Positions 1 through 64,000 of a stretch of DNA of 64,000 nucleotides are shown piece after piece (position 1 is the stretch's first letter; each line of letters starts with the position of its first letter). Both the position numbers and the translations under genes were made by a program. The notes below the pieces were generated by a model, which was not told the origin of the DNA, made no database searches, and saw nothing but the letters and a program-made list of their open reading frames with translations. The stretch comes from an uncultured Oscillospiraceae bacterium (GTDB taxonomy: Bacteria; Bacillota; Clostridia; Oscillospirales; Oscillospiraceae): NCBI GenBank assembly GCA_934589145.1, contig CAKTNW010000002.1, positions 1-64,000 on the forward strand, given 5' to 3'.

Positions 1-1128
1 GGCCCGGAGAAGGTGTTCCCCTACAAGGACGAGGAGTTCGTCCGCATGTGGGTGGCCGACATGGAGTTCGGCGTGGCGCCGGAGATCCTGGATGCCCTCC
101 GCGGCCGCATCGACCGCTGCATCTTCGGCTACACCGGCCTGTACGATGACGAGTATTACAATGCTTTCTCCAAGTGGTGCAAAGATCACTACGATTGGGG
201 CTTCCCCCAGGAGCAGCTGTGCGTGACGCCGGGTATCATCCCCGCCCTGTACCAGTTGACGGAGACGCTGTGCACCAAGGATGAAAAGGTGCTGGTGAAC
301 ACCCCCGCCTACGGCTACTTTGTCCACGCGGCGGAGTACGCCGGTGTGGGCGTGCTGACCTCTCCGCTCCATAAGAAGGCCGACGGCACCTTCGAGATGG
401 ACTTCGAGGACTTTGAGAAGAAGTGCGGCGATCCCGCCTGCAAGCTGGTATTCTGGTGCAATCCCCAGAACCCCACCGGCCGCATGTGGACGGAGGAGGA
501 GCTGCGCCGCGCCGGTGAGATCATGCGGAAGTATAACCTGTGGGTGGTGTCCGACGAGATCCACTGTGACCTGATCCGCTGCGGCCGCCGCCATATCCCC
601 ATGGCCAAGGTCATGGGCGACTATCCCAAGCTCATCACCTGCATGGCGCCCAGCAAGACCTTCAATCTGGCGGGCCTGGCCTTCTCCAACATCATCATCC
701 GGGACAAGGCGCTCCGTGACCGCTTCAAGGATCGGGACAAGCTGTTCGGCATGGTGAACCCCATGTCTCTGACGGCGGCCAAGGCCGCCTATGAGCACGG
801 CGGCGCATGGCACGAGGCGCTGAAGGAATATCTGGACGGCAACTTCGCCTTTGTGAAGGAATTCCTGGCCCGTGAACTGCCCGAGGCGGTCATGTACATC
901 CCGGAGGCCACGTATCTCGCCTGGGTCGATCTGGGCAAGTGCCTGCCGGAGACCACCGACCTGCCGGACTTCTTCGCCAACAAGGCGGGTGTGCTGCTGG
1001 AGGGCGGCAACGGCCTGTTCGTGGGCAACGCCGCCGGGTACATCCGCCTGAATCTGGCCATGCCCCGCAGCATCATCGAGACTGGCCTGACCCGCATGGT
1101 GGAGGCCATCCGCAAGGAACAGGAGTAA
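1..1128 (+). CDS. PatB/MalY-family PLP-dependent C-S lyase (5' end outside window)
   Basis: Fold-type I aminotransferase-family enzyme of the MalY/PatB branch, which usually cleaves cystathionine or cysteine conjugates to a thiol, pyruvate and ammonia. The reading frame is open to base 1, so the true start lies upstream; the first in-window start-like codon is a GTG at 13. The MWVADMEFG block near the N-terminus, the NPQNPTGR motif, the SDEIHCDL block and the PLP-lysine motif APSKTFNLAG are all visible. About 20-25 N-terminal residues are missing relative to the usual 385-400. YeiH follows 12 bases after the stop, so the two are probably cotranscribed, hinting at sulfur-compound handling (inference). 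Exact substrate cannot be read from sequence. Confidence 0.9.
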   Translation, partial: GPEKVFPYKDEEFVRMWVADMEFGVAPEILDALRGRIDRCIFGYTGLYDDEYYNAFSKWCKDHYDWGFPQEQLCVTPGIIPALYQLTETLCTKDEKVLVNTPAYGYFVHAAEYAGVGVLTSPLHKKADGTFEMDFEDFEKKCGDPACKLVFWCNPQNPTGRMWTEEELRRAGEIMRKYNLWVVSDEIHCDLIRCGRRHIPMAKVMGDYPKLITCMAPSKTFNLAGLAFSNIIIRDKALRDRFKDRDKLFGMVNPMSLTAAKAAYEHGGAWHEALKEYLDGNFAFVKEFLARELPEAVMYIPEATYLAWVDLGKCLPETTDLPDFFANKAGVLLEGGNGLFVGNAAGYIRLNLAMPRSIIETGLTRMVEAIRKEQE

Positions 1129-1140
1129 ATCAGAGATCGT

Positions 1141-2169
1141 ATGCAAACCATCAGAAAATACCTTCCCGGAATGGCGGTGTGTCTTGCCATCGCCGTTCCC
1201 TCGTGGCTGCTGGGCAAGCTGGTGCCGGTCATCGGCGGGCCGGTGTTCGCCATCGTCATCGGCATGGTCATCGCCCTGTTCTGGACGCCGGGTACGGCCT
1301 GCAAGCCGGGGGTGGGGTTCACCTCCAAGAAAATTCTCCAGACCGCCGTGGTGCTGCTGGGCTTTGGACTGAACCTGAACGTGGTGCTGCAAACCGGAAA
1401 GCAGTCCCTGCCCATCATCGTCTGCACCATCGCCACGTCGCTGCTGGTGGCCTTCGCCCTCCACAAGCTGCTGCACATCGACGGCAATATCAGCACCCTC
1501 ATCGGTGTGGGCTCCTCCATCTGCGGCGGCAGTGCCATCGCCGCCACCGCGCCGGTGATCCACGCCGACGACGAGGAGGTGGCACAGGCCATCTCGGTCA
1601 TCTTCTTTTTCAATGTGCTGGCGGCGCTGCTGTTCCCTCTGCTGGGACAGGCCATCGGCTTTGACACCACCTCCGGCGAGTCCTTCGGCATTTTCGCCGG
1701 TACGGCGGTGAACGACACCTCCTCCGTCACGGCGGCGGCCTCCACATGGGACAGCATGTGGGATCTGGGCAGCCAGACGCTGGACAAGGCCGTGACCGTC
1801 AAGCTGACCCGCACGCTGGCCATCATCCCCATCACGCTGGTGTTGTCGCTGATGCAGGCGAAGAAGGCGGGGAAGGGACAGGGCGGCTTCCGGCTGAAAA
1901 ACGCCTTTCCCATGTTTATCCTGTGGTTCGTCTGCGCGTCGGTGGCCACCACCATCTGCACGTCTCTGGGCGTACCGTCGGCGGTGTTTCAGCCGCTGAA
2001 GGAGCTGAGCAAGTTCTTCATCATCATGGCCATGGCGGCCATCGGACTGAACAGCAACGTGGTCAAGCTGGTAAAGAGCGGCGGCAAGCCCTTGCTGCTG
2101 GGTGCCTGCTGTTGGGCGGGCATTACCGTCGTCAGCCTGCTGATGCAGCATGTCATGGGGCTCTGGTAA
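1141..2169 (+). CDS. YeiH-family putative sulfate/sulfite exporter
   Basis: Integral membrane protein of 342 residues with about ten hydrophobic segments, belonging to the YeiH/UPF0324 family, annotated as putative sulfate exporters although transport is poorly proven. Family blocks visible are the [12 protein letters not shown] segment and the [13 protein letters not shown] segment. The start ATG has only a weak upstream site; the nearest AGGAG overlaps the end of the preceding lyase gene, so translation may be coupled. With a C-S lyase directly upstream, export of an oxidised or reduced sulfur anion made from cysteine-type substrates is a reasonable inference. Confidence 0.88.
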
Positions 2170-2490
2170 TGAAGCCGGCACAGCTCATCAATATTCTATA
2201 CAATCACATGGCCATCAATTTCAACACATCCCTGCAAACATACGGCGGTAGTGTCCGTGAGTAGTCTCAAGAGCGCTATGCAGTTTGCAAGGAGATAATG
2301 GGAGAACGCTATAATTATCATGTCGTGTTTTAGCAGCTCTTTTGATGTGATGTATCAGATCTAACTTGCTGGTACGGAGCGGTTTATGCCCAGGAAAGCA
2401 AGACGAAAAGCGCTGGCTTACAGACAACAAAACCTGTGGGTAACCACAAAAGCAGGACTTTGCATTTGCATAGTCCTGCTTTTTACATAC
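2170..2490. other. Intergenic region with possible tiny ORFs
   Basis: No recognised gene. A 31-codon frame (2169-2264, plus strand) starts on a TAATG overlap with the YeiH stop, and an 11-codon frame at 2298-2333 has an AAGGAG five bases upstream. Neither has recognisable similarity and both may be chance. The region ends in the hairpin at 2451-2485. Confidence 0.4.
2451..2485 (-). terminator. Bidirectional intrinsic terminator
   Basis: Nine-base inverted repeat AGCAGGACT / AGTCCTGCT (2451-2459 and 2472-2480), followed by T5 on the plus strand and T4 on the minus strand. It sits between the convergent YeiH region and the LysR gene. Confidence 0.75.
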
Positions 2491-3291
2491 TCAAAGGCGG
2501 GAATCGCCTCTGCTCAAGAGATAGAACGTCACATTGGCTTCCGGATCGGTCAGGGGGATGTTGACCCGGTCGGGGTAAATAATGTTGTTCCGGTGACCAT
2601 AATCCGTGGTGAAGCAGGGCAGGGAGGAGGAACGCACCAGCTCATCAAACACCCCGATGTCCGTCTGTACCAGAAATTTGGAGTCGGGCATCTTTTCCCG
2701 GCAGAGGGCGTCCCAAAAGCCCAGTTCCGTGCGCAGCAGGAAGTGAAAGCCGTTGATATCCGCAAAGGTCAGCGACTCATGACGGGCCAATTCATGCCGG
2801 GGCGGAACGCTGACAAAAAGCCGCTCGTGCAGGTATTCCCGTCCGCCCTCCAGCGGAAAGGGCAGCACGGCGATGTCACAGGCGCCGTCCTGCCACGCCG
2901 TCAGAACCTCATCGTTCTGACAGACAGCGGAGGACACCATTTTTTCCGGATGTGAGGCGTTCAGCTCCCGCAGCAGCTTCCACAGCGGTGCAGGTGCGCA
3001 GGACTTTACCACGATGGTGCGCTGCCGCTGGTCGAAGGCGCGTACCTGCATCACGGCCTGCTCCGCGTCCTGCAGAAGCTTGCGGGCGTGCTCGACGGCC
3101 AACTGGCCCGCGTCGTTCAGCTCAACACGGTTTTTGCCCCGGTGGAACAGCGGCACGCCGAAATACTGCTCCAGATGCTGCATGGCGCGGGTAACGGAGG
3201 GCGTGGATATGTGGAATTCCTCCGCCACACGGCTGAGCGTTCCCAGATCGGCAAAGGCCGCCAGCTGCTTCAATTCGTACAGGTCTATCAT
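2491..3291 (-). CDS. LysR-family transcriptional regulator
   Basis: 266-residue LysR-type regulator. An N-terminal winged helix-turn-helix occupies about residues 1-60 (LKQLAAFADLGTLSRVAEEFHIS...), followed by a substrate-binding domain of the periplasmic-binding-protein type. The length is a little short for the family (about 290-300). The start is supported by AGGAG nine bases upstream. It is divergent from the MATE gene at 3431, sharing a 139-base intergenic region, so the MATE pump is its most likely target (inference). Ligand unknown. Confidence 0.9.
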   Translation of the reverse strand: MIDLYELKQLAAFADLGTLSRVAEEFHISTPSVTRAMQHLEQYFGVPLFHRGKNRVELNDAGQLAVEHARKLLQDAEQAVMQVRAFDQRQRTIVVKSCAPAPLWKLLRELNASHPEKMVSSAVCQNDEVLTAWQDGACDIAVLPFPLEGGREYLHERLFVSVPPRHELARHESLTFADINGFHFLLRTELGFWDALCREKMPDSKFLVQTDIGVFDELVRSSSLPCFTTDYGHRNNIIYPDRVNIPLTDPEANVTFYLLSRGDSRL

Positions 3292-3430
3292 GTCACATGC
3301 TCCTCACATTTCGGAATTTGAAAAGCAGATTGCAATATCCATAGTGTACTTCAAAGGGAAATAGATGTAAAGTGTTAGGCGTAAAAAAACGGGATACTCC
3401 CGTATTTCCCATAGAAAAGAGGCCTTTACC

Positions 3431-4807
3431 TTGACAACACAAGTACAAAAACGGCAGCTGGATATGCTGCACGGCCCCATCTGGAACAAGCTGCCGCGCT
3501 TTGCTCTGCCGGTGGCGGCCACGGCCATACTGGAGCAGCTTTTCAACGCCTCGGACGTGGCTGTGGTGGGCAATTTCACAGGAACCGAGCGGACAGCCGC
3601 CGTAGCGGCGGTAGGGGCCAACAGCCCCATCATCGGCCTGATCGTCAACCTTTTCATCGGCATCGCCCTTGGCACCAATGTGGTCATCGCCCACGCCATC
3701 GGCCACGGGGATAAGGAGACGGTGACGAAAGCCGTCCATACCTCTGTACTGGTGTCTGTATTGGGCGGCGCGCTGGTGGCGCTGCTGGGCGAGCTGGCGG
3801 CCGCGCCGCTGCTGGGACTGCTGAACGTGCCGGAGGACGTGTTCCCCATGGCACTGCTGTATCTGCGGATCTATCTGGCGGGTATGCCGGTGATTTTGCT
3901 GTATAACTTCGAGGCGGCCATTTTCCGCAGCGTGGGCGAGACAAAGATCCCCCTTGCAGCGCTGTTCACCTCCGGTGTGCTGAATGTGGCGCTGAATCTG
4001 TTTTTCGTGGCGGTGCTGCACATGACGGTGAACGGCGTGGCCATCGCCACCGTCATCTCCAACGCGGTCAGCTCGGCACTGCTATACCGCAGACTGCGGC
4101 GCACTACTCAGGACATCCATCTGGAGCCGAAGAAGCTGCGCATCGACCCGGCGATCCTGAAGCGTATCTTGCGGATCGGTCTGCCCGCCGGCGTCCAAAG
4201 CGCTGTGTTCGCCCTGTCCAACATCGTGATCCAATCCGCCATCAACAGTCTCGGTACGGTGGTCATGGCGGCGTCCAGCGCAGCTTTCAACATTGAGATC
4301 ATCACCTATGATATCCTCAACTCCTTCTCCCAGGCCTGCACCACTTTTGTGGGACAGAATTTCGGCGCGGGAGAGCTGCGCCGCTGCAAAAAGACGTTGG
4401 CTCTGTGTCTGATTGAGGGCATTATCACGCTGGCGGCGGCCATTACGGTGATCCTGTTCTTCGGCAAGTCGCTGCTGGCCATCTTCAATAGCGACCCGGA
4501 GGTGGTGGCCACCGGCTATATCCGGCTGGTGATGGTGATGCTGGCCCACTCCTTCAGTCTGCTGTATGAGGTCATGAGCGGCTACCTGCGGGGCTTCGGC
4601 GTGTCGCTGGCCCCGGCGCTGCTGACCATGCTGGGCGTGTGCGGCATCCGTATCGGGTGGATACAGTGGGTGTTTCCCCAGAGCCAGACCTTCCGGACTA
4701 TTATGACGGTGTACCCCATCAGTCTGTCCGTCACGGCGCTGCTGATCTTCGCGGCGCTGGTGTACTACCGGCCTTCCCGGCGCTTTGCGGCGCTGCGGAA
4801 GGCGTGA
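3431..4807 (+). CDS. MATE-family efflux transporter
   Basis: 458-residue multidrug and toxic compound extrusion family protein with about twelve predicted membrane segments, expected to export cationic organic compounds in exchange for Na+ or H+. The N-terminal GPIWNKLPRFALPVAATAIL block is typical. I chose the TTG at 3431 because AGAGG lies eight bases upstream; an ATG twelve codons later is the alternative. It is first of three MATE genes here and is divergent from a LysR gene. A short GC hairpin with A/T flanks (3385-3408) lies in its upstream region. Confidence 0.88.
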   Translation: MTTQVQKRQLDMLHGPIWNKLPRFALPVAATAILEQLFNASDVAVVGNFTGTERTAAVAAVGANSPIIGLIVNLFIGIALGTNVVIAHAIGHGDKETVTKAVHTSVLVSVLGGALVALLGELAAAPLLGLLNVPEDVFPMALLYLRIYLAGMPVILLYNFEAAIFRSVGETKIPLAALFTSGVLNVALNLFFVAVLHMTVNGVAIATVISNAVSSALLYRRLRRTTQDIHLEPKKLRIDPAILKRILRIGLPAGVQSAVFALSNIVIQSAINSLGTVVMAASSAAFNIEIITYDILNSFSQACTTFVGQNFGAGELRRCKKTLALCLIEGIITLAAAITVILFFGKSLLAIFNSDPEVVATGYIRLVMVMLAHSFSLLYEVMSGYLRGFGVSLAPALLTMLGVCGIRIGWIQWVFPQSQTFRTIMTVYPISLSVTALLIFAALVYYRPSRRFAALRKA

Positions 4808-4923
4808 GAGCCGCGGCAGGGAAGGCATATGAGATATTTTGAATGCGTTTTTTGAAGGAGACCGTGAAGGCGCATCAAAAAGCGCAGTTTTGACCGGATG
4901 CACCGGTCGGGAGAAAGAAAATG

Positions 4924-4975
4924 CAAAAAGAATGCCCCGCCGCGCAGGATAGCCGCGTCGGGGCATTCTTTTGTG
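4924..4975. terminator. Bidirectional intrinsic terminator
   Basis: Long inverted repeat AAAGAATGCCCCG / CGGGGCATTCTTT (about 4927-4939 and 4959-4971) between the convergent MATE and DUF2000 genes, with T-rich flanks on both strands. Confidence 0.85.
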
Positions 4976-4980
4976 GCGTA

Positions 4981-5403
4981 TCACCGCAGCAGCGGCATGC
5001 TGCCGGTGAGCTTGTTGACCAGCTTCTTCGCGCCGCAGAGGGCGACACCAAAGTATTGCAGACCGGCTTCCTCCTCCTGCGCCATTCTTTCCATAAATTC
5101 GCCGTAGGTCTTGCAGCTCTGGGCCAGGTCGGAGAAGTCCACCACGGTCACGTCCTGAAACTCCGGCTGATACAGCTTTTCACGCAGCGCCTTGATGGCC
5201 TCCGGCGGGGCTTTCAGGATGGGGACGGGGAATTCGATGATGCCCAGGTGGGGACGGCCGCTTTTGTCGGTCACGTCGGCTCCCACCACCTCCGGCATTC
5301 GCTGCCCCAATGTGATGCCCATAATGGCCGCCGTGTTGGCGATCAGGCCGAGCGGCAGATGCTCGTCAATGACCATGACGCATTTTTCATTTTGCAGATC
5401 CAT
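4981..5403 (-). CDS. DUF2000-family protein
   Basis: 140-residue soluble protein starting MDLQNEKCVMVID and matching the small DUF2000 family in length and in the LPLGLIANTAAIMGITLG block near the N-terminus. Function is not established for the family. A longer open frame exists upstream, but the ATG at 5403 has GGAGG six bases before it. It lies 14 bases downstream of the AraC gene on the same strand, so the two probably form an operon. Confidence 0.85.
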   Translation of the reverse strand: MDLQNEKCVMVIDEHLPLGLIANTAAIMGITLGQRMPEVVGADVTDKSGRPHLGIIEFPVPILKAPPEAIKALREKLYQPEFQDVTVVDFSDLAQSCKTYGEFMERMAQEEEAGLQYFGVALCGAKKLVNKLTGSMPLLR

Positions 5404-5417
5404 AGTTTCCTCCGTTC

Positions 5418-6236
5418 TCAGCGGCGCTCCCGGAAAATGTCCCGGTAGGTACCGGGGGCCAGACCGATGAAGCGCCTGAAATAATTGGCAAAATGGCTTT
5501 GGTCGGAAAAGCCTGTCCGCAGGGCGGCCTCCACAGGCGTGAGGCCCTGCTCCAGCAGCTTCCGGGCTTCTCCAATGCGGATGTTCTCCAGATAGCGATA
5601 GGGGGTGATGCCCTTTTCCGCGGTAAAGGCGCGCAGCAGGGCAGATCTGCTGAGTCCTGCGCAACGGCACAACTGCTCCAGACTGATGTGCTGGGCGTAG
5701 TGCGATTCCATGAACCGGCATGTCCGCTGGACATCCTCGCGGCACACAGGCGCATCCACCGCGGGAGACTGGCGGTATCGCCGGAACAGCGTGGACATCA
5801 GAAGCAGCAGACATTCCTCCTTTTCAAATTCGGGGGAGCCGCTCATGACCAGCCGGTGGAGTGAGCAAAGACAGCAGGCGGTTTCTTCGTCGCGGATCAC
5901 AGGCTGGGAGAAATGCGGCAGTTCACGCCTGCCGGTCACCTCACCGGCCAGATCCGCCATAGCTTCCCGGGAAATATTCAGCGCCCGGTAATCCAGCGTA
6001 TCGCCGCCGCTCTGCGTGCAGGCGTGGTTGTCGCCGGGATTGAACAGAAGGATGTCACCGGGGCCCAGTATGTATTCTGCCCCTTTGCAGGATAGTACGC
6101 GCTGCCCGGCTTCCATCAGGCCAAGCACATAGTATTCGTGGAAATGGTTGGGGAACGGCTGCGCGATCCCGGTGAACTGACAGGCTTCGAGATGAAGGTC
6201 ATCGTCATAGGTCACGGCACGGCTCTCTTGTCTCAT
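5418..6236 (-). CDS. AraC-family transcriptional regulator
   Basis: 272-residue regulator with an N-terminal cupin-like sensing domain (FHEYYVLGLMEAGQR, then the GDILLFNPGDNHAC block) and a C-terminal pair of helix-turn-helix motifs over about the last 100 residues (ISLEQLCRCAGLSRSALLRAF and PVEAALRTGFSDQSHFANYFRR). Two ATGs are possible; I chose 6236 because GGAGG lies eight bases upstream, whereas the ATG at 6242 is only two bases from it. Probably cotranscribed with the DUF2000 gene. Effector unknown. Confidence 0.9.
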   Translation of the reverse strand: MRQESRAVTYDDDLHLEACQFTGIAQPFPNHFHEYYVLGLMEAGQRVLSCKGAEYILGPGDILLFNPGDNHACTQSGGDTLDYRALNISREAMADLAGEVTGRRELPHFSQPVIRDEETACCLCSLHRLVMSGSPEFEKEECLLLLMSTLFRRYRQSPAVDAPVCREDVQRTCRFMESHYAQHISLEQLCRCAGLSRSALLRAFTAEKGITPYRYLENIRIGEARKLLEQGLTPVEAALRTGFSDQSHFANYFRRFIGLAPGTYRDIFRERR

Positions 6237-6289
6237 GGGCATGTCCTCCTTGCTATGGCTATTTTACCACCGATAGCGCGGATGGGCTT

Positions 6290-6309
6290 GTAAAATATCT
6301 TCATTTTAC
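6290..6309. promoter_or_regulatory. Palindrome upstream of AraC gene
   Basis: GTAAAAT-N6-ATTTTAC, about 55 bases upstream of the AraC start. A further ATTTTACC half-copy lies at 6261-6268. This could be an autoregulatory site; that is inference from symmetry and position only. Confidence 0.35.
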
Positions 6310-6400
6310 GGTGTCCTGGCGCGGCTGCCCACAGGAAATTGAACAGAGACATAAGAAAATGTTGTGATAAATGTTTTTTTTGCTCCGTTTAAAATTTTAC

Positions 6401-6429
6401 TTGCAAATCCGATCCGGATATGGTAAACT
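6401..6429 (+). promoter_or_regulatory. Candidate promoter for the surface protein
   Basis: TTGCAA, 17-base spacer, TAAACT. Initiation near 6436 would give a leader of about 290 bases containing both operators and the terminator hairpin. Confidence 0.5.
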
Positions 6430-6496
6430 TATCCAGAAATTTGTTGTCCCCACCGGCGTATGGCATTTTGCCGCCCGGCGTTCTTTTTTGAACAAT

Positions 6497-6514
6497 GGTT
6501 AGCTACGACTAACC
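6497..6514. promoter_or_regulatory. Operator copy 1 (GTTAG-N6-CTAAC)
   Basis: GGTTAG-N6-CTAACC, exact palindrome with six-base arms. It lies in the leader of the FMN-bind/GLUG gene, 83 bases upstream of copy 2. Confidence 0.7.
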
Positions 6515-6545
6515 ACAAAAGGGGACGCTATTGCCGCCATGTTTT

Positions 6546-6584
6546 CGGCAGCCGCTTTCCACCGGAAGCTGCGCTGCCGTTTTT
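6546..6584 (+). terminator. Terminator hairpin within the leader
   Basis: Outer stem CGGCAG / CTGCCG (6546-6551, 6574-6579), inner stem GCTTTCC / GGAAGC, followed by T5. It sits between the two operators and far upstream of the coding start, so it is an attenuator candidate or ends a short transcript. Confidence 0.65.
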
Positions 6585-6595
6585 ACCCTTACATG

Positions 6596-6611
6596 GTTAG
6601 CAACGACTAAC
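6596..6611. promoter_or_regulatory. Operator copy 2 (GTTAG-N6-CTAAC)
   Basis: Exact GTTAG-N6-CTAAC, 115 bases before the chosen start of the surface protein. Confidence 0.7.
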
Positions 6612-6725
6612 TGGAGCGTACCTGCTCCATCCAGACATTCCGTAAAGGAGGTGACGCCCGCCGTCCCGGCATACCCCCGTATCCCCGTGCAATGTTAAAT
6701 GAAAGAGAAAGGATCATTACCCCAC

Positions 6726-9700
6726 ATGAAGAAAAGACTGCTTTCCGTACTATTGGCCGTGGTCATGGTGCTCTCGCTGCTTCCGACAGCCGCCTTCGCC
6801 ACGACCGTGGACAACACCTATCAACCCGGCACCTACACCGCCTCGGCTCCTGGCCGCGGCGACAAGCCCGTCACCGTAACGCTCACCCTCTCCCAAGAGG
6901 ATGATGCAGTCGTGATCTCTGAGCTGCAGGCTGACGGCAGCACCCAGACGCCCGATTACTGGGCCATGGTCGAGGAGTCCGGCCTGCTGGATCGCATCAA
7001 GGAAGCCAACGGCACCGACGGCGTTGACGTCGTCTCCGGCGCGACCCAGAGCTCCCGCGCTGTCCTGAACGCCGTTGAGCAGGCGCTTATCCAGGCCACC
7101 CCCACACTCTCCGGCTCCGGCACCGCTTCCGATCCCTACCGGATCGTGAATGCCGCGCAGCTGGCCGTCTTTGCTGCCTCTGTTGACGATGGCAGCACCT
7201 ATGCGGGTGAATATGTCGCCCTTGGAGCAAACATCGACCTGTCCGATATTGGCAGTTGGAATCCCATCGGTGTGGAGACCGGCACCACGGCCATCTTTCA
7301 GGGCAACTTTGACGGTCAGGGCTATACCATCAGCGGTCTGACCATCGACGCGGCTGTTACCTCCGGTGAAGGCAACTACGGCCTGTTTTCCGTACTGGGC
7401 AATCAGGCTGTTGTCAAAAACCTGAACGTAGTCAACGCACAGATCTCCGCGATCGGCGCTGACGCGGCGGATAAGATCCGCACGGGTGTGATTGCGGGCT
7501 GTACCGAGAAAGCAGCATCCTCTGGTCACGGAAGCATCGGCACCCGCATTGACAGCTGTTCGGCGACCGGCAGCGTTTCTGCCATCTCCGAGAACGACAA
7601 GATGACTTATGCAGGCGGCATTGCGGGCATGGGTGATGTCGGCACAGCCATCACCAACTGCTGGACGGACGTTGATGTCTCCGCCATCGCAAAGGCTGTA
7701 AGCAACAAGAACAGCATGGCGGGCGGCATCATCGGCAACAGCGGCAACTATGCGGTGGTCGCCAACTGTGCAACTTTCGGTGATGTGTACGCGGCCTCCC
7801 CCAGTTCCACCAACTTCGGCGGTCAGGCGGGCGGCATCGTCGGCATGATGGCCGGCAAGCAATACAATGCCTACGCCACCGGTGACATCACCATCGGCAA
7901 CGGCGGCGTTTCCCATACCTGGGTCGGCGCGCTGGACGGACAGATCACCTCCAGCGGCATGTCCAAGGACGCCGACGGCAATTACACGGTATATCCGGAC
8001 GCAGGCGCTTTCCGCCTGGGCAACTACTATGCCTCGGACGCGGTGCTCAAGGTCGAGGTGTATAAGAACAACGGCGCGGAGCTCGACACGACCAACACGA
8101 TCACTCCGACAGTCGACCGGGGCTATTCGTCTAAACTGAGCTCTGTGGATAAGGCCATGATCTCTGTTGAAATGACCAAGGCCGACATGGTTGGCGCGGC
8201 CTTCGCCGATACCCTCAACGGCAACATCTCCCAGATCAACGGCATTCTGGCGGCCTATGGCATCAGCGGTATTGCGCTGCGCGAGTGGCAGTCCGATGGC
8301 GGCAGGATCCTTCCCACCGGCGCCGTCTGGACCACCGGTGACATCTCCGACTCCATCTTTGCCTCCGGCGACGGCACCGCGGATACGCCCTACCTGATCG
8401 CCACCGAAGAGCAGCTCCGTGACTTTGCCGTTTCGCTCTCCCCCAAGATCGACTACACCGGCAAGTACGTCGCGCTGGCCAATGACATCAGCGTCTCCTC
8501 TGCGGCATGGACGCCCATCGGCGGCAGCGACTACCTCTTCAACGGTACCTTCGACGGCCGCGGCTATACCATCGACGGCCTGACCCTCGGTGCGGAAGGC
8601 GAGCCCTTCGCCCTGGATAAGGAGAATCTCTACATCGGTCTGTTCGGCGTGCTTGGCCCCAAATCCATTGTCAAGAACGTGAACCTGACCAATGTGGCCT
8701 TCTATACAACCTACGCCGCCACCGCCTATCTGGGCGGCATCGCCGGTGTCACCCAGGGCTCCACCACCTCCGGCGACTTCACCGGCGCACTCATCGACGC
8801 CTGCTCCGTCTCCGGTACCCTCTATCTGAACAACACCAAGGGCAACCACTTTGTGGGCGGTCTCGTGGGTATGCAGTATAAGGGCGCTACCATCAACAGC
8901 CGCGTCAGCATCCGCGCCACCGGCATCGTCGACGGCGGCGACCTGGCCGAGGTGGGCGGTCTCGCCGGTCTCAACAACCGCGGTCTCATCGCCAACTGCT
9001 GGACAGACAACGATCTGCTCTACGCCTCCGGCAACCGTGAAAACGGCAACGAGGGCATGGCCGTCGTCAGCAACCTGGTGGCCTGCAACGCCGGTGCGTT
9101 GGTCAACTGCTACGCCTCCGGCGATCTCACCACCCACGAATTCTCCACCTACGCCGGTATGGTCAGCGGCTGGGTCACCGGCATCGGCAAGTCCTACAAC
9201 TGCTGGTACGACCTGGGCAGCACCATGATCAACGGCGCAAGCACCGATAACCCCGTTACCATGAACCCCGTGGCGCCCATCGGCACCAAGGTGGCCTCCG
9301 GCGTCACCGAGGAGGGCGACGTCTACACCGGCGGTCTCGTGGATAAGATGACCGCCTACGACGCGGCCGGTTACGCCGCCATCGCCGACGGCCTCAACGC
9401 CAGCTTCGCCGCGTTCCCCATCGACATCACCGCCTATGGCATCGATTCCACCGCGCTGAAGACCTGGACCTATGATGCCGGGAGCAGCCTCGTCACCTTC
9501 GGCAGCCAGTCGGCCACCGTTACCTACGTCCAGCCCGACTGCGAAAAGGTGGAAAAGCCTGAGCAGGCCATGAAGGACGGCGTCTGGTACGGCCGCGACG
9601 ACGGCAAGACCACCGTGGTGAAGATCACCGTGAAGGACAATGCCGTCACCAAGACCGAGGTTCTCTCCGGTGAAAGCTCTGGCGAGGCCTACGAAGCCGC

Positions 9701-11156
9701 CCTCGCCAAGGCCCAGTATAAGGCCATCTACGGTGACTTCTCCCACTATGAGCAGGCCGATCCCTCCCGCTTCGCCGGCGGCTCCGGCACCGAGAAAGCC
9801 CCCTACCGCATCGCAAACGAGAAGCAGTTGCGCTATCTCGCTCAGTCCATCAACGCCGACGTGGACTGGAGGGGCGTTTACTTCCAGCAGACCGCCAACA
9901 TCAAGCTCACCGGCGGCGACTGGCTGCCCATCGGCTGGTCTCTCAACGGCGAGGTCAACGGCAAGAAGACCCTCGTCTGCGCCTATCCCTTCCGCGGAAA
10001 CTATGACGGCGGCGACTATACCATCACCGGTATGACCATCGGCTCCGCCGAAGCCCCTGCCGACTGCATGACCACCGGCCTCTTCGGCCTGACCTCCGGC
10101 TCTCTCAGCACCAACGACCTGCCCACCGGGAACGATCAGGTCGTCCGCCTGAAGAACATCCACCTGCGCAATATCGACGTGCATGTGGTCACCCGCTATG
10201 AGACCTTCGCCGGCGGCCTTGTGGGCAGCGGCCAGAACGGTATCTACATTGACAACTGCTCTGTTACCGGCGTCATCGACTCCACCACCACCGAGAGCTT
10301 CTGCCGCGTCGGCGGTCTGGCCGCCAGCGTTCTGCGCGGCGCTGTTACCAACTGCTGGACGGACGTGGATGTCTCCGGCGTCACCGACACCAACAATGTC
10401 TACGCCGGTGCGCTCTACGGCATGGATAACCGCGTGACCACCGTCAACTGCTACACCCTGGGCAATGTCACCGGTTTCTCCACCAATCCCAGCAAGGTCT
10501 ATCTGGGCGGCCTCGCCGGTCAGGGCGGCGGCATCCACCTCAACTGCTACTCCGCCGGTGACGTCGTCTCCCGGCAGGTGACCGGTGACGTGGGTATCCT
10601 CAATGGCCGCTCCGCCGGTATCTCCGTCCAGTACAACAGCTACTTCAACACCGACGCTCTCCTGAAGCAGGGCGACACCGTCATCGCGCCCGCCAAGGCG
10701 GTCGGCACCATCACCACCAATGCCGTAGAGACCAATGTTGTGGGCAAGACGGCGGCAGAGCTGAAGAGCAAGGACTTTGCGGCCCAGCTCAACAGCAATA
10801 TCACCGAATCCAACCTCAACGCGGCCATCGACGAGATCCTCAAGTCTCTCGCCGGTCAGGACGGCCGCGGCTATACCCAGCAGAACTATTACGAGGGCAA
10901 CAAACTGCTCTCCTGGACCGTGAAGGACAACACCGTTGTCTTTGGCACCACATCCACTGGCGGTTCTACCGGCGATTCCACCGGCGGCTCTACCAGCGGT
11001 TCCACCGGTGGTTCCACTGGCAGCACCACCGGCAAGGACGTGAAGTCCGGCAACACCGGCGACAGCAGCAATCTCCTGCTGTGGAGCGGCTTGCTGCTGG
11101 CAAGCGCACTTACCCTGTCCGGCGCTGTCCGCTATAAGAGAAAGCGCACGAGATAA
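6726..11156 (+). CDS. Secreted FMN-binding, GLUG-repeat surface protein
   Basis: 1476-residue exported protein. A signal peptide of about 22 residues ends at AAFA. Next is an FMN_bind domain (about residues 28-125) whose SGAT at residues 104-107 is the motif that ApbE-type transferases flavinylate on threonine. Three large modules follow, each opening with a GTxxxPYRI...QLxxxA segment and an FxGxFDGxGYTIxGxTI block and continuing with GLUG-like repeats. Around residues 948-1003 is a second FMN_bind-like domain lacking SGAT. The C-terminus has a Gly/Ser/Thr repeat, one membrane segment and a basic tail, like a wall-anchored protein but without a clear LPxTG. I chose the ATG at 6726 because it starts directly at the signal peptide. 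Electron transfer outside the membrane is inferred. Confidence 0.88.
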   Translation: MKKRLLSVLLAVVMVLSLLPTAAFATTVDNTYQPGTYTASAPGRGDKPVTVTLTLSQEDDAVVISELQADGSTQTPDYWAMVEESGLLDRIKEANGTDGVDVVSGATQSSRAVLNAVEQALIQATPTLSGSGTASDPYRIVNAAQLAVFAASVDDGSTYAGEYVALGANIDLSDIGSWNPIGVETGTTAIFQGNFDGQGYTISGLTIDAAVTSGEGNYGLFSVLGNQAVVKNLNVVNAQISAIGADAADKIRTGVIAGCTEKAASSGHGSIGTRIDSCSATGSVSAISENDKMTYAGGIAGMGDVGTAITNCWTDVDVSAIAKAVSNKNSMAGGIIGNSGNYAVVANCATFGDVYAASPSSTNFGGQAGGIVGMMAGKQYNAYATGDITIGNGGVSHTWVGALDGQITSSGMSKDADGNYTVYPDAGAFRLGNYYASDAVLKVEVYKNNGAELDTTNTITPTVDRGYSSKLSSVDKAMISVEMTKADMVGAAFADTLNGNISQINGILAAYGISGIALREWQSDGGRILPTGAVWTTGDISDSIFASGDGTADTPYLIATEEQLRDFAVSLSPKIDYTGKYVALANDISVSSAAWTPIGGSDYLFNGTFDGRGYTIDGLTLGAEGEPFALDKENLYIGLFGVLGPKSIVKNVNLTNVAFYTTYAATAYLGGIAGVTQGSTTSGDFTGALIDACSVSGTLYLNNTKGNHFVGGLVGMQYKGATINSRVSIRATGIVDGGDLAEVGGLAGLNNRGLIANCWTDNDLLYASGNRENGNEGMAVVSNLVACNAGALVNCYASGDLTTHEFSTYAGMVSGWVTGIGKSYNCWYDLGSTMINGASTDNPVTMNPVAPIGTKVASGVTEEGDVYTGGLVDKMTAYDAAGYAAIADGLNASFAAFPIDITAYGIDSTALKTWTYDAGSSLVTFGSQSATVTYVQPDCEKVEKPEQAMKDGVWYGRDDGKTTVVKITVKDNAVTKTEVLSGESSGEAYEAALAKAQYKAIYGDFSHYEQADPSRFAGGSGTEKAPYRIANEKQLRYLAQSINADVDWRGVYFQQTANIKLTGGDWLPIGWSLNGEVNGKKTLVCAYPFRGNYDGGDYTITGMTIGSAEAPADCMTTGLFGLTSGSLSTNDLPTGNDQVVRLKNIHLRNIDVHVVTRYETFAGGLVGSGQNGIYIDNCSVTGVIDSTTTESFCRVGGLAASVLRGAVTNCWTDVDVSGVTDTNNVYAGALYGMDNRVTTVNCYTLGNVTGFSTNPSKVYLGGLAGQGGGIHLNCYSAGDVVSRQVTGDVGILNGRSAGISVQYNSYFNTDALLKQGDTVIAPAKAVGTITTNAVETNVVGKTAAELKSKDFAAQLNSNITESNLNAAIDEILKSLAGQDGRGYTQQNYYEGNKLLSWTVKDNTVVFGTTSTGGSTGDSTGGSTSGSTGGSTGSTTGKDVKSGNTGDSSNLLLWSGLLLASALTLSGAVRYKRKRTR

Positions 11157-11185
11157 CAGCGCCATCATGTCTTAAAGGACAAGAA

Positions 11186-11225
11186 ACAGCGCAGCTTCCG
11201 GGCATTAGCCCGGAAGCTGCGCTGT
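11186..11225 (+). terminator. 18-bp perfect hairpin after the surface protein gene
   Basis: Arms 11186-11203 and 11208-11225 are perfectly complementary around an ATTA loop. There is no T-tract, so it may act as a 3'-end stabiliser or a terminator of unusual type. Fifteen bases of its right arm (11210-11224) are identical to 6562-6576 in the leader of the same gene. Confidence 0.6.
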
Positions 11226-11310
11226 CACCTTTGCATGTACGGGAGCTGGGGAGCGGGAAGGCCGAGCCGTTTGCTTTGCGCTGCGGCAGTTCGTACCTGC
11301 AGAATCGCTC

Positions 11311-11339
11311 TTTCACTTTGAAAAGTTCTGTGCTATACT
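11311..11339 (+). promoter_or_regulatory. Candidate promoter for the membrane protein gene
   Basis: TTTCAC, 17-base spacer, TATACT. The operator lies 88 bases downstream, so control here would be in the leader rather than at the start site. Confidence 0.4.
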
Positions 11340-11426
11340 ACAAGGGCAGGCCGCTTGGTGACCGCTGCACCTGCAAAGAACAAGAGATCCGCAAGCTACC
11401 AATGGTAGCTTTTCAAATGCATGTGG

Positions 11427-11442
11427 GTTAGCGAAGTCTAAC
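11427..11442. promoter_or_regulatory. Operator copy 3 (GTTAG-N6-CTAAC)
   Basis: Exact GTTAG-N6-CTAAC, 52 bases upstream of the membrane protein start. Confidence 0.7.
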
Positions 11443-11493
11443 TTGCGCGTGTTGCGGATACACGACGAATGTATGGAATAGGAGATAACGATC

Positions 11494-12216
11494 ATGCGGA
11501 CAGAAGAGAAGAAAAGGTTTATCCGGTGGTACGTTCTCGGTGCCATCGGAGGGATATGTATGGCGGCCGGTGATTGGCTGCTGGGGTGTATTCCGATCCA
11601 GGGAACGGACACGGGCATGTTCAACAGAGCCTATTATCTGTCCGGCGCTTATGGCCTGTGGAGACCTGTGCTGATCGTAGGATTGGGCGCGATCGGGGCC
11701 TTTCTCTATTTCTTTATGGTAAAGGCGCTGAACGCGGATATGGACGAAAAGTACCGAAAAGCAAAGACCATCCACAATTTATGCGGCATATTCACTGCTG
11801 CGGTAGCGCTGGCGATCCATCTCTGGTCGGCGACCCTGGCGTGGTTTACCGCGTATCTGGGGCCGCGTATCGGGGCGGAGGCGGCCATCACGGCGGTCAC
11901 TGTCTATCAGGATGATATGCTCACGGCGATCCTCCCGATGTATCTTCCGATGGTGCTGTTTTTCGGGCTCCATTTCGTGATGCTGCTTGCCGGAAAGACC
12001 CGTTATCCCAGGCGGATGCTCATTTTCCACCCGGTCACATGGAACATCCTGCTGGTCATTGTTCCGGACATCGCCCATGCCATGCAGGTGCCCGCCGCCA
12101 CATGGATGTCCGTGATGAGCCAGAGCAGCACCAACAGTGCCATCGTGATCTGGTGCATCGCGGCTGCGGTTTATGAGAGGAAGCGCGTGCAAAGAGAAGG
12201 GATACCGGCGGAATGA
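11494..12216 (+). CDS. Integral membrane protein of unknown function
   Basis: 240-residue protein with about six hydrophobic segments, starting MRTEEKKRFIRWYVLGAIGG. I do not recognise a characterised family; it resembles uncharacterised multi-pass proteins of gut Firmicutes. The start follows AGGAG-ATAAC. It has its own promoter-like sequence and the same operator found upstream of the ECF importer and the hydrolase operon, so it is probably part of the same response. It converges on the MATE gene with only nine bases between stops and no obvious terminator. Confidence 0.8.
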   Translation: MRTEEKKRFIRWYVLGAIGGICMAAGDWLLGCIPIQGTDTGMFNRAYYLSGAYGLWRPVLIVGLGAIGAFLYFFMVKALNADMDEKYRKAKTIHNLCGIFTAAVALAIHLWSATLAWFTAYLGPRIGAEAAITAVTVYQDDMLTAILPMYLPMVLFFGLHFVMLLAGKTRYPRRMLIFHPVTWNILLVIVPDIAHAMQVPAATWMSVMSQSSTNSAIVIWCIAAAVYERKRVQREGIPAE

Positions 12217-12225
12217 CGTTGCTTT

Positions 12226-13632
12226 TCATGCTTCCTGCACGGCTTCCGTATGCAGCTCCCGATAGGTTTTCACGATGATGACTGCCGAGATGAGAAAGGT
12301 CAGAAGATCTGACACCGGCATGGAATACAGTACGCCGTCCAGGCCGAAGAACACCGGCAGCAACAGGGCAAAGCCCACACCGAACACCACCTCACGGAAC
12401 ATAGACAGCAGCGTGGATGCCAGCGCCTTACCAACTGCCTGCAGGAAGATAAAGCATGCCTTGTTGACGCAGGCCAGCACCATCATGCAGAGGTAAATGC
12501 GGAACGCCTTGATGGCAAAGTCCGTATAGTAGCTGCTCTCATTGGCCGCGCCGAAAATGGCGATCAGCTGCCGTGGGAAGCCCTCTGCCAGCACAAGCGC
12601 CACTGCACCCACCAGTGCTTCGGCAATCAGCAGCCTGGTGAACAACCCCCGGACGCGCAGCTTCTTCTCCGCACCCATGTTATAGCCCACGATGGGGATG
12701 CAGCCTGCCGCCATGCCCACTACGATAGAAATGACGATCTGGAAGAACTTCATCACAATGCCCACCACAGCCATCGGGATCTGCGCGTATTGCTCCTGTC
12801 CAAACACAGTGTCCATCGCGCCGTATTTGCGGAGCATATTGTTGATGGCCGCCATGGCCGCCACTAGGCTGATCTGCGAAAGAAAGCTGGTGATACCCAG
12901 CGTCAGCATCCGTCCGCAGACACTTCCCCACAGGGCATAATCGCTGCCCGCAGGCTTGATGATCTTCATGTGCAGCAGATACCATACCGCAAGAAACGCC
13001 GTTGCCACCTGACCGATGACCGTAGCAACGGCTGCGCCCATCATGCCCCATTGGAAGAGAAAGATGAAGATGGGGTCAAGAATGATGTTGATGACAGCAC
13101 CCGCCAGCGTGGAGATCATGGCAAACTTGGGGTTGCCGTCCGCACGAATGATGGGGTTCATTGCCTGACCAAACATATAGAACGGGATGCCCAGCGTGAT
13201 ATAGAAGAAATACTCCTGGGAGTGATGGAAGGTTTCTTCGTTGACGGTGCCGCCGAACATGGCGATGATGCCGTCTGCAAAAATGAAATAGACTGCCGTT
13301 AAAACAAGACTGCTGGCAACCGATAACACGACGGCATTGCCCACGCTGCGCTTTGCCCTGTCCATTTCCCCACGGCCCAACGCCATGCTGACAAAGGCAC
13401 AGCAGCCGTCGCCTACCATAACGGCGATGGCCAGTGCTACGACGGTCAGCGGGAAAACAACGGTGTTGGCCGCGTTGCCGTAAGAGCCCAGGTAGCTGGC
13501 GTTGGCAATAAAGATCTGGTCAACAATGTTATAGAGCGCGCCTACCAACAGCGAGATGATGCAGGGGACGGCATACTGCCCCATGAGCCTTCCGATACGC
13601 TCCGTCCCCAAAAATTGATTTCCGTTGTTCAT
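12226..13632 (-). CDS. MATE-family efflux transporter
   Basis: 468-residue MATE protein with about twelve membrane segments and the YAVPCIISLLVGALYNIVDQIFIA block near the N-terminus. The sequence is close to the clostridial NorM/MepA-like MATE branch. The frame continues upstream, but the ATG at 13632 follows AAAGGTGAT at good spacing and begins at the conserved N-terminus. A near-consensus promoter lies 171-199 bases upstream, and the leader contains two hairpins, the second with a T-tract, so attenuation control is likely (see the leader entries). Substrate unknown. Confidence 0.9.
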   Translation of the reverse strand: MNNGNQFLGTERIGRLMGQYAVPCIISLLVGALYNIVDQIFIANASYLGSYGNAANTVVFPLTVVALAIAVMVGDGCCAFVSMALGRGEMDRAKRSVGNAVVLSVASSLVLTAVYFIFADGIIAMFGGTVNEETFHHSQEYFFYITLGIPFYMFGQAMNPIIRADGNPKFAMISTLAGAVINIILDPIFIFLFQWGMMGAAVATVIGQVATAFLAVWYLLHMKIIKPAGSDYALWGSVCGRMLTLGITSFLSQISLVAAMAAINNMLRKYGAMDTVFGQEQYAQIPMAVVGIVMKFFQIVISIVVGMAAGCIPIVGYNMGAEKKLRVRGLFTRLLIAEALVGAVALVLAEGFPRQLIAIFGAANESSYYTDFAIKAFRIYLCMMVLACVNKACFIFLQAVGKALASTLLSMFREVVFGVGFALLLPVFFGLDGVLYSMPVSDLLTFLISAVIIVKTYRELHTEAVQEA

Positions 13633-13649
13633 AACGATCACCTTTCTTT

Positions 13650-13701
13650 CAAAAAAATAAGAAATGCGCAAGTCCAGCATGATCCGGACTTACGCATTTC
13701 T
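13650..13701 (-). terminator. Leader terminator of the MATE gene
   Basis: On the minus strand the arms GAAATGCG / CGCATTTC (13693-13700 and 13661-13668), with an inner AGTCC / GGACT pair, are followed by a run of seven T (from 13657). It lies between the promoter and the ribosome-binding site, so it must be read through for expression. Confidence 0.7.
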
Positions 13702-13753
13702 GCTACACGATCTGATTATGAACTTTTACCGACATTTCCGCAAAAAGACGCGC

Positions 13754-13787
13754 GGCGTTTCTGCAACTGGATTTACGCAGAAACGCC
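13754..13787 (-). promoter_or_regulatory. Upstream leader hairpin, candidate antiterminator
   Basis: Perfect 11-base stem GGCGTTTCTGC / GCAGAAACGCC. Its 5' arm (minus strand, 13787-13777) can instead pair over ten bases, with one G-U, with the 5' side of the leader terminator (13703-13694), which would break the terminator. Confidence 0.55.
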
Positions 13788-13802
13788 ACACGTTGTAGAG
13801 GT

Positions 13803-13831
13803 ATTATAGCGGATTCAGTGAGGAATTTCAA
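13803..13831 (-). promoter_or_regulatory. Promoter of the MATE gene
   Basis: On the minus strand TTGAAA (13831-13826), 17-base spacer, TATAAT (13808-13803). Initiation is expected near 13796. Confidence 0.75.
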
Positions 13832-13932
13832 ATGTTTTTTCTGTCAGGGCAGCAAAAAGGATACACACAGCGATTCGCAGAGACTGCGCTTCTAAACTGG
13901 AGCGGTCGGAGTCATTTCTGAAGATTTCCTGA

Positions 13933-13961
13933 TTGCGCGGGCTGGCCCATTACGGTATAAT
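13933..13961 (+). promoter_or_regulatory. Promoter of the alkyltransferase gene
   Basis: TTGCGC, 17-base spacer, TATAAT, about 40 bases before the start codon. Confidence 0.7.
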
Positions 13962-14001
13962 GATACCATAATGGACAAAAAGGGCAGAGGGAGGAGACGC
14001 C

Positions 14002-14535
14002 ATGACTTTCATTCAACACTACGATTCGCCGCTGGGCGGTATTCTGCTGGCGGCGGATGAGATCGGCCTGACCGGCCTGTGGTTCGATGGGCAAAAATAC
14101 TTTGCCCGTGATCTGCCTGCGGAGCGTGTGGAGCAGAACACCCCCGTTCTCTCGGAAGCCAAGCGCTGGCTGGACATCTACTTTACCGGCCGGGAGCCGG
14201 ATTTTACGCCGCCGCTGCACCCCATCGGCTCCGCGTTCCGGCAAGAGGTGTGGAACATTCTTCTGCAGATCCCCTATGGGCAGACCACCACATATGGCGA
14301 TATCGCCCGGCAGCTTGCCGAAAAACGGGGCCTTGCCCGGATGTCCGCCCAGGCGGTGGGCGGAGCGGTGGGGCACAACGAGATATCCATCATCATTCCC
14401 TGCCACCGCGTGGTGGGTACGAGCGGCAGCCTGACCGGATACGCCGGTGGAATTGACAGAAAGGTGAAGCTGCTGGAAATGGAGCATGCCGATATGACGG
14501 AGCTTTTCGTGCCGAAGAAGGGCACCGCGCTCTGA
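14002..14535 (+). CDS. Methylated-DNA--protein-cysteine S-methyltransferase
   Basis: 177-residue O6-alkylguanine-DNA alkyltransferase, a suicide repair enzyme that moves the alkyl group from O6-methylguanine to its own cysteine. The acceptor motif PCHRV is present (about residues 134-138), preceded by the helix-turn-helix segment with IPYGQTTTYGDIA and followed by GYAGG. The start has GGAGG at good spacing and a near-consensus promoter. Length fits the Ogt/AdaB type without an Ada N-domain. The HD gene follows 51 bases downstream and may be cotranscribed. Confidence 0.95.
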   Translation: MTFIQHYDSPLGGILLAADEIGLTGLWFDGQKYFARDLPAERVEQNTPVLSEAKRWLDIYFTGREPDFTPPLHPIGSAFRQEVWNILLQIPYGQTTTYGDIARQLAEKRGLARMSAQAVGGAVGHNEISIIIPCHRVVGTSGSLTGYAGGIDRKVKLLEMEHADMTELFVPKKGTAL

Positions 14536-14586
14536 TACGCGGGTCGGACAGGCACCCATATTTCCATGATCAAAGGAGAAGCACAT

Positions 14587-15075
14587 ATGAACATCGCAGA
14601 AATCATGAAGAAGATGATCGACTTTTCCGATGGCAACATCCATGACATCGACCACTTTATCCGTGTGTGGATGTATGCCAAAACCATTGCCGGGCTGGAG
14701 GGGCTGGACGCGGAGACGCAGGATATCCTTGAGGTGGCCGCCATCACCCACGACATCGCCTGCCCGCTGTGCCGGGAGAAGTACGGCAGCACCAACGGGA
14801 AATATCAGGAGACGGAGGGAGCGCCTATGGTGCGGGACTTCCTGCGCGGCACCGGCCTGACGGAAGCACAGATCAACCGGGTGGCGTTCCTGGTGGGGCA
14901 TCATCACACGTTTACCGATGTTCACGGCAGGGACTATCAAATTTTGCTGGAGGCGGACTATATCGCCAACGCCTGCGAAAATAGTTATGAACGCCGGAAC
15001 GTGGAGAACTTTATCCATAAGATCATGTGGACAGAGAGCGGAAAGGCTCTCGCCAAAGCGGTTTTCCGCGTCTAA
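14587..15075 (+). CDS. HD-domain phosphohydrolase
   Basis: 162-residue HD-superfamily protein. Metal-binding residues are visible as an early H (DIDHFIRVW), the HD pair in AITHDIAC and a later HH in VGHHHTF. HD proteins of this size hydrolyse nucleotides or phosphate esters, and the substrate cannot be told here. I chose the ATG at 14587 because AAAGGAG lies seven to eight bases upstream; an ATG seven codons earlier lacks a site. Confidence 0.9.
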   Translation: MNIAEIMKKMIDFSDGNIHDIDHFIRVWMYAKTIAGLEGLDAETQDILEVAAITHDIACPLCREKYGSTNGKYQETEGAPMVRDFLRGTGLTEAQINRVAFLVGHHHTFTDVHGRDYQILLEADYIANACENSYERRNVENFIHKIMWTESGKALAKAVFRV

Positions 15076-15158
15076 AGTTGAAAAAATTTTACCACCGGAA
15101 GTCGGTGATATAAAGCAAGGGCGATGTCCGGGATGACTGCGGTACTGCGGGAAGGAAA

Positions 15159-15185
15159 AACCGTTTCACTGGCAGTGAAACGGTT
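15159..15185 (-). terminator. Intrinsic terminator of the CoA-transferase gene
   Basis: Twelve-base perfect stem AACCGTTTCACT / AGTGAAACGGTT with loop GGC. The flanking A5 gives a T-tract on the minus strand. Confidence 0.8.
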
Positions 15186-15227
15186 CATGGAGTATTTGCA
15201 ATATCGGGATGTCGGGGTATGACGGTC

Positions 15228-16520
15228 TTACCACAGCATCAGTTTGTCCGCCTCCCGCCGCAGCTCTGCGCGGAAGTCCGGGTGGGCGATGGCGATAAGG
15301 CGCTCCACCCGCTGGCGGATATTGGTGCCCTTCAGGTGGGCTACGCCGTGCTCCGTCACGATGCAGTCCACCCAGTTGCGGGAGATGGACACCACTGAGC
15401 CCAAGGACAGCATGGGCTGGATCTTGGAGATCGTACCGTTCTTGGCAGTGGAGGTGATGACCACGATGCCCCGCCCGCCTCTGGACATATAGGCGCCCGC
15501 CGCGAAGTCTGTGGCGCCGCCGGTGCCGGAATACTGGCGGCCGTTCAGCGTTTCGGAGCAGACCTGACCGGTCAGGTCGATCTGCAGGGCGGTGTTGATG
15601 GACACCATGTTGTCGTTCTGGGCAATGTGGTAGGGATCGTTGACGTAGGACGAGGGCAGCAGTTCAATGTCCGGATTGTGGTCGAGGAAATCGTAAAAGG
15701 GCTGGTCGCCCCAGAGAAAGCCGCAGACGGTCTTGCCGGGGTGGAAGTTCTTGCGGCGGTTGGTGACTACGCCGTGCTGCATGAGCCGGCCGGCGGGGGT
15801 GCAGAAGATCTCGGTGTAAATGCCCAGATCGTTCTTGCCGTGGAGAGCGTCCGCCACGGCGTTGGACAGGTTGCCCAGCCCAATCTGGATGGTGTCGCCG
15901 TCCCGCACCAGCGCGGCGGCGTTGGCCGCCGCCTGCTGCTCTGCCGCGGAGGGCGTGAACTCCGGGGCGTAGGAGATGCCGCAGTCGGACTCGATGAGGC
16001 AGGTGACCTCGCTGATATGCACCTTCCTGCCAGTGGGCAGGAACGGAATATGGGGGTTGACCTCGAAGATCCGGGTCTTGGCGGCCTGAAAGACCTCTGT
16101 CTCGAACTGCTGGACGGGGGTCAGATAAAAGTAGCCCTCGGCGTCCATGGGCGGCACGGCCATCATAAACACGTCCGGCTCCTGGGCGGCCATAAGCCCC
16201 GGCATCTGGTGCATGTGGAAGGGCAGATAGCTGACGTGGCCGCCGGTGTGGTTGGCCCGCGCCTGGGGATCGTAGAAGATGCTGTTAACGAAAAAGCTGC
16301 CATGATAAGCGGGATCGGAGTAGAAGGGGTAGACCTCCTTGGTGATGCCGCACCAGACCGTTACGTCCCGGACGCGGGGCGCGATGGTGTGCAGCGCCCG
16401 GTACAGCAGCACCGGCTCACAGACATAGGTGGCGCCGATCACGGTATCACCGCTGTGGATAAGGGACAGCGCCTGCTCCACGGTGTGCCGTTTTTCCTGA
16501 TAGAGCTGGTAAGGTGTCAT
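15228..16520 (-). CDS. Acetyl-CoA hydrolase/transferase family CoA-transferase
   Basis: 430-residue class I CoA-transferase of the Cat1/4-hydroxybutyrate CoA-transferase family, which exchanges CoA between acyl-CoA and acetate. The catalytic glutamate is probably that in YTEIF, preceded by the IQIGLGNLSNAV glycine-rich block; the C-terminal GGATDFAAGAYMSRGGR oxyanion-loop region is present. In butyrate producers such enzymes release butyrate or related acids from CoA. It is monocistronic with its own terminator. Exact acyl specificity cannot be assigned. Confidence 0.88.
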   Translation of the reverse strand: MTPYQLYQEKRHTVEQALSLIHSGDTVIGATYVCEPVLLYRALHTIAPRVRDVTVWCGITKEVYPFYSDPAYHGSFFVNSIFYDPQARANHTGGHVSYLPFHMHQMPGLMAAQEPDVFMMAVPPMDAEGYFYLTPVQQFETEVFQAAKTRIFEVNPHIPFLPTGRKVHISEVTCLIESDCGISYAPEFTPSAAEQQAAANAAALVRDGDTIQIGLGNLSNAVADALHGKNDLGIYTEIFCTPAGRLMQHGVVTNRRKNFHPGKTVCGFLWGDQPFYDFLDHNPDIELLPSSYVNDPYHIAQNDNMVSINTALQIDLTGQVCSETLNGRQYSGTGGATDFAAGAYMSRGGRGIVVITSTAKNGTISKIQPMLSLGSVVSISRNWVDCIVTEHGVAHLKGTNIRQRVERLIAIAHPDFRAELRREADKLMLW

Positions 16521-16714
16521 AAAAAGTCCTCCATTTCCGTCCTTTTGTGATCATAATAACACAAAACGGGGAAGGTGTAAAATACGAAATTACTTTGCAC
16601 AGTATGCAGAATCGTTATGAAAAGGGAGCCTCGTCAAAACCGTTTCGGCCCTTTTTCTGCGGCTGTTGATAACAATAGCATCAGGGCTTTTCCAACGGAA
16701 TGGGAGGTGATCGG

Positions 16715-17389
16715 ATGGGGATCGAAGCGATTCGCGATAATCCCAATGCGGTAAAACTTTGGATAGAAAATGAGGAAAAAGCCGCAAAGCAGTATTATCA
16801 GGATCATCCTGATTCTTTAGTCCCTCAATTTGAAAAAGAACTGTCAGACCTGGGGTTTGACGTGACTTCGGGCAATCATTTGATCAGATTTATGCCAAAG
16901 CATAAAAACGAGATTTTACCGGTCGCAATAACGTATTACCAACTTGCGAAGGAGCAGCGGCGGTTCAATGAGCAAAACTATTTTATGAGCTTTTTGGGGT
17001 TCAAGGGATTTGATGAAGCAGTTCCTTTGCTGCTTTCGGATTACGATTCCGAGAATACGCCGGACTTGACCCGGTGGTTTATCTCCGACTGTCTCTACCG
17101 GATACGCGCCCGGCAATTTACCTCGGAATATGTGGCAATAGCTTCAAACCCCATATTCGGCAGAAACCGGCAGATGATTATTCTGCTTTTGGGGAAGCTG
17201 CGTGAAGAATGCGCGATCCCAACGCTCATAAGCCTATTAGATGATGAAAGCGTTCGTATGCATGCCATTTGTGCATTGGGCTGTTTCAAAAAACCGGAGC
17301 TTCGCTGCTATTTTGAGCGGTATCTGAATGACAAGAATCCCGGATGCCGGAAATATGCGAAGACAGCCCTGAAAAAGCTAACTATGTAG
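16715..17389 (+). CDS. HEAT-repeat protein
   Basis: 224-residue soluble protein with C-terminal HEAT/PBS-lyase-type repeats (LREECAIPTLISLLDDESVRMHAICALG and the following repeat). The N-terminal 90 residues have no recognised domain. I chose the ATG at 16715, six bases after GGAGG; the ATG at 16700 would include the ribosome-binding site itself. The gene is visibly more AT-rich than its neighbours, which may indicate later acquisition. Function unknown; such repeats usually bind proteins. Confidence 0.8.
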   Translation: MGIEAIRDNPNAVKLWIENEEKAAKQYYQDHPDSLVPQFEKELSDLGFDVTSGNHLIRFMPKHKNEILPVAITYYQLAKEQRRFNEQNYFMSFLGFKGFDEAVPLLLSDYDSENTPDLTRWFISDCLYRIRARQFTSEYVAIASNPIFGRNRQMIILLLGKLREECAIPTLISLLDDESVRMHAICALGCFKKPELRCYFERYLNDKNPGCRKYAKTALKKLTM

Positions 17390-17502
17390 CCCGTTGGAAT
17401 TGGGGCTGTCCGGCACTTCTGCTTTCCGACGTCAGGGGTGTCTGCTGCCTGTTTTTGCGGAGCCTGTTTAACCTGCCAGGAATAGACCCTTATTGGACGA
17501 AA

Positions 17503-17533
17503 ACAAAACCTCCGGCCCGGCCGGAGGTTTTGT
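17503..17533. terminator. Bidirectional intrinsic terminator
   Basis: Stem ACAAAACCTCCGG / CCGGAGGTTTTGT (17503-17515, 17521-17533), between the convergent HEAT and sulfatase genes. Confidence 0.85.
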
Positions 17534-17537
17534 TTGT

Positions 17538-20198
17538 TTATGTTCCGCTGCCCAGATCCAGCTCATAGGTGCACAGGTAGAACAGGAACGACGTCATCTG
17601 ATAGCGGCTGATGTGGGTGTCATAGGCCGCCAGCAGCTCGCCCAGCTCACTGTCACGGGTGGTGATGTCCCGCTCGTCGCACCACAGCATGGCCTTTGCC
17701 AGATCACGGCTCAGATGGGGCGCGTCCTTCATCACCTGCTGCAGAATCGACCGATCCACGCTGGTATCAATGCCGGACAGGGCGGCGTAGCGGTAGATGA
17801 TCAGGCAGGCCGTCTGATAGTCCATGTTGTCGTCATAGGCGGTGTGCAGGTCGGTCCGGCGGATCAGCCTCGTCTGATAGGCCCAGCACACGGCGTCGTA
17901 GTAGGGGCAGGCGGAACTGTTGAAATCTTCGCTCTCATAATCCGGCGGCAGGGCGGTGCTGTCCGTCTCCGGCCGCTGGGCGATGCGGTACAGCACATCC
18001 ACAAATTCGCCCAGCTTTGCCGTGGCCTTTCCGCCGAAGGTGTCCGGCGTCTCCGGGTCGATATACCCGTTGCGGTACATATAGAGGACGCTGGCCTGGT
18101 TGAAGATGCCCGTGATGTCCGTAAACACCACCGTATCCTCCAGGCTGCCGCCGCTGGACGCCTTGCCGAAGACGTGGGCATAGTAGTCACTGTTGACGAT
18201 GTTGCTGGACATCTGGAACTTATTGTCCACATACAGCCGGTAGGCCTCCAGCTGCTCGTCAGAAATAACGATGCTCTCGTCGGCGGGGATCACCGTCTCC
18301 GTGCCGGCGTCATAGCGGAAGGTCTTTGTCAGGAAGGACTTGTCCGACAGCACCGCCATGTGTACGCCGTTGGACAGCACGTCGGTGCCCGCCAGCAGCC
18401 GGGAGTCGTAGTCCACGCCGAACAGGTTCAGCAGCGTGGGCAGGATGTCCGCCGTGGAGCAGTACTCATCCACCACGATGTTCTCGGAGAGGCCGGGCAC
18501 ATAGCAGATAAAGCTGTTGCGATACTTCTCGAAGGTGAGATCCATCTCCTGCCCCGCCAGCTCGTTGTACTCATCCTCCGTCAGACCGTAGGGATAGTGG
18601 TCATTGGTCAGTACGATGCAGGTCTTATCGGCCACGCCCGCCTGCTCCAGCCGATGCATCAGGTAGGTCAGCGCGTTTTCCAGCTCCAGATTGCAGGCGA
18701 TATACGCCTTCACCGGCTCGGAATAGGGCAGATCCTTCACCGCGTCGTGGTTCTTGGCGCTCATGGCGTTGTCCCAGTTGTACTGATAGTGGCCGCTGAA
18801 GGTCATGTAATAGGCGTGGAAGGGCTCCCTGCTGCTGAGGTAGTCGTCCACGGAGGCCTCCATCATCTCCAGATCGGAGGAGGGCCAGTCGATCTTTATA
18901 TCCAGCCCGGAGTCCGCCGCCTTGAAGGTATAGCCCATGTTGGCGTGGGTGATGTTCCGGTTGTAGAAATCGCCGATGTAGTCGTGATAGCCCCAGGTCT
19001 GGTAGCCCTTTTCCTTCAGGGCGTTGCCCAGGCAGAAGGGCAGATAGTTGGTGCCCGCCACGTTGAAGCTGGAATCCGTCTTGGTGCGGGACATGTCGGG
19101 ATAGAGGCCCATGCACATGGTGTACTCGCCGTTGGTGGTGACAGACTGGAAGGTGCCGTAGTAATTATCGAAGATGATGCCTGTGTGGGACAGCTTGTAC
19201 AGGGTGGGCGTCAGCTCCTCGCTGATGAACCAGGGGCAGAAGCTCTCGGCGCAGATGGTGATCAGGTTGTAGTCCTGTAAAAGCCCGGTGTAGCTGTTCT
19301 TCCGGGTGGGAACCACCTGCGCCAGATATTCGTCCGTGGTCTTGCACATGGCATCGTCCGTGGACTCTGCCAGCTTCGGGAAGTCGATGCTCTCGATCAC
19401 GTTATAGGAATTGCTGCTGTAGAGCTGTCTGGTGGCCGTGCCCAGCGAGGACGGCGTGATGGTAAAGCTGCCGCCGTTGTCGAAGAGCATATAGCGGAGC
19501 TCCTGGGCCGTGGTGGCCAGCATGCCCACGTTTTTGAAGCTGCTGTCGGTGGAGGTGTTCACATTGGTGAAGATCTTGTACACGGAGAAGGGCTTGTTCC
19601 GCCCGGCGTACATGATCCCCGATGTCACCAGCAGCAGCGTCAGCAGCACGCCCAGCGTGGCCAGCGCCTGCTTCCAGCTCAGCCGCACCCGCAGCACCTT
19701 ACGCAGGGCGAGCCCCAGGATCATCGCCACCAGAGGTACCAGCAGCAGAAGGATGGCCGCCAGATTCTTGCCGATGCCGTACAGGATCTGGGAGTTGAAG
19801 TTGACGATGACGTTCTCGCCCATGCTGACCTGGCTGATGGGCATGAAGTTGCCGAAGATGCCGTGATAGACCAGCTGCACCTCGGCAAACAGCACCTGCG
19901 CCGCCACAAGGATCGTCCCCACGATCTGTCGCAGGATCCGGGGCAGATACGAGGTCAGCAGGGAAAAGACCACGCCGCCCAGCAGGGCGAACAGGATGGG
20001 GTAGACGATCCGCTTATCCAGCGAGCGATAGACGCACAGGTGCAGGCACAGCTCCACATACACGCTGGTGCAGCAGAACAGCAGCAGGCTGCTGCCCCAC
20101 GATTTCCACAGGCCGCGGCGCAGGCCCTGCGCCGTCTCAGGTGCCTTGTGAGGCACCTGATGGGGGTTCGATATCTCATTGGGTTTGGTTTTCAGCAT
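17538..20198 (-). CDS. LtaS-like membrane sulfatase with C-terminal SLH-like repeats
   Basis: 886-residue member of the LTA synthase/alkaline phosphatase superfamily. About five membrane segments (residues 30-210) precede an extracellular sulfatase-type domain (about 300-620); the ICAESF metal-binding start, the SVTTNGEYT segment with the likely catalytic threonine, the SGHYQYNW block and the LTNDHYPYG motif are visible. From about residue 690 to the end are three degenerate S-layer-homology-like repeats, opening with FTDITG and containing YMYRNGYI and GEFVDVLYRIA. SLH repeats normally bind secondary cell-wall polymers, so this enzyme may be docked to the polymer it builds or modifies (inference). 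The start follows AGGAG. Confidence 0.85.
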   Translation of the reverse strand: MLKTKPNEISNPHQVPHKAPETAQGLRRGLWKSWGSSLLLFCCTSVYVELCLHLCVYRSLDKRIVYPILFALLGGVVFSLLTSYLPRILRQIVGTILVAAQVLFAEVQLVYHGIFGNFMPISQVSMGENVIVNFNSQILYGIGKNLAAILLLLVPLVAMILGLALRKVLRVRLSWKQALATLGVLLTLLLVTSGIMYAGRNKPFSVYKIFTNVNTSTDSSFKNVGMLATTAQELRYMLFDNGGSFTITPSSLGTATRQLYSSNSYNVIESIDFPKLAESTDDAMCKTTDEYLAQVVPTRKNSYTGLLQDYNLITICAESFCPWFISEELTPTLYKLSHTGIIFDNYYGTFQSVTTNGEYTMCMGLYPDMSRTKTDSSFNVAGTNYLPFCLGNALKEKGYQTWGYHDYIGDFYNRNITHANMGYTFKAADSGLDIKIDWPSSDLEMMEASVDDYLSSREPFHAYYMTFSGHYQYNWDNAMSAKNHDAVKDLPYSEPVKAYIACNLELENALTYLMHRLEQAGVADKTCIVLTNDHYPYGLTEDEYNELAGQEMDLTFEKYRNSFICYVPGLSENIVVDEYCSTADILPTLLNLFGVDYDSRLLAGTDVLSNGVHMAVLSDKSFLTKTFRYDAGTETVIPADESIVISDEQLEAYRLYVDNKFQMSSNIVNSDYYAHVFGKASSGGSLEDTVVFTDITGIFNQASVLYMYRNGYIDPETPDTFGGKATAKLGEFVDVLYRIAQRPETDSTALPPDYESEDFNSSACPYYDAVCWAYQTRLIRRTDLHTAYDDNMDYQTACLIIYRYAALSGIDTSVDRSILQQVMKDAPHLSRDLAKAMLWCDERDITTRDSELGELLAAYDTHISRYQMTSFLFYLCTYELDLGSGT

Positions 20199-20590
20199 AG
20201 GTATCTCCTACCGAGAGCATCCCTCCGAAAAAGAGGGCGAAGTTTGTCAAAAATAAGGCGCGAGGCATATCATACTGCATTTATCGGAAAAAAGCAATGA
20301 TTCCCGCGAAGAATTCAAGAAAGATTTACAGAATCTCCGGAAAGATTTTACCATTTTGCGGTAGATGCGAAGGGCCTTTGCGTGGGCGCGGTCTCCTTGC
20401 ATAAGTGCCCCTGGACGATTTCGTTACCGGTAATACTTGCTTCGTTTATAGGGCTGCGGTATAATGATCTCACAATGTATAGAGGGTACCGGCGGCCAAC
20501 AAGGAAGGACAATGTGACCGCCGTAAAAGTATTAAAATGGCCGGGCAGCGAAGTCCCGGCATGTGGTTTGAGTTTTAAAAGGAGCATAAT
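20199..20590. other. Divergent intergenic region, sulfatase / PhzF
   Basis: 392 bases. A minus-strand promoter candidate for the sulfatase is TTGCTT-16-TATGAT (20297-20270); the plus-strand promoter of the PhzF gene is listed separately. A short CCCTC/GAGGG hairpin lies at 20221-20237. No coding frame is supported. Confidence 0.5.
20437..20465 (+). promoter_or_regulatory. Promoter of the PhzF gene
   Basis: TTGCTT, 17-base spacer, TATAAT, giving a leader of about 120 bases. Confidence 0.65.
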
Positions 20591-21484
20591 ATGAAATTCC
20601 AGATCGTAGACGCATTTACCAACCAGATCTTCGGCGGCAATCCCGCAGGCGTTGTCCTGCTGCCGGAGGGCACGGATTTCCCCGTCGATGAGACCATGCG
20701 GCAGACCGCAGCGGAGCTGCGTTATTCCGAGACCGCCTTCATCAAGCCTCTGGGCGGCAATCGCTTCCAGATCCGCTACTTCACCCCCGCCGCGGAGGTG
20801 GAGCTGTGCGGCCACGCCACCATCGGCAGCTTCCACGCTCTGCGGGACATGGGACTTGTGGCCGACGGAAACCGCTACATCAACGAGACCCTGTCCGGTA
20901 CGCTGGAGATCGTGGTGGACAAGGACGTCATCCTGATGGACATGGCCAAGCCCCAGGCGTTTGAGAGTTTGGATACGCCGGAGCAGTTGGCGGAGCTGTA
21001 TCAGGTCATGGGCCTGTCTGACAAGGGTCAGGGCGCCGTGGCCGAAAAGGCAGAGCTGTCTCTGCTGCCCCGGAAGGTCTCCACCGGCCTGACGGACATC
21101 ATGATGCCTGTGGCCAACGAGGCGGAGCTGGAGAAGATCGCCCCCGACTTCCCGGCCCTGACGGAGCTGTCCCGCAAGTATAACGTGGTGGGCGTCCACG
21201 CCTTCACCGTCAACACCGCCGACGGTCTGATCCATGCCCGGAACTTCGCGCCGCTGTACGACATCGACGAGGAGGCCGCCACCGGCACCTCCAACGGCGC
21301 GCTGGTGTACTACCTGTACCTGAACGGTCTTGTTGAGTTGGACAAGGTGTACACCGTGGTGCAGGGCGAGAAGATGGGCCGTCCCTCCCGCATCTCCGCC
21401 CAGGTCATCCTGAAGGACGGCCAGCCCTTTGTGAAGGTGGGCGGCCCCGCCGTGACTCTGGCCCAGGGCGAGATCGCGCTTTGA
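20591..21484 (+). CDS. PhzF-family isomerase
   Basis: 297-residue PhzF/DapF-fold protein, a family of isomerases and epimerases. The conserved N-terminal block QIVDAFTNQIFGGNPAGVV, the SETAFI segment with the expected catalytic glutamate and the ELCGHATIGS motif are present, as is the ATGTSNGAL block in the C-terminal half. There are no phenazine genes nearby, so the substrate is unknown. AAAAGGAG lies just upstream of the ATG and a good promoter about 120 bases earlier. Appears monocistronic. Confidence 0.92.
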   Translation: MKFQIVDAFTNQIFGGNPAGVVLLPEGTDFPVDETMRQTAAELRYSETAFIKPLGGNRFQIRYFTPAAEVELCGHATIGSFHALRDMGLVADGNRYINETLSGTLEIVVDKDVILMDMAKPQAFESLDTPEQLAELYQVMGLSDKGQGAVAEKAELSLLPRKVSTGLTDIMMPVANEAELEKIAPDFPALTELSRKYNVVGVHAFTVNTADGLIHARNFAPLYDIDEEAATGTSNGALVYYLYLNGLVELDKVYTVVQGEKMGRPSRISAQVILKDGQPFVKVGGPAVTLAQGEIAL

Positions 21485-21579
21485 GTGGTAAGACCGCTTT
21501 ACACAGTTGCCTTTCGTTTTGGCAGCATAAATGGGTATCGCACAACGTTCAAGAAGTCAACGGGAAAAACGACATACAT

Positions 21580-21619
21580 AAAAGCACTGACACATTTATA
21601 TGTGTCAGTGCTTTTATTA
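21580..21619. terminator. Bidirectional intrinsic terminator
   Basis: Sixteen-base perfect stem (21580-21595 and 21600-21615) with loop TTAT between the convergent PhzF and carrier genes; A/T runs on both sides. Confidence 0.9.
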
Positions 21620-21650
21620 TAGGAGAAAATAGAGGTGAAACAAAGGTAAA

Positions 21651-22823
21651 TTATGCCCACTCCGCCATGATACCGGCGAAGATCACCGAAACGATGGACA
21701 CGGAGACCATTCCCGCAATGATCATCTGCGGCAGGATGTTCTGCAGGATCAGATCCTTTTCCTCGTCGTTTTCGGCTACCGCCTTCGCCACCTCGGTGGG
21801 GACGATCAGCGTACCGGGGAAGCCGAACAGCGCGGTGACGCCCAGGGCGAAGGACATATACCAGCTCTGCTTAAAAATTCTGCCCACCAGGATCGCCACG
21901 ACGGCGCAGCTCACCAGACCGATGACCACGGCGATGAGGAGCGGCTTGAGCATCGAAAGAAGGATGGCGGGGGTCGTGGATGCCAGGCTGGCGAAAACAT
22001 TTACCAGCACCGCGCCGATAACAAAGGTAAAGCCGTTGGCCTTTGTCAGAGACGCCTCGTCCAGGAATCCTACCTCGCGGAACAGCACGCCCAGGATCAG
22101 GCAGATCACCAGCATATTGACCTTGCCGTTGGTAAGGCCGGAAAGCCACTGGGCAAGGCAAGCGACCAGCGCCAGCTTGGCGATCAGATAGTTGTCGCCG
22201 TTATACGCATCCGGGGTCTTGGGGAAAATACGCCACGCGGGCTTCTTCTCGTCCTCCGCTTCAAGGGAGCTGCGCAGCGCGAGACTGCCGTCCGCGATCT
22301 TGCCCTTCAGCCGCAGCGCCTCCTTTTTGCACATGATGGAGGCGATGGGGAAGCCGACAACGCCCTGCACCACAAGCACCAGTGAGCCGAAGAGGACGAT
22401 CTGGTCTCCCGCCGACGCCAGCGCGTCGCGCATCACCAGAAAGGCCACCACACCGCCGCCGAGGATGGGCGCGCCCATCAGGGCCATATCCTTTTCGATG
22501 AACAGCGATCCGATAAAGTATACGCCCAGACAGATGGCGACGGTGGAGCAGAGAACGATGACCACCGTTTTCCACTCCTTCAGGATATTCTTCAGCTTGA
22601 TGGTGGTGCCCATATGTACCAGCAGCAGGCCGACGCTGACGCTGGCAAAGCCCTGCAGGGCGGAATCGGTAAAGATCGTGGCGGGCAGGCCGTTCCAGAA
22701 GCCGATGGCAAAAACGACGGAGGCCACGAAAAGCATGGAGATGATGGCTTTGGTCTTTGTGGCGATCATGTCGCCCAGCGCGTAAACGACGAAAACGATC
22801 GTCAGTGCATATAATCCGTTCAT
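21651..22823 (-). CDS. Multi-pass membrane carrier, GltS-like
   Basis: 390-residue protein with about ten to eleven hydrophobic segments and paired glycine-rich reentrant-like stretches (ALMGAPILGGGVVAFLVMRDAL and GVTALFGFPGTLIVPTE), an arrangement like sodium/glutamate or sodium/carboxylate symporters. I cannot place it in a named family with certainty. It lies 35 bases downstream of the M20 hydrolase gene, so the pair probably imports and cleaves an amidated or peptidic substrate. A strong terminator follows. Confidence 0.75.
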   Translation of the reverse strand: MNGLYALTIVFVVYALGDMIATKTKAIISMLFVASVVFAIGFWNGLPATIFTDSALQGFASVSVGLLLVHMGTTIKLKNILKEWKTVVIVLCSTVAICLGVYFIGSLFIEKDMALMGAPILGGGVVAFLVMRDALASAGDQIVLFGSLVLVVQGVVGFPIASIMCKKEALRLKGKIADGSLALRSSLEAEDEKKPAWRIFPKTPDAYNGDNYLIAKLALVACLAQWLSGLTNGKVNMLVICLILGVLFREVGFLDEASLTKANGFTFVIGAVLVNVFASLASTTPAILLSMLKPLLIAVVIGLVSCAVVAILVGRIFKQSWYMSFALGVTALFGFPGTLIVPTEVAKAVAENDEEKDLILQNILPQMIIAGMVSVSIVSVIFAGIMAEWA

Positions 22824-22858
22824 AATGTTCCCTTTCTGAACCCAAAGGTTCGATCATG

Positions 22859-24040
22859 TTACTTTTTGTGATGAGCCAGCCAGTTCACCGCGCATGTGAC
22901 ATGGAGCGCCGCGCCGTAGGGCAGCGCGTCCTCGTCAAGACGGGCCTTGGGGTTGTGCATGGAATAGAGGTAGCCCTCCTTTTCGCCGCCCGCGCAGATA
23001 TTGGCAAAAAAGGTAGGAACGTACCGGCACAGGTTGGCGAAGTCCTCCGAGCCCTTGACAGGGCTGATGACCTGCACCTTTTTCATGACCCCCGACGCAT
23101 AGCCCGCCATTTCCCGCGTCAGCGCCTCGTCATTGACGTTGGGCGCCACGCCGATGGTATACTCGGTCTCCGCCTCCGCCCGCCAGGCCGCCGCGATACC
23201 GCTTGCCAGCTCCGGCACTCTCTGCCGGAGGTATTCTCTGGCCTGCGGCGAGAATGTCCGGAAGCTGCCGCCGATCACGGCCTCGTCCGGGACGATGTTG
23301 GACGCGCTGCCGCTGTGTACGCTTCCCACGGACAGGATCGCCTGCTCACTGGCGTCCACCTCCATGGGGAGCAGCTGCTGCAAAGCCGTAACGATGGCAG
23401 AGGCCACATGGGCTGCGGAAACGCCCCTGAAGGGGGTACTGCCATGGGCTGAGACACCCTTCACCGTGATCCGGAACTCGTCCGCCGAGGCCATGGCCTG
23501 ATGCTCCGCGTAGAGCAGGACGCCGGGGCGCATGTCCTCATAGCCGTTGGCGCCGAAATTCATATGGAAGCCCATGGCGGCGTCCACCTTGGGATCCTCC
23601 AGGATGCCCGCGTCGATCATTTTCTGCGAGCCCTTAAGGGTCTCCTCACCCGCCTGGAACATCAGCTTCACGGTGCCCGCAAGCTCCCCCTCGTGGGCCT
23701 TGAGAAGCTTCGCGGCGCCAAGCAGCATGGCGGTGTGGGCGTCGTGGCCGCAGGAATGGCACGCGCCGGTCTGGGAGGCAAAGGGCTCTCCCGATTCCTC
23801 CGTTTGCGGCAGGGCGTCCATGTCGGCCCGCAGCAGGATCACCGGCGCGCCGCTGCCCACGGTACAGGTCACGCCGCCGCCCAGCAGCCGGGGCTCATAG
23901 CCGTAGTCCCGCAGCGTTTGGCACACATAGGCCACCGTCTCCGTCAACTCGAAGCCCAGCTCGGCGTGTTGGTGCAGATACCGGCGGTGGGCGACGATCT
24001 CCTCCCGCATGGCCTGCGCCTCTTCCAGATAGTTTGCCAA
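22859..24040 (-). CDS. M20-family amidohydrolase/metallopeptidase
   Basis: 393-residue zinc hydrolase of the M20D (hippurate hydrolase/IAA-amino-acid hydrolase) type, cleaving N-acyl amino acids or related amides. Visible are the N-terminal HRRYLHQHAELGFELTET block, RADMDALP with a metal aspartate, CHSCGHDAHTAMLLGAA and FQAGEET with the catalytic and metal-binding glutamates. First gene of a two-gene operon with a membrane carrier. Divergent from a LysR gene with a palindrome between, which suggests LysR control. Confidence 0.92.
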   Translation of the reverse strand: MANYLEEAQAMREEIVAHRRYLHQHAELGFELTETVAYVCQTLRDYGYEPRLLGGGVTCTVGSGAPVILLRADMDALPQTEESGEPFASQTGACHSCGHDAHTAMLLGAAKLLKAHEGELAGTVKLMFQAGEETLKGSQKMIDAGILEDPKVDAAMGFHMNFGANGYEDMRPGVLLYAEHQAMASADEFRITVKGVSAHGSTPFRGVSAAHVASAIVTALQQLLPMEVDASEQAILSVGSVHSGSASNIVPDEAVIGGSFRTFSPQAREYLRQRVPELASGIAAAWRAEAETEYTIGVAPNVNDEALTREMAGYASGVMKKVQVISPVKGSEDFANLCRYVPTFFANICAGGEKEGYLYSMHNPKARLDEDALPYGAALHVTCAVNWLAHHKK

Positions 24041-24076
24041 GGTTGATCACTCCCTCTCTCTTTTTCAAGTCAAAGT

Positions 24077-24102
24077 GTTACACTTGTTGTGATAAGTGTA
24101 AA
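24077..24102. promoter_or_regulatory. Palindromic site between M20 and LysR genes
   Basis: TTACACTT-N8-AAGTGTAA (24078-24085, 24094-24101), in the 146-base divergent region and immediately upstream of the LysR -35. A likely LysR binding site controlling both directions. Confidence 0.55.
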
Positions 24103-24109
24103 CTTTTTC

Positions 24110-24138
24110 TTGCCAATAGGGAAATATTCAGATATAAT
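24110..24138 (+). promoter_or_regulatory. Promoter of the LysR gene
   Basis: TTGCCA, 17-base spacer, TATAAT. Confidence 0.7.
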
Positions 24139-24186
24139 GCACATATAAGCGAAAATTATAACCGACCGATAACGAGGGGGATGCCC

Positions 24187-25074
24187 ATGGAACTCAGGCA
24201 GATACGCTATGTGCTGACGGTGGCCCGGTGCCACAGCTTTTCCCGCGCGGCAGAGGCGCTGTTCGTCTCCCAGCCCGCCATCTCCCAGCAGATCCAGGCG
24301 CTGGAGGCGGAATTGCAGACCAGACTGTTCACGCGGGATACCCACGGCGTGTCCCTGACGCGGGAAGGGGAGCGCTTCTGTGCCGCCGCCGAGGGAATAT
24401 TAGAACAGGTAGCCCGGCTGGAGGCCCAGTTCAAGGGTGACGCGCAGCAGAAGCGGCAGCGGCTGAACGTGGGCGTGTTCGTCTTTTACCGCACGGCGGG
24501 CCTGTCCTCCGCCATCAGTTCTTTTCTGGATCAGCATCCCGACGCGCTGGGCTGCATCAGGATCGTGGAAAACTATCAGGCATATGAGCTGCTGCGCTCC
24601 GGTGAGCTGGACATGGCCGTCATTAAGGTAAATGTCCGCAACAGCGCCGAGGAGGGCATCGCCTACGATGTGCTGCGGCGGGAACCGCTGACAGCCCTGA
24701 TGAGCCGCCGCAACCCCTGTGCCGGGCAGGAAAGCATTACGACCGCCGAGCTGAGCCATATGAAGCTGCTGACCGGCGCGGACAATACCCACTATTATAA
24801 CGATATGCAGCAGCTGTTTCAGCGGCGGAACAGCCGCCCGAACATCGGGTTTATGAACACCATGGACGCGGAGCTGATGATGGAAATGGTGGAGCAGGAT
24901 CGCGGCTATCTGTTTGTGACCGGCGACATCGGCGCGGCGCTGACCAGCGATAAGGTGGCGGCGGTTCCGGTTTCGCCGAAGGAGGAGATCATGACCGTTC
25001 TGGCTTACCGGGCCAAGCGGCCCCTGACAGGTGTGCAGGAGAGCTTCCGCCGCTATATCCGGGAGACGTTCTGA
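24187..25074 (+). CDS. LysR-family transcriptional regulator
   Basis: 295-residue LysR regulator with an N-terminal HTH (RQIRYVLTVARCHSFSRAAEALFVSQPAISQQI) and a C-terminal effector domain. I chose the ATG at 24187 because GAGGGGG is seven bases before it; the ATG at 24181 sits directly on that sequence. It is divergent from the M20 hydrolase/carrier operon with a palindrome in the shared region, so it very likely regulates that operon; the effector may be its substrate. Confidence 0.92.
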   Translation: MELRQIRYVLTVARCHSFSRAAEALFVSQPAISQQIQALEAELQTRLFTRDTHGVSLTREGERFCAAAEGILEQVARLEAQFKGDAQQKRQRLNVGVFVFYRTAGLSSAISSFLDQHPDALGCIRIVENYQAYELLRSGELDMAVIKVNVRNSAEEGIAYDVLRREPLTALMSRRNPCAGQESITTAELSHMKLLTGADNTHYYNDMQQLFQRRNSRPNIGFMNTMDAELMMEMVEQDRGYLFVTGDIGAALTSDKVAAVPVSPKEEIMTVLAYRAKRPLTGVQESFRRYIRETF

Positions 25075-25083
25075 AAATCGCAT

Positions 25084-25119
25084 AAAAAGAGGGAAGTCCA
25101 AGCGGACTTCCCTCTTTTT
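25084..25119. terminator. Bidirectional intrinsic terminator
   Basis: Sixteen-base perfect stem with A5/T5 ends (25084-25099, 25104-25119) and loop AAGC, between two convergent LysR genes. Confidence 0.92.
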
Positions 25120-25120
25120 A

Positions 25121-26023
25121 TTATGCTTCCTCCGGGCTGACCGGGGGCTTTTCTATTCTTTTGACCACCTGCTTCAGGTAGCGGACAAACTCCTGCGCGA
25201 TGGGATCGGGCTGGCCGCCCCGCGGCGTAGCTACCCCCATCTCCCGGTACTGGCGTGGCTCCAGCGGCAGCGTCACCACGTTCTGCGCCGCGTAGTAATC
25301 CAGCTCCAGCTGCGGCATGATGGTGACGCCCAGCCCGGCCGCCACCGCCGCCAGCACCGAGCGGTTGCCCATCCGGTCGTCGGTATAGGCTACGTCGATA
25401 TGGTGCTTCTTGAATATCCGGGGGATATCCACATTCTGCCCGTAGTCCGGCATGATGACGGCCTCGCCGCTGAAGCGCTCCAGCGGGACGGAATCCCCTT
25501 TGATGCTGCCAAGAGGGAACACACCCCGGAAGAGATCCTTGAACACGCTGACCCAGCCCAGCTCCTTGCTGGTCCACGCCCGGTCAGTGACCGCCAGATC
25601 CACGCTGCCGTCCTTCATCCAGTTGTTGATCACCAGCGGCGACTCCGATACCACGCTGACCCGGACATGGGGATACTCCGCCCGCAGCCGGGCGATGGTC
25701 TCCGGCAGCCACCGCTGGGACACGGTGTCCACCGCCGCGATCCGCAGGGTACTGCTCTGGGCCTGCTTGCAGCCGCGGATGGCGGCGTCCAGCGAATCGT
25801 AGCTGCGCAGAAAGCGGCGGATCTCCGGCATCAACTGCCGTCCGCTCTCGCTGAGGCGCACGCCGCTGTGGCTGCGGTCCAGCAGGCACAGGCCGATCTC
25901 GTCCTCCAGACTGTTCATCATATAGGTCAGCCCCGCCTGGGAGTAGCCCAGGTGCTCCGCGGCGCGGGTCATGCTGCCCGCTTCCACGATAGCGGCCAGC
26001 GCTACCAGCTTCTGTACGTCCAT
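25121..26023 (-). CDS. LysR-family regulator of the VOR/Ptb/Buk operon (predicted)
   Basis: 300-residue LysR regulator with an N-terminal HTH (LVALAAIVEAGSMTRAAEHLGYSQAGLTYMM). It is divergent from the branched-chain fermentation operon at 26218. Its promoter (TTGACA-17-TATGAT, minus strand) is followed immediately by a symmetrical CTCATA-N9-TATGAG site, which suggests autorepression and control of the operon by the same protein. Amino acids or 2-oxoacids are plausible effectors (inference). Confidence 0.92.
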   Translation of the reverse strand: MDVQKLVALAAIVEAGSMTRAAEHLGYSQAGLTYMMNSLEDEIGLCLLDRSHSGVRLSESGRQLMPEIRRFLRSYDSLDAAIRGCKQAQSSTLRIAAVDTVSQRWLPETIARLRAEYPHVRVSVVSESPLVINNWMKDGSVDLAVTDRAWTSKELGWVSVFKDLFRGVFPLGSIKGDSVPLERFSGEAVIMPDYGQNVDIPRIFKKHHIDVAYTDDRMGNRSVLAAVAAGLGVTIMPQLELDYYAAQNVVTLPLEPRQYREMGVATPRGGQPDPIAQEFVRYLKQVVKRIEKPPVSPEEA

Positions 26024-26047
26024 CGGTCATTCGCTCCTTTTGTGTGG

Positions 26048-26099
26048 CTCATAGGATTTTCTTATGAGCTATCATATTTCCCCGTTTCACAAATGTCAA
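26048..26099 (-). promoter_or_regulatory. LysR promoter and candidate LysR box
   Basis: Minus strand TTGACA (26099-26094), 17-base spacer, TATGAT (26076-26071). CTCATA-N9-TATGAG lies at 26048-26068, just inside the transcript, and fits the T-N11-A pattern of LysR sites. The plus-strand operon promoter is not obvious, as expected for an activator-dependent promoter. Confidence 0.6.
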
Positions 26100-26217
26100 G
26101 AAAAAAGTTACAGTAAATAGCAGCAGCGAGACCCTATACCACCTCTCTTCTCTTTGGCAGGGGCGGACGCACCGCCCCTGTCATGCGGAAGAACAGGAAC
26201 AACGAGGAGGAGAAAAC

Positions 26218-27402
26218 ATGTTTAACGATACCGCCATGAAGCTGGGCAGCAACAGCTCCTGCATCCGTGAGATCTTTGAATTCGGCCTGCGGCAGAAGGC
26301 CGTCGTGGGCGCGGAAAACGTCTATGATTACAGCCTGGGCAATCCCAGCATCCCCGCACCTCCCGAGGTGGCCGATGCCATCCGCGACATTCTGGCCACC
26401 GAGGACAGCATCCAGGTCCATGGCTACACCAGCGCGGTTGGCTATGACGGCGTCCGCAAGGCTGTGGCCGAGGATCTGACCGAGCGCAGCGGCATGACCA
26501 TCCGCCCGGAGAACCTGTTCTTCACCTGCGGCGCGGCGCCCGCCCTGATGGCGGTGCTGCGCGCCCTGCATATCGACAGCGAGACCGAGATCATCGCCAT
26601 CGCCCCCTTCTTCCCGGAGTACCGGCCATTTACCCAGTCCTCCGGCAGCCGCCTTGTGGTGGTGGAAGCGGATACCAAGGCCTTCCAGATCGACCTGGAC
26701 GGCGTGGAGAAGGCCATCACCGGCCACACCCAGGCCGTCATCATCAACTCCCCCAATAACCCCTCCGGCGTGGTCTATACCGCCGAGACACTGAAAAAGC
26801 TGGCAGCCATCCTGACGAAGAAGTCTCAGGAGGTCGGCCACCCCATCTATATCATCTCCGACGAGCCCTACCGTGAGCTGGTCTACGGCGGCGTGGAGGT
26901 TCCCTTTATCCCCGCCATCTACCCCAACACGGTGATCTGCTACTCCTATTCCAAGAGCCTGAGCCTGCCCGGCGAGCGTATCGGCTACGTCTGCGTGCCG
27001 GACTGCGCTGCGCAGTCGGCAGAACTCTACACCTGCGTCAAGGGCGCGGCCCGTATGGATGCCCACACCTGCGCCCCCAGCCTGATCCAGCGTGTCATCG
27101 CCCGCTGCGCCAAGCTGCGGCCCGACCTGCGCAGCTACGACGAGAACCGCACCCTGCTGTACGAGGCCCTGACCTCCTATGGCTACGAGTGCGCCAAACC
27201 GGACGGCGCCTTCTATCTGTTCGTCAAGGCGCCCGGCGGCGACGCCAAAGCCTTCTCCGAGCGGGCCAAGAAGGAGAACCTGCTGGTGGTTCCCTCCGAC
27301 GACTTCGGCGTGAAGGGCTACTTCCGTCTATCCTACTGCGTCAGCAACGACATGATCCGCCGCAGCCTGCCTGCGTTTAAGAAGCTGATCGAAACGAAGT
27401 AA
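26218..27402 (+). CDS. PLP-dependent class I/II aminotransferase
   Basis: 394-residue fold-type I aminotransferase. SPNNPSGVVY, SDEPYRELVY and the lysine motif SYSKSLSLPGERIGY are present. First gene of the fermentation operon, with a strong GAGGAGGAG-type site before the ATG. In this setting it should transaminate valine, leucine or isoleucine to the 2-oxoacid used by the ferredoxin oxidoreductase encoded downstream (inference from context; an aspartate- or tyrosine-type enzyme cannot be excluded by sequence). Confidence 0.9.
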   Translation: MFNDTAMKLGSNSSCIREIFEFGLRQKAVVGAENVYDYSLGNPSIPAPPEVADAIRDILATEDSIQVHGYTSAVGYDGVRKAVAEDLTERSGMTIRPENLFFTCGAAPALMAVLRALHIDSETEIIAIAPFFPEYRPFTQSSGSRLVVVEADTKAFQIDLDGVEKAITGHTQAVIINSPNNPSGVVYTAETLKKLAAILTKKSQEVGHPIYIISDEPYRELVYGGVEVPFIPAIYPNTVICYSYSKSLSLPGERIGYVCVPDCAAQSAELYTCVKGAARMDAHTCAPSLIQRVIARCAKLRPDLRSYDENRTLLYEALTSYGYECAKPDGAFYLFVKAPGGDAKAFSERAKKENLLVVPSDDFGVKGYFRLSYCVSNDMIRRSLPAFKKLIETK

Positions 27403-27417
27403 GAGAGGAGATTGCCG

Positions 27418-28677
27418 ATGAAGAAAACCAATCGCTGGCTCTATGCCATCGTGGGCTGCGCCGTACTGCTGCTGTCGGGCCTTGTGTACGCGTGGAGCGT
27501 GCTGTCCGGCCCCATCGCGGCGGAATTTCCCCAGTGGAGCGCCGCCCAGCTGTCCCTGACCTTCACCATCGTCATGAGCTTCTTCTGCCTGGGCGGTCTG
27601 GTGGGCGGCCTGCTGTCCGGTAAGGTCAGCCAGAAGGTGTATCTGTGGGTATCCGCAGCGCTGTTTCTGGCGGGCTTCCTGCTGACGGCCAACATCCAGT
27701 CCATCCTGATGCTGTACATCGGCTTCGGCGTCATCTGCGGCTTCGCCTCGGGCCTTTCCTACAACGCCGTGCTGGGCACGGTGGGCAAGTGGTTCCCCGA
27801 CAAGGCCGGACTGGTCTCCGGCATCCTGCTGATGGGCTTCGGCCTCAGCAGCTTCCTGGTGGGCAAGCTCTATCAGACCTTCACCCCGGACACCGTGGGC
27901 GCATGGCGGCACAGCTTTATAGTGCTGGGCATCGTCGCGGCGGTGGTCATGGCTGTGGGCGGCTTCCTGCTGGAAAAGCCCAGTGCCGATTTTGTCCCTC
28001 CCGCTGCTGCCCAGAGCAAGAAAAAGTATGTGAACCCCGTGGCGGCGGAGCTGGACACCGTTTCCATGCTGAAAACGCCCTCCATGTGGCTGTTTTACCT
28101 GTGGGCCATCCTGCTGAGCGCCGCCGGTCTGGTGCTGGTGTCTCAGGCCAGCGGCATCGCCCGTGAGATCGGCACCGGCATCTCCGCCGGCACCATCGCC
28201 ACGGTGGTGGGCCTGATCTCCATCTTCAACGGCATCGGCCGCGTGATCTTCGGCGGCATGTTCGACAAGGCGGGCCGCAGCCGCACCATGCAGACGGTGA
28301 ACGTCCTGTTTCTGGTGACCGCCGCCGTGCTGGTGGCGGCGCTGAAGCTGGGCAGCTTCCCGGTGCTGGTGGCGGGCTTCATCATCGGCGGCATGTCCTA
28401 CGGCGGCGTGACCCCCGCCAACGCGGCTTTCGTCAGCTCCTACTACGGTATGCAGCACTACTCCCTGAACCTGTCGGTGGTGGTGACGAACCTGCTGTTC
28501 GCCTCCTTCGGCAGCACCATTGCCGGAGCCCTCTATGACGCCACCAAGAGCTATTTCAGCGTCTATCTGATGATCGCTGGACTGGCGGCGGTGGGCATTC
28601 TGGTGTCGGCGGCCATCAGCCTGTGCGACAAGCGCACGCTGGCAAGGCGGACGGCGGAGAAGAAGGTGAACGCATGA
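27418..28677 (+). CDS. MFS transporter, oxalate/formate antiporter (OFA) type
   Basis: 419-residue major facilitator with twelve membrane segments, starting MKKTNRWLYAIVGCAVLLLSGLVYAWSV, typical of the OFA subfamily that moves small monocarboxylates. GAGGAG lies seven bases before the ATG. The position in the operon suggests uptake of a substrate or export of the short branched-chain acids produced. Its stop overlaps the next start (ATGA). Confidence 0.88.
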   Translation: MKKTNRWLYAIVGCAVLLLSGLVYAWSVLSGPIAAEFPQWSAAQLSLTFTIVMSFFCLGGLVGGLLSGKVSQKVYLWVSAALFLAGFLLTANIQSILMLYIGFGVICGFASGLSYNAVLGTVGKWFPDKAGLVSGILLMGFGLSSFLVGKLYQTFTPDTVGAWRHSFIVLGIVAAVVMAVGGFLLEKPSADFVPPAAAQSKKKYVNPVAAELDTVSMLKTPSMWLFYLWAILLSAAGLVLVSQASGIAREIGTGISAGTIATVVGLISIFNGIGRVIFGGMFDKAGRSRTMQTVNVLFLVTAAVLVAALKLGSFPVLVAGFIIGGMSYGGVTPANAAFVSSYYGMQHYSLNLSVVVTNLLFASFGSTIAGALYDATKSYFSVYLMIAGLAAVGILVSAAISLCDKRTLARRTAEKKVNA

Positions 28678-29330
28678 GCGACATCCGCAACTTCGTCCTG
28701 CTGGGCGAGGCGGGCTGCGGCAAAAGCGAGTTGGCCATCAACCTGGCCCGCCGCCTTCTGGATACGGGAAAACCTGTGGACTTATTCGATCTGGACATGA
28801 CCAAGCCTCTGTTCCGCACCCGTGAGCAGGCGGACACTCTGGCGGCCATGGGTATCCGCTTCCACTTCGAGGAGCAGTTTGCCGACGCGCCCACTGTGGG
28901 CGGCGGCGTGATGCGCTCCCTGAAGGACGCGGACAGCTATACGGTGCTGGACGTGGGCGGCGATTACATCGGCGCCCGGGCCATCGGCGGCTACGCGCCC
29001 CTGCTGAACCGGGAGGACACGCAGGTGCTCTACATCCTGAACCCCTTCCGCCCCTGGACGACCACCGGCGAACGGGCGGGGCTGGTGCTGTCGGAGGTGC
29101 TGGGCGTATCCCACATCCGCCCCGAGCGCATCCGCATCATCGGCAATCCCAATCTGGGACGCACCACCACGGCGGAGGACGTGCTGACGGGCTATCACTG
29201 CCTGCTGGACATGATGGAGCGGCTGGACGCCCTGTGCGTGGAGCAGTCGCTGTGCGAAGCCGTAAAGGCAAGCGTCCCCGTCCCTGTGTTTCCGATTGAA
29301 AGATACTTGGAATATCCATGGAATTTATAA
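28674..29330 (+). CDS. P-loop NTPase-like protein of unknown role
   Basis: 218-residue protein with a Walker A motif, GEAGCGKS, at about residues 11-18 and a hydrophobic strand ending LDVGGD, in the SIMIBI-type NTPase style. Translationally coupled to the MFS gene by ATGA. I do not recognise the family. In an operon of ferredoxin oxidoreductase genes it might act in cofactor assembly or regulation, but that is only positional. Confidence 0.8.
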   Translation: MSDIRNFVLLGEAGCGKSELAINLARRLLDTGKPVDLFDLDMTKPLFRTREQADTLAAMGIRFHFEEQFADAPTVGGGVMRSLKDADSYTVLDVGGDYIGARAIGGYAPLLNREDTQVLYILNPFRPWTTTGERAGLVLSEVLGVSHIRPERIRIIGNPNLGRTTTAEDVLTGYHCLLDMMERLDALCVEQSLCEAVKASVPVPVFPIERYLEYPWNL

Positions 29331-29345
29331 AAAGGAGATATGACA

Positions 29346-29549
29346 ATGGCAAAAGTTGAGATCGTGGCGGAACGCTGCAAGAGCTGCGGCTACTGCATCA
29401 AGTTCTGTCCCAAGCATGTGCTGGCAGTTGGCAAGAACGTCAACTCCAAGGGCTACGAGTATGTGGAGCCGGTCCATCCCGAGGACTGCGTCGGCTGCGC
29501 CATCTGCGCGAAGATGTGTCCCGACGGCGCCATCGACGTGTATAAGTAA
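29346..29549 (+). CDS. 4Fe-4S ferredoxin, delta-type subunit of the oxidoreductase
   Basis: 67-residue bacterial-type ferredoxin with two CxxCxxCxxxCP motifs (CKSCGYCIKFCP and CVGCAICAKMCP), holding two [4Fe-4S] clusters. It accepts or relays electrons for the oxoacid oxidoreductase encoded directly downstream, equivalent to the delta subunit of four-subunit enzymes. I chose the ATG at 29346, eight bases after GGAG, over the one at 29340. Confidence 0.93.
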   Translation: MAKVEIVAERCKSCGYCIKFCPKHVLAVGKNVNSKGYEYVEPVHPEDCVGCAICAKMCPDGAIDVYK

Positions 29550-29561
29550 GGAGGTAAGAAC

Positions 29562-30644
29562 ATGGCCAGAATTTTCATGAAGGGCTGCGAGGCCATCGCC
29601 GAAGCGGCTGTGCGGGCAGGCTGCCGGTTCTTTGCCGGTTATCCCATCACCCCGCAGAACGAGATCCCCGAGTATTTTGCCCGCCGTATGCCGGAGGTGG
29701 GCGGCACCTTTGTCCAGGGCGAGAGCGAGGTTGCCTCCGTCAACATGGTGTACGGCGCGGCCTCTGCCGGTACCCGCTCCATGACCTCCTCCAGCTCCTG
29801 CGGCATCGCCCTGAAGAGCGAGGGCATCAGCTACTGCGCCAGCGCCCGCATCCCCATGGTGTACTGCAACGTGCAGCGGGGCGGCCCCGGCGTGGGCGCC
29901 ATCCAGCCCGCCCAGCAGGACTATAATCAGGCCACCAAGGCCAGCGGCAACGGCGGCTTCCGCATGATGGTACTGGCGCCCTCCACGGTGCAGGAGGCGG
30001 TGGATCTGACCTATCAGGCCTTCGACTATGCCGACCGCGACCGCAACCCCGTGCTGGTGCTGGCCGACGGCGTCATCGGCACCATGATGGAGCCGGTGGA
30101 GCTGCCGGAGATGAAATCCGACGCCGAGGTGGCCGCCATCAAGGACAGCAAGAAGAAGTGGGCCTGCATCGGCCATGAACTGGACTACGCCAACCGTGCG
30201 TGGATCGAGCCGGGCCACTGGTCCACCGTGGCCATGCAGCAGGCCAACGAGGACGCCGGGGCCATGTACCGCCGCTGGGCGGTGGAGGACGTGCAGGTGG
30301 AGGAATACCGCATGGAGGACGCCGAGATCGTCCTGACCGCCTATGGCATCTGCGGCCGTATCGCCGCCAACGCGGTGGACGCGCTGCGGGAGCAGGGCGT
30401 CAAGGCCGGTATGATCCGTCCCATCACCGTGTATCCCTTCCCCTATGCCGCCTATGACAAGATCGACTATACCAAGTGCAAGGGCATCGTCAGCGTGGAG
30501 ATGAGCATCCCCGCCCAGTTCGCCGACGATGTGAAGGCCGCCGTGAAGGAGCGCTGCGCCGTTACCACCTGCCTGTGCTCCGGCGGCAACATCATGAGCC
30601 GCGAGGCAGTCCTTGCCGCTGTGAAGAACGTAATGGAGGGTTGA
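29562..30644 (+). CDS. vorB: 2-oxoisovalerate:ferredoxin oxidoreductase alpha subunit (VorB)
   Basis: 360-residue alpha subunit (pyrimidine-binding and transketolase C-terminal domains) of the 2-oxoacid:ferredoxin oxidoreductase family. It starts MARIFMKGCEAIAEAAVRAGCRFFAGYPITPQNEI, the VorB-type N-terminus, with the GESEVASVNMVYGAA segment. The enzyme oxidatively decarboxylates branched-chain 2-oxoacids to acyl-CoA and reduces ferredoxin. The neighbouring Ptb and Buk genes support a branched-chain rather than pyruvate substrate. GGAGG lies 12 bases before the start and 12 bases separate it from the ferredoxin gene. Confidence 0.93.
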   Translation: MARIFMKGCEAIAEAAVRAGCRFFAGYPITPQNEIPEYFARRMPEVGGTFVQGESEVASVNMVYGAASAGTRSMTSSSSCGIALKSEGISYCASARIPMVYCNVQRGGPGVGAIQPAQQDYNQATKASGNGGFRMMVLAPSTVQEAVDLTYQAFDYADRDRNPVLVLADGVIGTMMEPVELPEMKSDAEVAAIKDSKKKWACIGHELDYANRAWIEPGHWSTVAMQQANEDAGAMYRRWAVEDVQVEEYRMEDAEIVLTAYGICGRIAANAVDALREQGVKAGMIRPITVYPFPYAAYDKIDYTKCKGIVSVEMSIPAQFADDVKAAVKERCAVTTCLCSGGNIMSREAVLAAVKNVMEG

Positions 30645-30647
30645 ACT

Positions 30648-31400
30648 ATGGAAAAGATCTATACCCGTACCAAGACCATCCAGGAGGATAAGGTCTCCGG
30701 CTTCTGTCCCGGCTGCATGCACTCCACCGTCATTAAGCTGATCGGCGAGGTGCTGGAGGAGATGGGACAGGTGCAGAACGCCGCCTGCGTGCTGGGCATC
30801 GGCTGCTGCGGCCTGCACATGGACTATATCGCCTATGACAACACCACCGCGCCCCATGGCCGCGCCTGCGCCGTGGCCACCGGCATCAAGCGCAGCAACC
30901 CCTCGTCTCTGGTGTACACCTATCAGGGCGACGGCGACCTGGCCTCCATCGGCCTGGCCGAGACGCTGAGTGCCGCCAACCGGGGCGAGAACTTCACCGT
31001 CATCTTTGTCAACAACGGCATTTACGGCATGACCGGCGGCCAGATGGCCCCGACGACCCTCGTAGGCATGAAGGCCACCACCGCCCCCAAGGGCCGCGAC
31101 CCCAAGGAGCACGGCTATCCCATGCACATGTGTGAGCTGATGAACCAGCTGACCGCGCCCTACTATCTGGAGCGCACCAGCTGCAACACCCCCGCCAACG
31201 TGGCCAAGACCAAGGCCGCCATCCGCAAGGCATTCCAGAATCAGTTGGACGGTAAGGGCTTCTCCATGGTGGAGATCGTCACCAGCTGCCCCACCAACTG
31301 GGGTCTGGACGCCCTGTCGGCCCTGGATTACATCGAGGAAAAGATGCTGCCCGAGTTCCCCTTGGGCGTCGTCCGTGACAAGAGCAAGGAGGAGGCGTAA
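30648..31400 (+). CDS. 2-oxoacid:ferredoxin oxidoreductase beta subunit (TPP-binding)
   Basis: 250-residue beta subunit carrying thiamine pyrophosphate and a cluster-ligating CPGCMH motif near residue 20. The TPP/Mg motif GDGDLASIG...NN is visible at about residues 90-125. It works with VorB and the gamma subunit encoded immediately downstream. Three bases separate it from vorB, so translation is likely coupled. Confidence 0.93.
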   Translation: MEKIYTRTKTIQEDKVSGFCPGCMHSTVIKLIGEVLEEMGQVQNAACVLGIGCCGLHMDYIAYDNTTAPHGRACAVATGIKRSNPSSLVYTYQGDGDLASIGLAETLSAANRGENFTVIFVNNGIYGMTGGQMAPTTLVGMKATTAPKGRDPKEHGYPMHMCELMNQLTAPYYLERTSCNTPANVAKTKAAIRKAFQNQLDGKGFSMVEIVTSCPTNWGLDALSALDYIEEKMLPEFPLGVVRDKSKEEA

Positions 31401-31402
31401 CG

Positions 31403-31948
31403 ATGGAACGGAATCTGATGGTAGCCGGTTTCGGCGGCCAGGGCGTTATGACCCTGGGCAAATTTCTGGCGGAGGCCACCTGTGACTCCACCGACAAGAA
31501 CGTGACCTTCTTCCCCTCCTACGGCGCGGAGCAGCGCGGCGGCACCGCCAACTGCTATGTGGTCATCTCCGACGAGAAGATCGGCGCGCCCCTGGGCGAC
31601 GTGATGGACGACCTGATCGTCATGAACGGCCCCAGCCTGAATAAGTTCCTCTATAAGCTGAAGGAGGGCGGCACCCTGTACATCAACAGCTCCATCGTCA
31701 CCGACGAGATCACCCGCAGCGATGTGAAGGTGGTAAAGGCTCCTGTCACGGAGCTGGCGCTGGAGCTGGGCAACGCCAAAGTGCTGAACATCATCATGCT
31801 GGGCGTGTATGTGGGCTATACCCAGGTGGTGCCCGCCGACGTGGTGTGGAACACCATCGAGCATAAGCTGGGCAAGAAGCCCGCTCTGCTGCCCCTGAAC
31901 AAGCAGGCCTTTGAGCTGGGCCTGAAGCTGGGCGCGGAGCAGCGGTAA
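31403..31948 (+). CDS. 2-oxoacid:ferredoxin oxidoreductase gamma subunit
   Basis: 181-residue gamma subunit with the family's N-terminal GFGGQGVMTLGKFLAEA and the SYGAEQRGGTANC segment, which help to bind CoA and hold the complex. Two bases downstream of the beta gene. Together with ferredoxin, alpha and beta it completes a four-component VOR. Confidence 0.93.
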   Translation: MERNLMVAGFGGQGVMTLGKFLAEATCDSTDKNVTFFPSYGAEQRGGTANCYVVISDEKIGAPLGDVMDDLIVMNGPSLNKFLYKLKEGGTLYINSSIVTDEITRSDVKVVKAPVTELALELGNAKVLNIIMLGVYVGYTQVVPADVVWNTIEHKLGKKPALLPLNKQAFELGLKLGAEQR

Positions 31949-31957
31949 GGAGGCGTC

Positions 31958-32872
31958 ATGGAGTTTCACAATTTTGATGAAATGATCGCCCATGTGAAGG
32001 GCAAGCCCGCCAAGGCCCGCATGGCCGTGGCCGCCGCCGGCGATCCCCATACCATCGAAGCGGCCCTGAAAGCCCGCGCCGAGGGTATCGTGGAGCCGGT
32101 GCTGGTGGGCGACAAGGCCATCATCGACAGCGTACTGGCGGAGATGGGCGAGACTGTCCCCGCCGGGGATATCTACGATGTGCCCGATCTGGCGGAGGCC
32201 GCCGCCAAGGCGGTGGCGCTGGTGCGTGAGGGCAAGGCCGACCTGCTGATGAAGGGCAAGCTGGATACCGCCGTGCTGCTGAAAGCCGTGGTCAACAAGG
32301 AGCACGGTCTGGGCAAGGGCGGCGTCATGAGCCACTTCTCCATCTTCGAGGTGCCCGGCTATCACAAGCTGCTGTGCCCCGTGGACGGCGGCATGGTGAC
32401 CTATCCCACCCTGGAGCAGAAGAAGGCCATCATCGAGAATACCGTGGGCGTCCTTCATGCTATGGGCTACGAGTGCCCCAAGGTGGGCGTGCTGGCCTGC
32501 GTGGAGAAGGTGAACCCCAAGATGCCGGAGACGGTGGAGGCCGACGCTCTGAAGCAGATGAACCAGCGGGGCGAGATCACCGGCTGCATCGTGGAGGGTC
32601 CTGTGTCCTACGACTGCGCCATGAGTAAGGAGATCGCCACATTCAAGGGCTTCAACAGCCCCGTCAGCGGCGACTGCGACGTGCTGGTGGCGCCCAACAT
32701 CCACGCCGGAAACATTATGGGCAAGATGCTGACCGTCACCTGCGGCGCACGGCTGGCGGGCATGGTGGTGGGCGCGAAATGCCCCATCGTCATGACCAGC
32801 CGCGGCTCCAGCGCCGAGGAGAAGTATCTCTCCATCGTGCTGGCGGCTGCCGCCGCCCAGAAGGAGGCGTAA
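31958..32872 (+). CDS. ptb: Phosphate butyryltransferase
   Basis: 304-residue phosphate acyltransferase of the Ptb type, converting butyryl-, isobutyryl- or isovaleryl-CoA plus phosphate to the acyl phosphate. Family blocks GKADLLMKGKLDTAVLLKAVVN and SVSYDCA-like GPVSYDCAMS are visible. AAGGAGG lies just before the ATG. In this operon it should act on the branched-chain acyl-CoA made by VOR and hand acyl phosphate to butyrate kinase. Confidence 0.93.
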   Translation: MEFHNFDEMIAHVKGKPAKARMAVAAAGDPHTIEAALKARAEGIVEPVLVGDKAIIDSVLAEMGETVPAGDIYDVPDLAEAAAKAVALVREGKADLLMKGKLDTAVLLKAVVNKEHGLGKGGVMSHFSIFEVPGYHKLLCPVDGGMVTYPTLEQKKAIIENTVGVLHAMGYECPKVGVLACVEKVNPKMPETVEADALKQMNQRGEITGCIVEGPVSYDCAMSKEIATFKGFNSPVSGDCDVLVAPNIHAGNIMGKMLTVTCGARLAGMVVGAKCPIVMTSRGSSAEEKYLSIVLAAAAAQKEA

Positions 32873-32873
32873 G

Positions 32874-33944
32874 ATGGAAAAGATCTTAGTTCTGAACCCC
32901 GGCTCCACCTCCACCAAGATCGCCGTGTTCGACGGCGAAACGCCCCTGTTCACCGAATCCCTGACCCATTCCGCCGAGGAGCTTGCGCCCTTTGACCGGG
33001 TGGTGGAGCAGTATGACTTCCGCCGCCGTCTGGTGCTGGACTGCCTGATGCGCCACGACTTCGACGTCCGCGACCTGAACGCCATCGTGTCTCGCGGCGG
33101 TCTGCTGGTTCCTATCCATGCCGGTGCTTACGAGATCAACGAGGACATGGTGTGGCAGCTTCAGTATAAGCCCCAGCATGAGCATGCCTCCAACGTAGGG
33201 CCCATGATCGCCCACGCCCTTGCGAAAGAGCTGAACGTCCCTGCCTATATCTATGACGGCATCACCGTGGACGAGCTGACGGACATCAACCGCATCACCG
33301 GCCTGCCGGAGATGCACCGCAAGGGCATCGGCCACAACCTGAACACCCGCGCCGCCGCCATGCGCTACGCCCGGGAGCAGGGCAAGGCTTACAAGGACAT
33401 CACCGTCATCGTGGCCCATCTGGGCGGCGGCATCACCGTGAATCTGCACCACAACGGCAAGATCGAGGACTGCGTCAACGACGAGGAGGGCCCGTTCTCT
33501 CCCGAGCGTGCCGGTGGCCTGCCCATGTACGACGTGATCCACCGCAGCTTCGAGGCGGGCCAGTCCGACAAGAGCATGATGAAGCTGGTGAAGAGCCGGG
33601 GCGGCCTGCTGGCCCACCTTGGCACCACCGATTGCCGTGAGGTGGAGCAGCGCATCCAGAGCGGCGACGCCCACGCCAAGCTGATCTACGACGCCATGGC
33701 CCTGAACGTGGCCAAGTTCATCGGCAAGACGGCGCCCAGCGTCTGCGGCAAGGTGGACGCCATCCTGCTGACCGGCGGCATCACCTACTCCGATTATATC
33801 GACGAGGAGATCCGCCGCCGCGTGTCCTTCATCGCCCCCGTCATCGTCTATCCCGGCGAGGATGAGATGCAGTCGTTGGCCTTCGGCTGCCTGCGTGTCC
33901 TCCGGGGTGAGGAATCCGCCCGGACGTATACCAAGGTGGAGTAA
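32874..33944 (+). CDS. buk: Butyrate kinase
   Basis: 356-residue ASKHA-fold acyl kinase that makes ATP from butyryl or branched-chain acyl phosphate. The N-terminal LNPGSTSTKIAVF phosphate-binding motif, the VAHLGGGITV block and the adenosine-motif LLTGGITYSD are present. It is the last gene of the operon, one base after ptb, and is followed by a terminator. With ptb it provides substrate-level phosphorylation. Confidence 0.95.
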   Translation: MEKILVLNPGSTSTKIAVFDGETPLFTESLTHSAEELAPFDRVVEQYDFRRRLVLDCLMRHDFDVRDLNAIVSRGGLLVPIHAGAYEINEDMVWQLQYKPQHEHASNVGPMIAHALAKELNVPAYIYDGITVDELTDINRITGLPEMHRKGIGHNLNTRAAAMRYAREQGKAYKDITVIVAHLGGGITVNLHHNGKIEDCVNDEEGPFSPERAGGLPMYDVIHRSFEAGQSDKSMMKLVKSRGGLLAHLGTTDCREVEQRIQSGDAHAKLIYDAMALNVAKFIGKTAPSVCGKVDAILLTGGITYSDYIDEEIRRRVSFIAPVIVYPGEDEMQSLAFGCLRVLRGEESARTYTKVE

Positions 33945-33984
33945 AAGCAATTTCCCAACGAGCTGTATCGTGATTTATGGTCAA

Positions 33985-34022
33985 AAGAGAGAGGGACTAC
34001 CCATCGGCAGTCCCTCTCTCTT
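33985..34022. terminator. Terminator after buk
   Basis: Long stem AAGAGAGAGGGACT / AGTCCCTCTCTCTT (33985-33998, 34009-34022) with a further inner pair, between the convergent buk and beta-helix lipoprotein genes. Confidence 0.82.
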
Positions 34023-34075
34023 GCGTGGCCTTTTCTCAAAGAGCGCATTGTGAGGCGCGGAAGTATACGGCCGGT

Positions 34076-35893
34076 TTACCGCAGTACGGAGCCGTCGGCC
34101 AGGGTGATGGTATAGCCGTTGAAGTTGATGGTGCCGCTGTTGGTCAGACTGGTGATGACGCAGTCGCCGGTCAGCGTCCAGGTGCAGCCACTCTCGACGG
34201 TGACCACGGCGTTATTGCTGACCGCCGTGCCGCCCTGGGCGTTGTCCACGATGTTGATGGTGCCGGTGAAGCTGCTGCCATTGGTCAGCTTCATGTTCAG
34301 GGTGGAGATGGTGTCCACCACGATATCGCCGTTCAGGGTCTGGCCGTCGGCGGTGAACTCCACCTGCGCGCCGTTGCTGCCCGCGGTGCCCCAGCCGTGG
34401 CTGGCGGAGTTGCCCACCACCCGCAGCAGCGCGCCGTCGGCGTCCTCGTTCTGGATGGTCACGCCGCTGAGGGTCAGCACACAGTGGGTATTGGTGACGT
34501 AGATCATGTCGCCGTTCTTGCTGGTCAGCGTGCCGCCGGTCATGGAGAAGGTGGAGGTGCCTACATCCGCGTCGCCGCTCATGGACTGATAGATCATCAC
34601 ATTGTGGACGTTCTCCTCGGAGCTGCTGCCCTTGGTGTCGCTCATGTTGCCGGTAACGGTGCAGTTCTCCAGCGTGATGGCGTTCTTGCCCTCGATCACC
34701 AGCGCCTCGGAGTTGTTGGCAGTCAGAATGGCGTTCTTCACGGTGATGTCGGCGGTGGAGTACACGGCGGGGGAGTTGTAGCCATTGGACACATAGCTGC
34801 CGCCGTCCACATTGACGGTGCCGCCGCCCCGGTCGGAGCGGATGGCCGCCGAGGAATTGCCGGAGGTGCTGACCACCAGGTTTGTGGCGTTGGTGGTGCC
34901 GCCGCCGGTGGTCTGGATGCCGCCGGAGTTGTCGGCGGTGGTGGTGATCATGGATTCCGAGATGTTGACGGTGGTGCCGGTGCCGTAGCTGAACACGCCG
35001 TTGCCGTTCTGGGCCGAGGAGGTGACCGTGGCGTTGGTGATGGTCACATTCGCCCCGTTGGTGGCCAGCAGCGCGGCGTTGACGCCGTAGAAGTCGCCGT
35101 TCTCCGTGTTGGAGGTGGCACCGGCGCTCTTATCCACCGTGATGCCGTCCAGCGTCACCGTGGCGCCGTCCACCCGCAGGGCATTCTCATCGTCGCCGGT
35201 GGAGGTGTAGGTGACGTCGGTATAGGTGCCGTCCTCGCTGATGGTGTTGGCGCTGCTGCCCTGGGTCACCTGGCTGCTTCCGCCGAAGCCGCCGCTCTTG
35301 CCGCCGGAGACGATCTCCAAGGTGGCGGCGCTGCCGCTGTCGTCAAAGGTCACCTGCACCACGTCGTCCACGGACAGTTCGGTGGAGGAGACAGTCTCGC
35401 CGTTTTTCACGATGGCGGCGTCGGTGATGTCGATGGTCAGCGTCTCACCGCTCTCGGTGAAGCTGCTGCCGCCCATGCCGCCCTCCGGCATATCGGGAGG
35501 TGTGCCGCCGCCCTGGCCGTTTTCGCCGTTCTCCGGCATCTCCGACGGCTGGCTGTCACCGGACTGGCTGCTGTCGCCATCGGGCTTCTCCGGCGGCTGC
35601 TGGCCGCTCTGGTTATCGTCGTCGGCGGCGTCCTCCGGCTTCTCCGGCGGGGTACCGGTGGGCTGATCGCCGGTCTGACCGTCGCTGGGCATCTCAGGCG
35701 GCTGCTGGCTGTCGCCGCCGGGGGCGGCGTCCTCTGTCAGTTCGCCCAGCGTCAGCGTCACGGTTGTGCCCTCCAGCGCAGTGACCTTTCCCGTGATGGT
35801 CTGGCCCGCGTAGGTGGTGTCCGCCTTTGCGCCGCAGGCTGCCAGCGACAGCAGCATAGCGCCTGCGCATAAGATCGATACGAGCTTTTTCAT
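34076..35893 (-). CDS. Lipoprotein with parallel beta-helix-like repeats
   Basis: 605-residue predicted lipoprotein. The signal peptide has the lipobox LSLAAC, so the mature N-terminus is a lipidated cysteine at about residue 19. A Pro/Glu/Gly-rich low-complexity linker (about residues 50-150) follows, then a long series of Asn/Thr/Gly-rich short strands (VTITNATVTSSAQNG-type repeats) typical of right-handed parallel beta-helices in surface adhesins or polysaccharide-binding proteins. No catalytic signature is seen. The ATG at 35893 follows AAGGAGG; a longer upstream frame lacks support. Confidence 0.82.
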   Translation of the reverse strand: MKKLVSILCAGAMLLSLAACGAKADTTYAGQTITGKVTALEGTTVTLTLGELTEDAAPGGDSQQPPEMPSDGQTGDQPTGTPPEKPEDAADDDNQSGQQPPEKPDGDSSQSGDSQPSEMPENGENGQGGGTPPDMPEGGMGGSSFTESGETLTIDITDAAIVKNGETVSSTELSVDDVVQVTFDDSGSAATLEIVSGGKSGGFGGSSQVTQGSSANTISEDGTYTDVTYTSTGDDENALRVDGATVTLDGITVDKSAGATSNTENGDFYGVNAALLATNGANVTITNATVTSSAQNGNGVFSYGTGTTVNISESMITTTADNSGGIQTTGGGTTNATNLVVSTSGNSSAAIRSDRGGGTVNVDGGSYVSNGYNSPAVYSTADITVKNAILTANNSEALVIEGKNAITLENCTVTGNMSDTKGSSSEENVHNVMIYQSMSGDADVGTSTFSMTGGTLTSKNGDMIYVTNTHCVLTLSGVTIQNEDADGALLRVVGNSASHGWGTAGSNGAQVEFTADGQTLNGDIVVDTISTLNMKLTNGSSFTGTINIVDNAQGGTAVSNNAVVTVESGCTWTLTGDCVITSLTNSGTINFNGYTITLADGSVLR

Positions 35894-36011
35894 GAAAATG
35901 ACCTCCTTCGTCATGTATGGTTATGGAGAAAAAGGAAACAGCTTTGCTTCTCTTGCTGTGGCTGTATCATACCGCCCCTTCCTAAAGCGGACTTAAAGAA
36001 ACGAAGGTTTT

Positions 36012-36581
36012 TTGGATTTATGCAGGTTGTTTTTGGGAAGGGCGACGAGAAAGGCTGTCACACTAATGAAGAGCATTACGGCTTATGCACGTTCCCATGA
36101 AACGGAATTTGTAGAACTGGTCACGGGGCAGAACGAAAAGGAACTCAATCGTCTGATGCGTAGCAGCAGCAAGAAACTTGTTCAGACGAAAGAGCGCATT
36201 AAGAAGCTGGATAGTATCATGCGGCGGCTCTATGAGGACAACATCGACGGAAAAATATCCGACGACCGTTTTTCCCGAATGTCCGCCACATACGAAACCG
36301 AGCAAAAGCAATTGGAAGCAAGAGTCTCCGAATTGGAGGCAGCCGTTGCGGAGGCTCGGGAGCAACGCCTGAATGTAGATTCCTTCTTGGGAATGGTGCG
36401 CCGGTACACGGATATTACGGAACTTACGGCAGAGATCATCCGCTCTTTCGTGGAGAAAATCGAGGTAAAGAAACCGGAAAAAATCCCCGGTACACGGACC
36501 AAAAAGCAGACCTTGGTCATCTGGTGGAACTTTATTGGTGTGGTCGATATCCCGCAACAAGAGCAAAAAGAAACGGCATAG
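36012..36581 (+). pseudogene. C-terminal remnant of a large serine recombinase
   Basis: About 170-190 residues matching the C-terminal coiled-coil and DUF4368-type end of transposon-encoded large serine recombinases (LVQTKERIKKLDSIMRRLYEDNIDGKI, then the TELTAEIIRSFVEKIEV segment). The catalytic resolvase domain with its serine and the recombinase domain are absent, and the frame opens abruptly at about 36012 with a first good methionine at 36066. It is clearly more AT-rich than its neighbours. I read it as the decayed end of an excised or deleted integrative element. Confidence 0.8.
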
Positions 36582-36614
36582 CCTACATGATCGTAAACTA
36601 TGCCGTATTCTTTT
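36573..36614 (+). terminator. Intrinsic terminator of the recombinase remnant
   Basis: Stem ACGGCATAG / CTATGCCGT (36573-36581, 36598-36606) followed by a T-rich stretch. It overlaps the stop codon of the remnant. Confidence 0.65.
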
Positions 36615-36680
36615 GAGTACCTTTCGTCCTTAAGTGAATGCGGACTTCAGCGTGCCTTTTTTGCGTCTTATGGAGCGGTA

Positions 36681-37448
36681 TTACAGTGCCGCGTCCTTTT
36701 TGCATTCGGCGGAGATCTCCCGCTTCAGGCGCTGCATGTCCGGCGCGGACAGGTCGCGGGGATAGGGGAGAGCCGTCAGGTCGAACTCCCGCAGGGTGCT
36801 GTCCGGGTGCATCACCACGATCTTCTGGCCCAGCAGCAGCGCTTCGTCCAGCTGGTGGGTCACCAGCACGATGGTGCGGGGCATCCGGGCCTGGATCTGG
36901 AGAAGCTGGGTCTGCAGCTCCTCGCGGGTCAGGAAATCCAGCGAGGCGAAGGGCTCGTCCATCAGCAGCAGCTCCGCCTGACCGGCCAGCACGCGGGCCA
37001 GGCCCAGCCGCTGCTTCATGCCGGTGGACAGCTCCATGGGCGTCAGGTCAGCGTAGTCCTCCAGCCCCACCAGACGGACGAAGTCACGGGCGTGTTCATA
37101 GCGCTCCTCCGGCGTTTTGCCCACGCCGCAGGCCATGGACACGTTGCGCTGCACGTTCGTCCAGGTGATGACGTAGGGGTCAGGGCTCAGCATGGCGCTG
37201 TGCCAGCCCTCGGGGATGGAGATCTCTCCGGCGTCCGGCTGCTCCTTGCCGGACAGTAGCTTCAGGAGGGTGCTCTTGCCGCAGCCGCTGCGGCCCACGA
37301 TCACTGTGAGCTGCCGGGCGGGGAAGGTGACGGACAGATCCCGCAGCACCTGGCGGGTGCGGCTCTCCCGCTGCTGGCCGGTGATGACCACCTCGGTGCT
37401 GTAAGAGGTATAGGCTTTGTCAATGTGACGGAGTGTAACGGCTTCCAT
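36681..37448 (-). CDS. ABC transporter ATP-binding protein, SsuB/TauB type (orphan)
   Basis: 255-residue ABC ATPase with Walker A GRSGCGKST, a signature LSTGMKQRLGLARVLA (variant of LSGGQ) and Walker B LLLMDEPFASLD. The closest group is the nitrate/sulfonate/taurine importer ATPases. No permease or binding protein lies next to it, which is unusual for this type. The gene lies between the recombinase remnant and a DUF4317 gene, so partners may have been lost in the rearrangement (inference) or encoded elsewhere. Confidence 0.88.
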   Translation of the reverse strand: MEAVTLRHIDKAYTSYSTEVVITGQQRESRTRQVLRDLSVTFPARQLTVIVGRSGCGKSTLLKLLSGKEQPDAGEISIPEGWHSAMLSPDPYVITWTNVQRNVSMACGVGKTPEERYEHARDFVRLVGLEDYADLTPMELSTGMKQRLGLARVLAGQAELLLMDEPFASLDFLTREELQTQLLQIQARMPRTIVLVTHQLDEALLLGQKIVVMHPDSTLREFDLTALPYPRDLSAPDMQRLKREISAECKKDAAL

Positions 37449-37544
37449 AGCAATGCCTCGGTTCTTTTGATAGTACGGACAGCATCATAGCAGATGCCCG
37501 GCCGTTTTGTCAACCGCGGGAGGGCCTTACGGGGGATAGGGGCG

Positions 37545-38702
37545 TTATTCCGCCGTATTCTGCGGATTGGGGATGTTTACGCCGATGCCGTTGATCTCCA
37601 CGCCGTCGTCGGCGGGGATCAGGATGTACTTCCGCCCGTCGATGACGCGGGCCTCGATCATATAGCTGTACTCCGGGGCCACGGCGATCTTCACCTCCGG
37701 GGTGGTGATCTGGAATTTGCCGCTTTCGATGATGTTTTTGGGGTTCAGCTCGGCGTCCTCGCCGTACTGTTTGCGGCACTCCTGCTGGAACGCCTCCACC
37801 TTTTCGGCGGACACGCCGCTGCCGGACAGCATGTCGCCCACCTCGCGGACGGACAGGGTCAGGGGCTGGGGATCCTTGCTCTCCTTATGCTCCTCGATGC
37901 GGCCGCGGAGCTGTTCGTGGACGGACTGCACCACGTCGTAGCTGCAATCCTTCTGCAGTGTATCGCCCAGGGCGGTGCTGAATACGTTCTTCTGCTCCTC
38001 GGCGGACATGGGCGGCTCGGCCACGCGGAACACGGCGTCGATGACCTCCTGGTGGAGCTCGGCGGCGTTCTTGCTGTAAAAGAGGGCGTTGTAGATATTG
38101 GCGGCGCGGTCGTCAAAGGCGGGGAACAGGAAGCCCAGCTCCGGCGCCAGGGCGATATGGCCGGTGGAGGCGCTGTGGAACTCGCTGTCCTCGCTGCTGT
38201 ATTTCAGTTCCAGGGTAGGGGCCTTCACGGGGCAGATGCTGCACACGAAGTACTTGTACACCGTGTCGGAGCCGTCGGCAAAGGTCTCGTCATCCCGGCC
38301 CTTATAGGGCACGTCGTAGGCGTCGGCGGCCAGGAGGATGAGGTAGTTGGTCTCACCCATGTCCATGGCGTCGATGATGCGGCGGCACAGCTCCTCCCGG
38401 GAGTTCCTGTCCTGGAGGGCCGTCTGGCGGACGGTCTGCAGCAGGCGGTGCTCGTCGCTGCCGGTCACCTGGGCGGTGGAGAATTCGATGTCGATGAGAT
38501 TCCGTCCCAGGGTGCCGGACAGGGCCTTTTTCAGCAGTGTCAGGTACATCTCCTGCTCCTCCTGGGACATGAGGCCCAGTGAGGCGTCGATATTGGCGAT
38601 GACCTCCTTGTTGCTGTTGACATAGCAGCCGTAGATCCGGCTGATGGCGTTTTTGTCCAGCTTGAAGCGGCGGCGGATCTCGTTGAGTTCCTTCTGATTC
38701 AT
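37545..38702 (-). CDS. DUF4317-family protein
   Basis: 385-residue protein starting MNQKELNEIRRRFKLDKNAISRIYGCYVNSNKEV, matching the DUF4317 family of Clostridia in N-terminus and length. No enzymatic motif is recognisable and no function is established. Likely monocistronic; the start follows GGAGG. A repeat-bearing intergenic region lies upstream. Confidence 0.85.
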   Translation of the reverse strand: MNQKELNEIRRRFKLDKNAISRIYGCYVNSNKEVIANIDASLGLMSQEEQEMYLTLLKKALSGTLGRNLIDIEFSTAQVTGSDEHRLLQTVRQTALQDRNSREELCRRIIDAMDMGETNYLILLAADAYDVPYKGRDDETFADGSDTVYKYFVCSICPVKAPTLELKYSSEDSEFHSASTGHIALAPELGFLFPAFDDRAANIYNALFYSKNAAELHQEVIDAVFRVAEPPMSAEEQKNVFSTALGDTLQKDCSYDVVQSVHEQLRGRIEEHKESKDPQPLTLSVREVGDMLSGSGVSAEKVEAFQQECRKQYGEDAELNPKNIIESGKFQITTPEVKIAVAPEYSYMIEARVIDGRKYILIPADDGVEINGIGVNIPNPQNTAE

Positions 38703-39107
38703 GGGGTACCTCCTGTGGGGTGGTGGAAAAAGGGCGGCGGGGCGTGTTTGCAGGGGCGGCCTCGACGTCCCGCCGGTTCACCGGAAATGTCATTGTAATC
38801 CGGCGGGCCGATGTGGGCATCGGCCCCTACGGAGTTCTATTGTACCCTGCTGCGGTCATCGACCGGCGGGGGAAAAACAGCAGTATTGTACCACACCGGG
38901 AGGGCGGATGCAAGAAAAGCGGGGCGGAAGAAAATTTCTCTTATGCTGTCCAGGAATGGCCCTGCGGCGATATAGGACGGTAAACACGTTTTTGCAGCAT
39001 ACCGCACCGGTCTGCGAAAATCTTTTGGAAATTCCAGAATTTATGAAACTTTTTTGCAGCAGACAGCGTCTATCTAAATAGAGAGATATTTACGGGAGGC
39101 TGGACGG
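38703..39107. other. Intergenic region containing a dispersed-type repeat
   Basis: 405 bases without a supported gene. It holds the repeat at 38747-38832, an imperfect palindrome around 39070-39086 (TATCTAAATAGAGAGATA), and GGGAGG just before the next start. No convincing promoter pair was found. Confidence 0.5.
38747..38832. repeat. Candidate dispersed intergenic repeat (REP-like)
   Basis: A unit opening GCAGGGGCGGCC and closing GGCCCCTACGG, containing CGCCGG/CCGGCG inverted halves and a perfect hairpin GGGCCGATG / CATCGGCCC (38805-38813, 38818-38826). The form is like short GC-rich intergenic repeats common in Oscillospiraceae chromosomes; only one copy is seen in this window. Confidence 0.5.
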
Positions 39108-39629
39108 ATGGAAAAGACGGAACAGACGAAGAAGCACAGGCCGTGGCGGGCCGCGGCGCTGGTAGTGCTGGCAGCGGCGATCTTGGTGGGCGTGGGTGTG
39201 CCCGTGCATCTGGCCGCCAAGCGGAACGCCTACGATGCCTGGCAGGACGACATGCTGAAAAACGGCCCGTGGGCAGAGCAGGCGGCCTGGATATCGGAGG
39301 ACGAGGTGTTCTACCTGATCTGCCGAATGGACGAGGGGCAGCCGCTGGCGGAGGTAACGGCCTTTGTGAAAAAAGACGGGGGCTGGATCACCTGCAAGCC
39401 CCAGTGGCCTCACGGTGTAAAGACACTGACCTTTATGGCGGAGGACGCCGATGAAACGCTGTTTACCGCGGATTTCGATCTGGACGGCGCGGGCCGTCTG
39501 AAGCTGAGCAACGTGGACAACGTGGCGCAGGAGATGGAGGGCAGCGTGATCCTGAAAGGGAAGTGCTTCCTGTTGGAGAAGCGGCCCTATACCGCGGCGG
39601 AGGGGCTGCCCGTGACAGACGCGGCGTAA
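39108..39629 (+). CDS. Membrane-anchored hypothetical protein
   Basis: 173 residues. A basic N-terminus and one membrane segment (about residues 14-36) are followed by an extracellular domain of about 135 residues, so type II orientation is expected. No known domain is recognised. GGGAGG lies eight bases before the ATG. It may be expressed with the lipoprotein gene about 160 bases downstream. Confidence 0.7.
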   Translation: MEKTEQTKKHRPWRAAALVVLAAAILVGVGVPVHLAAKRNAYDAWQDDMLKNGPWAEQAAWISEDEVFYLICRMDEGQPLAEVTAFVKKDGGWITCKPQWPHGVKTLTFMAEDADETLFTADFDLDGAGRLKLSNVDNVAQEMEGSVILKGKCFLLEKRPYTAAEGLPVTDAA

Positions 39630-39792
39630 CGGAAGCCACGAAGAAAGCGTAAGGCCGGGACACTTTTCCTGGGAAACAGCGTTTATACGAGCAGAGAGAA
39701 GAGAAAAAGGCAAACTCAACCAACCGTCGGTTGTGGCGGCGGCGATCCGGGAATAGAATGGAGACACCAGAGAAAGGGAAAGGAGCTTGTCT

Positions 39793-40257
39793 ATGAAGCG
39801 GAAGGCTTTGCTGATGTTGTTGGCGGCGGCGCTGGCGCTGGCCCTGCTGGGGTGCGGCGGCGGAGAGCTGCGGGCTGTGGAGCGGTGCGCAGAGCAGTAT
39901 TTGCAGACGTTCCAGCAGGACGGGATCGAAAAAGCGGTGGCGTACTGCCACTTTGAGGCAAACGACGTATACTCGCAGGATGAGCACCGGGCGCTGTATG
40001 CCCGCTCCGGATGCGCCATTCAGGACTATCGCATCCGCGGTATCGACAAGGTCAACGACGGGCTCTATGCCCTAACGCTGGATCTGCAGGACGCGGCGGG
40101 ACAGTGGAAAACGGCCTATCACTTCGTGGGCCGCATCGACGGGACGTATCGCTACATCACCGGCGTGACCCATGTGCCCCAGGCGCTGCGGGAGGGCCTT
40201 GCCCCGGAGGCGTACCGGACAACGGACATCCGCTTCGTGATCAAGGGCATCGGATAA
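39793..40257 (+). CDS. Small predicted lipoprotein
   Basis: 154-residue protein with a signal peptide and lipobox (LALLGC, cysteine at about residue 21). The remainder resembles a small alpha/beta domain of the NTF2/DUF4878-like extracellular type (ERCAEQYLQTFQQDGIEKAVAYCHFEA), but this is a weak call. I chose the ATG at 39793, eight bases after AAAGGAG, over an upstream TTG. It converges on a LysR gene. Confidence 0.75.
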   Translation: MKRKALLMLLAAALALALLGCGGGELRAVERCAEQYLQTFQQDGIEKAVAYCHFEANDVYSQDEHRALYARSGCAIQDYRIRGIDKVNDGLYALTLDLQDAAGQWKTAYHFVGRIDGTYRYITGVTHVPQALREGLAPEAYRTTDIRFVIKGIG

Positions 40258-40262
40258 CAAAA

Positions 40263-40301
40263 ACCCCCATCAGAGGAACAACTCCGGTGGGGGATCTTTT
40301 A
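40263..40301. terminator. Terminator between lipoprotein and LysR genes
   Basis: CCCCCA / TGGGGG stem with a partly paired interior, followed by ATCTTTT on the plus strand. Weaker than other terminators here; it just touches the LysR stop. Confidence 0.5.
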
Positions 40302-41165
40302 TTTGGTCTGGGGCAGGCAGCCGCTGTACTGCCGTTTCAGGAAGGTGAGGAACATGCGGGCGGCGCTGTTGGCGGCGGGCAGGGTCTTGACCGCCACGCC
40401 CAGACGGCGGGACACCGGCTGATCCAGCGGGATGGCCCGCACCCGATCCTCATAGCCGCCCAGGGAGAAGGCGGACAGCACCGAAACGCCCAGACCGCCG
40501 GCCACCATGGACAGGATGGCGGCGTCATCCGAGGCGGTGACCGTCAGGCGCGGGGCGTCCGGCGGCAGCAGCGGCTCGATATACTGCTCGGGACTGGAGA
40601 GGAAGGGCTCCTGCAGCAGTCGTGACAGGGAGATGGTCTCCTCTGTCCAGGGGAAGTCCGGCGGTACCACCGCCACCAGCGGCGCGTCGGTCAGGGGCGT
40701 CCAGAGGAAGCCCTTGGCGCAGGCCTCGTCCACCAGGGCCAGTTGGATCTTGTCCTGCTCCAGGGCGTCGGCCAGCTCGTTGCCCTGCACCAGCACGTCC
40801 ACCTTGATCTCCGGGTGCAGCTTGCGGAATTTTTGCAGAAGATCCGGCAGGCGGGAGCGGGCGATGCTGGCAAAGCAGCCGATCCGCAGGCCGCGGCCGT
40901 ACAGCTCACCCTGCACCTCGGCTTCGCCCCGCAGGGCGTCGCAGGCGCTGATCACCTGGTTGATATAGGGCAGCAGATGCTCCCCTTCCTCCGATAGGCG
41001 GACGCCGTGGCTGCTGCGCAGCAGCAGCGTGCAGCCCAGCTCGGCCTCCAGCTTGTTGACCAGGTGGGTCATGGCGGACTGCGTATATCCCAACTGCGCG
41101 GCAGCCTTGCCGAAGCTTCCGCACTGTACGGCGGTCAGCAGGGCGCGCAGCTTGTTGTCATCCAT
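40299..41165 (-). CDS. LysR-family regulator, likely controlling brnQ
   Basis: 288-residue LysR regulator with an N-terminal HTH (LRALLTAVQCGSFGKAAAQLGYTQSAMTHLV). I chose the ATG at 41165 (MDDNKLRALL), seven bases after GCGAGG; the open frame extends 22 codons further without a site. It is divergent from brnQ across 276 bases, so branched-chain amino-acid uptake is its probable target (inference). It is a paralogue of the LysR gene at 25121. Confidence 0.9.
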   Translation of the reverse strand: MDDNKLRALLTAVQCGSFGKAAAQLGYTQSAMTHLVNKLEAELGCTLLLRSSHGVRLSEEGEHLLPYINQVISACDALRGEAEVQGELYGRGLRIGCFASIARSRLPDLLQKFRKLHPEIKVDVLVQGNELADALEQDKIQLALVDEACAKGFLWTPLTDAPLVAVVPPDFPWTEETISLSRLLQEPFLSSPEQYIEPLLPPDAPRLTVTASDDAAILSMVAGGLGVSVLSAFSLGGYEDRVRAIPLDQPVSRRLGVAVKTLPAANSAARMFLTFLKRQYSGCLPQTK

Positions 41166-41264
41166 AGGGAACCTCGCTTTCTGCGATTTGTACAAAAATA
41201 CTTTTACTGAATTATAAATATAGCACAACAAAGCGGCGTCTTCAATGACAATTCTGTGAATTAT

Positions 41265-41294
41265 TTGTCAAAATTCTGGTAAAAATTGTAAATA
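41265..41294 (+). promoter_or_regulatory. Candidate promoter of brnQ
   Basis: TTGTCA, 18-base spacer, TAAATA, in an AT-rich stretch. It leaves a leader of about 140 bases. Confidence 0.4.
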
Positions 41295-41441
41295 TTGTGA
41301 GAGCCATTAGTTTTATTCATGCCCCGATGAATTACGCTCAATTCTCAAGTCATGAAAAAAATGTTACTCTATATGAGCGGAATGCATGACACTGTGTTGA
41401 GTTTCGCGGAATGAGGAAAAGCTTGATTTGAGGAGAAAGGT

Positions 41442-42773
41442 ATGAGTATGCAAAAGAAAAGTAATACGGCACGGGACGTGATCGTCATCGGTTTCGCGCT
41501 GTTTTCCATGTTTTTCGGCGCGGGAAACGTGGTGTTTCCCCCGTATCTGGGCCTGGAGGCCGGCCCCCAGTGGCTGACCGGCTTTGCCACCTACTTTGTG
41601 GCGGACATCGGCCTGGCACTGCTGGGCATGTTCGCGCTGCTGCGCGTGGGCAGCAGTGAGGCGGTGCTGCATCGGGTGGGCCGTGTGCCCGCGGAGATCC
41701 TGATGTGCGCCATCATCCTGTGCATCGGCCCCATGGTGGCCATTCCCCGTACCTCCGCCAGCACCTACGAGATGGCCATCGCCCCCAACATCTCCGGCGT
41801 GTCTCCCGTGGTGTTCTCCGTTCTGTTCTTCGCGCTGATCCTGGCGCTGTGCCTGAAGGAGTCCGCCGTGGTGGACATCGTGGGCAAGGTACTGACTCCG
41901 CTGCTGCTGGTGGGCCTGTTCGCCATCATCATCAAGGGCGTCGTGACGCCCCTGGGCGACATCGCCGCCCTGCCCCAGATCAACAACGTGGCCGTTACCG
42001 GCATCAAGGCCGGCTATCAGACCATGGACGCGCTGGCCGCCCTGCCCTTCGGCATCATCGTGCTGCAGAGCGCCGCCAGCAAGGGCTACTCCGGCAGCAA
42101 GTCCAAGCTGCGCATCGTGGGCGGCTCCGCCCTGCTGGCAGGCGTGCTGCTGCTGGCGGTGTACATGGGTCTTGCCTATCTGGGCGCCACCGTGTCCACC
42201 CAGTATACCGGCGCCGAGATCGGCCGCGCCCAGCTGACCATGGCCATCGTGGAGGGCCTGATGGGCAAGGTGGGCATGGTGCTGTTCGGCGTTGTGGTGG
42301 GCCTGGCCTGCGTGACTACCGCCGTGGCCCTGACCAGCTCCGCCGCCGCGTATTTCTCTGAGCTGTGCCGCGGCAAGGTGCCCTATAAGGCGTTCGTCAT
42401 CGTCATCTGCGTGTTCAGCGCAGTGGTGTCCAACCTGGGTCTGGATCGCATCGTGGCGGTGGCCTCTCCGGTGCTGGATGTGGTGTATCCCCCCACGCTG
42501 GTGCTGATCTTCATCGCCCTGATCGTGCCCCATGCCCCTGACCGCGTCAGCCGCTGCGCCGTCATCGGCGCGCTGGTGACCAGTGTGCTGTGCACCCTGC
42601 ACACCTATGGCGTGTCCATGGCCTTCGTGGAGCGCCTGCCCCTGTACAGCCTGGGCCTGGCCTGGGTCGTGCCCGCCGTGGTGTTCGGCCTGATCGCCGC
42701 GCTGCCCGGTTTGTTTACCCGTTCCCGCTCCCGCTCGGGACAGACCTTCCACAGTCCCACCCAGGAGCATTGA
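41442..42773 (+). CDS. brnQ: Branched-chain amino acid transport carrier BrnQ
   Basis: 443-residue sodium- or proton-coupled LIVCS-family carrier with about twelve membrane segments. The N-terminal VIVIGFALFSMFFGAGNVVFPPYLG block is diagnostic. AGGAG lies six bases before the ATG. It imports leucine, isoleucine and valine, which are the expected feedstock of the VOR/Ptb/Buk operon 8 kb upstream. Confidence 0.95.
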   Translation: MSMQKKSNTARDVIVIGFALFSMFFGAGNVVFPPYLGLEAGPQWLTGFATYFVADIGLALLGMFALLRVGSSEAVLHRVGRVPAEILMCAIILCIGPMVAIPRTSASTYEMAIAPNISGVSPVVFSVLFFALILALCLKESAVVDIVGKVLTPLLLVGLFAIIIKGVVTPLGDIAALPQINNVAVTGIKAGYQTMDALAALPFGIIVLQSAASKGYSGSKSKLRIVGGSALLAGVLLLAVYMGLAYLGATVSTQYTGAEIGRAQLTMAIVEGLMGKVGMVLFGVVVGLACVTTAVALTSSAAAYFSELCRGKVPYKAFVIVICVFSAVVSNLGLDRIVAVASPVLDVVYPPTLVLIFIALIVPHAPDRVSRCAVIGALVTSVLCTLHTYGVSMAFVERLPLYSLGLAWVVPAVVFGLIAALPGLFTRSRSRSGQTFHSPTQEH

Positions 42774-42800
42774 CAATAGCGGTAAAGCCGCCTCTCCTTA

Positions 42801-42836
42801 AAAACAAGACCGCCGTAAACGGCGGTCTTGTTTTTG
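42801..42836 (+). terminator. Intrinsic terminator of brnQ
   Basis: Stem AAAACAAGACCGCCG / CGGCGGTCTTGTTTT with a TAAA loop, followed by T. Confidence 0.92.
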
Positions 42837-42862
42837 CATAATGGAAGTGTAAATACCCTGTT

Positions 42863-43003
42863 ATGTTTGTGGGGAAATATCGGCGTAAGGTGTTTTTGGC
42901 GAAAAGCGCGGAGAAATCGGAAAAAATACTGCGGCAGGTGCAGCTGTACATAGTGGAGGCGGAAGTGTGCCCGGAGCATATAGATAGGGCTATGCCCGTA
43001 TAA
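42863..43003 (+). CDS. Possible 46-residue small protein
   Basis: An open frame coding a charged peptide beginning MFVGKYRRKVFLAK and ending DRAMPV fills the gap between two terminators. There is no good ribosome-binding site and no recognised family. It could be chance or a remnant of a larger gene. Confidence 0.2.
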   Translation: MFVGKYRRKVFLAKSAEKSEKILRQVQLYIVEAEVCPEHIDRAMPV

Positions 43004-43005
43004 TA

Positions 43006-43028
43006 AAAATCCCCGGCTTGGCCGGGGA
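43006..43028 (-). terminator. Intrinsic terminator of the small protein gene at 43033
   Basis: TCCCCGGC / GCCGGGGA stem (43010-43017, 43021-43028). The adjacent A5 becomes a T-tract on the minus strand. Confidence 0.8.
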
Positions 43029-43032
43029 ATAT

Positions 43033-43257
43033 TTATTCGGCGGAAAAGGTATAACGGTCGACATAACCGCTCTCGTTGCCGGTGGTGATCACTGTGCCGC
43101 CATCGGCGGTTTTGCTGATGTCACGGATGGGAAAGCGCTTGTTTTGCTCTACATAAGCCTCCGGACTCTCTGCCTCCGCCTCAATGATCGTCCTGACAGC
43201 GTATTTGCTGCCGCCGCAGGGCGTCATGGATTCCAAGATGATCTCGTATTCTGCCAT
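43033..43257 (-). CDS. Small hypothetical protein
   Basis: 74 residues, starting MAEYEIILESMTPCGG; soluble, acidic, beta-rich by appearance and with one cysteine in a TPCGGSKYA segment. No known family recognised. The ATG at 43257 has GGAGG about nine bases upstream, and the gene has its own terminator, so it is probably real. Confidence 0.65.
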   Translation of the reverse strand: MAEYEIILESMTPCGGSKYAVRTIIEAEAESPEAYVEQNKRFPIRDISKTADGGTVITTGNESGYVDRYTFSAE

Positions 43258-43365
43258 ATCCTTCCATCCTCCTTGTTGGTCACGGATAGTATAGCACATA
43301 TTTCTATATTTGTCAGCAGAAAAACGCATTTCTTCTTTTGCTGGCGCTTTTGGGTCGGGTGTGCT

Positions 43366-43400
43366 AAAAAGGACGTCTTGCGCCGCAAGACGTCCTTTTT
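43366..43400. terminator. Bidirectional intrinsic terminator
   Basis: Sixteen-base stem with A5/T5 ends (43366-43381, 43385-43400), downstream of the leucine-rich-repeat protein on the minus strand. Confidence 0.9.
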
Positions 43401-43430
43401 GTATGTGGGAGAGGCAGAGAAAACAGCGTG

Positions 43431-46400
43431 TCAGAACGTGGCAATCCCGCTGACGACCTCATAAAGACGCTGGAGGTCGTAGACATCCACATGACCATCG
43501 TTGTTGACATCAGCGACCAGCTCGAAAGCATCGCCGTCCTTGACCTGCCCGACATTTTCACCGGTCGTGAGGTAGGTATACAGGCACTGCATATCGCTGG
43601 CGTCGATGTCGCTTTGGGCCGTAGTATTTCCGTTGATGTTGCCCTGGCGGATGACGGTGGCCTTGACTTGGGTACTGATGTTGCCGCTGGTGAAGGTAAG
43701 CGTTTGTTCACCGAAGCCGCTTGTGACCTGGACATCGTAATCATCCAGCTGTAATGTCTTGTCGCCGTATGTGGCGGTGACGTAGGGCGTGGTGAGCAGC
43801 TGACCCTGGGCGCTGACAACGACGTACTCCGGCAGTTTGTCCACGTTGATGCCCTGCATCTTATAGTTGTCCATGTACCATGCGGTCAGGCTGCTGCTGA
43901 TGGCATAACTCGCTGCGGCGGAGCCTTTGTAGCAGCAGACAGTGGTTCCGGGACAGTTAGAAATGCACGGGCCACTATAATATGTTGTTTTGAAATTCGT
44001 TACTGCTTTGGGTACGAAAAGATTGACCAGCTTCTGGCAGGAGGAAAAAGCGTAGCTGCCGATGGTCGTGGTGGTATCGCTGACATTGTAGTAGGGCCAC
44101 GCTCTCCCGGAGGGGTAATAGTGCAGCATCGTTTGATCTTTGCTGTACAGTACACCCCACTGATCCGCCATAAAGGCGGTGTTGCCCTTTGCCACGGCAA
44201 ATTGCGCAAGGCTGGTGCAGTCACGAAATGCACCTTCTTCCAAGGTAGTCGTACTCCGCCCAAAAGTAATGCCGCCGATGCTGGCGCAGGAGCGGAAAGC
44301 ATCCATCCCAATCACCGCCACGGAATCAGGGATCACGACCATTCCGTCTTGCGAGGAGGCATTGCCGAACGAAAGCGTATGCAGCGCCGTACAGTCCGCA
44401 AAGCACTCATACGGGATTTCCGTCAGCTTCTTGCAATTGGGAAGGTAGATATTCTCAATGTAGGTGCAGTGATAGAAAGCGCTGCCTACCAGAGCATCGG
44501 TAAGAACCGTGACGGTTTTCAGGCTTTTCGGAACGCCGCCGTAGGACGCCCAGATATCGCTGCCGAACACATAGTTGAAAGTGCGGTTGTCCTCTGCGTT
44601 TCCGCCGAGGAAGGGCAGCGTGATCTCCTCCAGTGCATTGCACTGGGCAAAGGCTTTAGCGCCGATGTTTTTCACGCTGGTAGGCACCGTGAGGGAGGTG
44701 AGGTTTACCGCGCCGTAGAAGGACTGGGTACCCACGGTGTCGCAGGTATCGGGGATGTCATAGGTGGCGGCGGCGCGTCCGGCGGGGTAGGCATAGAGAT
44801 ACAGGCCGCCCTTGTCAAACAGCACGCCGTCCTGGTCGGCAAACTGCTTGTTGTCCGGGCTTACGGTGATGGCGGTCAGATTTTTGCAGCCGCGGAAGGC
44901 GGAGGACTCGATGGCGGAGACGTACCGCCCGATGGAAACGGTGTTGACCCACGGGCAGTTGGCAAAGGCGTACTGGTTGACGCCGATAACGTTGTAGGTC
45001 TCGCCGTTCTTCGTCACCGTGTCGGGAATGACGATGCTGCCGTTCTGGCCGCCGTCGTAACCGGCGTTGTTGTCGTCGGTGGTGTTCTTGCCCACGGTGG
45101 CGGTCTTGGCGGTGGCATTCAGCCGGAAGCAGAGGCCCTGCCCGTTGCGGTTGCTGTCATCCAGCGTGGAGAAGTCCGTGGTGATCTTGTCCCGGCACAC
45201 GGCGTTGTAGCCGTTCCACGTGGGGGACGTCCAGCCGGTGGTGCCGCTGTGGTAGAAGATGGTGAAGTTGGAGGAATTATATCTAAATACACCCGTGCTA
45301 AAATTAGACGGAGCGTTGCCGAGAAATTCCGCGGAGGTCAAGCCGCAGCTTTCAAACACCCGGCTGCCAATGGTGGCAACACTTGCGGGAATGACGATTT
45401 CCGTCAGACTGCGGCAATCGTAAAACGCTAAGTCACCAATGGTGGTAACACTTGAAGGGATGACAATTTCCGTCAGGCCGCTGCAATACTCAAACGCATA
45501 TTGTTCGATAGAGGTGACGCTGTCGGGAATCACAATTTCCGTCAGACTGCGGCATTCATTAAACGCGTATTTTCCGATGGTGGTGATGCTACCGGAAAAC
45601 TGCACCGCTTTGATGCTGGCTCGATAGGGGTAAAAGGGACTGCCTTCGTAGCTGTAATCACCCATCGCCCCAGTGCCGTAGACATGAAGCGTCCCCGCGG
45701 TGTCCAGCGCCCATTTGATATTGGCGCCGCAGTCGCCGCAGGCCTTGCCGTCATCGGCCACGTCGTAGACCTTGGCAAAGGTGGCGGATACCACATGATC
45801 CCTGGTGGCCATGAAGGTATTGCCGCCGTCGGGAATGGCCACGCCATCCACCAGATAGCTCTCCACCGCGTAGCCCGGTGCGGGAATGGCGGTGATGGTG
45901 ACGGTATCGCCCACCTTTGCCATGGCGTTGTCGACCGCCACCGTACCGTGCTCCGCGGCCGCCGTCGTGATGCGGCAGTAGTCGGCAAGGGACTGGTCGA
46001 ACTCCGGAGTCAGGTTGGTGAGGGACTCGTTATAGCTGCCAATTTGGATATTCAGCCAATCGGCCTGAGAGCCGGCATAGCGGACGGTTTTCAGGCCGCT
46101 CATGCCGTTGAAAGCGTACTGACCAATGGATGTGACGCTCTGGGGGATATACACCGATGTGATAGAGGTGCAGCCATTGAAGGCGTATTGATTGATGTCC
46201 GTCACCGTGCCGGGGATCACCAGGTCGGTCAGCAGCTCATCGCCCACATACAGGGCGTGAGCAGCGTAGAGAGGATTGGCGGAGCTGTTGCCAAAGGAAA
46301 TTTTCAGCCACGCGTCAGGGTCGGAGATGACCACCTTGTTGAGCTTACTGCAACTGTTAAATGCCCAGCTGCCGATTTGGATGACGCCGCTGCCCATGGC

Positions 46401-47045
46401 GACGGAGGTCAAATCATAGCAGTATTCAAACGCGTCATTTCCAATGGTAGTAACGCTGTCCGGAATGACGATTTCTGTCAAAGACGTACAATACTTAAAT
46501 GCGTTGTTGCCAATGGTGGTGACGCTGTCGGGGAGCATGATCTCCGTCAGAGCCTTGCACTCATAGAACGAATAGCCACCGATTTGGGTGATACCATCAC
46601 CCAAATCAACGGTGGTCAGGTTGGTGCAGCCATAGAACACATTATTGCCCACGGTGGTAACGGTATCGGCAATGGTCACAGACTTGATATAGCTGCGGTA
46701 GTTCCACAAGGGGCTGGTACTTTGACCATTGATGTAGCTATAGTCCGCCATCGGCCCGCTGCCGGTGACGGTCAATGCGCCGGTGCCAGTGTCCAGCGAC
46801 CAGCTGACATTTTCGCCCAGCGTACCGGTATAGACCGCGCCGGTGCTCAGGGGTGCGGCGTCCTGTGCGGACTCCTGCGGCACGGGAGCGTCAGTTTCCG
46901 TTTCGATATGCTTTTGAACCTCTGCCGTCTGATGGGAGTCCACTGCCGTATCAGTGGCGGCCAGCTCCTCCGCCCATGCCTGCATCGGCAGCAGGGACAG
47001 TACCATCAACAGTGCAAGCAGCACGCCTGCCATGCGTTTTTTCAT
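43431..47045 (-). CDS. Secreted BspA-like leucine-rich-repeat protein with dockerin
   Basis: 1204-residue exported protein. A signal peptide of about 25 residues ends at AWA. The body contains two long blocks of BspA-type LRR_5 repeats (AFEYCSGLTEIVIPSSVTTIG-like units) separated by a region with AEHGTVAVDN, and a Cys pair in CGDCGANIKW. The last 70 residues carry two calcium-binding dockerin repeats (about NINGN..SDIDASDMQCLYTYL and DVNNDGHVDVYDLQRLYEVV). Dockerins bind cohesins, so the protein is probably docked on a scaffold or surface protein. The start follows GGAGGAG. Confidence 0.88.
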   Translation of the reverse strand: MKKRMAGVLLALLMVLSLLPMQAWAEELAATDTAVDSHQTAEVQKHIETETDAPVPQESAQDAAPLSTGAVYTGTLGENVSWSLDTGTGALTVTGSGPMADYSYINGQSTSPLWNYRSYIKSVTIADTVTTVGNNVFYGCTNLTTVDLGDGITQIGGYSFYECKALTEIMLPDSVTTIGNNAFKYCTSLTEIVIPDSVTTIGNDAFEYCYDLTSVAMGSGVIQIGSWAFNSCSKLNKVVISDPDAWLKISFGNSSANPLYAAHALYVGDELLTDLVIPGTVTDINQYAFNGCTSITSVYIPQSVTSIGQYAFNGMSGLKTVRYAGSQADWLNIQIGSYNESLTNLTPEFDQSLADYCRITTAAAEHGTVAVDNAMAKVGDTVTITAIPAPGYAVESYLVDGVAIPDGGNTFMATRDHVVSATFAKVYDVADDGKACGDCGANIKWALDTAGTLHVYGTGAMGDYSYEGSPFYPYRASIKAVQFSGSITTIGKYAFNECRSLTEIVIPDSVTSIEQYAFEYCSGLTEIVIPSSVTTIGDLAFYDCRSLTEIVIPASVATIGSRVFESCGLTSAEFLGNAPSNFSTGVFRYNSSNFTIFYHSGTTGWTSPTWNGYNAVCRDKITTDFSTLDDSNRNGQGLCFRLNATAKTATVGKNTTDDNNAGYDGGQNGSIVIPDTVTKNGETYNVIGVNQYAFANCPWVNTVSIGRYVSAIESSAFRGCKNLTAITVSPDNKQFADQDGVLFDKGGLYLYAYPAGRAAATYDIPDTCDTVGTQSFYGAVNLTSLTVPTSVKNIGAKAFAQCNALEEITLPFLGGNAEDNRTFNYVFGSDIWASYGGVPKSLKTVTVLTDALVGSAFYHCTYIENIYLPNCKKLTEIPYECFADCTALHTLSFGNASSQDGMVVIPDSVAVIGMDAFRSCASIGGITFGRSTTTLEEGAFRDCTSLAQFAVAKGNTAFMADQWGVLYSKDQTMLHYYPSGRAWPYYNVSDTTTTIGSYAFSSCQKLVNLFVPKAVTNFKTTYYSGPCISNCPGTTVCCYKGSAAASYAISSSLTAWYMDNYKMQGINVDKLPEYVVVSAQGQLLTTPYVTATYGDKTLQLDDYDVQVTSGFGEQTLTFTSGNISTQVKATVIRQGNINGNTTAQSDIDASDMQCLYTYLTTGENVGQVKDGDAFELVADVNNDGHVDVYDLQRLYEVVSGIATF

Positions 47046-47187
47046 ATGCTCTCCTCCTGCGTTGCTTTTGTGCGGCAGGCCCAAAATACCTGCCAACATA
47101 AGCTTACCACACACCGGACGCGGAAGCAACGGCGTTTTACACGAAATTCCGCACTGCGTTTTGCCCGTTCGGCCAAACGTGCCGCAA

Positions 47188-47219
47188 GAAAAAACCCCCT
47201 CCGGTCAAGCCGGAGGGGA
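47188..47219 (-). terminator. Intrinsic terminator of the AraC gene
   Basis: CCCCTCCGG / CCGGAGGGG stem overlapping the AraC stop, with A-rich flank giving T6 on the minus strand. Confidence 0.85.
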
Positions 47220-48215
47220 TGTCCTTTCGATGTTGTCTGCCGGAAGATGTTGGCTGCGGCGGTATTCCAGCGGCGTGCAGGCGTAGGCACGGCGGAAGGC
47301 GGCGGAGAATTTGCTCTGGTTGAGATATCCCACCCGCGCCGCCACGTCGATAACGGAGAGCTTCGTCTGGGCCAGCAGCTTTGCCGCCAGCAGCATCCGC
47401 TGACCTGTCATATACTGGGAGATGCTCTGGCCGTACACGCCGTGGAAGTAGTTCTTCACGCTGCTCTCGCTGACGGAGAAACGCTCCGCGAACTCCCGCA
47501 CCGTGTGGGGTTGCGACAGGTCGCCGGTGATGATGGCCTCGATCTGCTTGGCGATGGCCACCTGGGAGCGGGTGTAATAGACCGGCTGCCGGGGCTGGGG
47601 CTGGCCGTGGAGCAGCAGCGCCAGCAGGTCGATGACGCCGGTTTTCAGCTGCACCGTGCCCATGACGCTTTCTGCGCCCGCGGTGTCAAACAGCCGACCG
47701 GACAGTGTGTCCGGCAGGGGGAGCCGGGCGATATACGTCTCGCCGTTGGGGCAGTATTTCTCCCGCAGGGCCGCCAGCTCCACGCCGAAGCTCTCCCGCA
47801 GCACCGGCAGACCATGGCGCACTGTCTCCGGGTCGATGAACAGCTCGATGCCCTCGTACACCCGGCCGGGATAGACGTACTCGTTCAGGGCGAATTTCTC
47901 CGTCAGGGAGATGTGTCCGGCGGTGAGAAAGACACTTTTGCTGTCGTTCAGCACCAGCTCGCAACGGCCGCGGGTGCAGTAGTTGACGATTAGCGGCCCT
48001 TTTGCCTCCGGCGCGGCGCTGTCCGGCACCGGGGCGGGCCAGGAGGGGGCGTTGACGGAGATCAGCGCCAGCGTCACCCCGGCGAACAGGGGGATGAACC
48101 GCATGCGGCCGCTGCCCTCGCTGCCGGACAGCAGGAGCTCCGTATAGTCCTCGCCCTCCCGGACGGTAACGCCGGGGAGAAGGCGGCATTGTCTGACGAT
48201 CTGGGCGGTATCCAT
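47205..48215 (-). CDS. AraC-family regulator next to the ECF importer
   Basis: 336-residue AraC regulator. The N-terminal 220 residues form a sensing domain without clear homology. The C-terminal 100 residues hold two HTH motifs (HTVREFAERFSVSESSVKNYF and VIDVAARVGYLNQSKFSAAFRRAY). It is divergent from the MptD-type ECF operon, with 147 bases between starts that contain the operon's promoter and palindrome. Long AraC proteins of this type are common activators of siderophore uptake systems, which fits but does not prove a metallophore role. Confidence 0.9.
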   Translation of the reverse strand: MDTAQIVRQCRLLPGVTVREGEDYTELLLSGSEGSGRMRFIPLFAGVTLALISVNAPSWPAPVPDSAAPEAKGPLIVNYCTRGRCELVLNDSKSVFLTAGHISLTEKFALNEYVYPGRVYEGIELFIDPETVRHGLPVLRESFGVELAALREKYCPNGETYIARLPLPDTLSGRLFDTAGAESVMGTVQLKTGVIDLLALLLHGQPQPRQPVYYTRSQVAIAKQIEAIITGDLSQPHTVREFAERFSVSESSVKNYFHGVYGQSISQYMTGQRMLLAAKLLAQTKLSVIDVAARVGYLNQSKFSAAFRRAYACTPLEYRRSQHLPADNIERTSPPA

Positions 48216-48306
48216 GGCGTGGTTCCTTTCTTGTCGTGCGGTGCAGAATCCGTTACCTTTTTGGAGCGAAAATGTCCAATGGGCGGTAGATACCGCGCTT
48301 GGGGCT

Positions 48307-48315
48307 TGCTATAAT
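48307..48315 (+). promoter_or_regulatory. Extended -10 promoter of the ECF operon
   Basis: TG-N-TATAAT with no good -35, followed eight bases later by the operator GTTAG. Absence of a -35 suggests activator dependence, plausibly on the divergent AraC protein. Confidence 0.6.
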
Positions 48316-48320
48316 ATCCA

Positions 48321-48342
48321 TTGGTTAGCATGTACTAACCAA
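48321..48342. promoter_or_regulatory. Operator copy 4 at the ECF promoter
   Basis: The best copy: arms TTGGTTAG and CTAACCAA around a six-base spacer (22 bp in all). It covers the expected transcription start, directly between the -10 element and the ribosome-binding site. Confidence 0.8.
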
Positions 48343-48362
48343 TACGCTTCGGAGGTAACAAT

Positions 48363-48947
48363 ATGAATCAGAAACTTCAGGCAAAAGACCTGATCAACAT
48401 CGGTCTTTTCACCGTGCTTTACTTTGTGCTGGGCTGCTGCGTGGCCATCCCCATCGGCTTTGTGCCCATCTTTCTGCCCATTCTGGGCGCCCTGTGGACG
48501 CTGATCACCGGCATCCCCTTCATGCTGTTCGCCGTCCGCGTCAAGAAGTTCGGCATGGTGACCATCATGGCCATCCTCTCCGGACTGCTGATGGGCCTGA
48601 CCGGCATGGGCTTCTGGGGCGTTCCCATGGGCGTGGTGTTCGGTCTGCTGGGTGATCTCATCATGAAGTCCGGCAATTACGCCAGCGTGAAAAAGACCAT
48701 CCTGGGCTACGGCGTGTTCAGCCTGTGGATGATCGGTACCTACATCCCCATGTACTTCATGGTAGAGCAGTCCCGTGCCGACTTCGCCGCCGGCTTCGGC
48801 GAGGAGTACGCCGACAAGGTCATGTCCGTGATGCCCATGTGGAGCATCGTGCTGGTCATCGCCGGTATCTTCCTGTGCGCGCTGCTGGGCGGCCTGATCG
48901 GCAAGGCACTGCTGAAGAAGCACTTTGCCAAGGCCGGCATCGCCTGA
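48363..48947 (+). CDS. MptD-family ECF transporter substrate-binding (S) component
   Basis: 194-residue membrane protein with about five to six segments, of the Trep_Strep/MptD ECF S-component family (AKDLINIGLFTVLYFVLG start). The S component gives the importer its specificity; ligands of this family are not firmly established. GGAGG precedes the ATG by about seven bases. Its stop overlaps the T-component start (TGATG), and the A component follows, so this is a dedicated group I-like ECF importer rather than one sharing a common energising module. Confidence 0.9.
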   Translation: MNQKLQAKDLINIGLFTVLYFVLGCCVAIPIGFVPIFLPILGALWTLITGIPFMLFAVRVKKFGMVTIMAILSGLLMGLTGMGFWGVPMGVVFGLLGDLIMKSGNYASVKKTILGYGVFSLWMIGTYIPMYFMVEQSRADFAAGFGEEYADKVMSVMPMWSIVLVIAGIFLCALLGGLIGKALLKKHFAKAGIA

Positions 48948-49675
48948 TGGAGGCCCTGACCCATACCGCAAAGCGCCGGGGCCTGCTGCTGGATCCCCGC
49001 ACCAAGCTGCTGATGCTCATTACCGTAACGTCGCTGATGCTGTCGACCGGCAACAGCGGCGTTATGAACATCGTCAAGCCGGTGCTGAGCGTGCTGCCCT
49101 TTATCCTGCTGCTGACGGAGGGGCGGTGGAAAACGGCGCTGAAATACCTGGTACTGTACGCCGTGTGCTTCGCACTGGAGCGGATGGCGCTGTACTGCCT
49201 GTCTGGCCTTCCCGCGTTTTTGCTGCTGGCGGTGTGCGCCATCATGACCCGGTTCGCGCCCGGCATCATGATGGGGGCGTTCCTCATCGCCTCCACCTCG
49301 GTCAGCGATTTCATGGCGGCCATGAAGCGGATGCATGTCTCCGAGAAGATCGTCATTCCTCTGTCGGTGATCTTCCGGTTCTTCCCCACCATCGGCGAGG
49401 AGAACGCCGCCATCTCCGACGCCATGCGGATGCGGGGCATCCGCCTCGGTGGAAGGCACCCCGGCAGGATGGTGGAGTACCGGCTGATCCCGCTGATGAT
49501 CTCGGTGGTGAAGATCGGCGATGAGCTGTCCGCCGCCGCACTGACCCGGGGCTTAGGTGCGCCGGTCAGGCGCACGGATATCTGTAAGATCGGGTTCCAC
49601 TGGCAGGATGCGGTGATGATCCTGATCTGTATCGCGGGCTTTGCCCTGACGTTGGGAAGCAGGTGGCTGGGATGA
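48947..49675 (+). CDS. ECF transporter transmembrane (T) component
   Basis: 242-residue EcfT-type coupling protein. Hydrophobic segments are followed by the two cytoplasmic coupling motifs in the C-terminal half (the region around DAMRMRGIRLGG and ALTRGLGAP, each with the A-R-G type signature). The start overlaps the preceding stop. It links the S component to the ATPase encoded next. Confidence 0.9.
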   Translation: MEALTHTAKRRGLLLDPRTKLLMLITVTSLMLSTGNSGVMNIVKPVLSVLPFILLLTEGRWKTALKYLVLYAVCFALERMALYCLSGLPAFLLLAVCAIMTRFAPGIMMGAFLIASTSVSDFMAAMKRMHVSEKIVIPLSVIFRFFPTIGEENAAISDAMRMRGIRLGGRHPGRMVEYRLIPLMISVVKIGDELSAAALTRGLGAPVRRTDICKIGFHWQDAVMILICIAGFALTLGSRWLG

Positions 49676-51123
49676 TCCGTATGGACCATGTGACATTTAC
49701 CTATCAATCGGACACCGCCGGCGGCGTCCGGGACATCGACCTGACCATCCCAGAGGGGCAGGTGGTGGTGCTGTGCGGCGAGAGCGGCTGCGGCAAGACC
49801 ACCGTGACACGGCTCATCAACGGCCTCATCCCCCACTATTTCGAGGGGAAGCTGTCCGGCAGTGTGCATGTGGACGGCAAAGACGTGGCTCGGCAGCCTC
49901 TGTGGGACACGGCACGGCAGGTGGGCAGTGTGTTCCAGAATCCCCGTTCCCAGTTCTTCAACGTGGACACCACCAGCGAGATCACCTTCGGCTGCGAGAA
50001 TCTGGGAATGCCCCGGGAGGAGATCCTGGGGCGGCTGGAGGGCACCGTGGCGGCGCTGAAGCTGGAAACGCTGCTGGATCGCAGCATCTTCGAGCTGTCC
50101 GGCGGCGAAAAGCAGAAGATCGCCTGCGCCGGGGCCTTTATGATGGAGCCCCAGGTGTTCGTGCTGGACGAGCTGTCCTCCAATCTGGACGCGGACGCCA
50201 TCCTGGATCTGCGGCAGGTCATCGCCTATCTGAAATCGCTGGGCAAGACGGTGGTGCTGTCGGAGCACCGGCTGTACTATTTACAGGGTGTGGCCGACCG
50301 GTACATCTATATGCAGGACGGCAGCATCCACGGCGACTATACGCAGGCGGAGTTTGATTGCATCTCCGACGGGGAGCGGAAGGCCATGGGCCTTCGTGCC
50401 GCCAGTCTCAGCGCCTTGACCGGCAGCGGCAGCACCGGAAGCCATCAGACGGCGGCACTGCGGGACTTCCGTTTTGCCTATAAAAACGCGCCGGAGACGC
50501 TGCATATCGGCGACGCCGACATCCCCTACGGCGGTATTATCGGCATCATCGACCACAATGGGGCAGGGAAGTCCACATTCTCCCGCTGCTTCTGCGGGCT
50601 GGAAAAGCGCTGCGGCACCGTGACGGTGGACGGCCTCGCCTTCCGGCCCAGGGAGCGGCTGAACCGCTGCTATATGGTCATGCAGGACGCAGGGCACCAG
50701 CTTTTTACCGAGAGCGTGCTGGACGAGGTGCTGATCAGCACGCCGGACGAGGACGAAGCCGCCGCAAAGGACATCCTGGCCCGGCTTGACCTGACGCCCT
50801 ATCTGGAGCGCCACCCGGCGTCCCTGTCCGGCGGGCAGAAGCAGCGGCTGGCCATCGCCTCCGCCATGGCGGCGGAACGCGCGGTGGTGTTTCTGGACGA
50901 GCCCACCAGCGGCCTGGATTATCGCCACATGCTGCAGACGGCGCAGCTTCTCAAGGAGCTGCGGCAAAACGGTAAGACCGTCTACGTCATCACCCACGAC
51001 CCGGAGCTGATCTGCCAGTGCTGTACCGATATCCTCCATCTGGAGGCGGGCACCATCGCTGACAGCTATCCCATGGACGACGCGGGCGTGGAGAAGATCC
51101 GCCGTTTCTTCCGCATCGACTGA
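49672..51123 (+). CDS. ECF transporter ATPase, two fused ABC domains
   Basis: 483-residue energising subunit with two complete ABC domains. Domain 1 has Walker A GESGCGKTT, signature LSGGEKQKIA and VLDELSSNLD in place of the usual DEPT. Domain 2 has DHNGAGKST, LSGGQKQRLA and LDEPTSGLD. Fusion of EcfA1 and EcfA2-like halves is common next to MptD-type S components. The ATG overlaps the T-component stop. The operon ends in a terminator. Confidence 0.92.
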   Translation: MIRMDHVTFTYQSDTAGGVRDIDLTIPEGQVVVLCGESGCGKTTVTRLINGLIPHYFEGKLSGSVHVDGKDVARQPLWDTARQVGSVFQNPRSQFFNVDTTSEITFGCENLGMPREEILGRLEGTVAALKLETLLDRSIFELSGGEKQKIACAGAFMMEPQVFVLDELSSNLDADAILDLRQVIAYLKSLGKTVVLSEHRLYYLQGVADRYIYMQDGSIHGDYTQAEFDCISDGERKAMGLRAASLSALTGSGSTGSHQTAALRDFRFAYKNAPETLHIGDADIPYGGIIGIIDHNGAGKSTFSRCFCGLEKRCGTVTVDGLAFRPRERLNRCYMVMQDAGHQLFTESVLDEVLISTPDEDEAAAKDILARLDLTPYLERHPASLSGGQKQRLAIASAMAAERAVVFLDEPTSGLDYRHMLQTAQLLKELRQNGKTVYVITHDPELICQCCTDILHLEAGTIADSYPMDDAGVEKIRRFFRID

Positions 51124-51139
51124 TTGTCATACGTCAAGT

Positions 51140-51165
51140 CCGCTGCCATCCCGGCAGCGGGCTTT
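51140..51165 (+). terminator. Intrinsic terminator of the ECF operon
   Basis: CCGCTGCC / GGCAGCGG (51140-51147, 51153-51160) followed by GCTTTTC. Confidence 0.8.
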
Positions 51166-51191
51166 TCGCAAAAAGGGGAGAGGTTGTGGCG

Positions 51192-51207
51192 GTTAGCAAG
51201 CTCTAAC
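51192..51207. promoter_or_regulatory. Operator copy 5, at an outward (minus-strand) promoter
   Basis: Exact GTTAG-N6-CTAAC, nine bases downstream of the minus-strand -10 at 51222-51217. The controlled transcript would run back across the end of the ECF operon. Confidence 0.7.
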
Positions 51208-51216
51208 TGTGTTCCT

Positions 51217-51245
51217 ATTATAATGATGCGCCGGGCGCTTGTCAA
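51217..51245 (-). promoter_or_regulatory. Perfect-consensus minus-strand promoter without a gene
   Basis: TTGACA (51245-51240), 17-base spacer, TATAAT (51222-51217) on the minus strand. No recognised minus-strand gene follows; the nearest frame is a 27-codon peptide (MAADLTYDNQSMRKK..., 51066-51149) without a ribosome-binding site. Confidence 0.7.
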
Positions 51246-51261
51246 GCTTGCGGATAACCCC

Positions 51262-51290
51262 TTGACATTTCCGGGGACATATGCTACCAT
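51262..51290 (+). promoter_or_regulatory. Promoter of the MATE gene at 51413
   Basis: TTGACA, 17-base spacer, TACCAT. Initiation near 51297 gives a leader of about 117 bases with a terminator hairpin. Confidence 0.7.
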
Positions 51291-51333
51291 ACCGCTTGAT
51301 CGCTCGGAGGGCGAGTCGTTCAGAGAAACGGCA

Positions 51334-51380
51334 GCCGGATAAGGCGCAGGCTGAGATGCCTGTCCTTGTCCGGCTTTTTT
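51334..51380 (+). terminator. Leader terminator of the MATE gene
   Basis: Stem GCCGGATAAGG / CCTTGTCCGGC with an inner CAGGC / GCCTG pair, followed by T6. It lies between promoter and start, 33 bases before the coding region. Two small stem-loops precede it (about 51303-51332). This is attenuator or riboswitch-like architecture; I do not recognise a known class. Confidence 0.7.
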
Positions 51381-51412
51381 GCGTATACCAGGAAAAAGGA
51401 GCGTGAGAACAT

Positions 51413-52732
51413 ATGGATCTTCTCAACGGAAAAATCAGGCCCCTGTACTTCAAATATCTGTCGGCGGCCTTTGGCAGCGCGCTGATCTCCAGCATTTACG
51501 GCATGGTGGACATGGCCATGGTGGGCCAGTATCAGGGTCCCGACGGCACGGCGGCGCTGGCGGTGGTGGCCCCGGTGTGGAATGTCATTTACAGTCTGGG
51601 CTTGCTGACGGGCATCGGCGGCAGCGTGATCTTCAGCGCGCGGCGGGGCAGCAGCACCCGCGGCGACGGCGGCGAGAATCAGTATTTCACCGCCGCGGTG
51701 ATCGGCTCCGTGGCGCTGGCGGTGCTGGCGTGGGTGGGACTGCTGTGCTTTGAGGCGCCGCTGCTGACCTTCTTCGGCGCGGACGAGTCTCTGCTGGCTC
51801 TGGCCCAGCGGTATCTGCGGCCCATCAAGTATGTGTTCCCCATCTTTTTGTTCAACCAGATGCTGGCGGCCTTCCTGCGGAACGACGGCAGCCCCGGCCT
51901 TGCCACGCTGGGCGTGCTGTCCGGCGGCATTTTCAACATGCTGGGCGACTACTTCTTCGTGTTCCCCTGCGACATGGGCATCTACGGCGCAGGGCTGGCC
52001 ACGGCCATCGGCTCGGTGATCTCGCTGCTGGTGCTGCTGTCCCACTTCCCGCGCCGCCGGAACACCCTGCGCCTGGTGCGGGTGGAGCGGCTGCCCCGCA
52101 AGCTGTGGGAGATCACGGTGTCGGGCTTCTCCTCCTTCTTCATCGACGTGGCCATGGGCATCCTGACGGTGCTGTTCAACCGGCAGATCATGCGCTATCT
52201 GGGCGGCGACGCCCTGGCGGTATATGGCCCCATCATCAACGTCAGCACCTTTGTACAGTGCTGCGCGTACAGCGTGGGACAGGCGGCGCAGCCCATCATC
52301 TCCACCAACTACGGCGCGGGGAAGGCCAGCCGCATCCGGGAGACGCTGCGGCTGGCGCTGTATACCACGGCGGCCTTCGCCCTGTTCTGGACGGCCCTCA
52401 GCTTTGCCGCGCCCAATCTGTACATCCGGGTGTTCATGAGCCCCACGGCGGAGATCCTGGCCATCGCCCCGGCCATCATCCGGACGTATGCCCTGTCGTT
52501 CCTGCTGCTGCCCTTCAACATCTTCTCCACCTACTATTTCCAGTCCATCATGCGGCCCAGGGCGGCCTTTATTGTCTCGGTGGCCCGGGGACTGGTCATC
52601 AGCGGCGTGCTGATCCTGCTGCTGCCGGTGGTGACCGGGCCGGATTCCCTGTGGTTCGCCATGCCGGTGACGGAGCTGCTGACGGCGGTCTATACCGCAT
52701 TGGCCATCCAGCGGTACACAAAGGCCCTGTAA
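51413..52732 (+). CDS. MATE-family efflux transporter
   Basis: 439-residue MATE exporter with about twelve membrane segments (start MDLLNGKIRPLYFKYLSAAFGSALISSIYGMVDMAMVGQY). AAGGAG lies about eleven bases before the ATG. It has its own promoter and a leader terminator, and sits between the ECF importer and the hydrolase/methyltransferase operon, so it may export a product or a toxic by-product of that system (inference from position). Confidence 0.9.
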   Translation: MDLLNGKIRPLYFKYLSAAFGSALISSIYGMVDMAMVGQYQGPDGTAALAVVAPVWNVIYSLGLLTGIGGSVIFSARRGSSTRGDGGENQYFTAAVIGSVALAVLAWVGLLCFEAPLLTFFGADESLLALAQRYLRPIKYVFPIFLFNQMLAAFLRNDGSPGLATLGVLSGGIFNMLGDYFFVFPCDMGIYGAGLATAIGSVISLLVLLSHFPRRRNTLRLVRVERLPRKLWEITVSGFSSFFIDVAMGILTVLFNRQIMRYLGGDALAVYGPIINVSTFVQCCAYSVGQAAQPIISTNYGAGKASRIRETLRLALYTTAAFALFWTALSFAAPNLYIRVFMSPTAEILAIAPAIIRTYALSFLLLPFNIFSTYYFQSIMRPRAAFIVSVARGLVISGVLILLLPVVTGPDSLWFAMPVTELLTAVYTALAIQRYTKAL

Positions 52733-52736
52733 ATAC

Positions 52737-52766
52737 GAAGAAACGGCGCGTTTGCGCCGTTTCTTC
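52737..52766 (+). terminator. Terminator after the MATE gene
   Basis: Thirteen-base perfect stem GAAGAAACGGCGC / GCGCCGTTTCTTC (52737-52749, 52754-52766) with loop GTTT. T-rich bases are within the stem. Confidence 0.75.
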
Positions 52767-52776
52767 CGCGTTGGCC

Positions 52777-52805
52777 TTGACAATTTCCGCCGGGGGCATT
52801 ACAAT
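52777..52805 (+). promoter_or_regulatory. Promoter of the MBL/ATC-hydrolase/methyltransferase operon
   Basis: TTGACA, 17-base spacer, TACAAT. The surrounding sequence closely resembles the promoter at 57849-57877 (shared CTTGACAATT and GCATTACAATA). Confidence 0.8.
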
Positions 52806-52815
52806 AACACAAAAA

Positions 52816-52837
52816 GCGGTTAGATAGCGCTAACCGC
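52816..52837. promoter_or_regulatory. Operator copy 6
   Basis: GCGGTTAG-N6-CTAACCGC, eight-base arms, starting eleven bases after the -10 and so covering the first transcribed bases. Adjacent A/T runs extend the symmetry. Confidence 0.8.
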
Positions 52838-52853
52838 TTTTCTTTGACAAAGA

Positions 52854-52869
52854 GTTAGGCGATGCTAAT
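52854..52869. promoter_or_regulatory. Operator copy 7 (one mismatch)
   Basis: GTTAG-N6-CTAAT, 35 bases downstream of copy 6 (centre to centre) and before the ribosome-binding site. Tandem spacing suggests cooperative binding. Confidence 0.55.
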
Positions 52870-52899
52870 CGCAGGAGAACGATACGGGAGGGCGACGCC

Positions 52900-53763
52900 A
52901 TGTCCAAGAAAGCGACCGAGTTCCAGAAGAAGGAAATGAGCAAAATGTACCGGGGCAAGGAGATCTTCAAGCCGCTGAACACCGGCTGGATCGACGAAAA
53001 TGTGGCCTGCGTCCGGGAGTGGGTGGCCAATATCTTCTTTTACCGCAAGGGTGATACCACCATCATGATCGACGCGGGGTACAACTATGACCCGCTGGCG
53101 GAGAAGATGGGCTGGCTGGGCATCGACCCGGCGTCCATCCGCCACATCCTGATCACCCACCAGGACACCGACCATGTGGGCGCGGTGGAGGCCGACAGCC
53201 CCGGCCTGTTCCGGAACGCCACGCTGTATGTGGGCGAGACCGAGAACAGGTACCTGACCGGCCAGGTGCGCCGGAAGGTCATCTATCACATGTACAAGCT
53301 GCCCCAGGTGACCATCAACAATAAAAAAGTGCTGCTGCAGGACGGCCAGGTCTTTGACATCGACGGCATCAAGATCGAATGCTTCCTGGTGCCGGGCCAT
53401 ACCTGGGGCCACATGGTCTATCTCATCGACGACAAATACCTCTTCACCGGCGACACCATCTGGTTCGGCGCAGACGGCGGGTACAGCTTTATCTCCGCTC
53501 TGGCGGAGGATAACAAGCTGGCCGTCCGGTCGCTGGCGGCGCTGGAGGAGAAGCTGGAAAAGCGGGGGCTGCACCCGCTGTTCATCACCGGACACACCGG
53601 CTGGACGGACAACTTCGCCTTCGCCTTTGCCCACAAGGAGCAGTGGTGCTCCCCCTTCGGCAAGCGCGTCCACGACCCCAACGCCCCCTACGACGCCTAT
53701 GACGAGACCGACGACACCGAGGCCGGGGCAAAGAGCGGCTATCTGAAGGGTGTGGGCAGATGA
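52900..53763 (+). CDS. Metallo-beta-lactamase-fold hydrolase
   Basis: 287-residue MBL-fold protein with the zinc-site motifs THQDTDH (HxxxDH form), PGHTWGH, GDTIWF and a C-terminal TGHTG histidine. Such proteins hydrolyse thioesters, lactones or other esters. GGGAGG lies about eight bases before the ATG. First gene of a three-gene operon in which each stop overlaps the next start. Substrate unknown; operon partners suggest processing of a thiazoline or amino-acid derived compound. Confidence 0.9.
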   Translation: MSKKATEFQKKEMSKMYRGKEIFKPLNTGWIDENVACVREWVANIFFYRKGDTTIMIDAGYNYDPLAEKMGWLGIDPASIRHILITHQDTDHVGAVEADSPGLFRNATLYVGETENRYLTGQVRRKVIYHMYKLPQVTINNKKVLLQDGQVFDIDGIKIECFLVPGHTWGHMVYLIDDKYLFTGDTIWFGADGGYSFISALAEDNKLAVRSLAALEEKLEKRGLHPLFITGHTGWTDNFAFAFAHKEQWCSPFGKRVHDPNAPYDAYDETDDTEAGAKSGYLKGVGR

Positions 53764-54461
53764 AGGACAGCCAGCTGCAATTTGACCGCACTTGCCATGT
53801 GCTGTACTCCAGGCCCTGCAAGAGGGAGATCCGGCAGAAGATCGCCCTCCACTATCCGCGGGAGCAGCGGGAGGCGGTGTGGGAGCAGGTACAGCGGCAG
53901 TATGTGGACTTTCTCGCCGACTGGCGCACCGACCTGGGCGGGAAGAAGAACTTCCACAACGGGGCGGGCGGCACCTATGACTGCATCGCCATCTTGAGCT
54001 ACTATGTGGTCTGTAAGGCGGTGACTTCCTTCCGGGAGATCGAGGAGATGGAGGAGAACCTGATCCTGCCCGCCTTCCGCAGGCTGAAATTCGTGGACTG
54101 CAACAAGCCCTTCTGGCGCAGGCTCATGTATCGGGCGTTCACCTCGGCCAAGGCGGGCTGTGACAGGTGGCACGATTATGAGATGAAGGTGGCGCCCTTT
54201 GAGAAGGACAAGCCCATCTATTATGAGTTTACGGCGTGTCCCGCAGCGGAATTTGCCATCAGGAACGGGCTGACGGACATCATGCCCGCTCTGTGCAACG
54301 TAGACTATGTGTCCATGGAGCTGATCCACGCGCGGCTGGTGCGCACCACCACCTGCGCCAACGGCTGCAAGTGCGACTACACCATCTGCGGCGACCGGGA
54401 TCCCTATCTGAAGGCGCACCCGGAGTACCGGGATGAGGCTGGCTATCGGAGGAATGTATGA
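53760..54461 (+). CDS. L-2-amino-thiazoline-4-carboxylic acid hydrolase-like protein
   Basis: 233-residue protein resembling the ATC hydrolase family, named for a ring-opening enzyme acting on a thiazoline carboxylate in Pseudomonas cysteine synthesis. Features are the FHNGAGGTYDCIAI segment near the middle and the C-terminal TTCANGCKCDYTICGD segment, whose three cysteines could bind a metal or supply a nucleophile. The ATG overlaps the MBL stop. Family assignment is from overall pattern; activity on ATC itself is not implied. Confidence 0.8.
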   Translation: MKDSQLQFDRTCHVLYSRPCKREIRQKIALHYPREQREAVWEQVQRQYVDFLADWRTDLGGKKNFHNGAGGTYDCIAILSYYVVCKAVTSFREIEEMEENLILPAFRRLKFVDCNKPFWRRLMYRAFTSAKAGCDRWHDYEMKVAPFEKDKPIYYEFTACPAAEFAIRNGLTDIMPALCNVDYVSMELIHARLVRTTTCANGCKCDYTICGDRDPYLKAHPEYRDEAGYRRNV

Positions 54462-55288
54462 AATACCATATCGAAAAAAACACCGTGCAGGAGACGCTGG
54501 TGATCCCCCTGTACGGGCGGAAGATGTGCTCGACGCTGTATCCGCGGCTGTTCTATGATGAAACGGCCATCCGGCTGATGGATGAGATTGACTACGACTT
54601 TACTCTGCTGGAGAAGAAGTCCAGAAGCCTGATGCAGCGCTTCGGTTTTCTGGAGGCGGCCATGCGGCAGAACGACCTGGCCTGGGAGGTGCGGGACTAT
54701 CTGGCCAGCCATCCCGACGCGGCGGTGGTCAACCTGGGCTGCGGGCTGGACAACACCGGCCGGAGCTGCGACAACGGCAGGTGCAGGATCTACAATCTGG
54801 ACTTTCCCGACGTGATCAGAGTGCGCGACGAGCTGCTGCCCGCCGGAGAGCGGGAGGAGAACATCCCCTGCGACCTGAACGACACCGGGTGGTTCGGAAA
54901 GATCGACGCGTCCGGCGGCGCGGTGTTCTTCGCGGCGGGGGTGTTCTACTACTTCCTGACGGAGCAGGTCAAGGCGCTGGTGCAGGCCATGCACGCCGCC
55001 TTCCCCGGCGGACGGCTGGTGTTCGACGCCGCCAACCGCAAGGCGGTGAAGCTGATGCTGAAGACCTGGCTCAAGACCGCCGAGATCCAGGATGTGGGGG
55101 CGTACTTCGCCGTGGCGGACGCCAAAAAGGAGCTGTCCCCCTGGGCGCTGGGCATGCAGGTGTCCAGCCGCGGCTACATGCTGGGCTATCATGACCTGAA
55201 GGATCCCTCTGTCAGCGGGTTCTTCCGCTTCCTGTCCCGCGTGGGCGACAACAGCATGAACATGCAGATCGTCCGTTTGGAATTCTGA
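54458..55288 (+). CDS. Class I SAM-dependent methyltransferase, LCM/TcmP-like
   Basis: 276-residue methyltransferase of the leucine carboxyl methyltransferase (TcmP-like) family. The SAM motif VVNLGCGLDNTGRSC at about residues 89-103 and the NLDFPDVIRVRDELLP segment are characteristic. Such enzymes methylate carboxylates or hydroxyls of small molecules. Overlaps the preceding gene (ATGA). With the MBL and ATC-hydrolase-like proteins it forms a compact small-molecule processing operon. A strong terminator follows. Confidence 0.9.
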   Translation: MKYHIEKNTVQETLVIPLYGRKMCSTLYPRLFYDETAIRLMDEIDYDFTLLEKKSRSLMQRFGFLEAAMRQNDLAWEVRDYLASHPDAAVVNLGCGLDNTGRSCDNGRCRIYNLDFPDVIRVRDELLPAGEREENIPCDLNDTGWFGKIDASGGAVFFAAGVFYYFLTEQVKALVQAMHAAFPGGRLVFDAANRKAVKLMLKTWLKTAEIQDVGAYFAVADAKKELSPWALGMQVSSRGYMLGYHDLKDPSVSGFFRFLSRVGDNSMNMQIVRLEF

Positions 55289-55296
55289 CAGCATAG

Positions 55297-55329
55297 AAAA
55301 AGACCTCCGGGGCTCCGGAGGCCTTTTTT
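55297..55329. terminator. Bidirectional intrinsic terminator
   Basis: AAAAAG-CCTCCGG / CCGGAGG-CTTTTTT stem with loop GGCT, between the convergent methyltransferase and P-type ATPase genes. Confidence 0.9.
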
Positions 55330-55337
55330 ATGTGCGG

Positions 55338-57425
55338 TTATTTGTTTTCGTCGGGCAGCAGGTCGGTCATGCTCTTGAGACTGATGCCCAGGGTGGACAT
55401 ATTGTGCAGCAGCGCGGAGGTGGTGGGCGGCAGAATGCCCGCCACGCCCAGCACGATCAGCGAGAAGTTGAAGCCCACGATGAATCGGTAGTTCCGGTGG
55501 ATACGGGCCATCAGCGCCTCGCCCAGCTTCCGCAGCGTCACCAGCTCGAAGAGATCCTCAGAGGCGATGGTGATGTCGGCGATCTCCCGGGCGATGGCCG
55601 CGCCGGTGGAGATGGCGATGCCTGCGTCGGCCTCCGACAGGGCGGGGGAGTCGTTGACGCCGTCGCCCACCATGATGACGGTGTGTCCGGCGGCCTTTTC
55701 CCGGCGGATGAACTCCGCCTTGTCCTCCGGCAGGACTTCCGCGAACACGGCGTCCACGCCTACCTGACGGGCCACGGCCTCGGCGGTCTTGCGGTTGTCG
55801 CCAGTCATCATGACCACCTTGGCGATGCCGCAGTCGTGCAGCGCCTGCACGGCGGCGCGGGCCTCCTTACGCAGGGGATCGAAGATGCAGATGACGGCGG
55901 CCAGCTCTCCGGCGATGCACAGGTACAGATGGGAGTACGCCTCGGGCAGGCTGTCGAATTTCTCCTGCTCGCCCTCCGGCACACGGCAGCCCTCGTCCTC
56001 GAACACGAAGTGGGCGCTGCCGATCAGCACCGAGCGGCCCTCTACCATGCTGGAGATGCCGTGGGCCACCACATACTGCACCTGGGAGTGATACTCCTCG
56101 TGGGACAGGCCACGCACCTTGGCCTCCTCCACCACGGCGTTGGCCATGGAGTGGGGGTAATGCTCCTCCAGACAGGCGGCCAGCCGCAGCATATCCGGCT
56201 CCTTATAGTCGCCGAAGGTGACGATCTGGGCCACCTTGGGGGTGGCGTAGGTGAGGGTGCCGGTCTTGTCGAACACGATGGTGTCGGCCTTGGACACGGC
56301 CTCCAGGAAGCGGCCGCCCTTGACGGAAATGCGGTGGCCGCTGCTCTCCCGCATGGCGGACAGCACCGCAATGGGGATGGCCAGCTTCAGCGCGCAGGAG
56401 AAGTCCACCATCAGCACCGCCAGCGTCTTGGTGATGTTGCGGGTCAGGGCATAGGTCAGCGCCGTGCCGCCCAGGGTGTAGGGCACCAGACGGTCGGCCA
56501 GGCGGGCGGCCTTGTCCTCGGCGGTGGATTTCAGCTTCTCCAACTCCTCGATCATGTGGACGATGCGGTCGTAGCGGCCGCTGCCGGAGGCTTTCTCCAC
56601 CTGAATGACGCACTCGCCCTCCTCGGCCACGGTGCCGGCATACACATAGCTGCCGGGCCGCTTGGGAACGGGCATGGATTCGCCGGTCATGGAGGCCTGG
56701 TTCACCATAGCCTCGCCGGAGATCACCTTGCCGTCCAGGGGGATCATGCTGCCGGTGCGGACGATGACGCAGTCACCGGCCTTCACATCGGAGACGGGAA
56801 CCAGCACCTCGGTGTCGTTCACCTGGAGCCAGACCTTATCCACGTTCAGGCTCATGGCACCGGCCAGATCGGCCACGGACTTCTTGTGGGTCCACTCCTC
56901 CAGGATCTCGCCCAGCCGCAGCATGAACATGACAGAGCTGGCGGTGGAGAAGTCGCCCCGGACGATGGACACCGTTACGGCGGTGGCGTCCAGCACCGCC
57001 ACGGACAGCTTACCGTGCCACAGCGCCTTCAGGCCCTCCTTGATGTACTTCACGGAACGGATCACCGCCAGCGCCGAGGTGATGGGGAGGGGCAGGAACA
57101 GCTTGGAGATGCACCGCCGCACGACGGTCATGACCAGCTTGTCCTCAAACTCCCGGTTCAGGGCGCGGGAGGTGTGCTCCGGCACCAGATCCATGGCCTC
57201 GGCCTTGGGGAAGGAGAAGGATGCCAGGGCGGCGATGACATCGCCGCGCTTTCCGGCATAGAGCACCACGGCGTCCTGGGTACGGTCGTAGACCTTCACC
57301 TCATTTACACCGTCAATGCCGCGCAGATAGTATTCCAGTACGTCCGCCTGGTGCAGCGTCATGTATCCGCAGTGCAGATGTACCCGCAGACGCCCGGCGG
57401 ATTCGTGGAGAATGTTGCATTTCAT
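55338..57425 (-). CDS. P1B-type heavy-metal ATPase with unusual SCA motif
   Basis: 695-residue P-type ATPase. An N-terminal HMA-like domain without CxxC comes first. TGES, the phosphorylation motif DKTGTLT, the HP-type segment EEHYPHSMANAV and MVGDGVNDSPAL are all present. The metal-site segment reads DFSCALKLAIP, with SCA where Cu, Zn and Cd pumps have CPC or a close variant, so the transported metal is uncertain; iron, manganese or haem-type cargo should be considered. It lies 12 bases downstream of a DUF6110-like gene and is likely cotranscribed with it. Confidence 0.88.
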   Translation of the reverse strand: MKCNILHESAGRLRVHLHCGYMTLHQADVLEYYLRGIDGVNEVKVYDRTQDAVVLYAGKRGDVIAALASFSFPKAEAMDLVPEHTSRALNREFEDKLVMTVVRRCISKLFLPLPITSALAVIRSVKYIKEGLKALWHGKLSVAVLDATAVTVSIVRGDFSTASSVMFMLRLGEILEEWTHKKSVADLAGAMSLNVDKVWLQVNDTEVLVPVSDVKAGDCVIVRTGSMIPLDGKVISGEAMVNQASMTGESMPVPKRPGSYVYAGTVAEEGECVIQVEKASGSGRYDRIVHMIEELEKLKSTAEDKAARLADRLVPYTLGGTALTYALTRNITKTLAVLMVDFSCALKLAIPIAVLSAMRESSGHRISVKGGRFLEAVSKADTIVFDKTGTLTYATPKVAQIVTFGDYKEPDMLRLAACLEEHYPHSMANAVVEEAKVRGLSHEEYHSQVQYVVAHGISSMVEGRSVLIGSAHFVFEDEGCRVPEGEQEKFDSLPEAYSHLYLCIAGELAAVICIFDPLRKEARAAVQALHDCGIAKVVMMTGDNRKTAEAVARQVGVDAVFAEVLPEDKAEFIRREKAAGHTVIMVGDGVNDSPALSEADAGIAISTGAAIAREIADITIASEDLFELVTLRKLGEALMARIHRNYRFIVGFNFSLIVLGVAGILPPTTSALLHNMSTLGISLKSMTDLLPDENK

Positions 57426-57437
57426 AGCGGTTTCGCG

Positions 57438-57707
57438 TTACTCGGCGCTGGCTTCTTCCTTGGAAGTGTCCTCCACCACGGCGGCGGTAGCCTCTTCGGC
57501 CCGCTGCTCGTTGATGGCCTTGGCGTCGGCGTAGATATCCTCGGCGTTCTCGCGGACGGTGGTGACGGTCTCCATCACGCTGTCCTTGGCGCGCAGCACG
57601 GCGGCGGTGGTGTGGGTATAGACCTTCTTGGCGTCCTTGCTGCTGAGCATCTTGATACCGGCGGTGCCGAACAGCACACCGGCAGCGAACAGACCAAATT
57701 TCTTCAT
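57438..57707 (-). CDS. DUF6110-like small membrane protein
   Basis: 89 residues. The N-terminal segment MKKFGLFAAGVLFGTAGIKML is a membrane anchor, followed by an acidic helical tail. Small proteins of this kind are found beside P1B-type ATPases in gut Firmicutes and may assist them; the family name is given from memory of that pattern. GGAGG precedes the start and the ATPase follows. Confidence 0.75.
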   Translation of the reverse strand: MKKFGLFAAGVLFGTAGIKMLSSKDAKKVYTHTTAAVLRAKDSVMETVTTVRENAEDIYADAKAINEQRAEEATAAVVEDTSKEEASAE

Positions 57708-57750
57708 CGTAAATTACCTCCTGATTCCTATAAATAAAAGTTTCGGTAAA

Positions 57751-57796
57751 GCGAAGCTTCGCCTGTACTATATCATGGAAGATGGGGTGAAATCAA
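57751..57796 (-). promoter_or_regulatory. Promoter and palindrome of the P-type ATPase operon
   Basis: Minus strand TTGATT (57796-57791), 18-base spacer, TATAGT (57772-57767), followed four bases on by the perfect palindrome GCGAAGCTTCGC (57751-57762). The palindrome covers the expected start site and differs from the GTTAG operator, suggesting a separate metal sensor. Confidence 0.5.
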
Positions 57797-57848
57797 GACT
57801 TTTTCATGAGAAAAGTGACGAAAATGCCCCATTCTGTCCATCGTTTCC

Positions 57849-57877
57849 TTGACAATTCCGAACCTTCGCATTACAAT
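57849..57877 (+). promoter_or_regulatory. Promoter of the BAAT-type hydrolase gene
   Basis: TTGACA, 17-base spacer, TACAAT, near-identical in core and flanks to the promoter at 52777-52805. Confidence 0.8.
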
Positions 57878-57888
57878 AGCAGACGTGA

Positions 57889-57904
57889 GTTAGATATGGC
57901 TAAC
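57889..57904. promoter_or_regulatory. Operator copy 8
   Basis: Exact GTTAG-N6-CTAAC, eleven bases after the -10, overlapping the expected start of transcription. Confidence 0.75.
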
Positions 57905-57968
57905 CATACTGGCAGGCGGCATCGGCGGCGATGCTGCCGCAGCAGAGCTTGCGAAGGGAGGAAGGCAT

Positions 57969-58898
57969 ATGAAACACCTTCATTTTGACATTGACCGGGA
58001 CGGCTTTTACGGCGCATATTGGACGGGCACGGCACAGAGCGACTGCGCCGTGATCGCCATGCTGGGGGACGACCCGGAGGACTATATGGCCCGCTCGGCG
58101 GTGAAATGGCTGCTGAAGCTGGGGGTAAACGTGATGACCATGTCGCCGGGAAAGAAGGACTACGGCCACCACAACTATCCGCTGGAGCGGATCGAAAGCG
58201 CCATCGCCTGGCTGAAGGCCCACGGAAACCGGAAGCTGGGCATTGCCGGCGCGTCCACCACCGGCACGCTGGCCCTGACGGCGGCCTCCTATTTTCCGGA
58301 GCTGACGCTGACCATCGCCATGACGCCCAGCGACTTTGTGTGGCAGGGCTTCATGCAGGGGAAGAAGGACGGCTGCAAGGAGTGGCCCGTCCCCGGTGAA
58401 TCCCTGTTCTCCTATCGCGGTGAGCCCCTGCCCTATATGCCCTTTTGCTATCCCCATCCCCAGTACTGGCAGGTCATTGCCCAGGAGACCAAGCAAGCCG
58501 GAGCGATGCTGGCGTCCCGGAAACTGTTTGACGATTCGGAGGCAGCCCACCCCATCACGGAGGCAGAGACCATCCGGGTGGAGAACATCCAGGGCCATCT
58601 GCTGCTGATCGGCGCGGCGGACGATGTGCTGTGGGATACGGAAAAGTACATCCGCCGCATGGAGCGGCGTCTGGCGGAACGGCCCCACGCCTGCACCGTG
58701 GAGGCCGCCGTGTATGACCATGGCACCCATTTCGTGTTTCCGGAGGGGATGCTGAAAACCATGCTGCCGGTGGGCGCCGACCTGTTCGTAAAGCTGGCCT
58801 TCCGCGAGGCCAGGGTATTTCCCCGGGAATGCAAGGCGACCCGCCTGGATATCCAGCGCCGGGTGGTCAAGGCCCTTGCGGACTGGCAGAAGAAATAA
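57969..58898 (+). CDS. Acyl-CoA thioester hydrolase/BAAT C-terminal-type alpha/beta hydrolase
   Basis: 309-residue alpha/beta hydrolase resembling the C-terminal domain of bile acid-CoA:amino acid N-acyltransferases and acyl-CoA thioesterases. The nucleophile elbow is GASTTG at about residues 93-98; the acid is probably in LIGAADDVLWD and the base in DHGTHFVFP. GGGAGG lies eight bases before the ATG. Promoter and operator match those of the MBL operon, so the same regulator should control both. The substrate, a thioester, ester or amide, is unknown. Confidence 0.85.
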   Translation: MKHLHFDIDRDGFYGAYWTGTAQSDCAVIAMLGDDPEDYMARSAVKWLLKLGVNVMTMSPGKKDYGHHNYPLERIESAIAWLKAHGNRKLGIAGASTTGTLALTAASYFPELTLTIAMTPSDFVWQGFMQGKKDGCKEWPVPGESLFSYRGEPLPYMPFCYPHPQYWQVIAQETKQAGAMLASRKLFDDSEAAHPITEAETIRVENIQGHLLLIGAADDVLWDTEKYIRRMERRLAERPHACTVEAAVYDHGTHFVFPEGMLKTMLPVGADLFVKLAFREARVFPRECKATRLDIQRRVVKALADWQKK

Positions 58899-58900
58899 AG

Positions 58901-58930
58901 AATACGGGAAGCGGCAGCTTCCCGTATTTT
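58901..58930. terminator. Bidirectional intrinsic terminator
   Basis: AATACGGGAAGC / GCTTCCCGTATT (58901-58912, 58917-58928) with loop GGCA, ending in T4, between convergent genes. Confidence 0.9.
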
Positions 58931-58932
58931 CA

Positions 58933-59241
58933 TCAGCAGGCGTCCTTGGCGTCCTCCGGCCAGTCGAAGGACATCCAGTCGGACACATAGTCCTTGACCT
59001 CCTCGATCCAGTCCAGATGCTTGGGGTGGCGGAAGAAGTCGTTCAACTGCTCCGGCGCGTCAATGTGCATGCGGATCATGATATCCGCGTTGGAGTCCCT
59101 TGCGGTGGCGCACCGGCTCACCTCTGCGTCGTGCAGGAAGGGAAGCTCCCATTCCAAATCCGCGTACACCTTGCGGCAATGGAAATAAAGGAGGGTCACG
59201 TCCGCGTCTTTCTTCAGCTTCAACAGAATATAATGTACCAT
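58933..59241 (-). CDS. Dabb-family (stress-responsive A/B barrel) protein
   Basis: 102-residue single-domain protein with the Dabb start MVHYILLKLKKDAD and the conserved late segment HPKHLDWIEEV. Dabb proteins are dimeric alpha/beta barrels, sometimes oxygenases or cyclases and often of unknown role. GGAGG lies shortly before the start. It converges on the BAAT-type hydrolase gene; operon partners are absent. Confidence 0.88.
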   Translation of the reverse strand: MVHYILLKLKKDADVTLLYFHCRKVYADLEWELPFLHDAEVSRCATARDSNADIMIRMHIDAPEQLNDFFRHPKHLDWIEEVKDYVSDWMSFDWPEDAKDAC

Positions 59242-59481
59242 TCAAAAGACCTCCTTCAAAAATAATAAAAGAAGATACCGCAAAATGTGTCGGTTGTCAA
59301 GTGCTTTTTCGGCGTTTTATACATATTGAATATATGCAATTTGTGCAAAAGATTCAAAAAATTGAGAAAACGGCGCTTTCATCCGGGAAAGTGCGAAAGA
59401 AATATGTTTATTTTTTCACAAAAAATTTCTTGAAAAGGGAAGTAAGTTTAAAGCGAATTTCCGTTCTTTGCTGCATCCACA

Positions 59482-59510
59482 TTGCAAACCTCAGAGACAA
59501 GCGCTATAAC
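59482..59510 (+). promoter_or_regulatory. Orphan promoter upstream of no known gene
   Basis: TTGCAA, 17-base spacer, TATAAC on the plus strand, followed six bases later by operator copy 9. Confidence 0.65.
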
Positions 59511-59516
59511 AGAGCG

Positions 59517-59532
59517 GTTAGCGACAACTAGC
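59517..59532. promoter_or_regulatory. Operator copy 9 (one mismatch)
   Basis: GTTAG-N6-CTAGC at the expected start of the orphan transcript. Confidence 0.6.
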
Positions 59533-59659
59533 TTTAGAACGGTAAGTTTCGGATCAACCTGAAGGGGATGGAGGCTATGGTGGGCTTGCCGATGCGATAC
59601 CGTGTTTTCCGGAAGAGGATGCGGCATGGTACCAGCGTTGGTTCAGGCCGCGTGATGGC

Positions 59660-60544
59660 CTAACGCACCTGCATCAACCGCACCATATCCTCCGGCAGCG
59701 GTGCCACGATATGCAGCAGTTCCTTCGTCAGGGGATGGCGCAGCCAGAGCTCATAGCTGTGGAGGGCCGGGCGGGGGATGAGGGCCTTATCTTCCGCGCC
59801 GTAGAGCCAGTCGCCGGTGAGGGGATGGCCGATGGCCGCCATGTGGAGGCGGAGCTGGTGGGTGCGGCCAGTGATGGGCCGCAGCCGCAGCAGGGCGCGG
59901 CCATGGGACACGGACAGAACCTCGTACTCCGTGCGGGAGGGCAGGCCCTCCGGGTCGATGCTGCGCTTGAGCAGCGACCCCGGCTGGCGGCTGATGGGCA
60001 GGTCGATGGTGCCCTGCGTGGGCTGGGGCACGCCGTCGCAGATGCCGCGATACTCCCGGCGGAAGTCGTCGGTGTGGAGGATGGCCATGCAGCGCTGGTG
60101 CATATAGCCGTTCTTGGCCACCGCCATCACGCCGGTGACGCCCCGATCCAGCCGGTTGACGGGGTGGAAGGTATCGCAGCCCAGATAGTGGGCCACCGCC
60201 CCCGCCACGGTGACGGTCTCCTCCGTCAGGGCCGCCGAGTGGACGGTGATCCCGGCGGGCTTGTTGAGGATCAGCAGATCCTCGTCCTCCCACAGCACGT
60301 CCAGGGGATAGTCCACGGGGACGACGGGGTTCTCCGCAGGCGGGTCGGACACGTCCGCCGTCAGCACGTCGCCCTCGTGGGCCACGGCGCGGACGGTGAC
60401 GGGGCGGCCGTTCAGCAGAATGGCGTTCTCCCGCCACTTGAGGGACTTCAGCAGGGAGGAGGACAGGCCCAGCTCCTGCCGCAGCAGGTGCCTGACCGAC
60501 TGGCCGGACAGCTCCGGCGTGATGGGCAGCGTCAGGATACGCAT
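59660..60544 (-). CDS. RluA-family pseudouridine synthase
   Basis: 294-residue rRNA/tRNA pseudouridine synthase with an N-terminal S4-like segment and the catalytic-aspartate motif NRLDRGVTG (about residues 129-137; HRLD in many relatives), followed by the RPITGRTHQLRLHMAAIGHPLTGD block. I chose the ATG at 60544 because AAAGGAGG precedes it; the frame extends 17 codons upstream. Target uridine cannot be assigned. Confidence 0.93.
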   Translation of the reverse strand: MRILTLPITPELSGQSVRHLLRQELGLSSSLLKSLKWRENAILLNGRPVTVRAVAHEGDVLTADVSDPPAENPVVPVDYPLDVLWEDEDLLILNKPAGITVHSAALTEETVTVAGAVAHYLGCDTFHPVNRLDRGVTGVMAVAKNGYMHQRCMAILHTDDFRREYRGICDGVPQPTQGTIDLPISRQPGSLLKRSIDPEGLPSRTEYEVLSVSHGRALLRLRPITGRTHQLRLHMAAIGHPLTGDWLYGAEDKALIPRPALHSYELWLRHPLTKELLHIVAPLPEDMVRLMQVR

Positions 60545-60670
60545 GGGCGGAGCCTCCTTTTTTCGGAAAATTTGTGGAAATATAGTATAGCACAACGGGA
60601 CAAAATATGATAGACTATATCGACATGATCAGAACAACCTCTGAAAAAACGGAGAAAGGACAACAAAATT

Positions 60671-61780
60671 ATGGCTTCTAAGGTATATTTTGCCGATCTG
60701 CGTGCCGATTATCATGAGAATTTGCAGCAAAAGCTGACGCGGCTGATGAAGACGGCGGGGATGGGCGAGATCGATTTCAACGAAAAATTTGTGGCCATCA
60801 AGCTGCACTTCGGTGAGCCGGGCAACCTGGCCTATCTGCGGCCCAACTGGGCCAAGACCGTGGCGGACTTCGTGAAGGAGCGGGGCGGCAAGCCCTTCCT
60901 GACCGACTGCAACACGCTGTATGTGGGCGGGCGGAAGAACGCTCTGGATCACATGGACAGCGCCATGGTCAACGGCTTCAACTACATGACCACCGGTTGC
61001 CAGATCATCATTGCCGACGGCCTGAAGGGCAACGACGAGGTGGAGGTGCCCGTGGTGGGCGGCGAGTATGTGAAAAACGCCAAGATCGGCCGGGCCGTCA
61101 TGGACGCGGACGTGTTCATCTCCCTGACCCACTTCAAGGGCCACGAGACGGCGGGCTACGGCGGCTGCCTGAAGAACATCGGCATGGGCTGCGGCAGCCG
61201 GGCCGGCAAGATGGAGCAGCACAACGCGGGCAAGCCCCATGTGAACCAGGAGCTGTGCGTGGGCTGCGGCCAGTGCCGCAAGATCTGCGCCCACGGCGCG
61301 CCGGTGATCACCGACCGGAAGGCGGCCATCGACCACGACAAGTGCGTGGGCTGCGGCCGCTGCATCGCCGTGTGTCCCAAGAACGCGGTGCAGATCAACT
61401 GGGATGAATCCACCAGCAACCTGAACCGCAAGATCGCCGAGTACACCAAGGCGGTGGTGGACGGCCGTCCCTGCTTTCACATCTCGCTGGTTATCGACGT
61501 GTCCCCCAACTGCGACTGCCACAGCGAGAACGACATGGCCATCGTGCCCAACGTGGGCATGTTCGCCTCCTTCGATCCCGTGGCGCTGGACATGGCCTGC
61601 ATCGACGCGGTGAACGCCCAGACGCCCCTGCACGGCAGCGCGGCGGACTGCCCGGAGGATCATGCGCACGCCCATGACCACTTCCAGCGCATCCATCCCG
61701 ACACCGACTGGCGCAGCTGCCTGGAGCACGGCGAGAAGCTGGGCCTGGGCACAAGGGAATATGAGCTGATCAAGATCTGA
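60671..61780 (+). CDS. DUF362-domain protein with two 4Fe-4S clusters
   Basis: 369-residue protein with an N-terminal DUF362 domain (KVYFADLRADYHENLQQKL start; GHETAGYGGCLKNIGMG block) and a central ferredoxin insert with two cluster motifs (CVGCGQCRKIC and CVGCGRCIAVCP). A His-rich stretch (HAHAHDHF) lies near the C-terminus. DUF362 iron-sulfur proteins are widespread in anaerobes, with no settled function; a redox or maturation role is likely. Monocistronic with its own terminator. Confidence 0.9.
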   Translation: MASKVYFADLRADYHENLQQKLTRLMKTAGMGEIDFNEKFVAIKLHFGEPGNLAYLRPNWAKTVADFVKERGGKPFLTDCNTLYVGGRKNALDHMDSAMVNGFNYMTTGCQIIIADGLKGNDEVEVPVVGGEYVKNAKIGRAVMDADVFISLTHFKGHETAGYGGCLKNIGMGCGSRAGKMEQHNAGKPHVNQELCVGCGQCRKICAHGAPVITDRKAAIDHDKCVGCGRCIAVCPKNAVQINWDESTSNLNRKIAEYTKAVVDGRPCFHISLVIDVSPNCDCHSENDMAIVPNVGMFASFDPVALDMACIDAVNAQTPLHGSAADCPEDHAHAHDHFQRIHPDTDWRSCLEHGEKLGLGTREYELIKI

Positions 61781-61790
61781 GTTGGCAAAA

Positions 61791-61822
61791 GAAAAGACCG
61801 GTGCATGGCACCGGTCTTTTTA
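61791..61822. terminator. Bidirectional intrinsic terminator
   Basis: AAAAGACCGGTGC / GCACCGGTCTTTT stem with loop ATG, with T5 following on the plus strand, after the DUF362 gene. Confidence 0.92.
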
Positions 61823-61882
61823 TTATATATCGAAGGATAAAGCCCATTTATGAAATGTCTCAGGAGATGCTTTGATGACATG

Positions 61883-64000
61883 CTATGCGTTTGGTGATTT
61901 TTCCTGTATTTCCATCAGAATGCTCTCGAGAATATTGATGTCGATGGGCTTGGAAATGTGAGCGGTCATGCCCGCGTCAAGACAGCTCTGAACGTCATCG
62001 GCAAAGGCGTTTGCCGTCATGGCAATGATGGGGATTCTTTGTCCAAGGGGATTGCTGCTGTGCCGTATGGCGCGAGTGGCGTCCAGGCCGTTCATAACGG
62101 GCATCTGCATATCCATCAGGATCGCCTGATAGTCCCCCTCGCGGACATGGGAAAAGGCTTCCACCAGCTGTGCGCCATCGGGATAGATGTCACATGCGGC
62201 TCCATACAGCTCCATCAGCGCCGTCAGGATTTCGGCGTTCAGGCTGTTGTCCTCGGCGCACAGAAAGCGCATACCGTTGAGAATGGACATGGTCTCTTCC
62301 TCCTGGATAGCGTCGGCATTGCGCTTTTGCCGGATGGCGTCGGCCAGCTGCGACAGGAAGAGCGGTCTTGCCAGCACACCGTCCACTCCGGCGGCAGACA
62401 GAGAGCTATGGTGGTGATCCGCGTGAGCGTGATCGGTATAAAAGATAAGAAGCTTTTGTCGCGCCGCCCTGCGCAGAGTGTCCGCAAGGGTGGGCAGCTT
62501 CTGACCGCAGCAGCCGGACAGAAGAACGACATCCACTTCCTCTTGCCGCAGCAGCGGTACCGCGTCGTTTACGCTGCCGGACACAAACACGTTAAGCCCG
62601 GATTCACAGGTCATAGCCTTTACGTTTCCCGCAAATTGAGGATCATCTGTGATCAGAAGAATGCCGGAAGCGTCTGCGTGACATGTGGTGCCGCGGTCGA
62701 TAGGAAGGGAGAGCGTCACCTGAAAGCGGCTGCCTTTGCCCGGCTCGCTCTCCACGGTGATCTCGCCGCCCATCAGGTCAACGATGTTCTTGGTAATGGC
62801 CATGCCCAGACCGGTGCCCTGCACCTTGTTTGTGGTGGAACTTTCACCGCGGGTAAACGGGTCGAAAATATGGGCCAGAAATTCCTGGGTCATGCCATAG
62901 CCGTTGTCGGATACCGTGATGCGAAGTGAGGTGTGTTCCGTGTCGGTACCGGGGAGTTCGACGATATCAAGGCGGATCATGCCGCCATAGGGCGTGTATT
63001 TTACCGCGTTGGACAGCAGATTGACCAGGATCTGCCCCAGGCGCATACTGTCGCCCATCAGGAATTCATGTGCCACATTATGGGTGCGGATCATAAAATC
63101 CTGCGCCTTTTCCGCCGCGCGGGGGCGGATGATGCTGTCGATCTGGCTGACCTGCTCGGCAAGGCTTACCGGCTCCCTGACAATACGGATCTTTCCCGCC
63201 TCGATCTTGCTCATATCCAGCACGTCGTTGATCAGGGCCAGCATATGCTGGCCGGAGGTGTGGGCCTTGCGGATATAGTCGCGCATTTTGTCCGACAGGT
63301 GCTGCTCGTTCTCCATCAGGCGGGTAATGCCCAGAATGGCGTTCATAGGCGTGCGGATGTCGTGGGACATGTTGGTGAGGAACTCGCTCTTGGCACGGTT
63401 GGCGGCCCTGGCCTCCTGTGTAGCGGATTCCGCCAGCTTTACCGCGGCGGACAGCTCACGGTTGACGGCGGACAGCTTGTCGTTATTCTCTCGTTCGATG
63501 GCCAGGTTCCGCTTCTGGCTCACTGTCAGAATGACGGTGATCACAATGGCGCAGGTAATGACCAGTGTGATGGCAAAGGAAAAGACCATCCGTGTCGTGG
63601 TATCCACCAGCAAGACGATGTCCTGGGCCACATAGTCTGACGACACCAGAAACAAAAGCGTCCAGTCCGCGTTATTCATCCTTTTCAGGGCGTAATAGTA
63701 TTCGTCCCCGTTCAGCACCGCATTGGAATAGGCGAGGCCGTTGCTGTCAAGCTCATACTTGGCGGCCTCAAACGAGGTGCCGTGGAGATAGGTCATCTCC
63801 TTCAGTGTAGCATAAGCGTTGTAGCCCAGCAGCGTGTCGTCGCCGCTGCTGAAGATGCGACCGCCGTAGGGATCCAGCACATAGACGCTGTTGTTATTGT
63901 CATACGCCTCGCAGGAGAAGAAGGGGTTCAGCTCCGCCAGCCGACAGGACAGACCAAAATACGTCAGCCGTATAACATCGCCGCCGTCCTGAACGGTCAC
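61883..64000 (-). CDS. Hybrid sensor histidine kinase/response regulator (5' end outside window)
   Basis: At least 705 residues; the frame runs off the right edge, so the N-terminus is missing. Seen in order: part of an extracellular Cache-like sensor, a membrane segment (about residues 135-160 of the visible part), a coiled coil, HisKA with the phospho-acceptor histidine in NMSHDIRTPMNAILG, HATPase_c with NLLSNAVKYT, DNGYGM and GTGLGMAI, then a degenerate receiver-like domain without the usual DMQMP motif and a complete receiver with phospho-acceptor aspartate in AILMDMQMPVMNG. Hybrid kinases of this form usually signal to a separate output protein. Confidence 0.92.
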   Translation of the reverse strand: MTVQDGGDVIRLTYFGLSCRLAELNPFFSCEAYDNNNSVYVLDPYGGRIFSSGDDTLLGYNAYATLKEMTYLHGTSFEAAKYELDSNGLAYSNAVLNGDEYYYALKRMNNADWTLLFLVSSDYVAQDIVLLVDTTTRMVFSFAITLVITCAIVITVILTVSQKRNLAIERENNDKLSAVNRELSAAVKLAESATQEARAANRAKSEFLTNMSHDIRTPMNAILGITRLMENEQHLSDKMRDYIRKAHTSGQHMLALINDVLDMSKIEAGKIRIVREPVSLAEQVSQIDSIIRPRAAEKAQDFMIRTHNVAHEFLMGDSMRLGQILVNLLSNAVKYTPYGGMIRLDIVELPGTDTEHTSLRITVSDNGYGMTQEFLAHIFDPFTRGESSTTNKVQGTGLGMAITKNIVDLMGGEITVESEPGKGSRFQVTLSLPIDRGTTCHADASGILLITDDPQFAGNVKAMTCESGLNVFVSGSVNDAVPLLRQEEVDVVLLSGCCGQKLPTLADTLRRAARQKLLIFYTDHAHADHHHSSLSAAGVDGVLARPLFLSQLADAIRQKRNADAIQEEETMSILNGMRFLCAEDNSLNAEILTALMELYGAACDIYPDGAQLVEAFSHVREGDYQAILMDMQMPVMNGLDATRAIRHSSNPLGQRIPIIAMTANAFADDVQSCLDAGMTAHISKPIDINILESILMEIQEKSPNA

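Follow-up and report, generated by a model that had tools for sequence, protein, structure and literature searches.

A recurrent GTTAG-N6-CTAAC palindrome as a probable operator of an iron-sensing DtxR-family repressor in gut Clostridia

Nine palindromic sites and a putative iron regulon

We find nine copies of the palindrome GTTAG-N6-CTAAC in a 64-kb window, the whole stretch of DNA analysed. Judged by sequence, they are very probably operators for a short, two-domain metalloregulator of the DtxR family that most likely senses Fe(II). Because the same site precedes iron-uptake genes in gut Clostridia and spirochaetes, the palindrome is most likely bound by an iron-sensing repressor. We conclude that the window appears to hold part of an iron regulon; the proposed members are a flavinylated surface protein, an ECF importer, an MBL/ATC-hydrolase/methyltransferase operon, a BAAT hydrolase and a DUF6796 protein. 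The sequence-only reading had placed the listed operons under one repressor, perhaps a metal-dependent one. That proposal is supported; its spacing argument is not, and its reading of the sites at 51192 and 59517 is corrected below.

The motif, its chance level, its position and the families of the adjoining genes are direct observations. Scanned as an exact pattern over the 64 kb, GTTAGNNNNNNCTAAC occurs seven times; the mean in 100 dinucleotide shuffles was 0.01, and none of the 100 matched the seven copies. The exact copies start at 6498, 6596, 11427, 48324, 51192, 52819 and 57889, and two copies with one mismatch lie at 52854 and 59517, in agreement with the earlier count of seven and two. 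Three sites had been placed one base low (at 6497, 48323 and 52818), and the other six coordinates were correct. With up to two mismatches there are 11 matches against 9.35 expected, so that only sites with zero or one mismatch are meaningful. GTTAG-Nk-CTAAC, with k from 0 to 39, has no copy in the window except at k = 6, and TTAG-Nk-CTAA, with k from 0 to 30, occurs eight times at k = 6 and once elsewhere (k = 27). All nine sites are outside predicted genes, and the intergenic share of the window is 13.1%. Conservation covers the arms and one flanking base per side only; spacer bases vary, except for a preference for A at the third position.

Putative operators and adjoining genes

Two exact plus-strand operators (6498..6513 and 6596..6611) precede the gene for a 1485-aa protein (6699..11156, plus strand) with an FMN_bind domain (PF04205) and a GLUG motif. 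By eye, the protein has a signal and a C-terminal membrane segment, and it contains SGATQSS, which we take to be a covalent-flavin site. The third exact operator (11427..11442, plus) is followed by the gene for a hydrophobic, 240-aa DUF6796 protein (11494..12216, plus), judged by eye to be a membrane protein. A promoter search upstream of 6596 and 11427 found none, and 6498 has only a weak 8/12 match with a gap of 1.

The promoter of the ECF operon, TAGATA-17-TATAAT (48287..48315, plus), is followed by an exact operator (48324..48339, plus) 8 bases past the -10 hexamer. The S component (48363..48947, plus) belongs to the Trep_Strep/MptD family (PF09605, TIGR02185; 208.3 bits against a cut-off of 28.7, and 144.7 against 76.45). 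Behind it are a CbiQ-like T component (PF02361; 48947..49675, plus; start codon inferred inside ORF 48725-49675) and a double ATPase (49663..51123, plus). A TTGACA-17-TACAAT promoter (52777..52805, plus) leads into an exact operator (52819..52834, plus; gap 13) and a one-mismatch operator (52854..52869, plus), the latter 48 bases past the hexamer ending at 52805 and also behind a weak minus-strand match (9/12, gap 9). The genes that follow, all on the plus strand, encode a metallo-beta-lactamase-fold (MBL) hydrolase (52900..53763), an ATC_hydrolase family protein (PF14196; 53760..54461) and an LCM-type methyltransferase (PF04072; 54458..55288). The same promoter sequence (57849..57877, plus) lies ahead of an exact operator (57889..57904, plus; gap 11) and the gene for a BAAT_C alpha/beta hydrolase (57969..58898, plus). 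The BAAT and methyltransferase proteins had no match in a PDB sequence search; in a plasmid collection nothing matched the ATC protein, and only weak matches were obtained for the BAAT and MBL proteins. Among viral contigs, neither the S component nor the MBL protein found a relative.

The two remaining sites have no obvious protein target. The exact operator at 51192..51207 (minus) lies 9 bases past the -10 of a minus-strand promoter, TTGACA-17-TATAAT (12/12; 51217..51245), which faces away from a MATE gene and has no long ORF or obvious protein gene behind it; it possibly drives a small or antisense RNA. An Rfam scan of the window matched no family, and three sub-threshold matches between 51000 and 51450 look like chance. 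The one-mismatch operator at 59517..59532 (plus) is 6 bases past the -10 of TTGCAA-17-TATAAC, and the transcript would contain no long ORF, with only a 28-aa frame downstream. As claimed earlier, then, five of the nine sites start 6-13 bases past a -10 hexamer, the position of a repressor (48324, 52819, 57889 and 59517 on the plus strand, 51192 on the minus strand). No gene for the proposed regulator was seen within the 64 kb, as the earlier reading also states, and this counts against the proposal.

The same palindrome in spirochaetes and Bacillota

Elsewhere, the same motif was observed on feoAB, flavodoxin, ECF and regulator genes. We compared nine spirochaete genomes whose best ECF S component scored at least 208 bits. 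In seven (G335, G314, G206, G240, G294, G291 and G091), two exact copies lie just before the Trep_Strep ECF operon, and a whole-genome scan gives 14-37 copies, where the reversed pattern gives 0-3. Of the other two genomes, G174 has one exact copy before the operon, and in G001 the operon starts with TTAGGN4CCTAA. Counting against the proposal, the whole-genome count of G174 equals its control (3 and 3), and G001 has no GTTAG-form site and three TTAGGN4CCTAA copies against six in the reversed control. Lower-scoring Trep_Strep loci (L057-L068) also count against it, with any TTAG-N6-CTAA in only 3 of 12. A scan of genome contigs with the ECF ATPase gave five loci, one of them useful (L001); TTAG-N6-CTAA is absent from the remaining four (Martelella, Nocardia). 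On a Salmonella plasmid, the stretch holding an S component of 32% identity lacks both TTAG-N6-CTAA and any DtxR-like 19-mer.

In spirochaetes the motif lies at an iron island that includes the gene for a DtxR-family repressor of ~125 aa; this gene follows feoB and three operators, or follows two operators directly, as in G289. Sites precede FeoB and DtxR genes in G206, G314 and G379, and other targets are flavodoxin, ApbE, FeoB, ECF, ABC pairs and one ATC_hydrolase. Among 383 Spirochaetota genomes, 14 encode a regulator that shares at least 64% identity with that of G206, and these have 3-37 sites each (control, 0-3). A PF01325 match was present in all motif-bearing spirochaete genomes tested (8/8 and 12/12). 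Several observations count against the proposal. Stretches around regulator genes contained exact sites in only three of six cases (G281, G289 and G379, and none in G322, G304 or G324). G224 encodes a regulator of 62% identity but has no sites, and several sites beyond the islands of G206, G314, G335 and G291 fall in coding sequence. Five further genomes with 5-9 sites each (G133, G088, G128, G138 and G044) yielded no G206-type regulator at E<=1e-15, although each has a PF01325 gene; only one of six site stretches from G133 and G088 had a recognised iron-type target.

Among Bacillota, the motif precedes feoA-feoB in Monoglobus (feoAAB; all three sites in 286 kb), in Roseburia, and in an Oscillospiraceae record of 305 kb (60% GC in the stretch read; its single site). 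Flavodoxin genes adjoin the motif in Roseburia, Subdoligranulum and the spirochaetes, and both sites of OY725880 adjoin one. The single site of Anaerococcus pAPRE01 (Tissierellia) is directly behind a DtxR-family gene and ahead of an NRPS operon. Counting against the proposal, three of seven Roseburia sites are inside coding sequence, and the Pusillibacter and Vescimonas megaplasmids encode a DtxR homologue yet contain no site.

Which regulator, and which metal?

The three relatives' regulators scanned (G240, G289 and Anaerococcus) are 123-136 aa long and are filled by PF01325 and PF02742, so that they cannot accommodate the C-terminal SH3-like domain of IdeR proper as a third. A structure predicted with AlphaFold for the G206 regulator, made with no alignment, was poor (mean pLDDT 62.5) and is given no weight. 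The ~125-aa length and the best PDB matches are MntR-like, and a Mn(II)-sensing MntR controlling manganese homeostasis, which differs from our preferred explanation only in the metal, is an improbable alternative. A putative manganese exporter gene (Mntp) adjoins a site in G240. Moreover, the aligned clostridial homologues have Asp (Asn in L. eligens) at the Met10 position together with Cys, and in excerpts of work on Porphyromonas gingivalis an Asp/Cys MntR binds Mn (PMC4805248); this difference from the island regulators counts against iron. In contrast, the seven island regulators have both sulfur ligands, Met and Cys, which raise Fe(II) selectivity, and in relatives the sites lie at feoAB, flavodoxin and ECF/ABC genes. 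Because of these targets we name the metal as iron, with fair confidence.

It is very unlikely that a Fur-family repressor binds the palindrome. A FUR-family gene (PF01475) does lie within the site-bearing feoAAB operon of Roseburia 831b, but the window has no Fur-box-like sequence (best, 6/19 mismatches), and the site-linked regulator is DtxR-type in G206, G314, G379, G289 and Anaerococcus. We give marginally less credence still to a local AraC (47205 or 5418) or TetR regulator, although AraC-type genes adjoin the ECF operon and lie upstream of 6498/6596, and spirochaete islands also hold an AraC gene identified by Pfam and a gene that looks TetR-like by eye: asymmetric repeats are the normal binding sites of AraC proteins, and the Monoglobus sites before feoAB have no such gene among 14 annotated neighbours. 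Dispersed repeats or RNA hairpins/terminators are scarcely credible, since 52819 (arms lengthened by AAAAGCG/CGCTTTT) and 51192 score as minus- and plus-strand terminators but the other four of six sites in the scanned region (6498, 6596 and 11427 lay beyond it) do not, and beyond the arms and one flanking base per side only the third spacer position shows a preference.

A model for the iron response

For the window, we infer the regulator, its metal and repression. One dimer of the iron-sensing DtxR-family repressor would bind each GTTAG-N6-CTAAC at or just past the transcription start, paired sites would hold two dimers, and with plentiful iron the bound dimer would block RNA polymerase. As iron falls, the repressor would shed its metal and the operons would open. 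The Trep_Strep importer may then take up haem or an iron chelate, and the flavinylated surface protein may serve extracellular electron transfer or ferric/haem reduction. More speculatively, the MBL/ATC-hydrolase/methyltransferase set and the BAAT hydrolase could process the imported chelate. Repression of the DUF6796 gene would be lifted too, and perhaps that of a small RNA from 51192.

What would these sites amount to together? We suggest, as a rather doubtful proposition, that gut Clostridia and a set of spirochaetes share a single-dimer DtxR code, GTTAG-N6-CTAAC, as their general iron box, ruling an undescribed iron-starvation programme of surface reduction, ECF import, carrier breakdown and sRNA silencing. 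The surface flavoprotein would reduce iron or haem outside the cell, the Trep_Strep ECF system would import it, the MBL/ATC-hydrolase/methyltransferase set would break down the carrier, and the iron-repressed 51192 small RNA, with its CCUCUCCCC stretch, would silence iron-rich proteins.

For many abundant gut Clostridia the iron regulator is, to our knowledge, poorly described. With a fixed, readable operator, any of their genomes could be scanned for iron genes. Several families whose role is obscure become candidates for iron-starvation functions: DUF6796, ATC_hydrolase with MBL and LCM proteins, BAAT-type hydrolases, DUF3793 and flavinylated surface proteins.

Comparison with known systems

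In the 19-bp IdeR box two TTAG-N6-CTAA sites overlap, each taking one dimer, as set out in part of an IdeR study (PMC8464063), and GTTAG-N6-CTAAC is thus a one-dimer DtxR-type operator. The sequence-only reading had set iron boxes apart as having about one base between arms rather than six; this was mistaken, as the window's spacing is that of the single-dimer IdeR site (PMC8464063). Like the DtxR/IdeR box (TTAGGTTAGSCTAACCTAA; half site, TTAGGNNNNCCTAA), the window sites have CTAA halves at one-dimer spacing (TTAG-N6-CTAA), overlap transcription starts and, in relatives, have iron genes downstream. In contrast, each window operator is a single dimer site; the best match to the full 19-bp two-dimer box in the window has 5/19 mismatches, so these are not classical IdeR boxes. 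At C1 of CCTAA, the fifth base, the window sites also vary, and an outer G/C is conserved. For S. erythraea IdeR, excerpts describe no significant effect of a C1-to-T1 change, and Q43A left IdeR binding unchanged (PMC8464063). Gln43 is missing from the recognition helices of the relatives' regulators, but given the Q43A result its loss proves nothing, and we rejected it as the cause of the free fifth base. Single-dimer half sites appear to be the main operator in Bacillota and Spirochaetota, which bears on their use in other species, a question left open in part of the IdeR literature (PMC10317159).

The relatives' regulator has the length and two-domain make-up of BsMntR and other short DtxR-family repressors; it differs in having Cys (in the islands also Met) at metal-selectivity positions and in its iron-type targets. 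MtsR of Streptococcus pyogenes belongs to the DtxR family as well. Excerpts describe siaF, siaG and siaH as an ECF S-T-A set under this iron- and manganese-dependent regulator (PMC6593403), a pairing of importer and metal-dependent repressor that resembles the one proposed for the window in operon make-up. In Staphylococcus lugdunensis, according to part of another study, iron represses LhaSTA, an S-T-A ECF operon that imports haem (PMC7299338). LhaSTA has a fur box, unlike the window's ECF operon, with which it shares the S-T-A make-up.

Probable operators in the window

The exact 16-bp palindrome GTTAG-N6-CTAAC occurs seven times in the 64-kb window (6498, 6596, 11427, 48324, 51192, 52819 and 57889). 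Only 0.01 copies are expected, and none of 100 shuffles reached seven. Copies with one mismatch at 52854 and 59517 bring the total to nine, as the sequence-only reading had claimed; three of its coordinates were one base too low and the rest were correct. With two mismatches permitted, there are 11 matches in the window versus 9.35 by chance. The GTTAG and CTAAC arms were not found in the window at any other spacing from 0 to 39, and 8 of the 23 TTAG words are paired with CTAA exactly six bases away. All nine sites lie outside predicted genes, as judged by a codon-based gene list made in this analysis that leaves 13.1% of the window intergenic. Five begin 6–13 bases past a -10 hexamer, which agrees with the placement first proposed.

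The position, spacing, conservation and company of these sites lead us to predict that a short DtxR-family repressor, most probably an iron-sensing one, uses them as its operators. The earlier proposal of a metal-dependent repressor is thus supported in a DtxR-type, probably iron-responsive form. That proposal also distinguished the motif from IdeR boxes, on the grounds that a single base separates GGTTAG from CTAACC in the latter. This distinction was mistaken, since the single-dimer IdeR site described in PMC8464063 corresponds to TTAG-N6-CTAA. Relative to the IdeR repeat, the window motif retains C2-T3-A4-A5 of each repeat, leaves C1 free and adds an outer C; the same text gives the effect of a C1-to-T1 change for Saccharopolyspora erythraea IdeR as not significant. 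The sites are nonetheless not classical IdeR boxes, because the full 19-mer is absent from the window (the best match has 5 mismatches in 19).

Two operators precede the gene for a 1485-aa FMN_bind/GLUG protein, and two precede an operon encoding MBL, ATC_hydrolase and LCM methyltransferase proteins. Single operators stand before genes for a DUF6796 protein and a BAAT_C hydrolase, and before the ECF operon (S component 48363–48947, T component 48947–49675, double ATPase 49663–51123), whose Trep_Strep/MptD S component scores 208 bits against a cut-off of 28.7. A heavy-metal P-type ATPase gene (55338–57425, minus strand), with an 89-aa frame upstream (region to 57707), is set between two operator-controlled operons and shares an intergenic region with the 57889 site; ~95 bases separate that site from the end of the ATPase gene's own promoter-like match.

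The promoters at 52777 and 57849 match the σ70 consensus at 11 of 12 positions, and a minus-strand promoter at 51245–51217 matches at all 12. Because of this last promoter, we assign the 51192 operator to a minus-strand transcript running towards the end of the ATPase gene of the ECF operon, rather than to the MATE gene (51413). Close to the transcript's start, no long frame was found. Within 51110–51250, it would be antisense to the 3ʹ end of the ATPase gene. A CCUCUCCCC stretch is unpaired in most of the RNA lengths folded, and the transcript is a possible candidate regulatory RNA. The promoter and operator at 59517 drive a transcript (59517–59660) whose only frame is of 28 aa; it runs towards a pseudouridine synthase gene, on the 3ʹ side of that gene. 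Separately, the MATE gene leader (51297–51413) is predicted to form strong hairpins, one of which has a U run behind it (-53.7 kcal/mol); the modelled fold is attenuator- or riboswitch-like, and Rfam gave no credible match for it.

The window is 60% GC. Its DUF362 protein is 66% identical to one in a Subdoligranulum record, and its DUF4317 protein matches mainly Bacillota; together with the GC content, these matches suggest an origin in Clostridia/Oscillospiraceae. The S component has many relatives of ~90% identity in metagenome-derived data. A 1232-aa frame with weak coding signal (43431–47129, minus strand) adjoins an AraC gene.

The motif in Spirochaetota

The ECF ATPase (51% identity) led to a Spirochaetales MAG, from which we extended the comparison with a Trep_Strep profile search of 392 Spirochaetota genomes; 32 exceeded the family cut-off, and nine have an S component of at least 208 bits. 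Two exact sites directly precede the S gene in seven of these nine (loci L050–L056), all 14 in the full GTTAG-N6-CTAAC form, and G174 has one near its S gene. By comparison, 3 of 12 lower-scoring Trep_Strep loci fetched have TTAG-N6-CTAA of any kind. The seven matched genomes each contain 14–37 exact motifs versus 0–3 for the reversed pattern counted in the same genome; G174 has 3 of each. The MAG has no such form at its S-component locus or genome-wide. It has TTAGGN4CCTAA at three places in 3.3 Mb, below the reversed control (six), two of them before feoA-feoA-feoB (named by reading) and an ABC-ABC-S-T-A operon. A similar operon on a Corynebacterium plasmid is preceded by TTAGGTAAGCCTTACCTTT, which differs from the DtxR 19-mer at 4 positions.

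In one matched genome, G240, 14 of 16 sites fall within a 42-kb stretch. They lie upstream of ECF-HMA-FeoB, further Trep_Strep ECF and ABC pairs, ATC_hydrolase, a flavodoxin gene followed by a DUF3793-like gene, a MATE gene and a gene resembling xylose isomerase, whose Pfam score is below the cut-off. Of the other two, one is before a short-chain dehydrogenase gene and one is flanked by ApbE and a lipoprotein-like gene. G240 and the window thus have in common ATC_hydrolase, ECF and a flavinylation theme (ApbE and FMN_bind, respectively). Such iron islands (L100–L102, G240:C1:949–997 kb; L105–L107, G206:C12:32–86 kb) contain several Trep_Strep ECF systems, and island operators also lie near genes that, by reading, resemble those for phosphoglycerate mutase, enolase and xylose isomerase. 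Not all spirochaete sites are convincing as operators: in G206, G314, G335 and G291, the non-island sites inspected are within ORFs.

A candidate regulator

In G206, G314 and G379, three operators lie ~0.5 kb ahead of a FeoB gene that has a DtxR-family gene behind it; gene listings were cut at 70–90 aa, so small genes such as feoA are missing. In G289, two operators are immediately upstream of the DtxR-family gene. For G322, G304 and G324, the 11–14 kb fetched around the regulator gene showed no exact sites. G314, G206, G240 and G294 each have a single PF01325 match.

Does the motif travel with this regulator? The motif is present in 218 of 383 Spirochaetota genomes, and 14 of the 383 encode a regulator at least 64% identical to that of G206. 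Site numbers in these 14 are 37 (G206), 36 (G314), 37 (G291), 20 (G091), 14 (G335), 3 (G289), 13 (G322), 17 (G294), 16 (G240), 9 (G281), 10 (G379), 9 (G308), 7 (G304) and 9 (G255), with controls of 0–3. The next genome down (G224, 62% identity) has none. At least 14 sites occur in eight genomes, seven of which have the G206-type regulator; the eighth, G014, has another PF01325 gene. Five further genomes (G133, G088, G128, G138 and G044) have 5–9 sites each (control 0) and one PF01325 match, with no G206-type regulator at E≤1e-15. Stretches fetched from G133 and G088 have a GC fraction of 0.26–0.29; one of the six has two sites before DUF3793-flavodoxin, and no iron-type target was recognised beside the other five sites.

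The island regulator is 124–137 aa long if translation is taken to begin at the first start codon, and its nearest PDB sequences are MntR and DtxR. Fe_dep_repress and Fe_dep_repr_C are both present in the G240, G289 and Anaerococcus proteins. The EMYLE and DACKIEH sequences of the seven island orthologues place Met and Cys at the metal-selectivity positions; in DtxR/IdeR, these residues increase selectivity for Fe(II) (PMC10317159). G335 has a second, EDYLE-type copy. Aligned clostridial homologues have Asp (Asn in Lachnospira eligens) and Cys. Porphyromonas gingivalis MntR, with Asp and Cys, binds Mn (PMC4805248), and the metal assignment in Clostridia therefore rests on the targets.

Sites in plasmid-labelled records of Clostridia and other bacteria

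Among records labelled plasmids, that of Monoglobus pectinilyticus has three sites in 286 kb, each of them ahead of feoA-feoA-feoB. Seven occur in 243 kb of Roseburia 831b: one before feoA, in a feo operon that also includes a FUR-family gene, one before DUF3793-flavodoxin, two intergenic elsewhere and three inside coding sequence. The only site in 305 kb of Subdoligranulum OY725868 follows TTGACA-17-TATTCT (by eye) directly upstream of feoA (by reading) and feoB, in a stretch that is 60% GC, as in the window. Two sites in OY725880 adjoin DUF3793-like (by eye), flavodoxin (Pfam) and MATE-like (by eye) genes, ~4 kb from a DtxR homologue. OY725878 has two, one between TetR-like and ABC-like genes (by eye) behind a DtxR homologue; OY725857 has three, and L. 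eligens has one, upstream of an ABC gene. DUF3793 adjoins flavodoxin near an operator in an AT-rich spirochaete, Roseburia and apparently Subdoligranulum (L153, L124 and L126). Exact sites were absent from the Pusillibacter, Vescimonas, Collinsella (Actinomycetota), R. albus, Butyrivibrio, Agathobacter and OY725836 records; Collinsella has a one-mismatch site 60 bases ahead of feoB.

In Anaerococcus prevotii pAPRE01 (Tissierellia), the one site in 116 kb separates a DtxR-family gene from an NRPS operon. The order is regulator, operator, NRPS operon (L168:3983–8333), which makes this a candidate siderophore locus, and the plasmid is typed as conjugative.

Comparison with known systems

Searches of full-text literature with several spellings of the motif matched PMC8464063 alone, and a DtxR-type regulon with these targets was absent from the titles and abstracts found. 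The search covered open literature, and prior description, for example in subscription papers or in a database such as RegPrecise, is possible. By analogy, we infer that the window operons may have roles under iron starvation. PMC7299338 describes an ECF operon of Staphylococcus lugdunensis that, like that of the window, has the S-T-A arrangement; it imports haem under iron control, which is exerted through a fur box. A further parallel to the window's S-T-A operon is siaFGH of Streptococcus pyogenes, which belongs to the MtsR regulon (PMC6593403).
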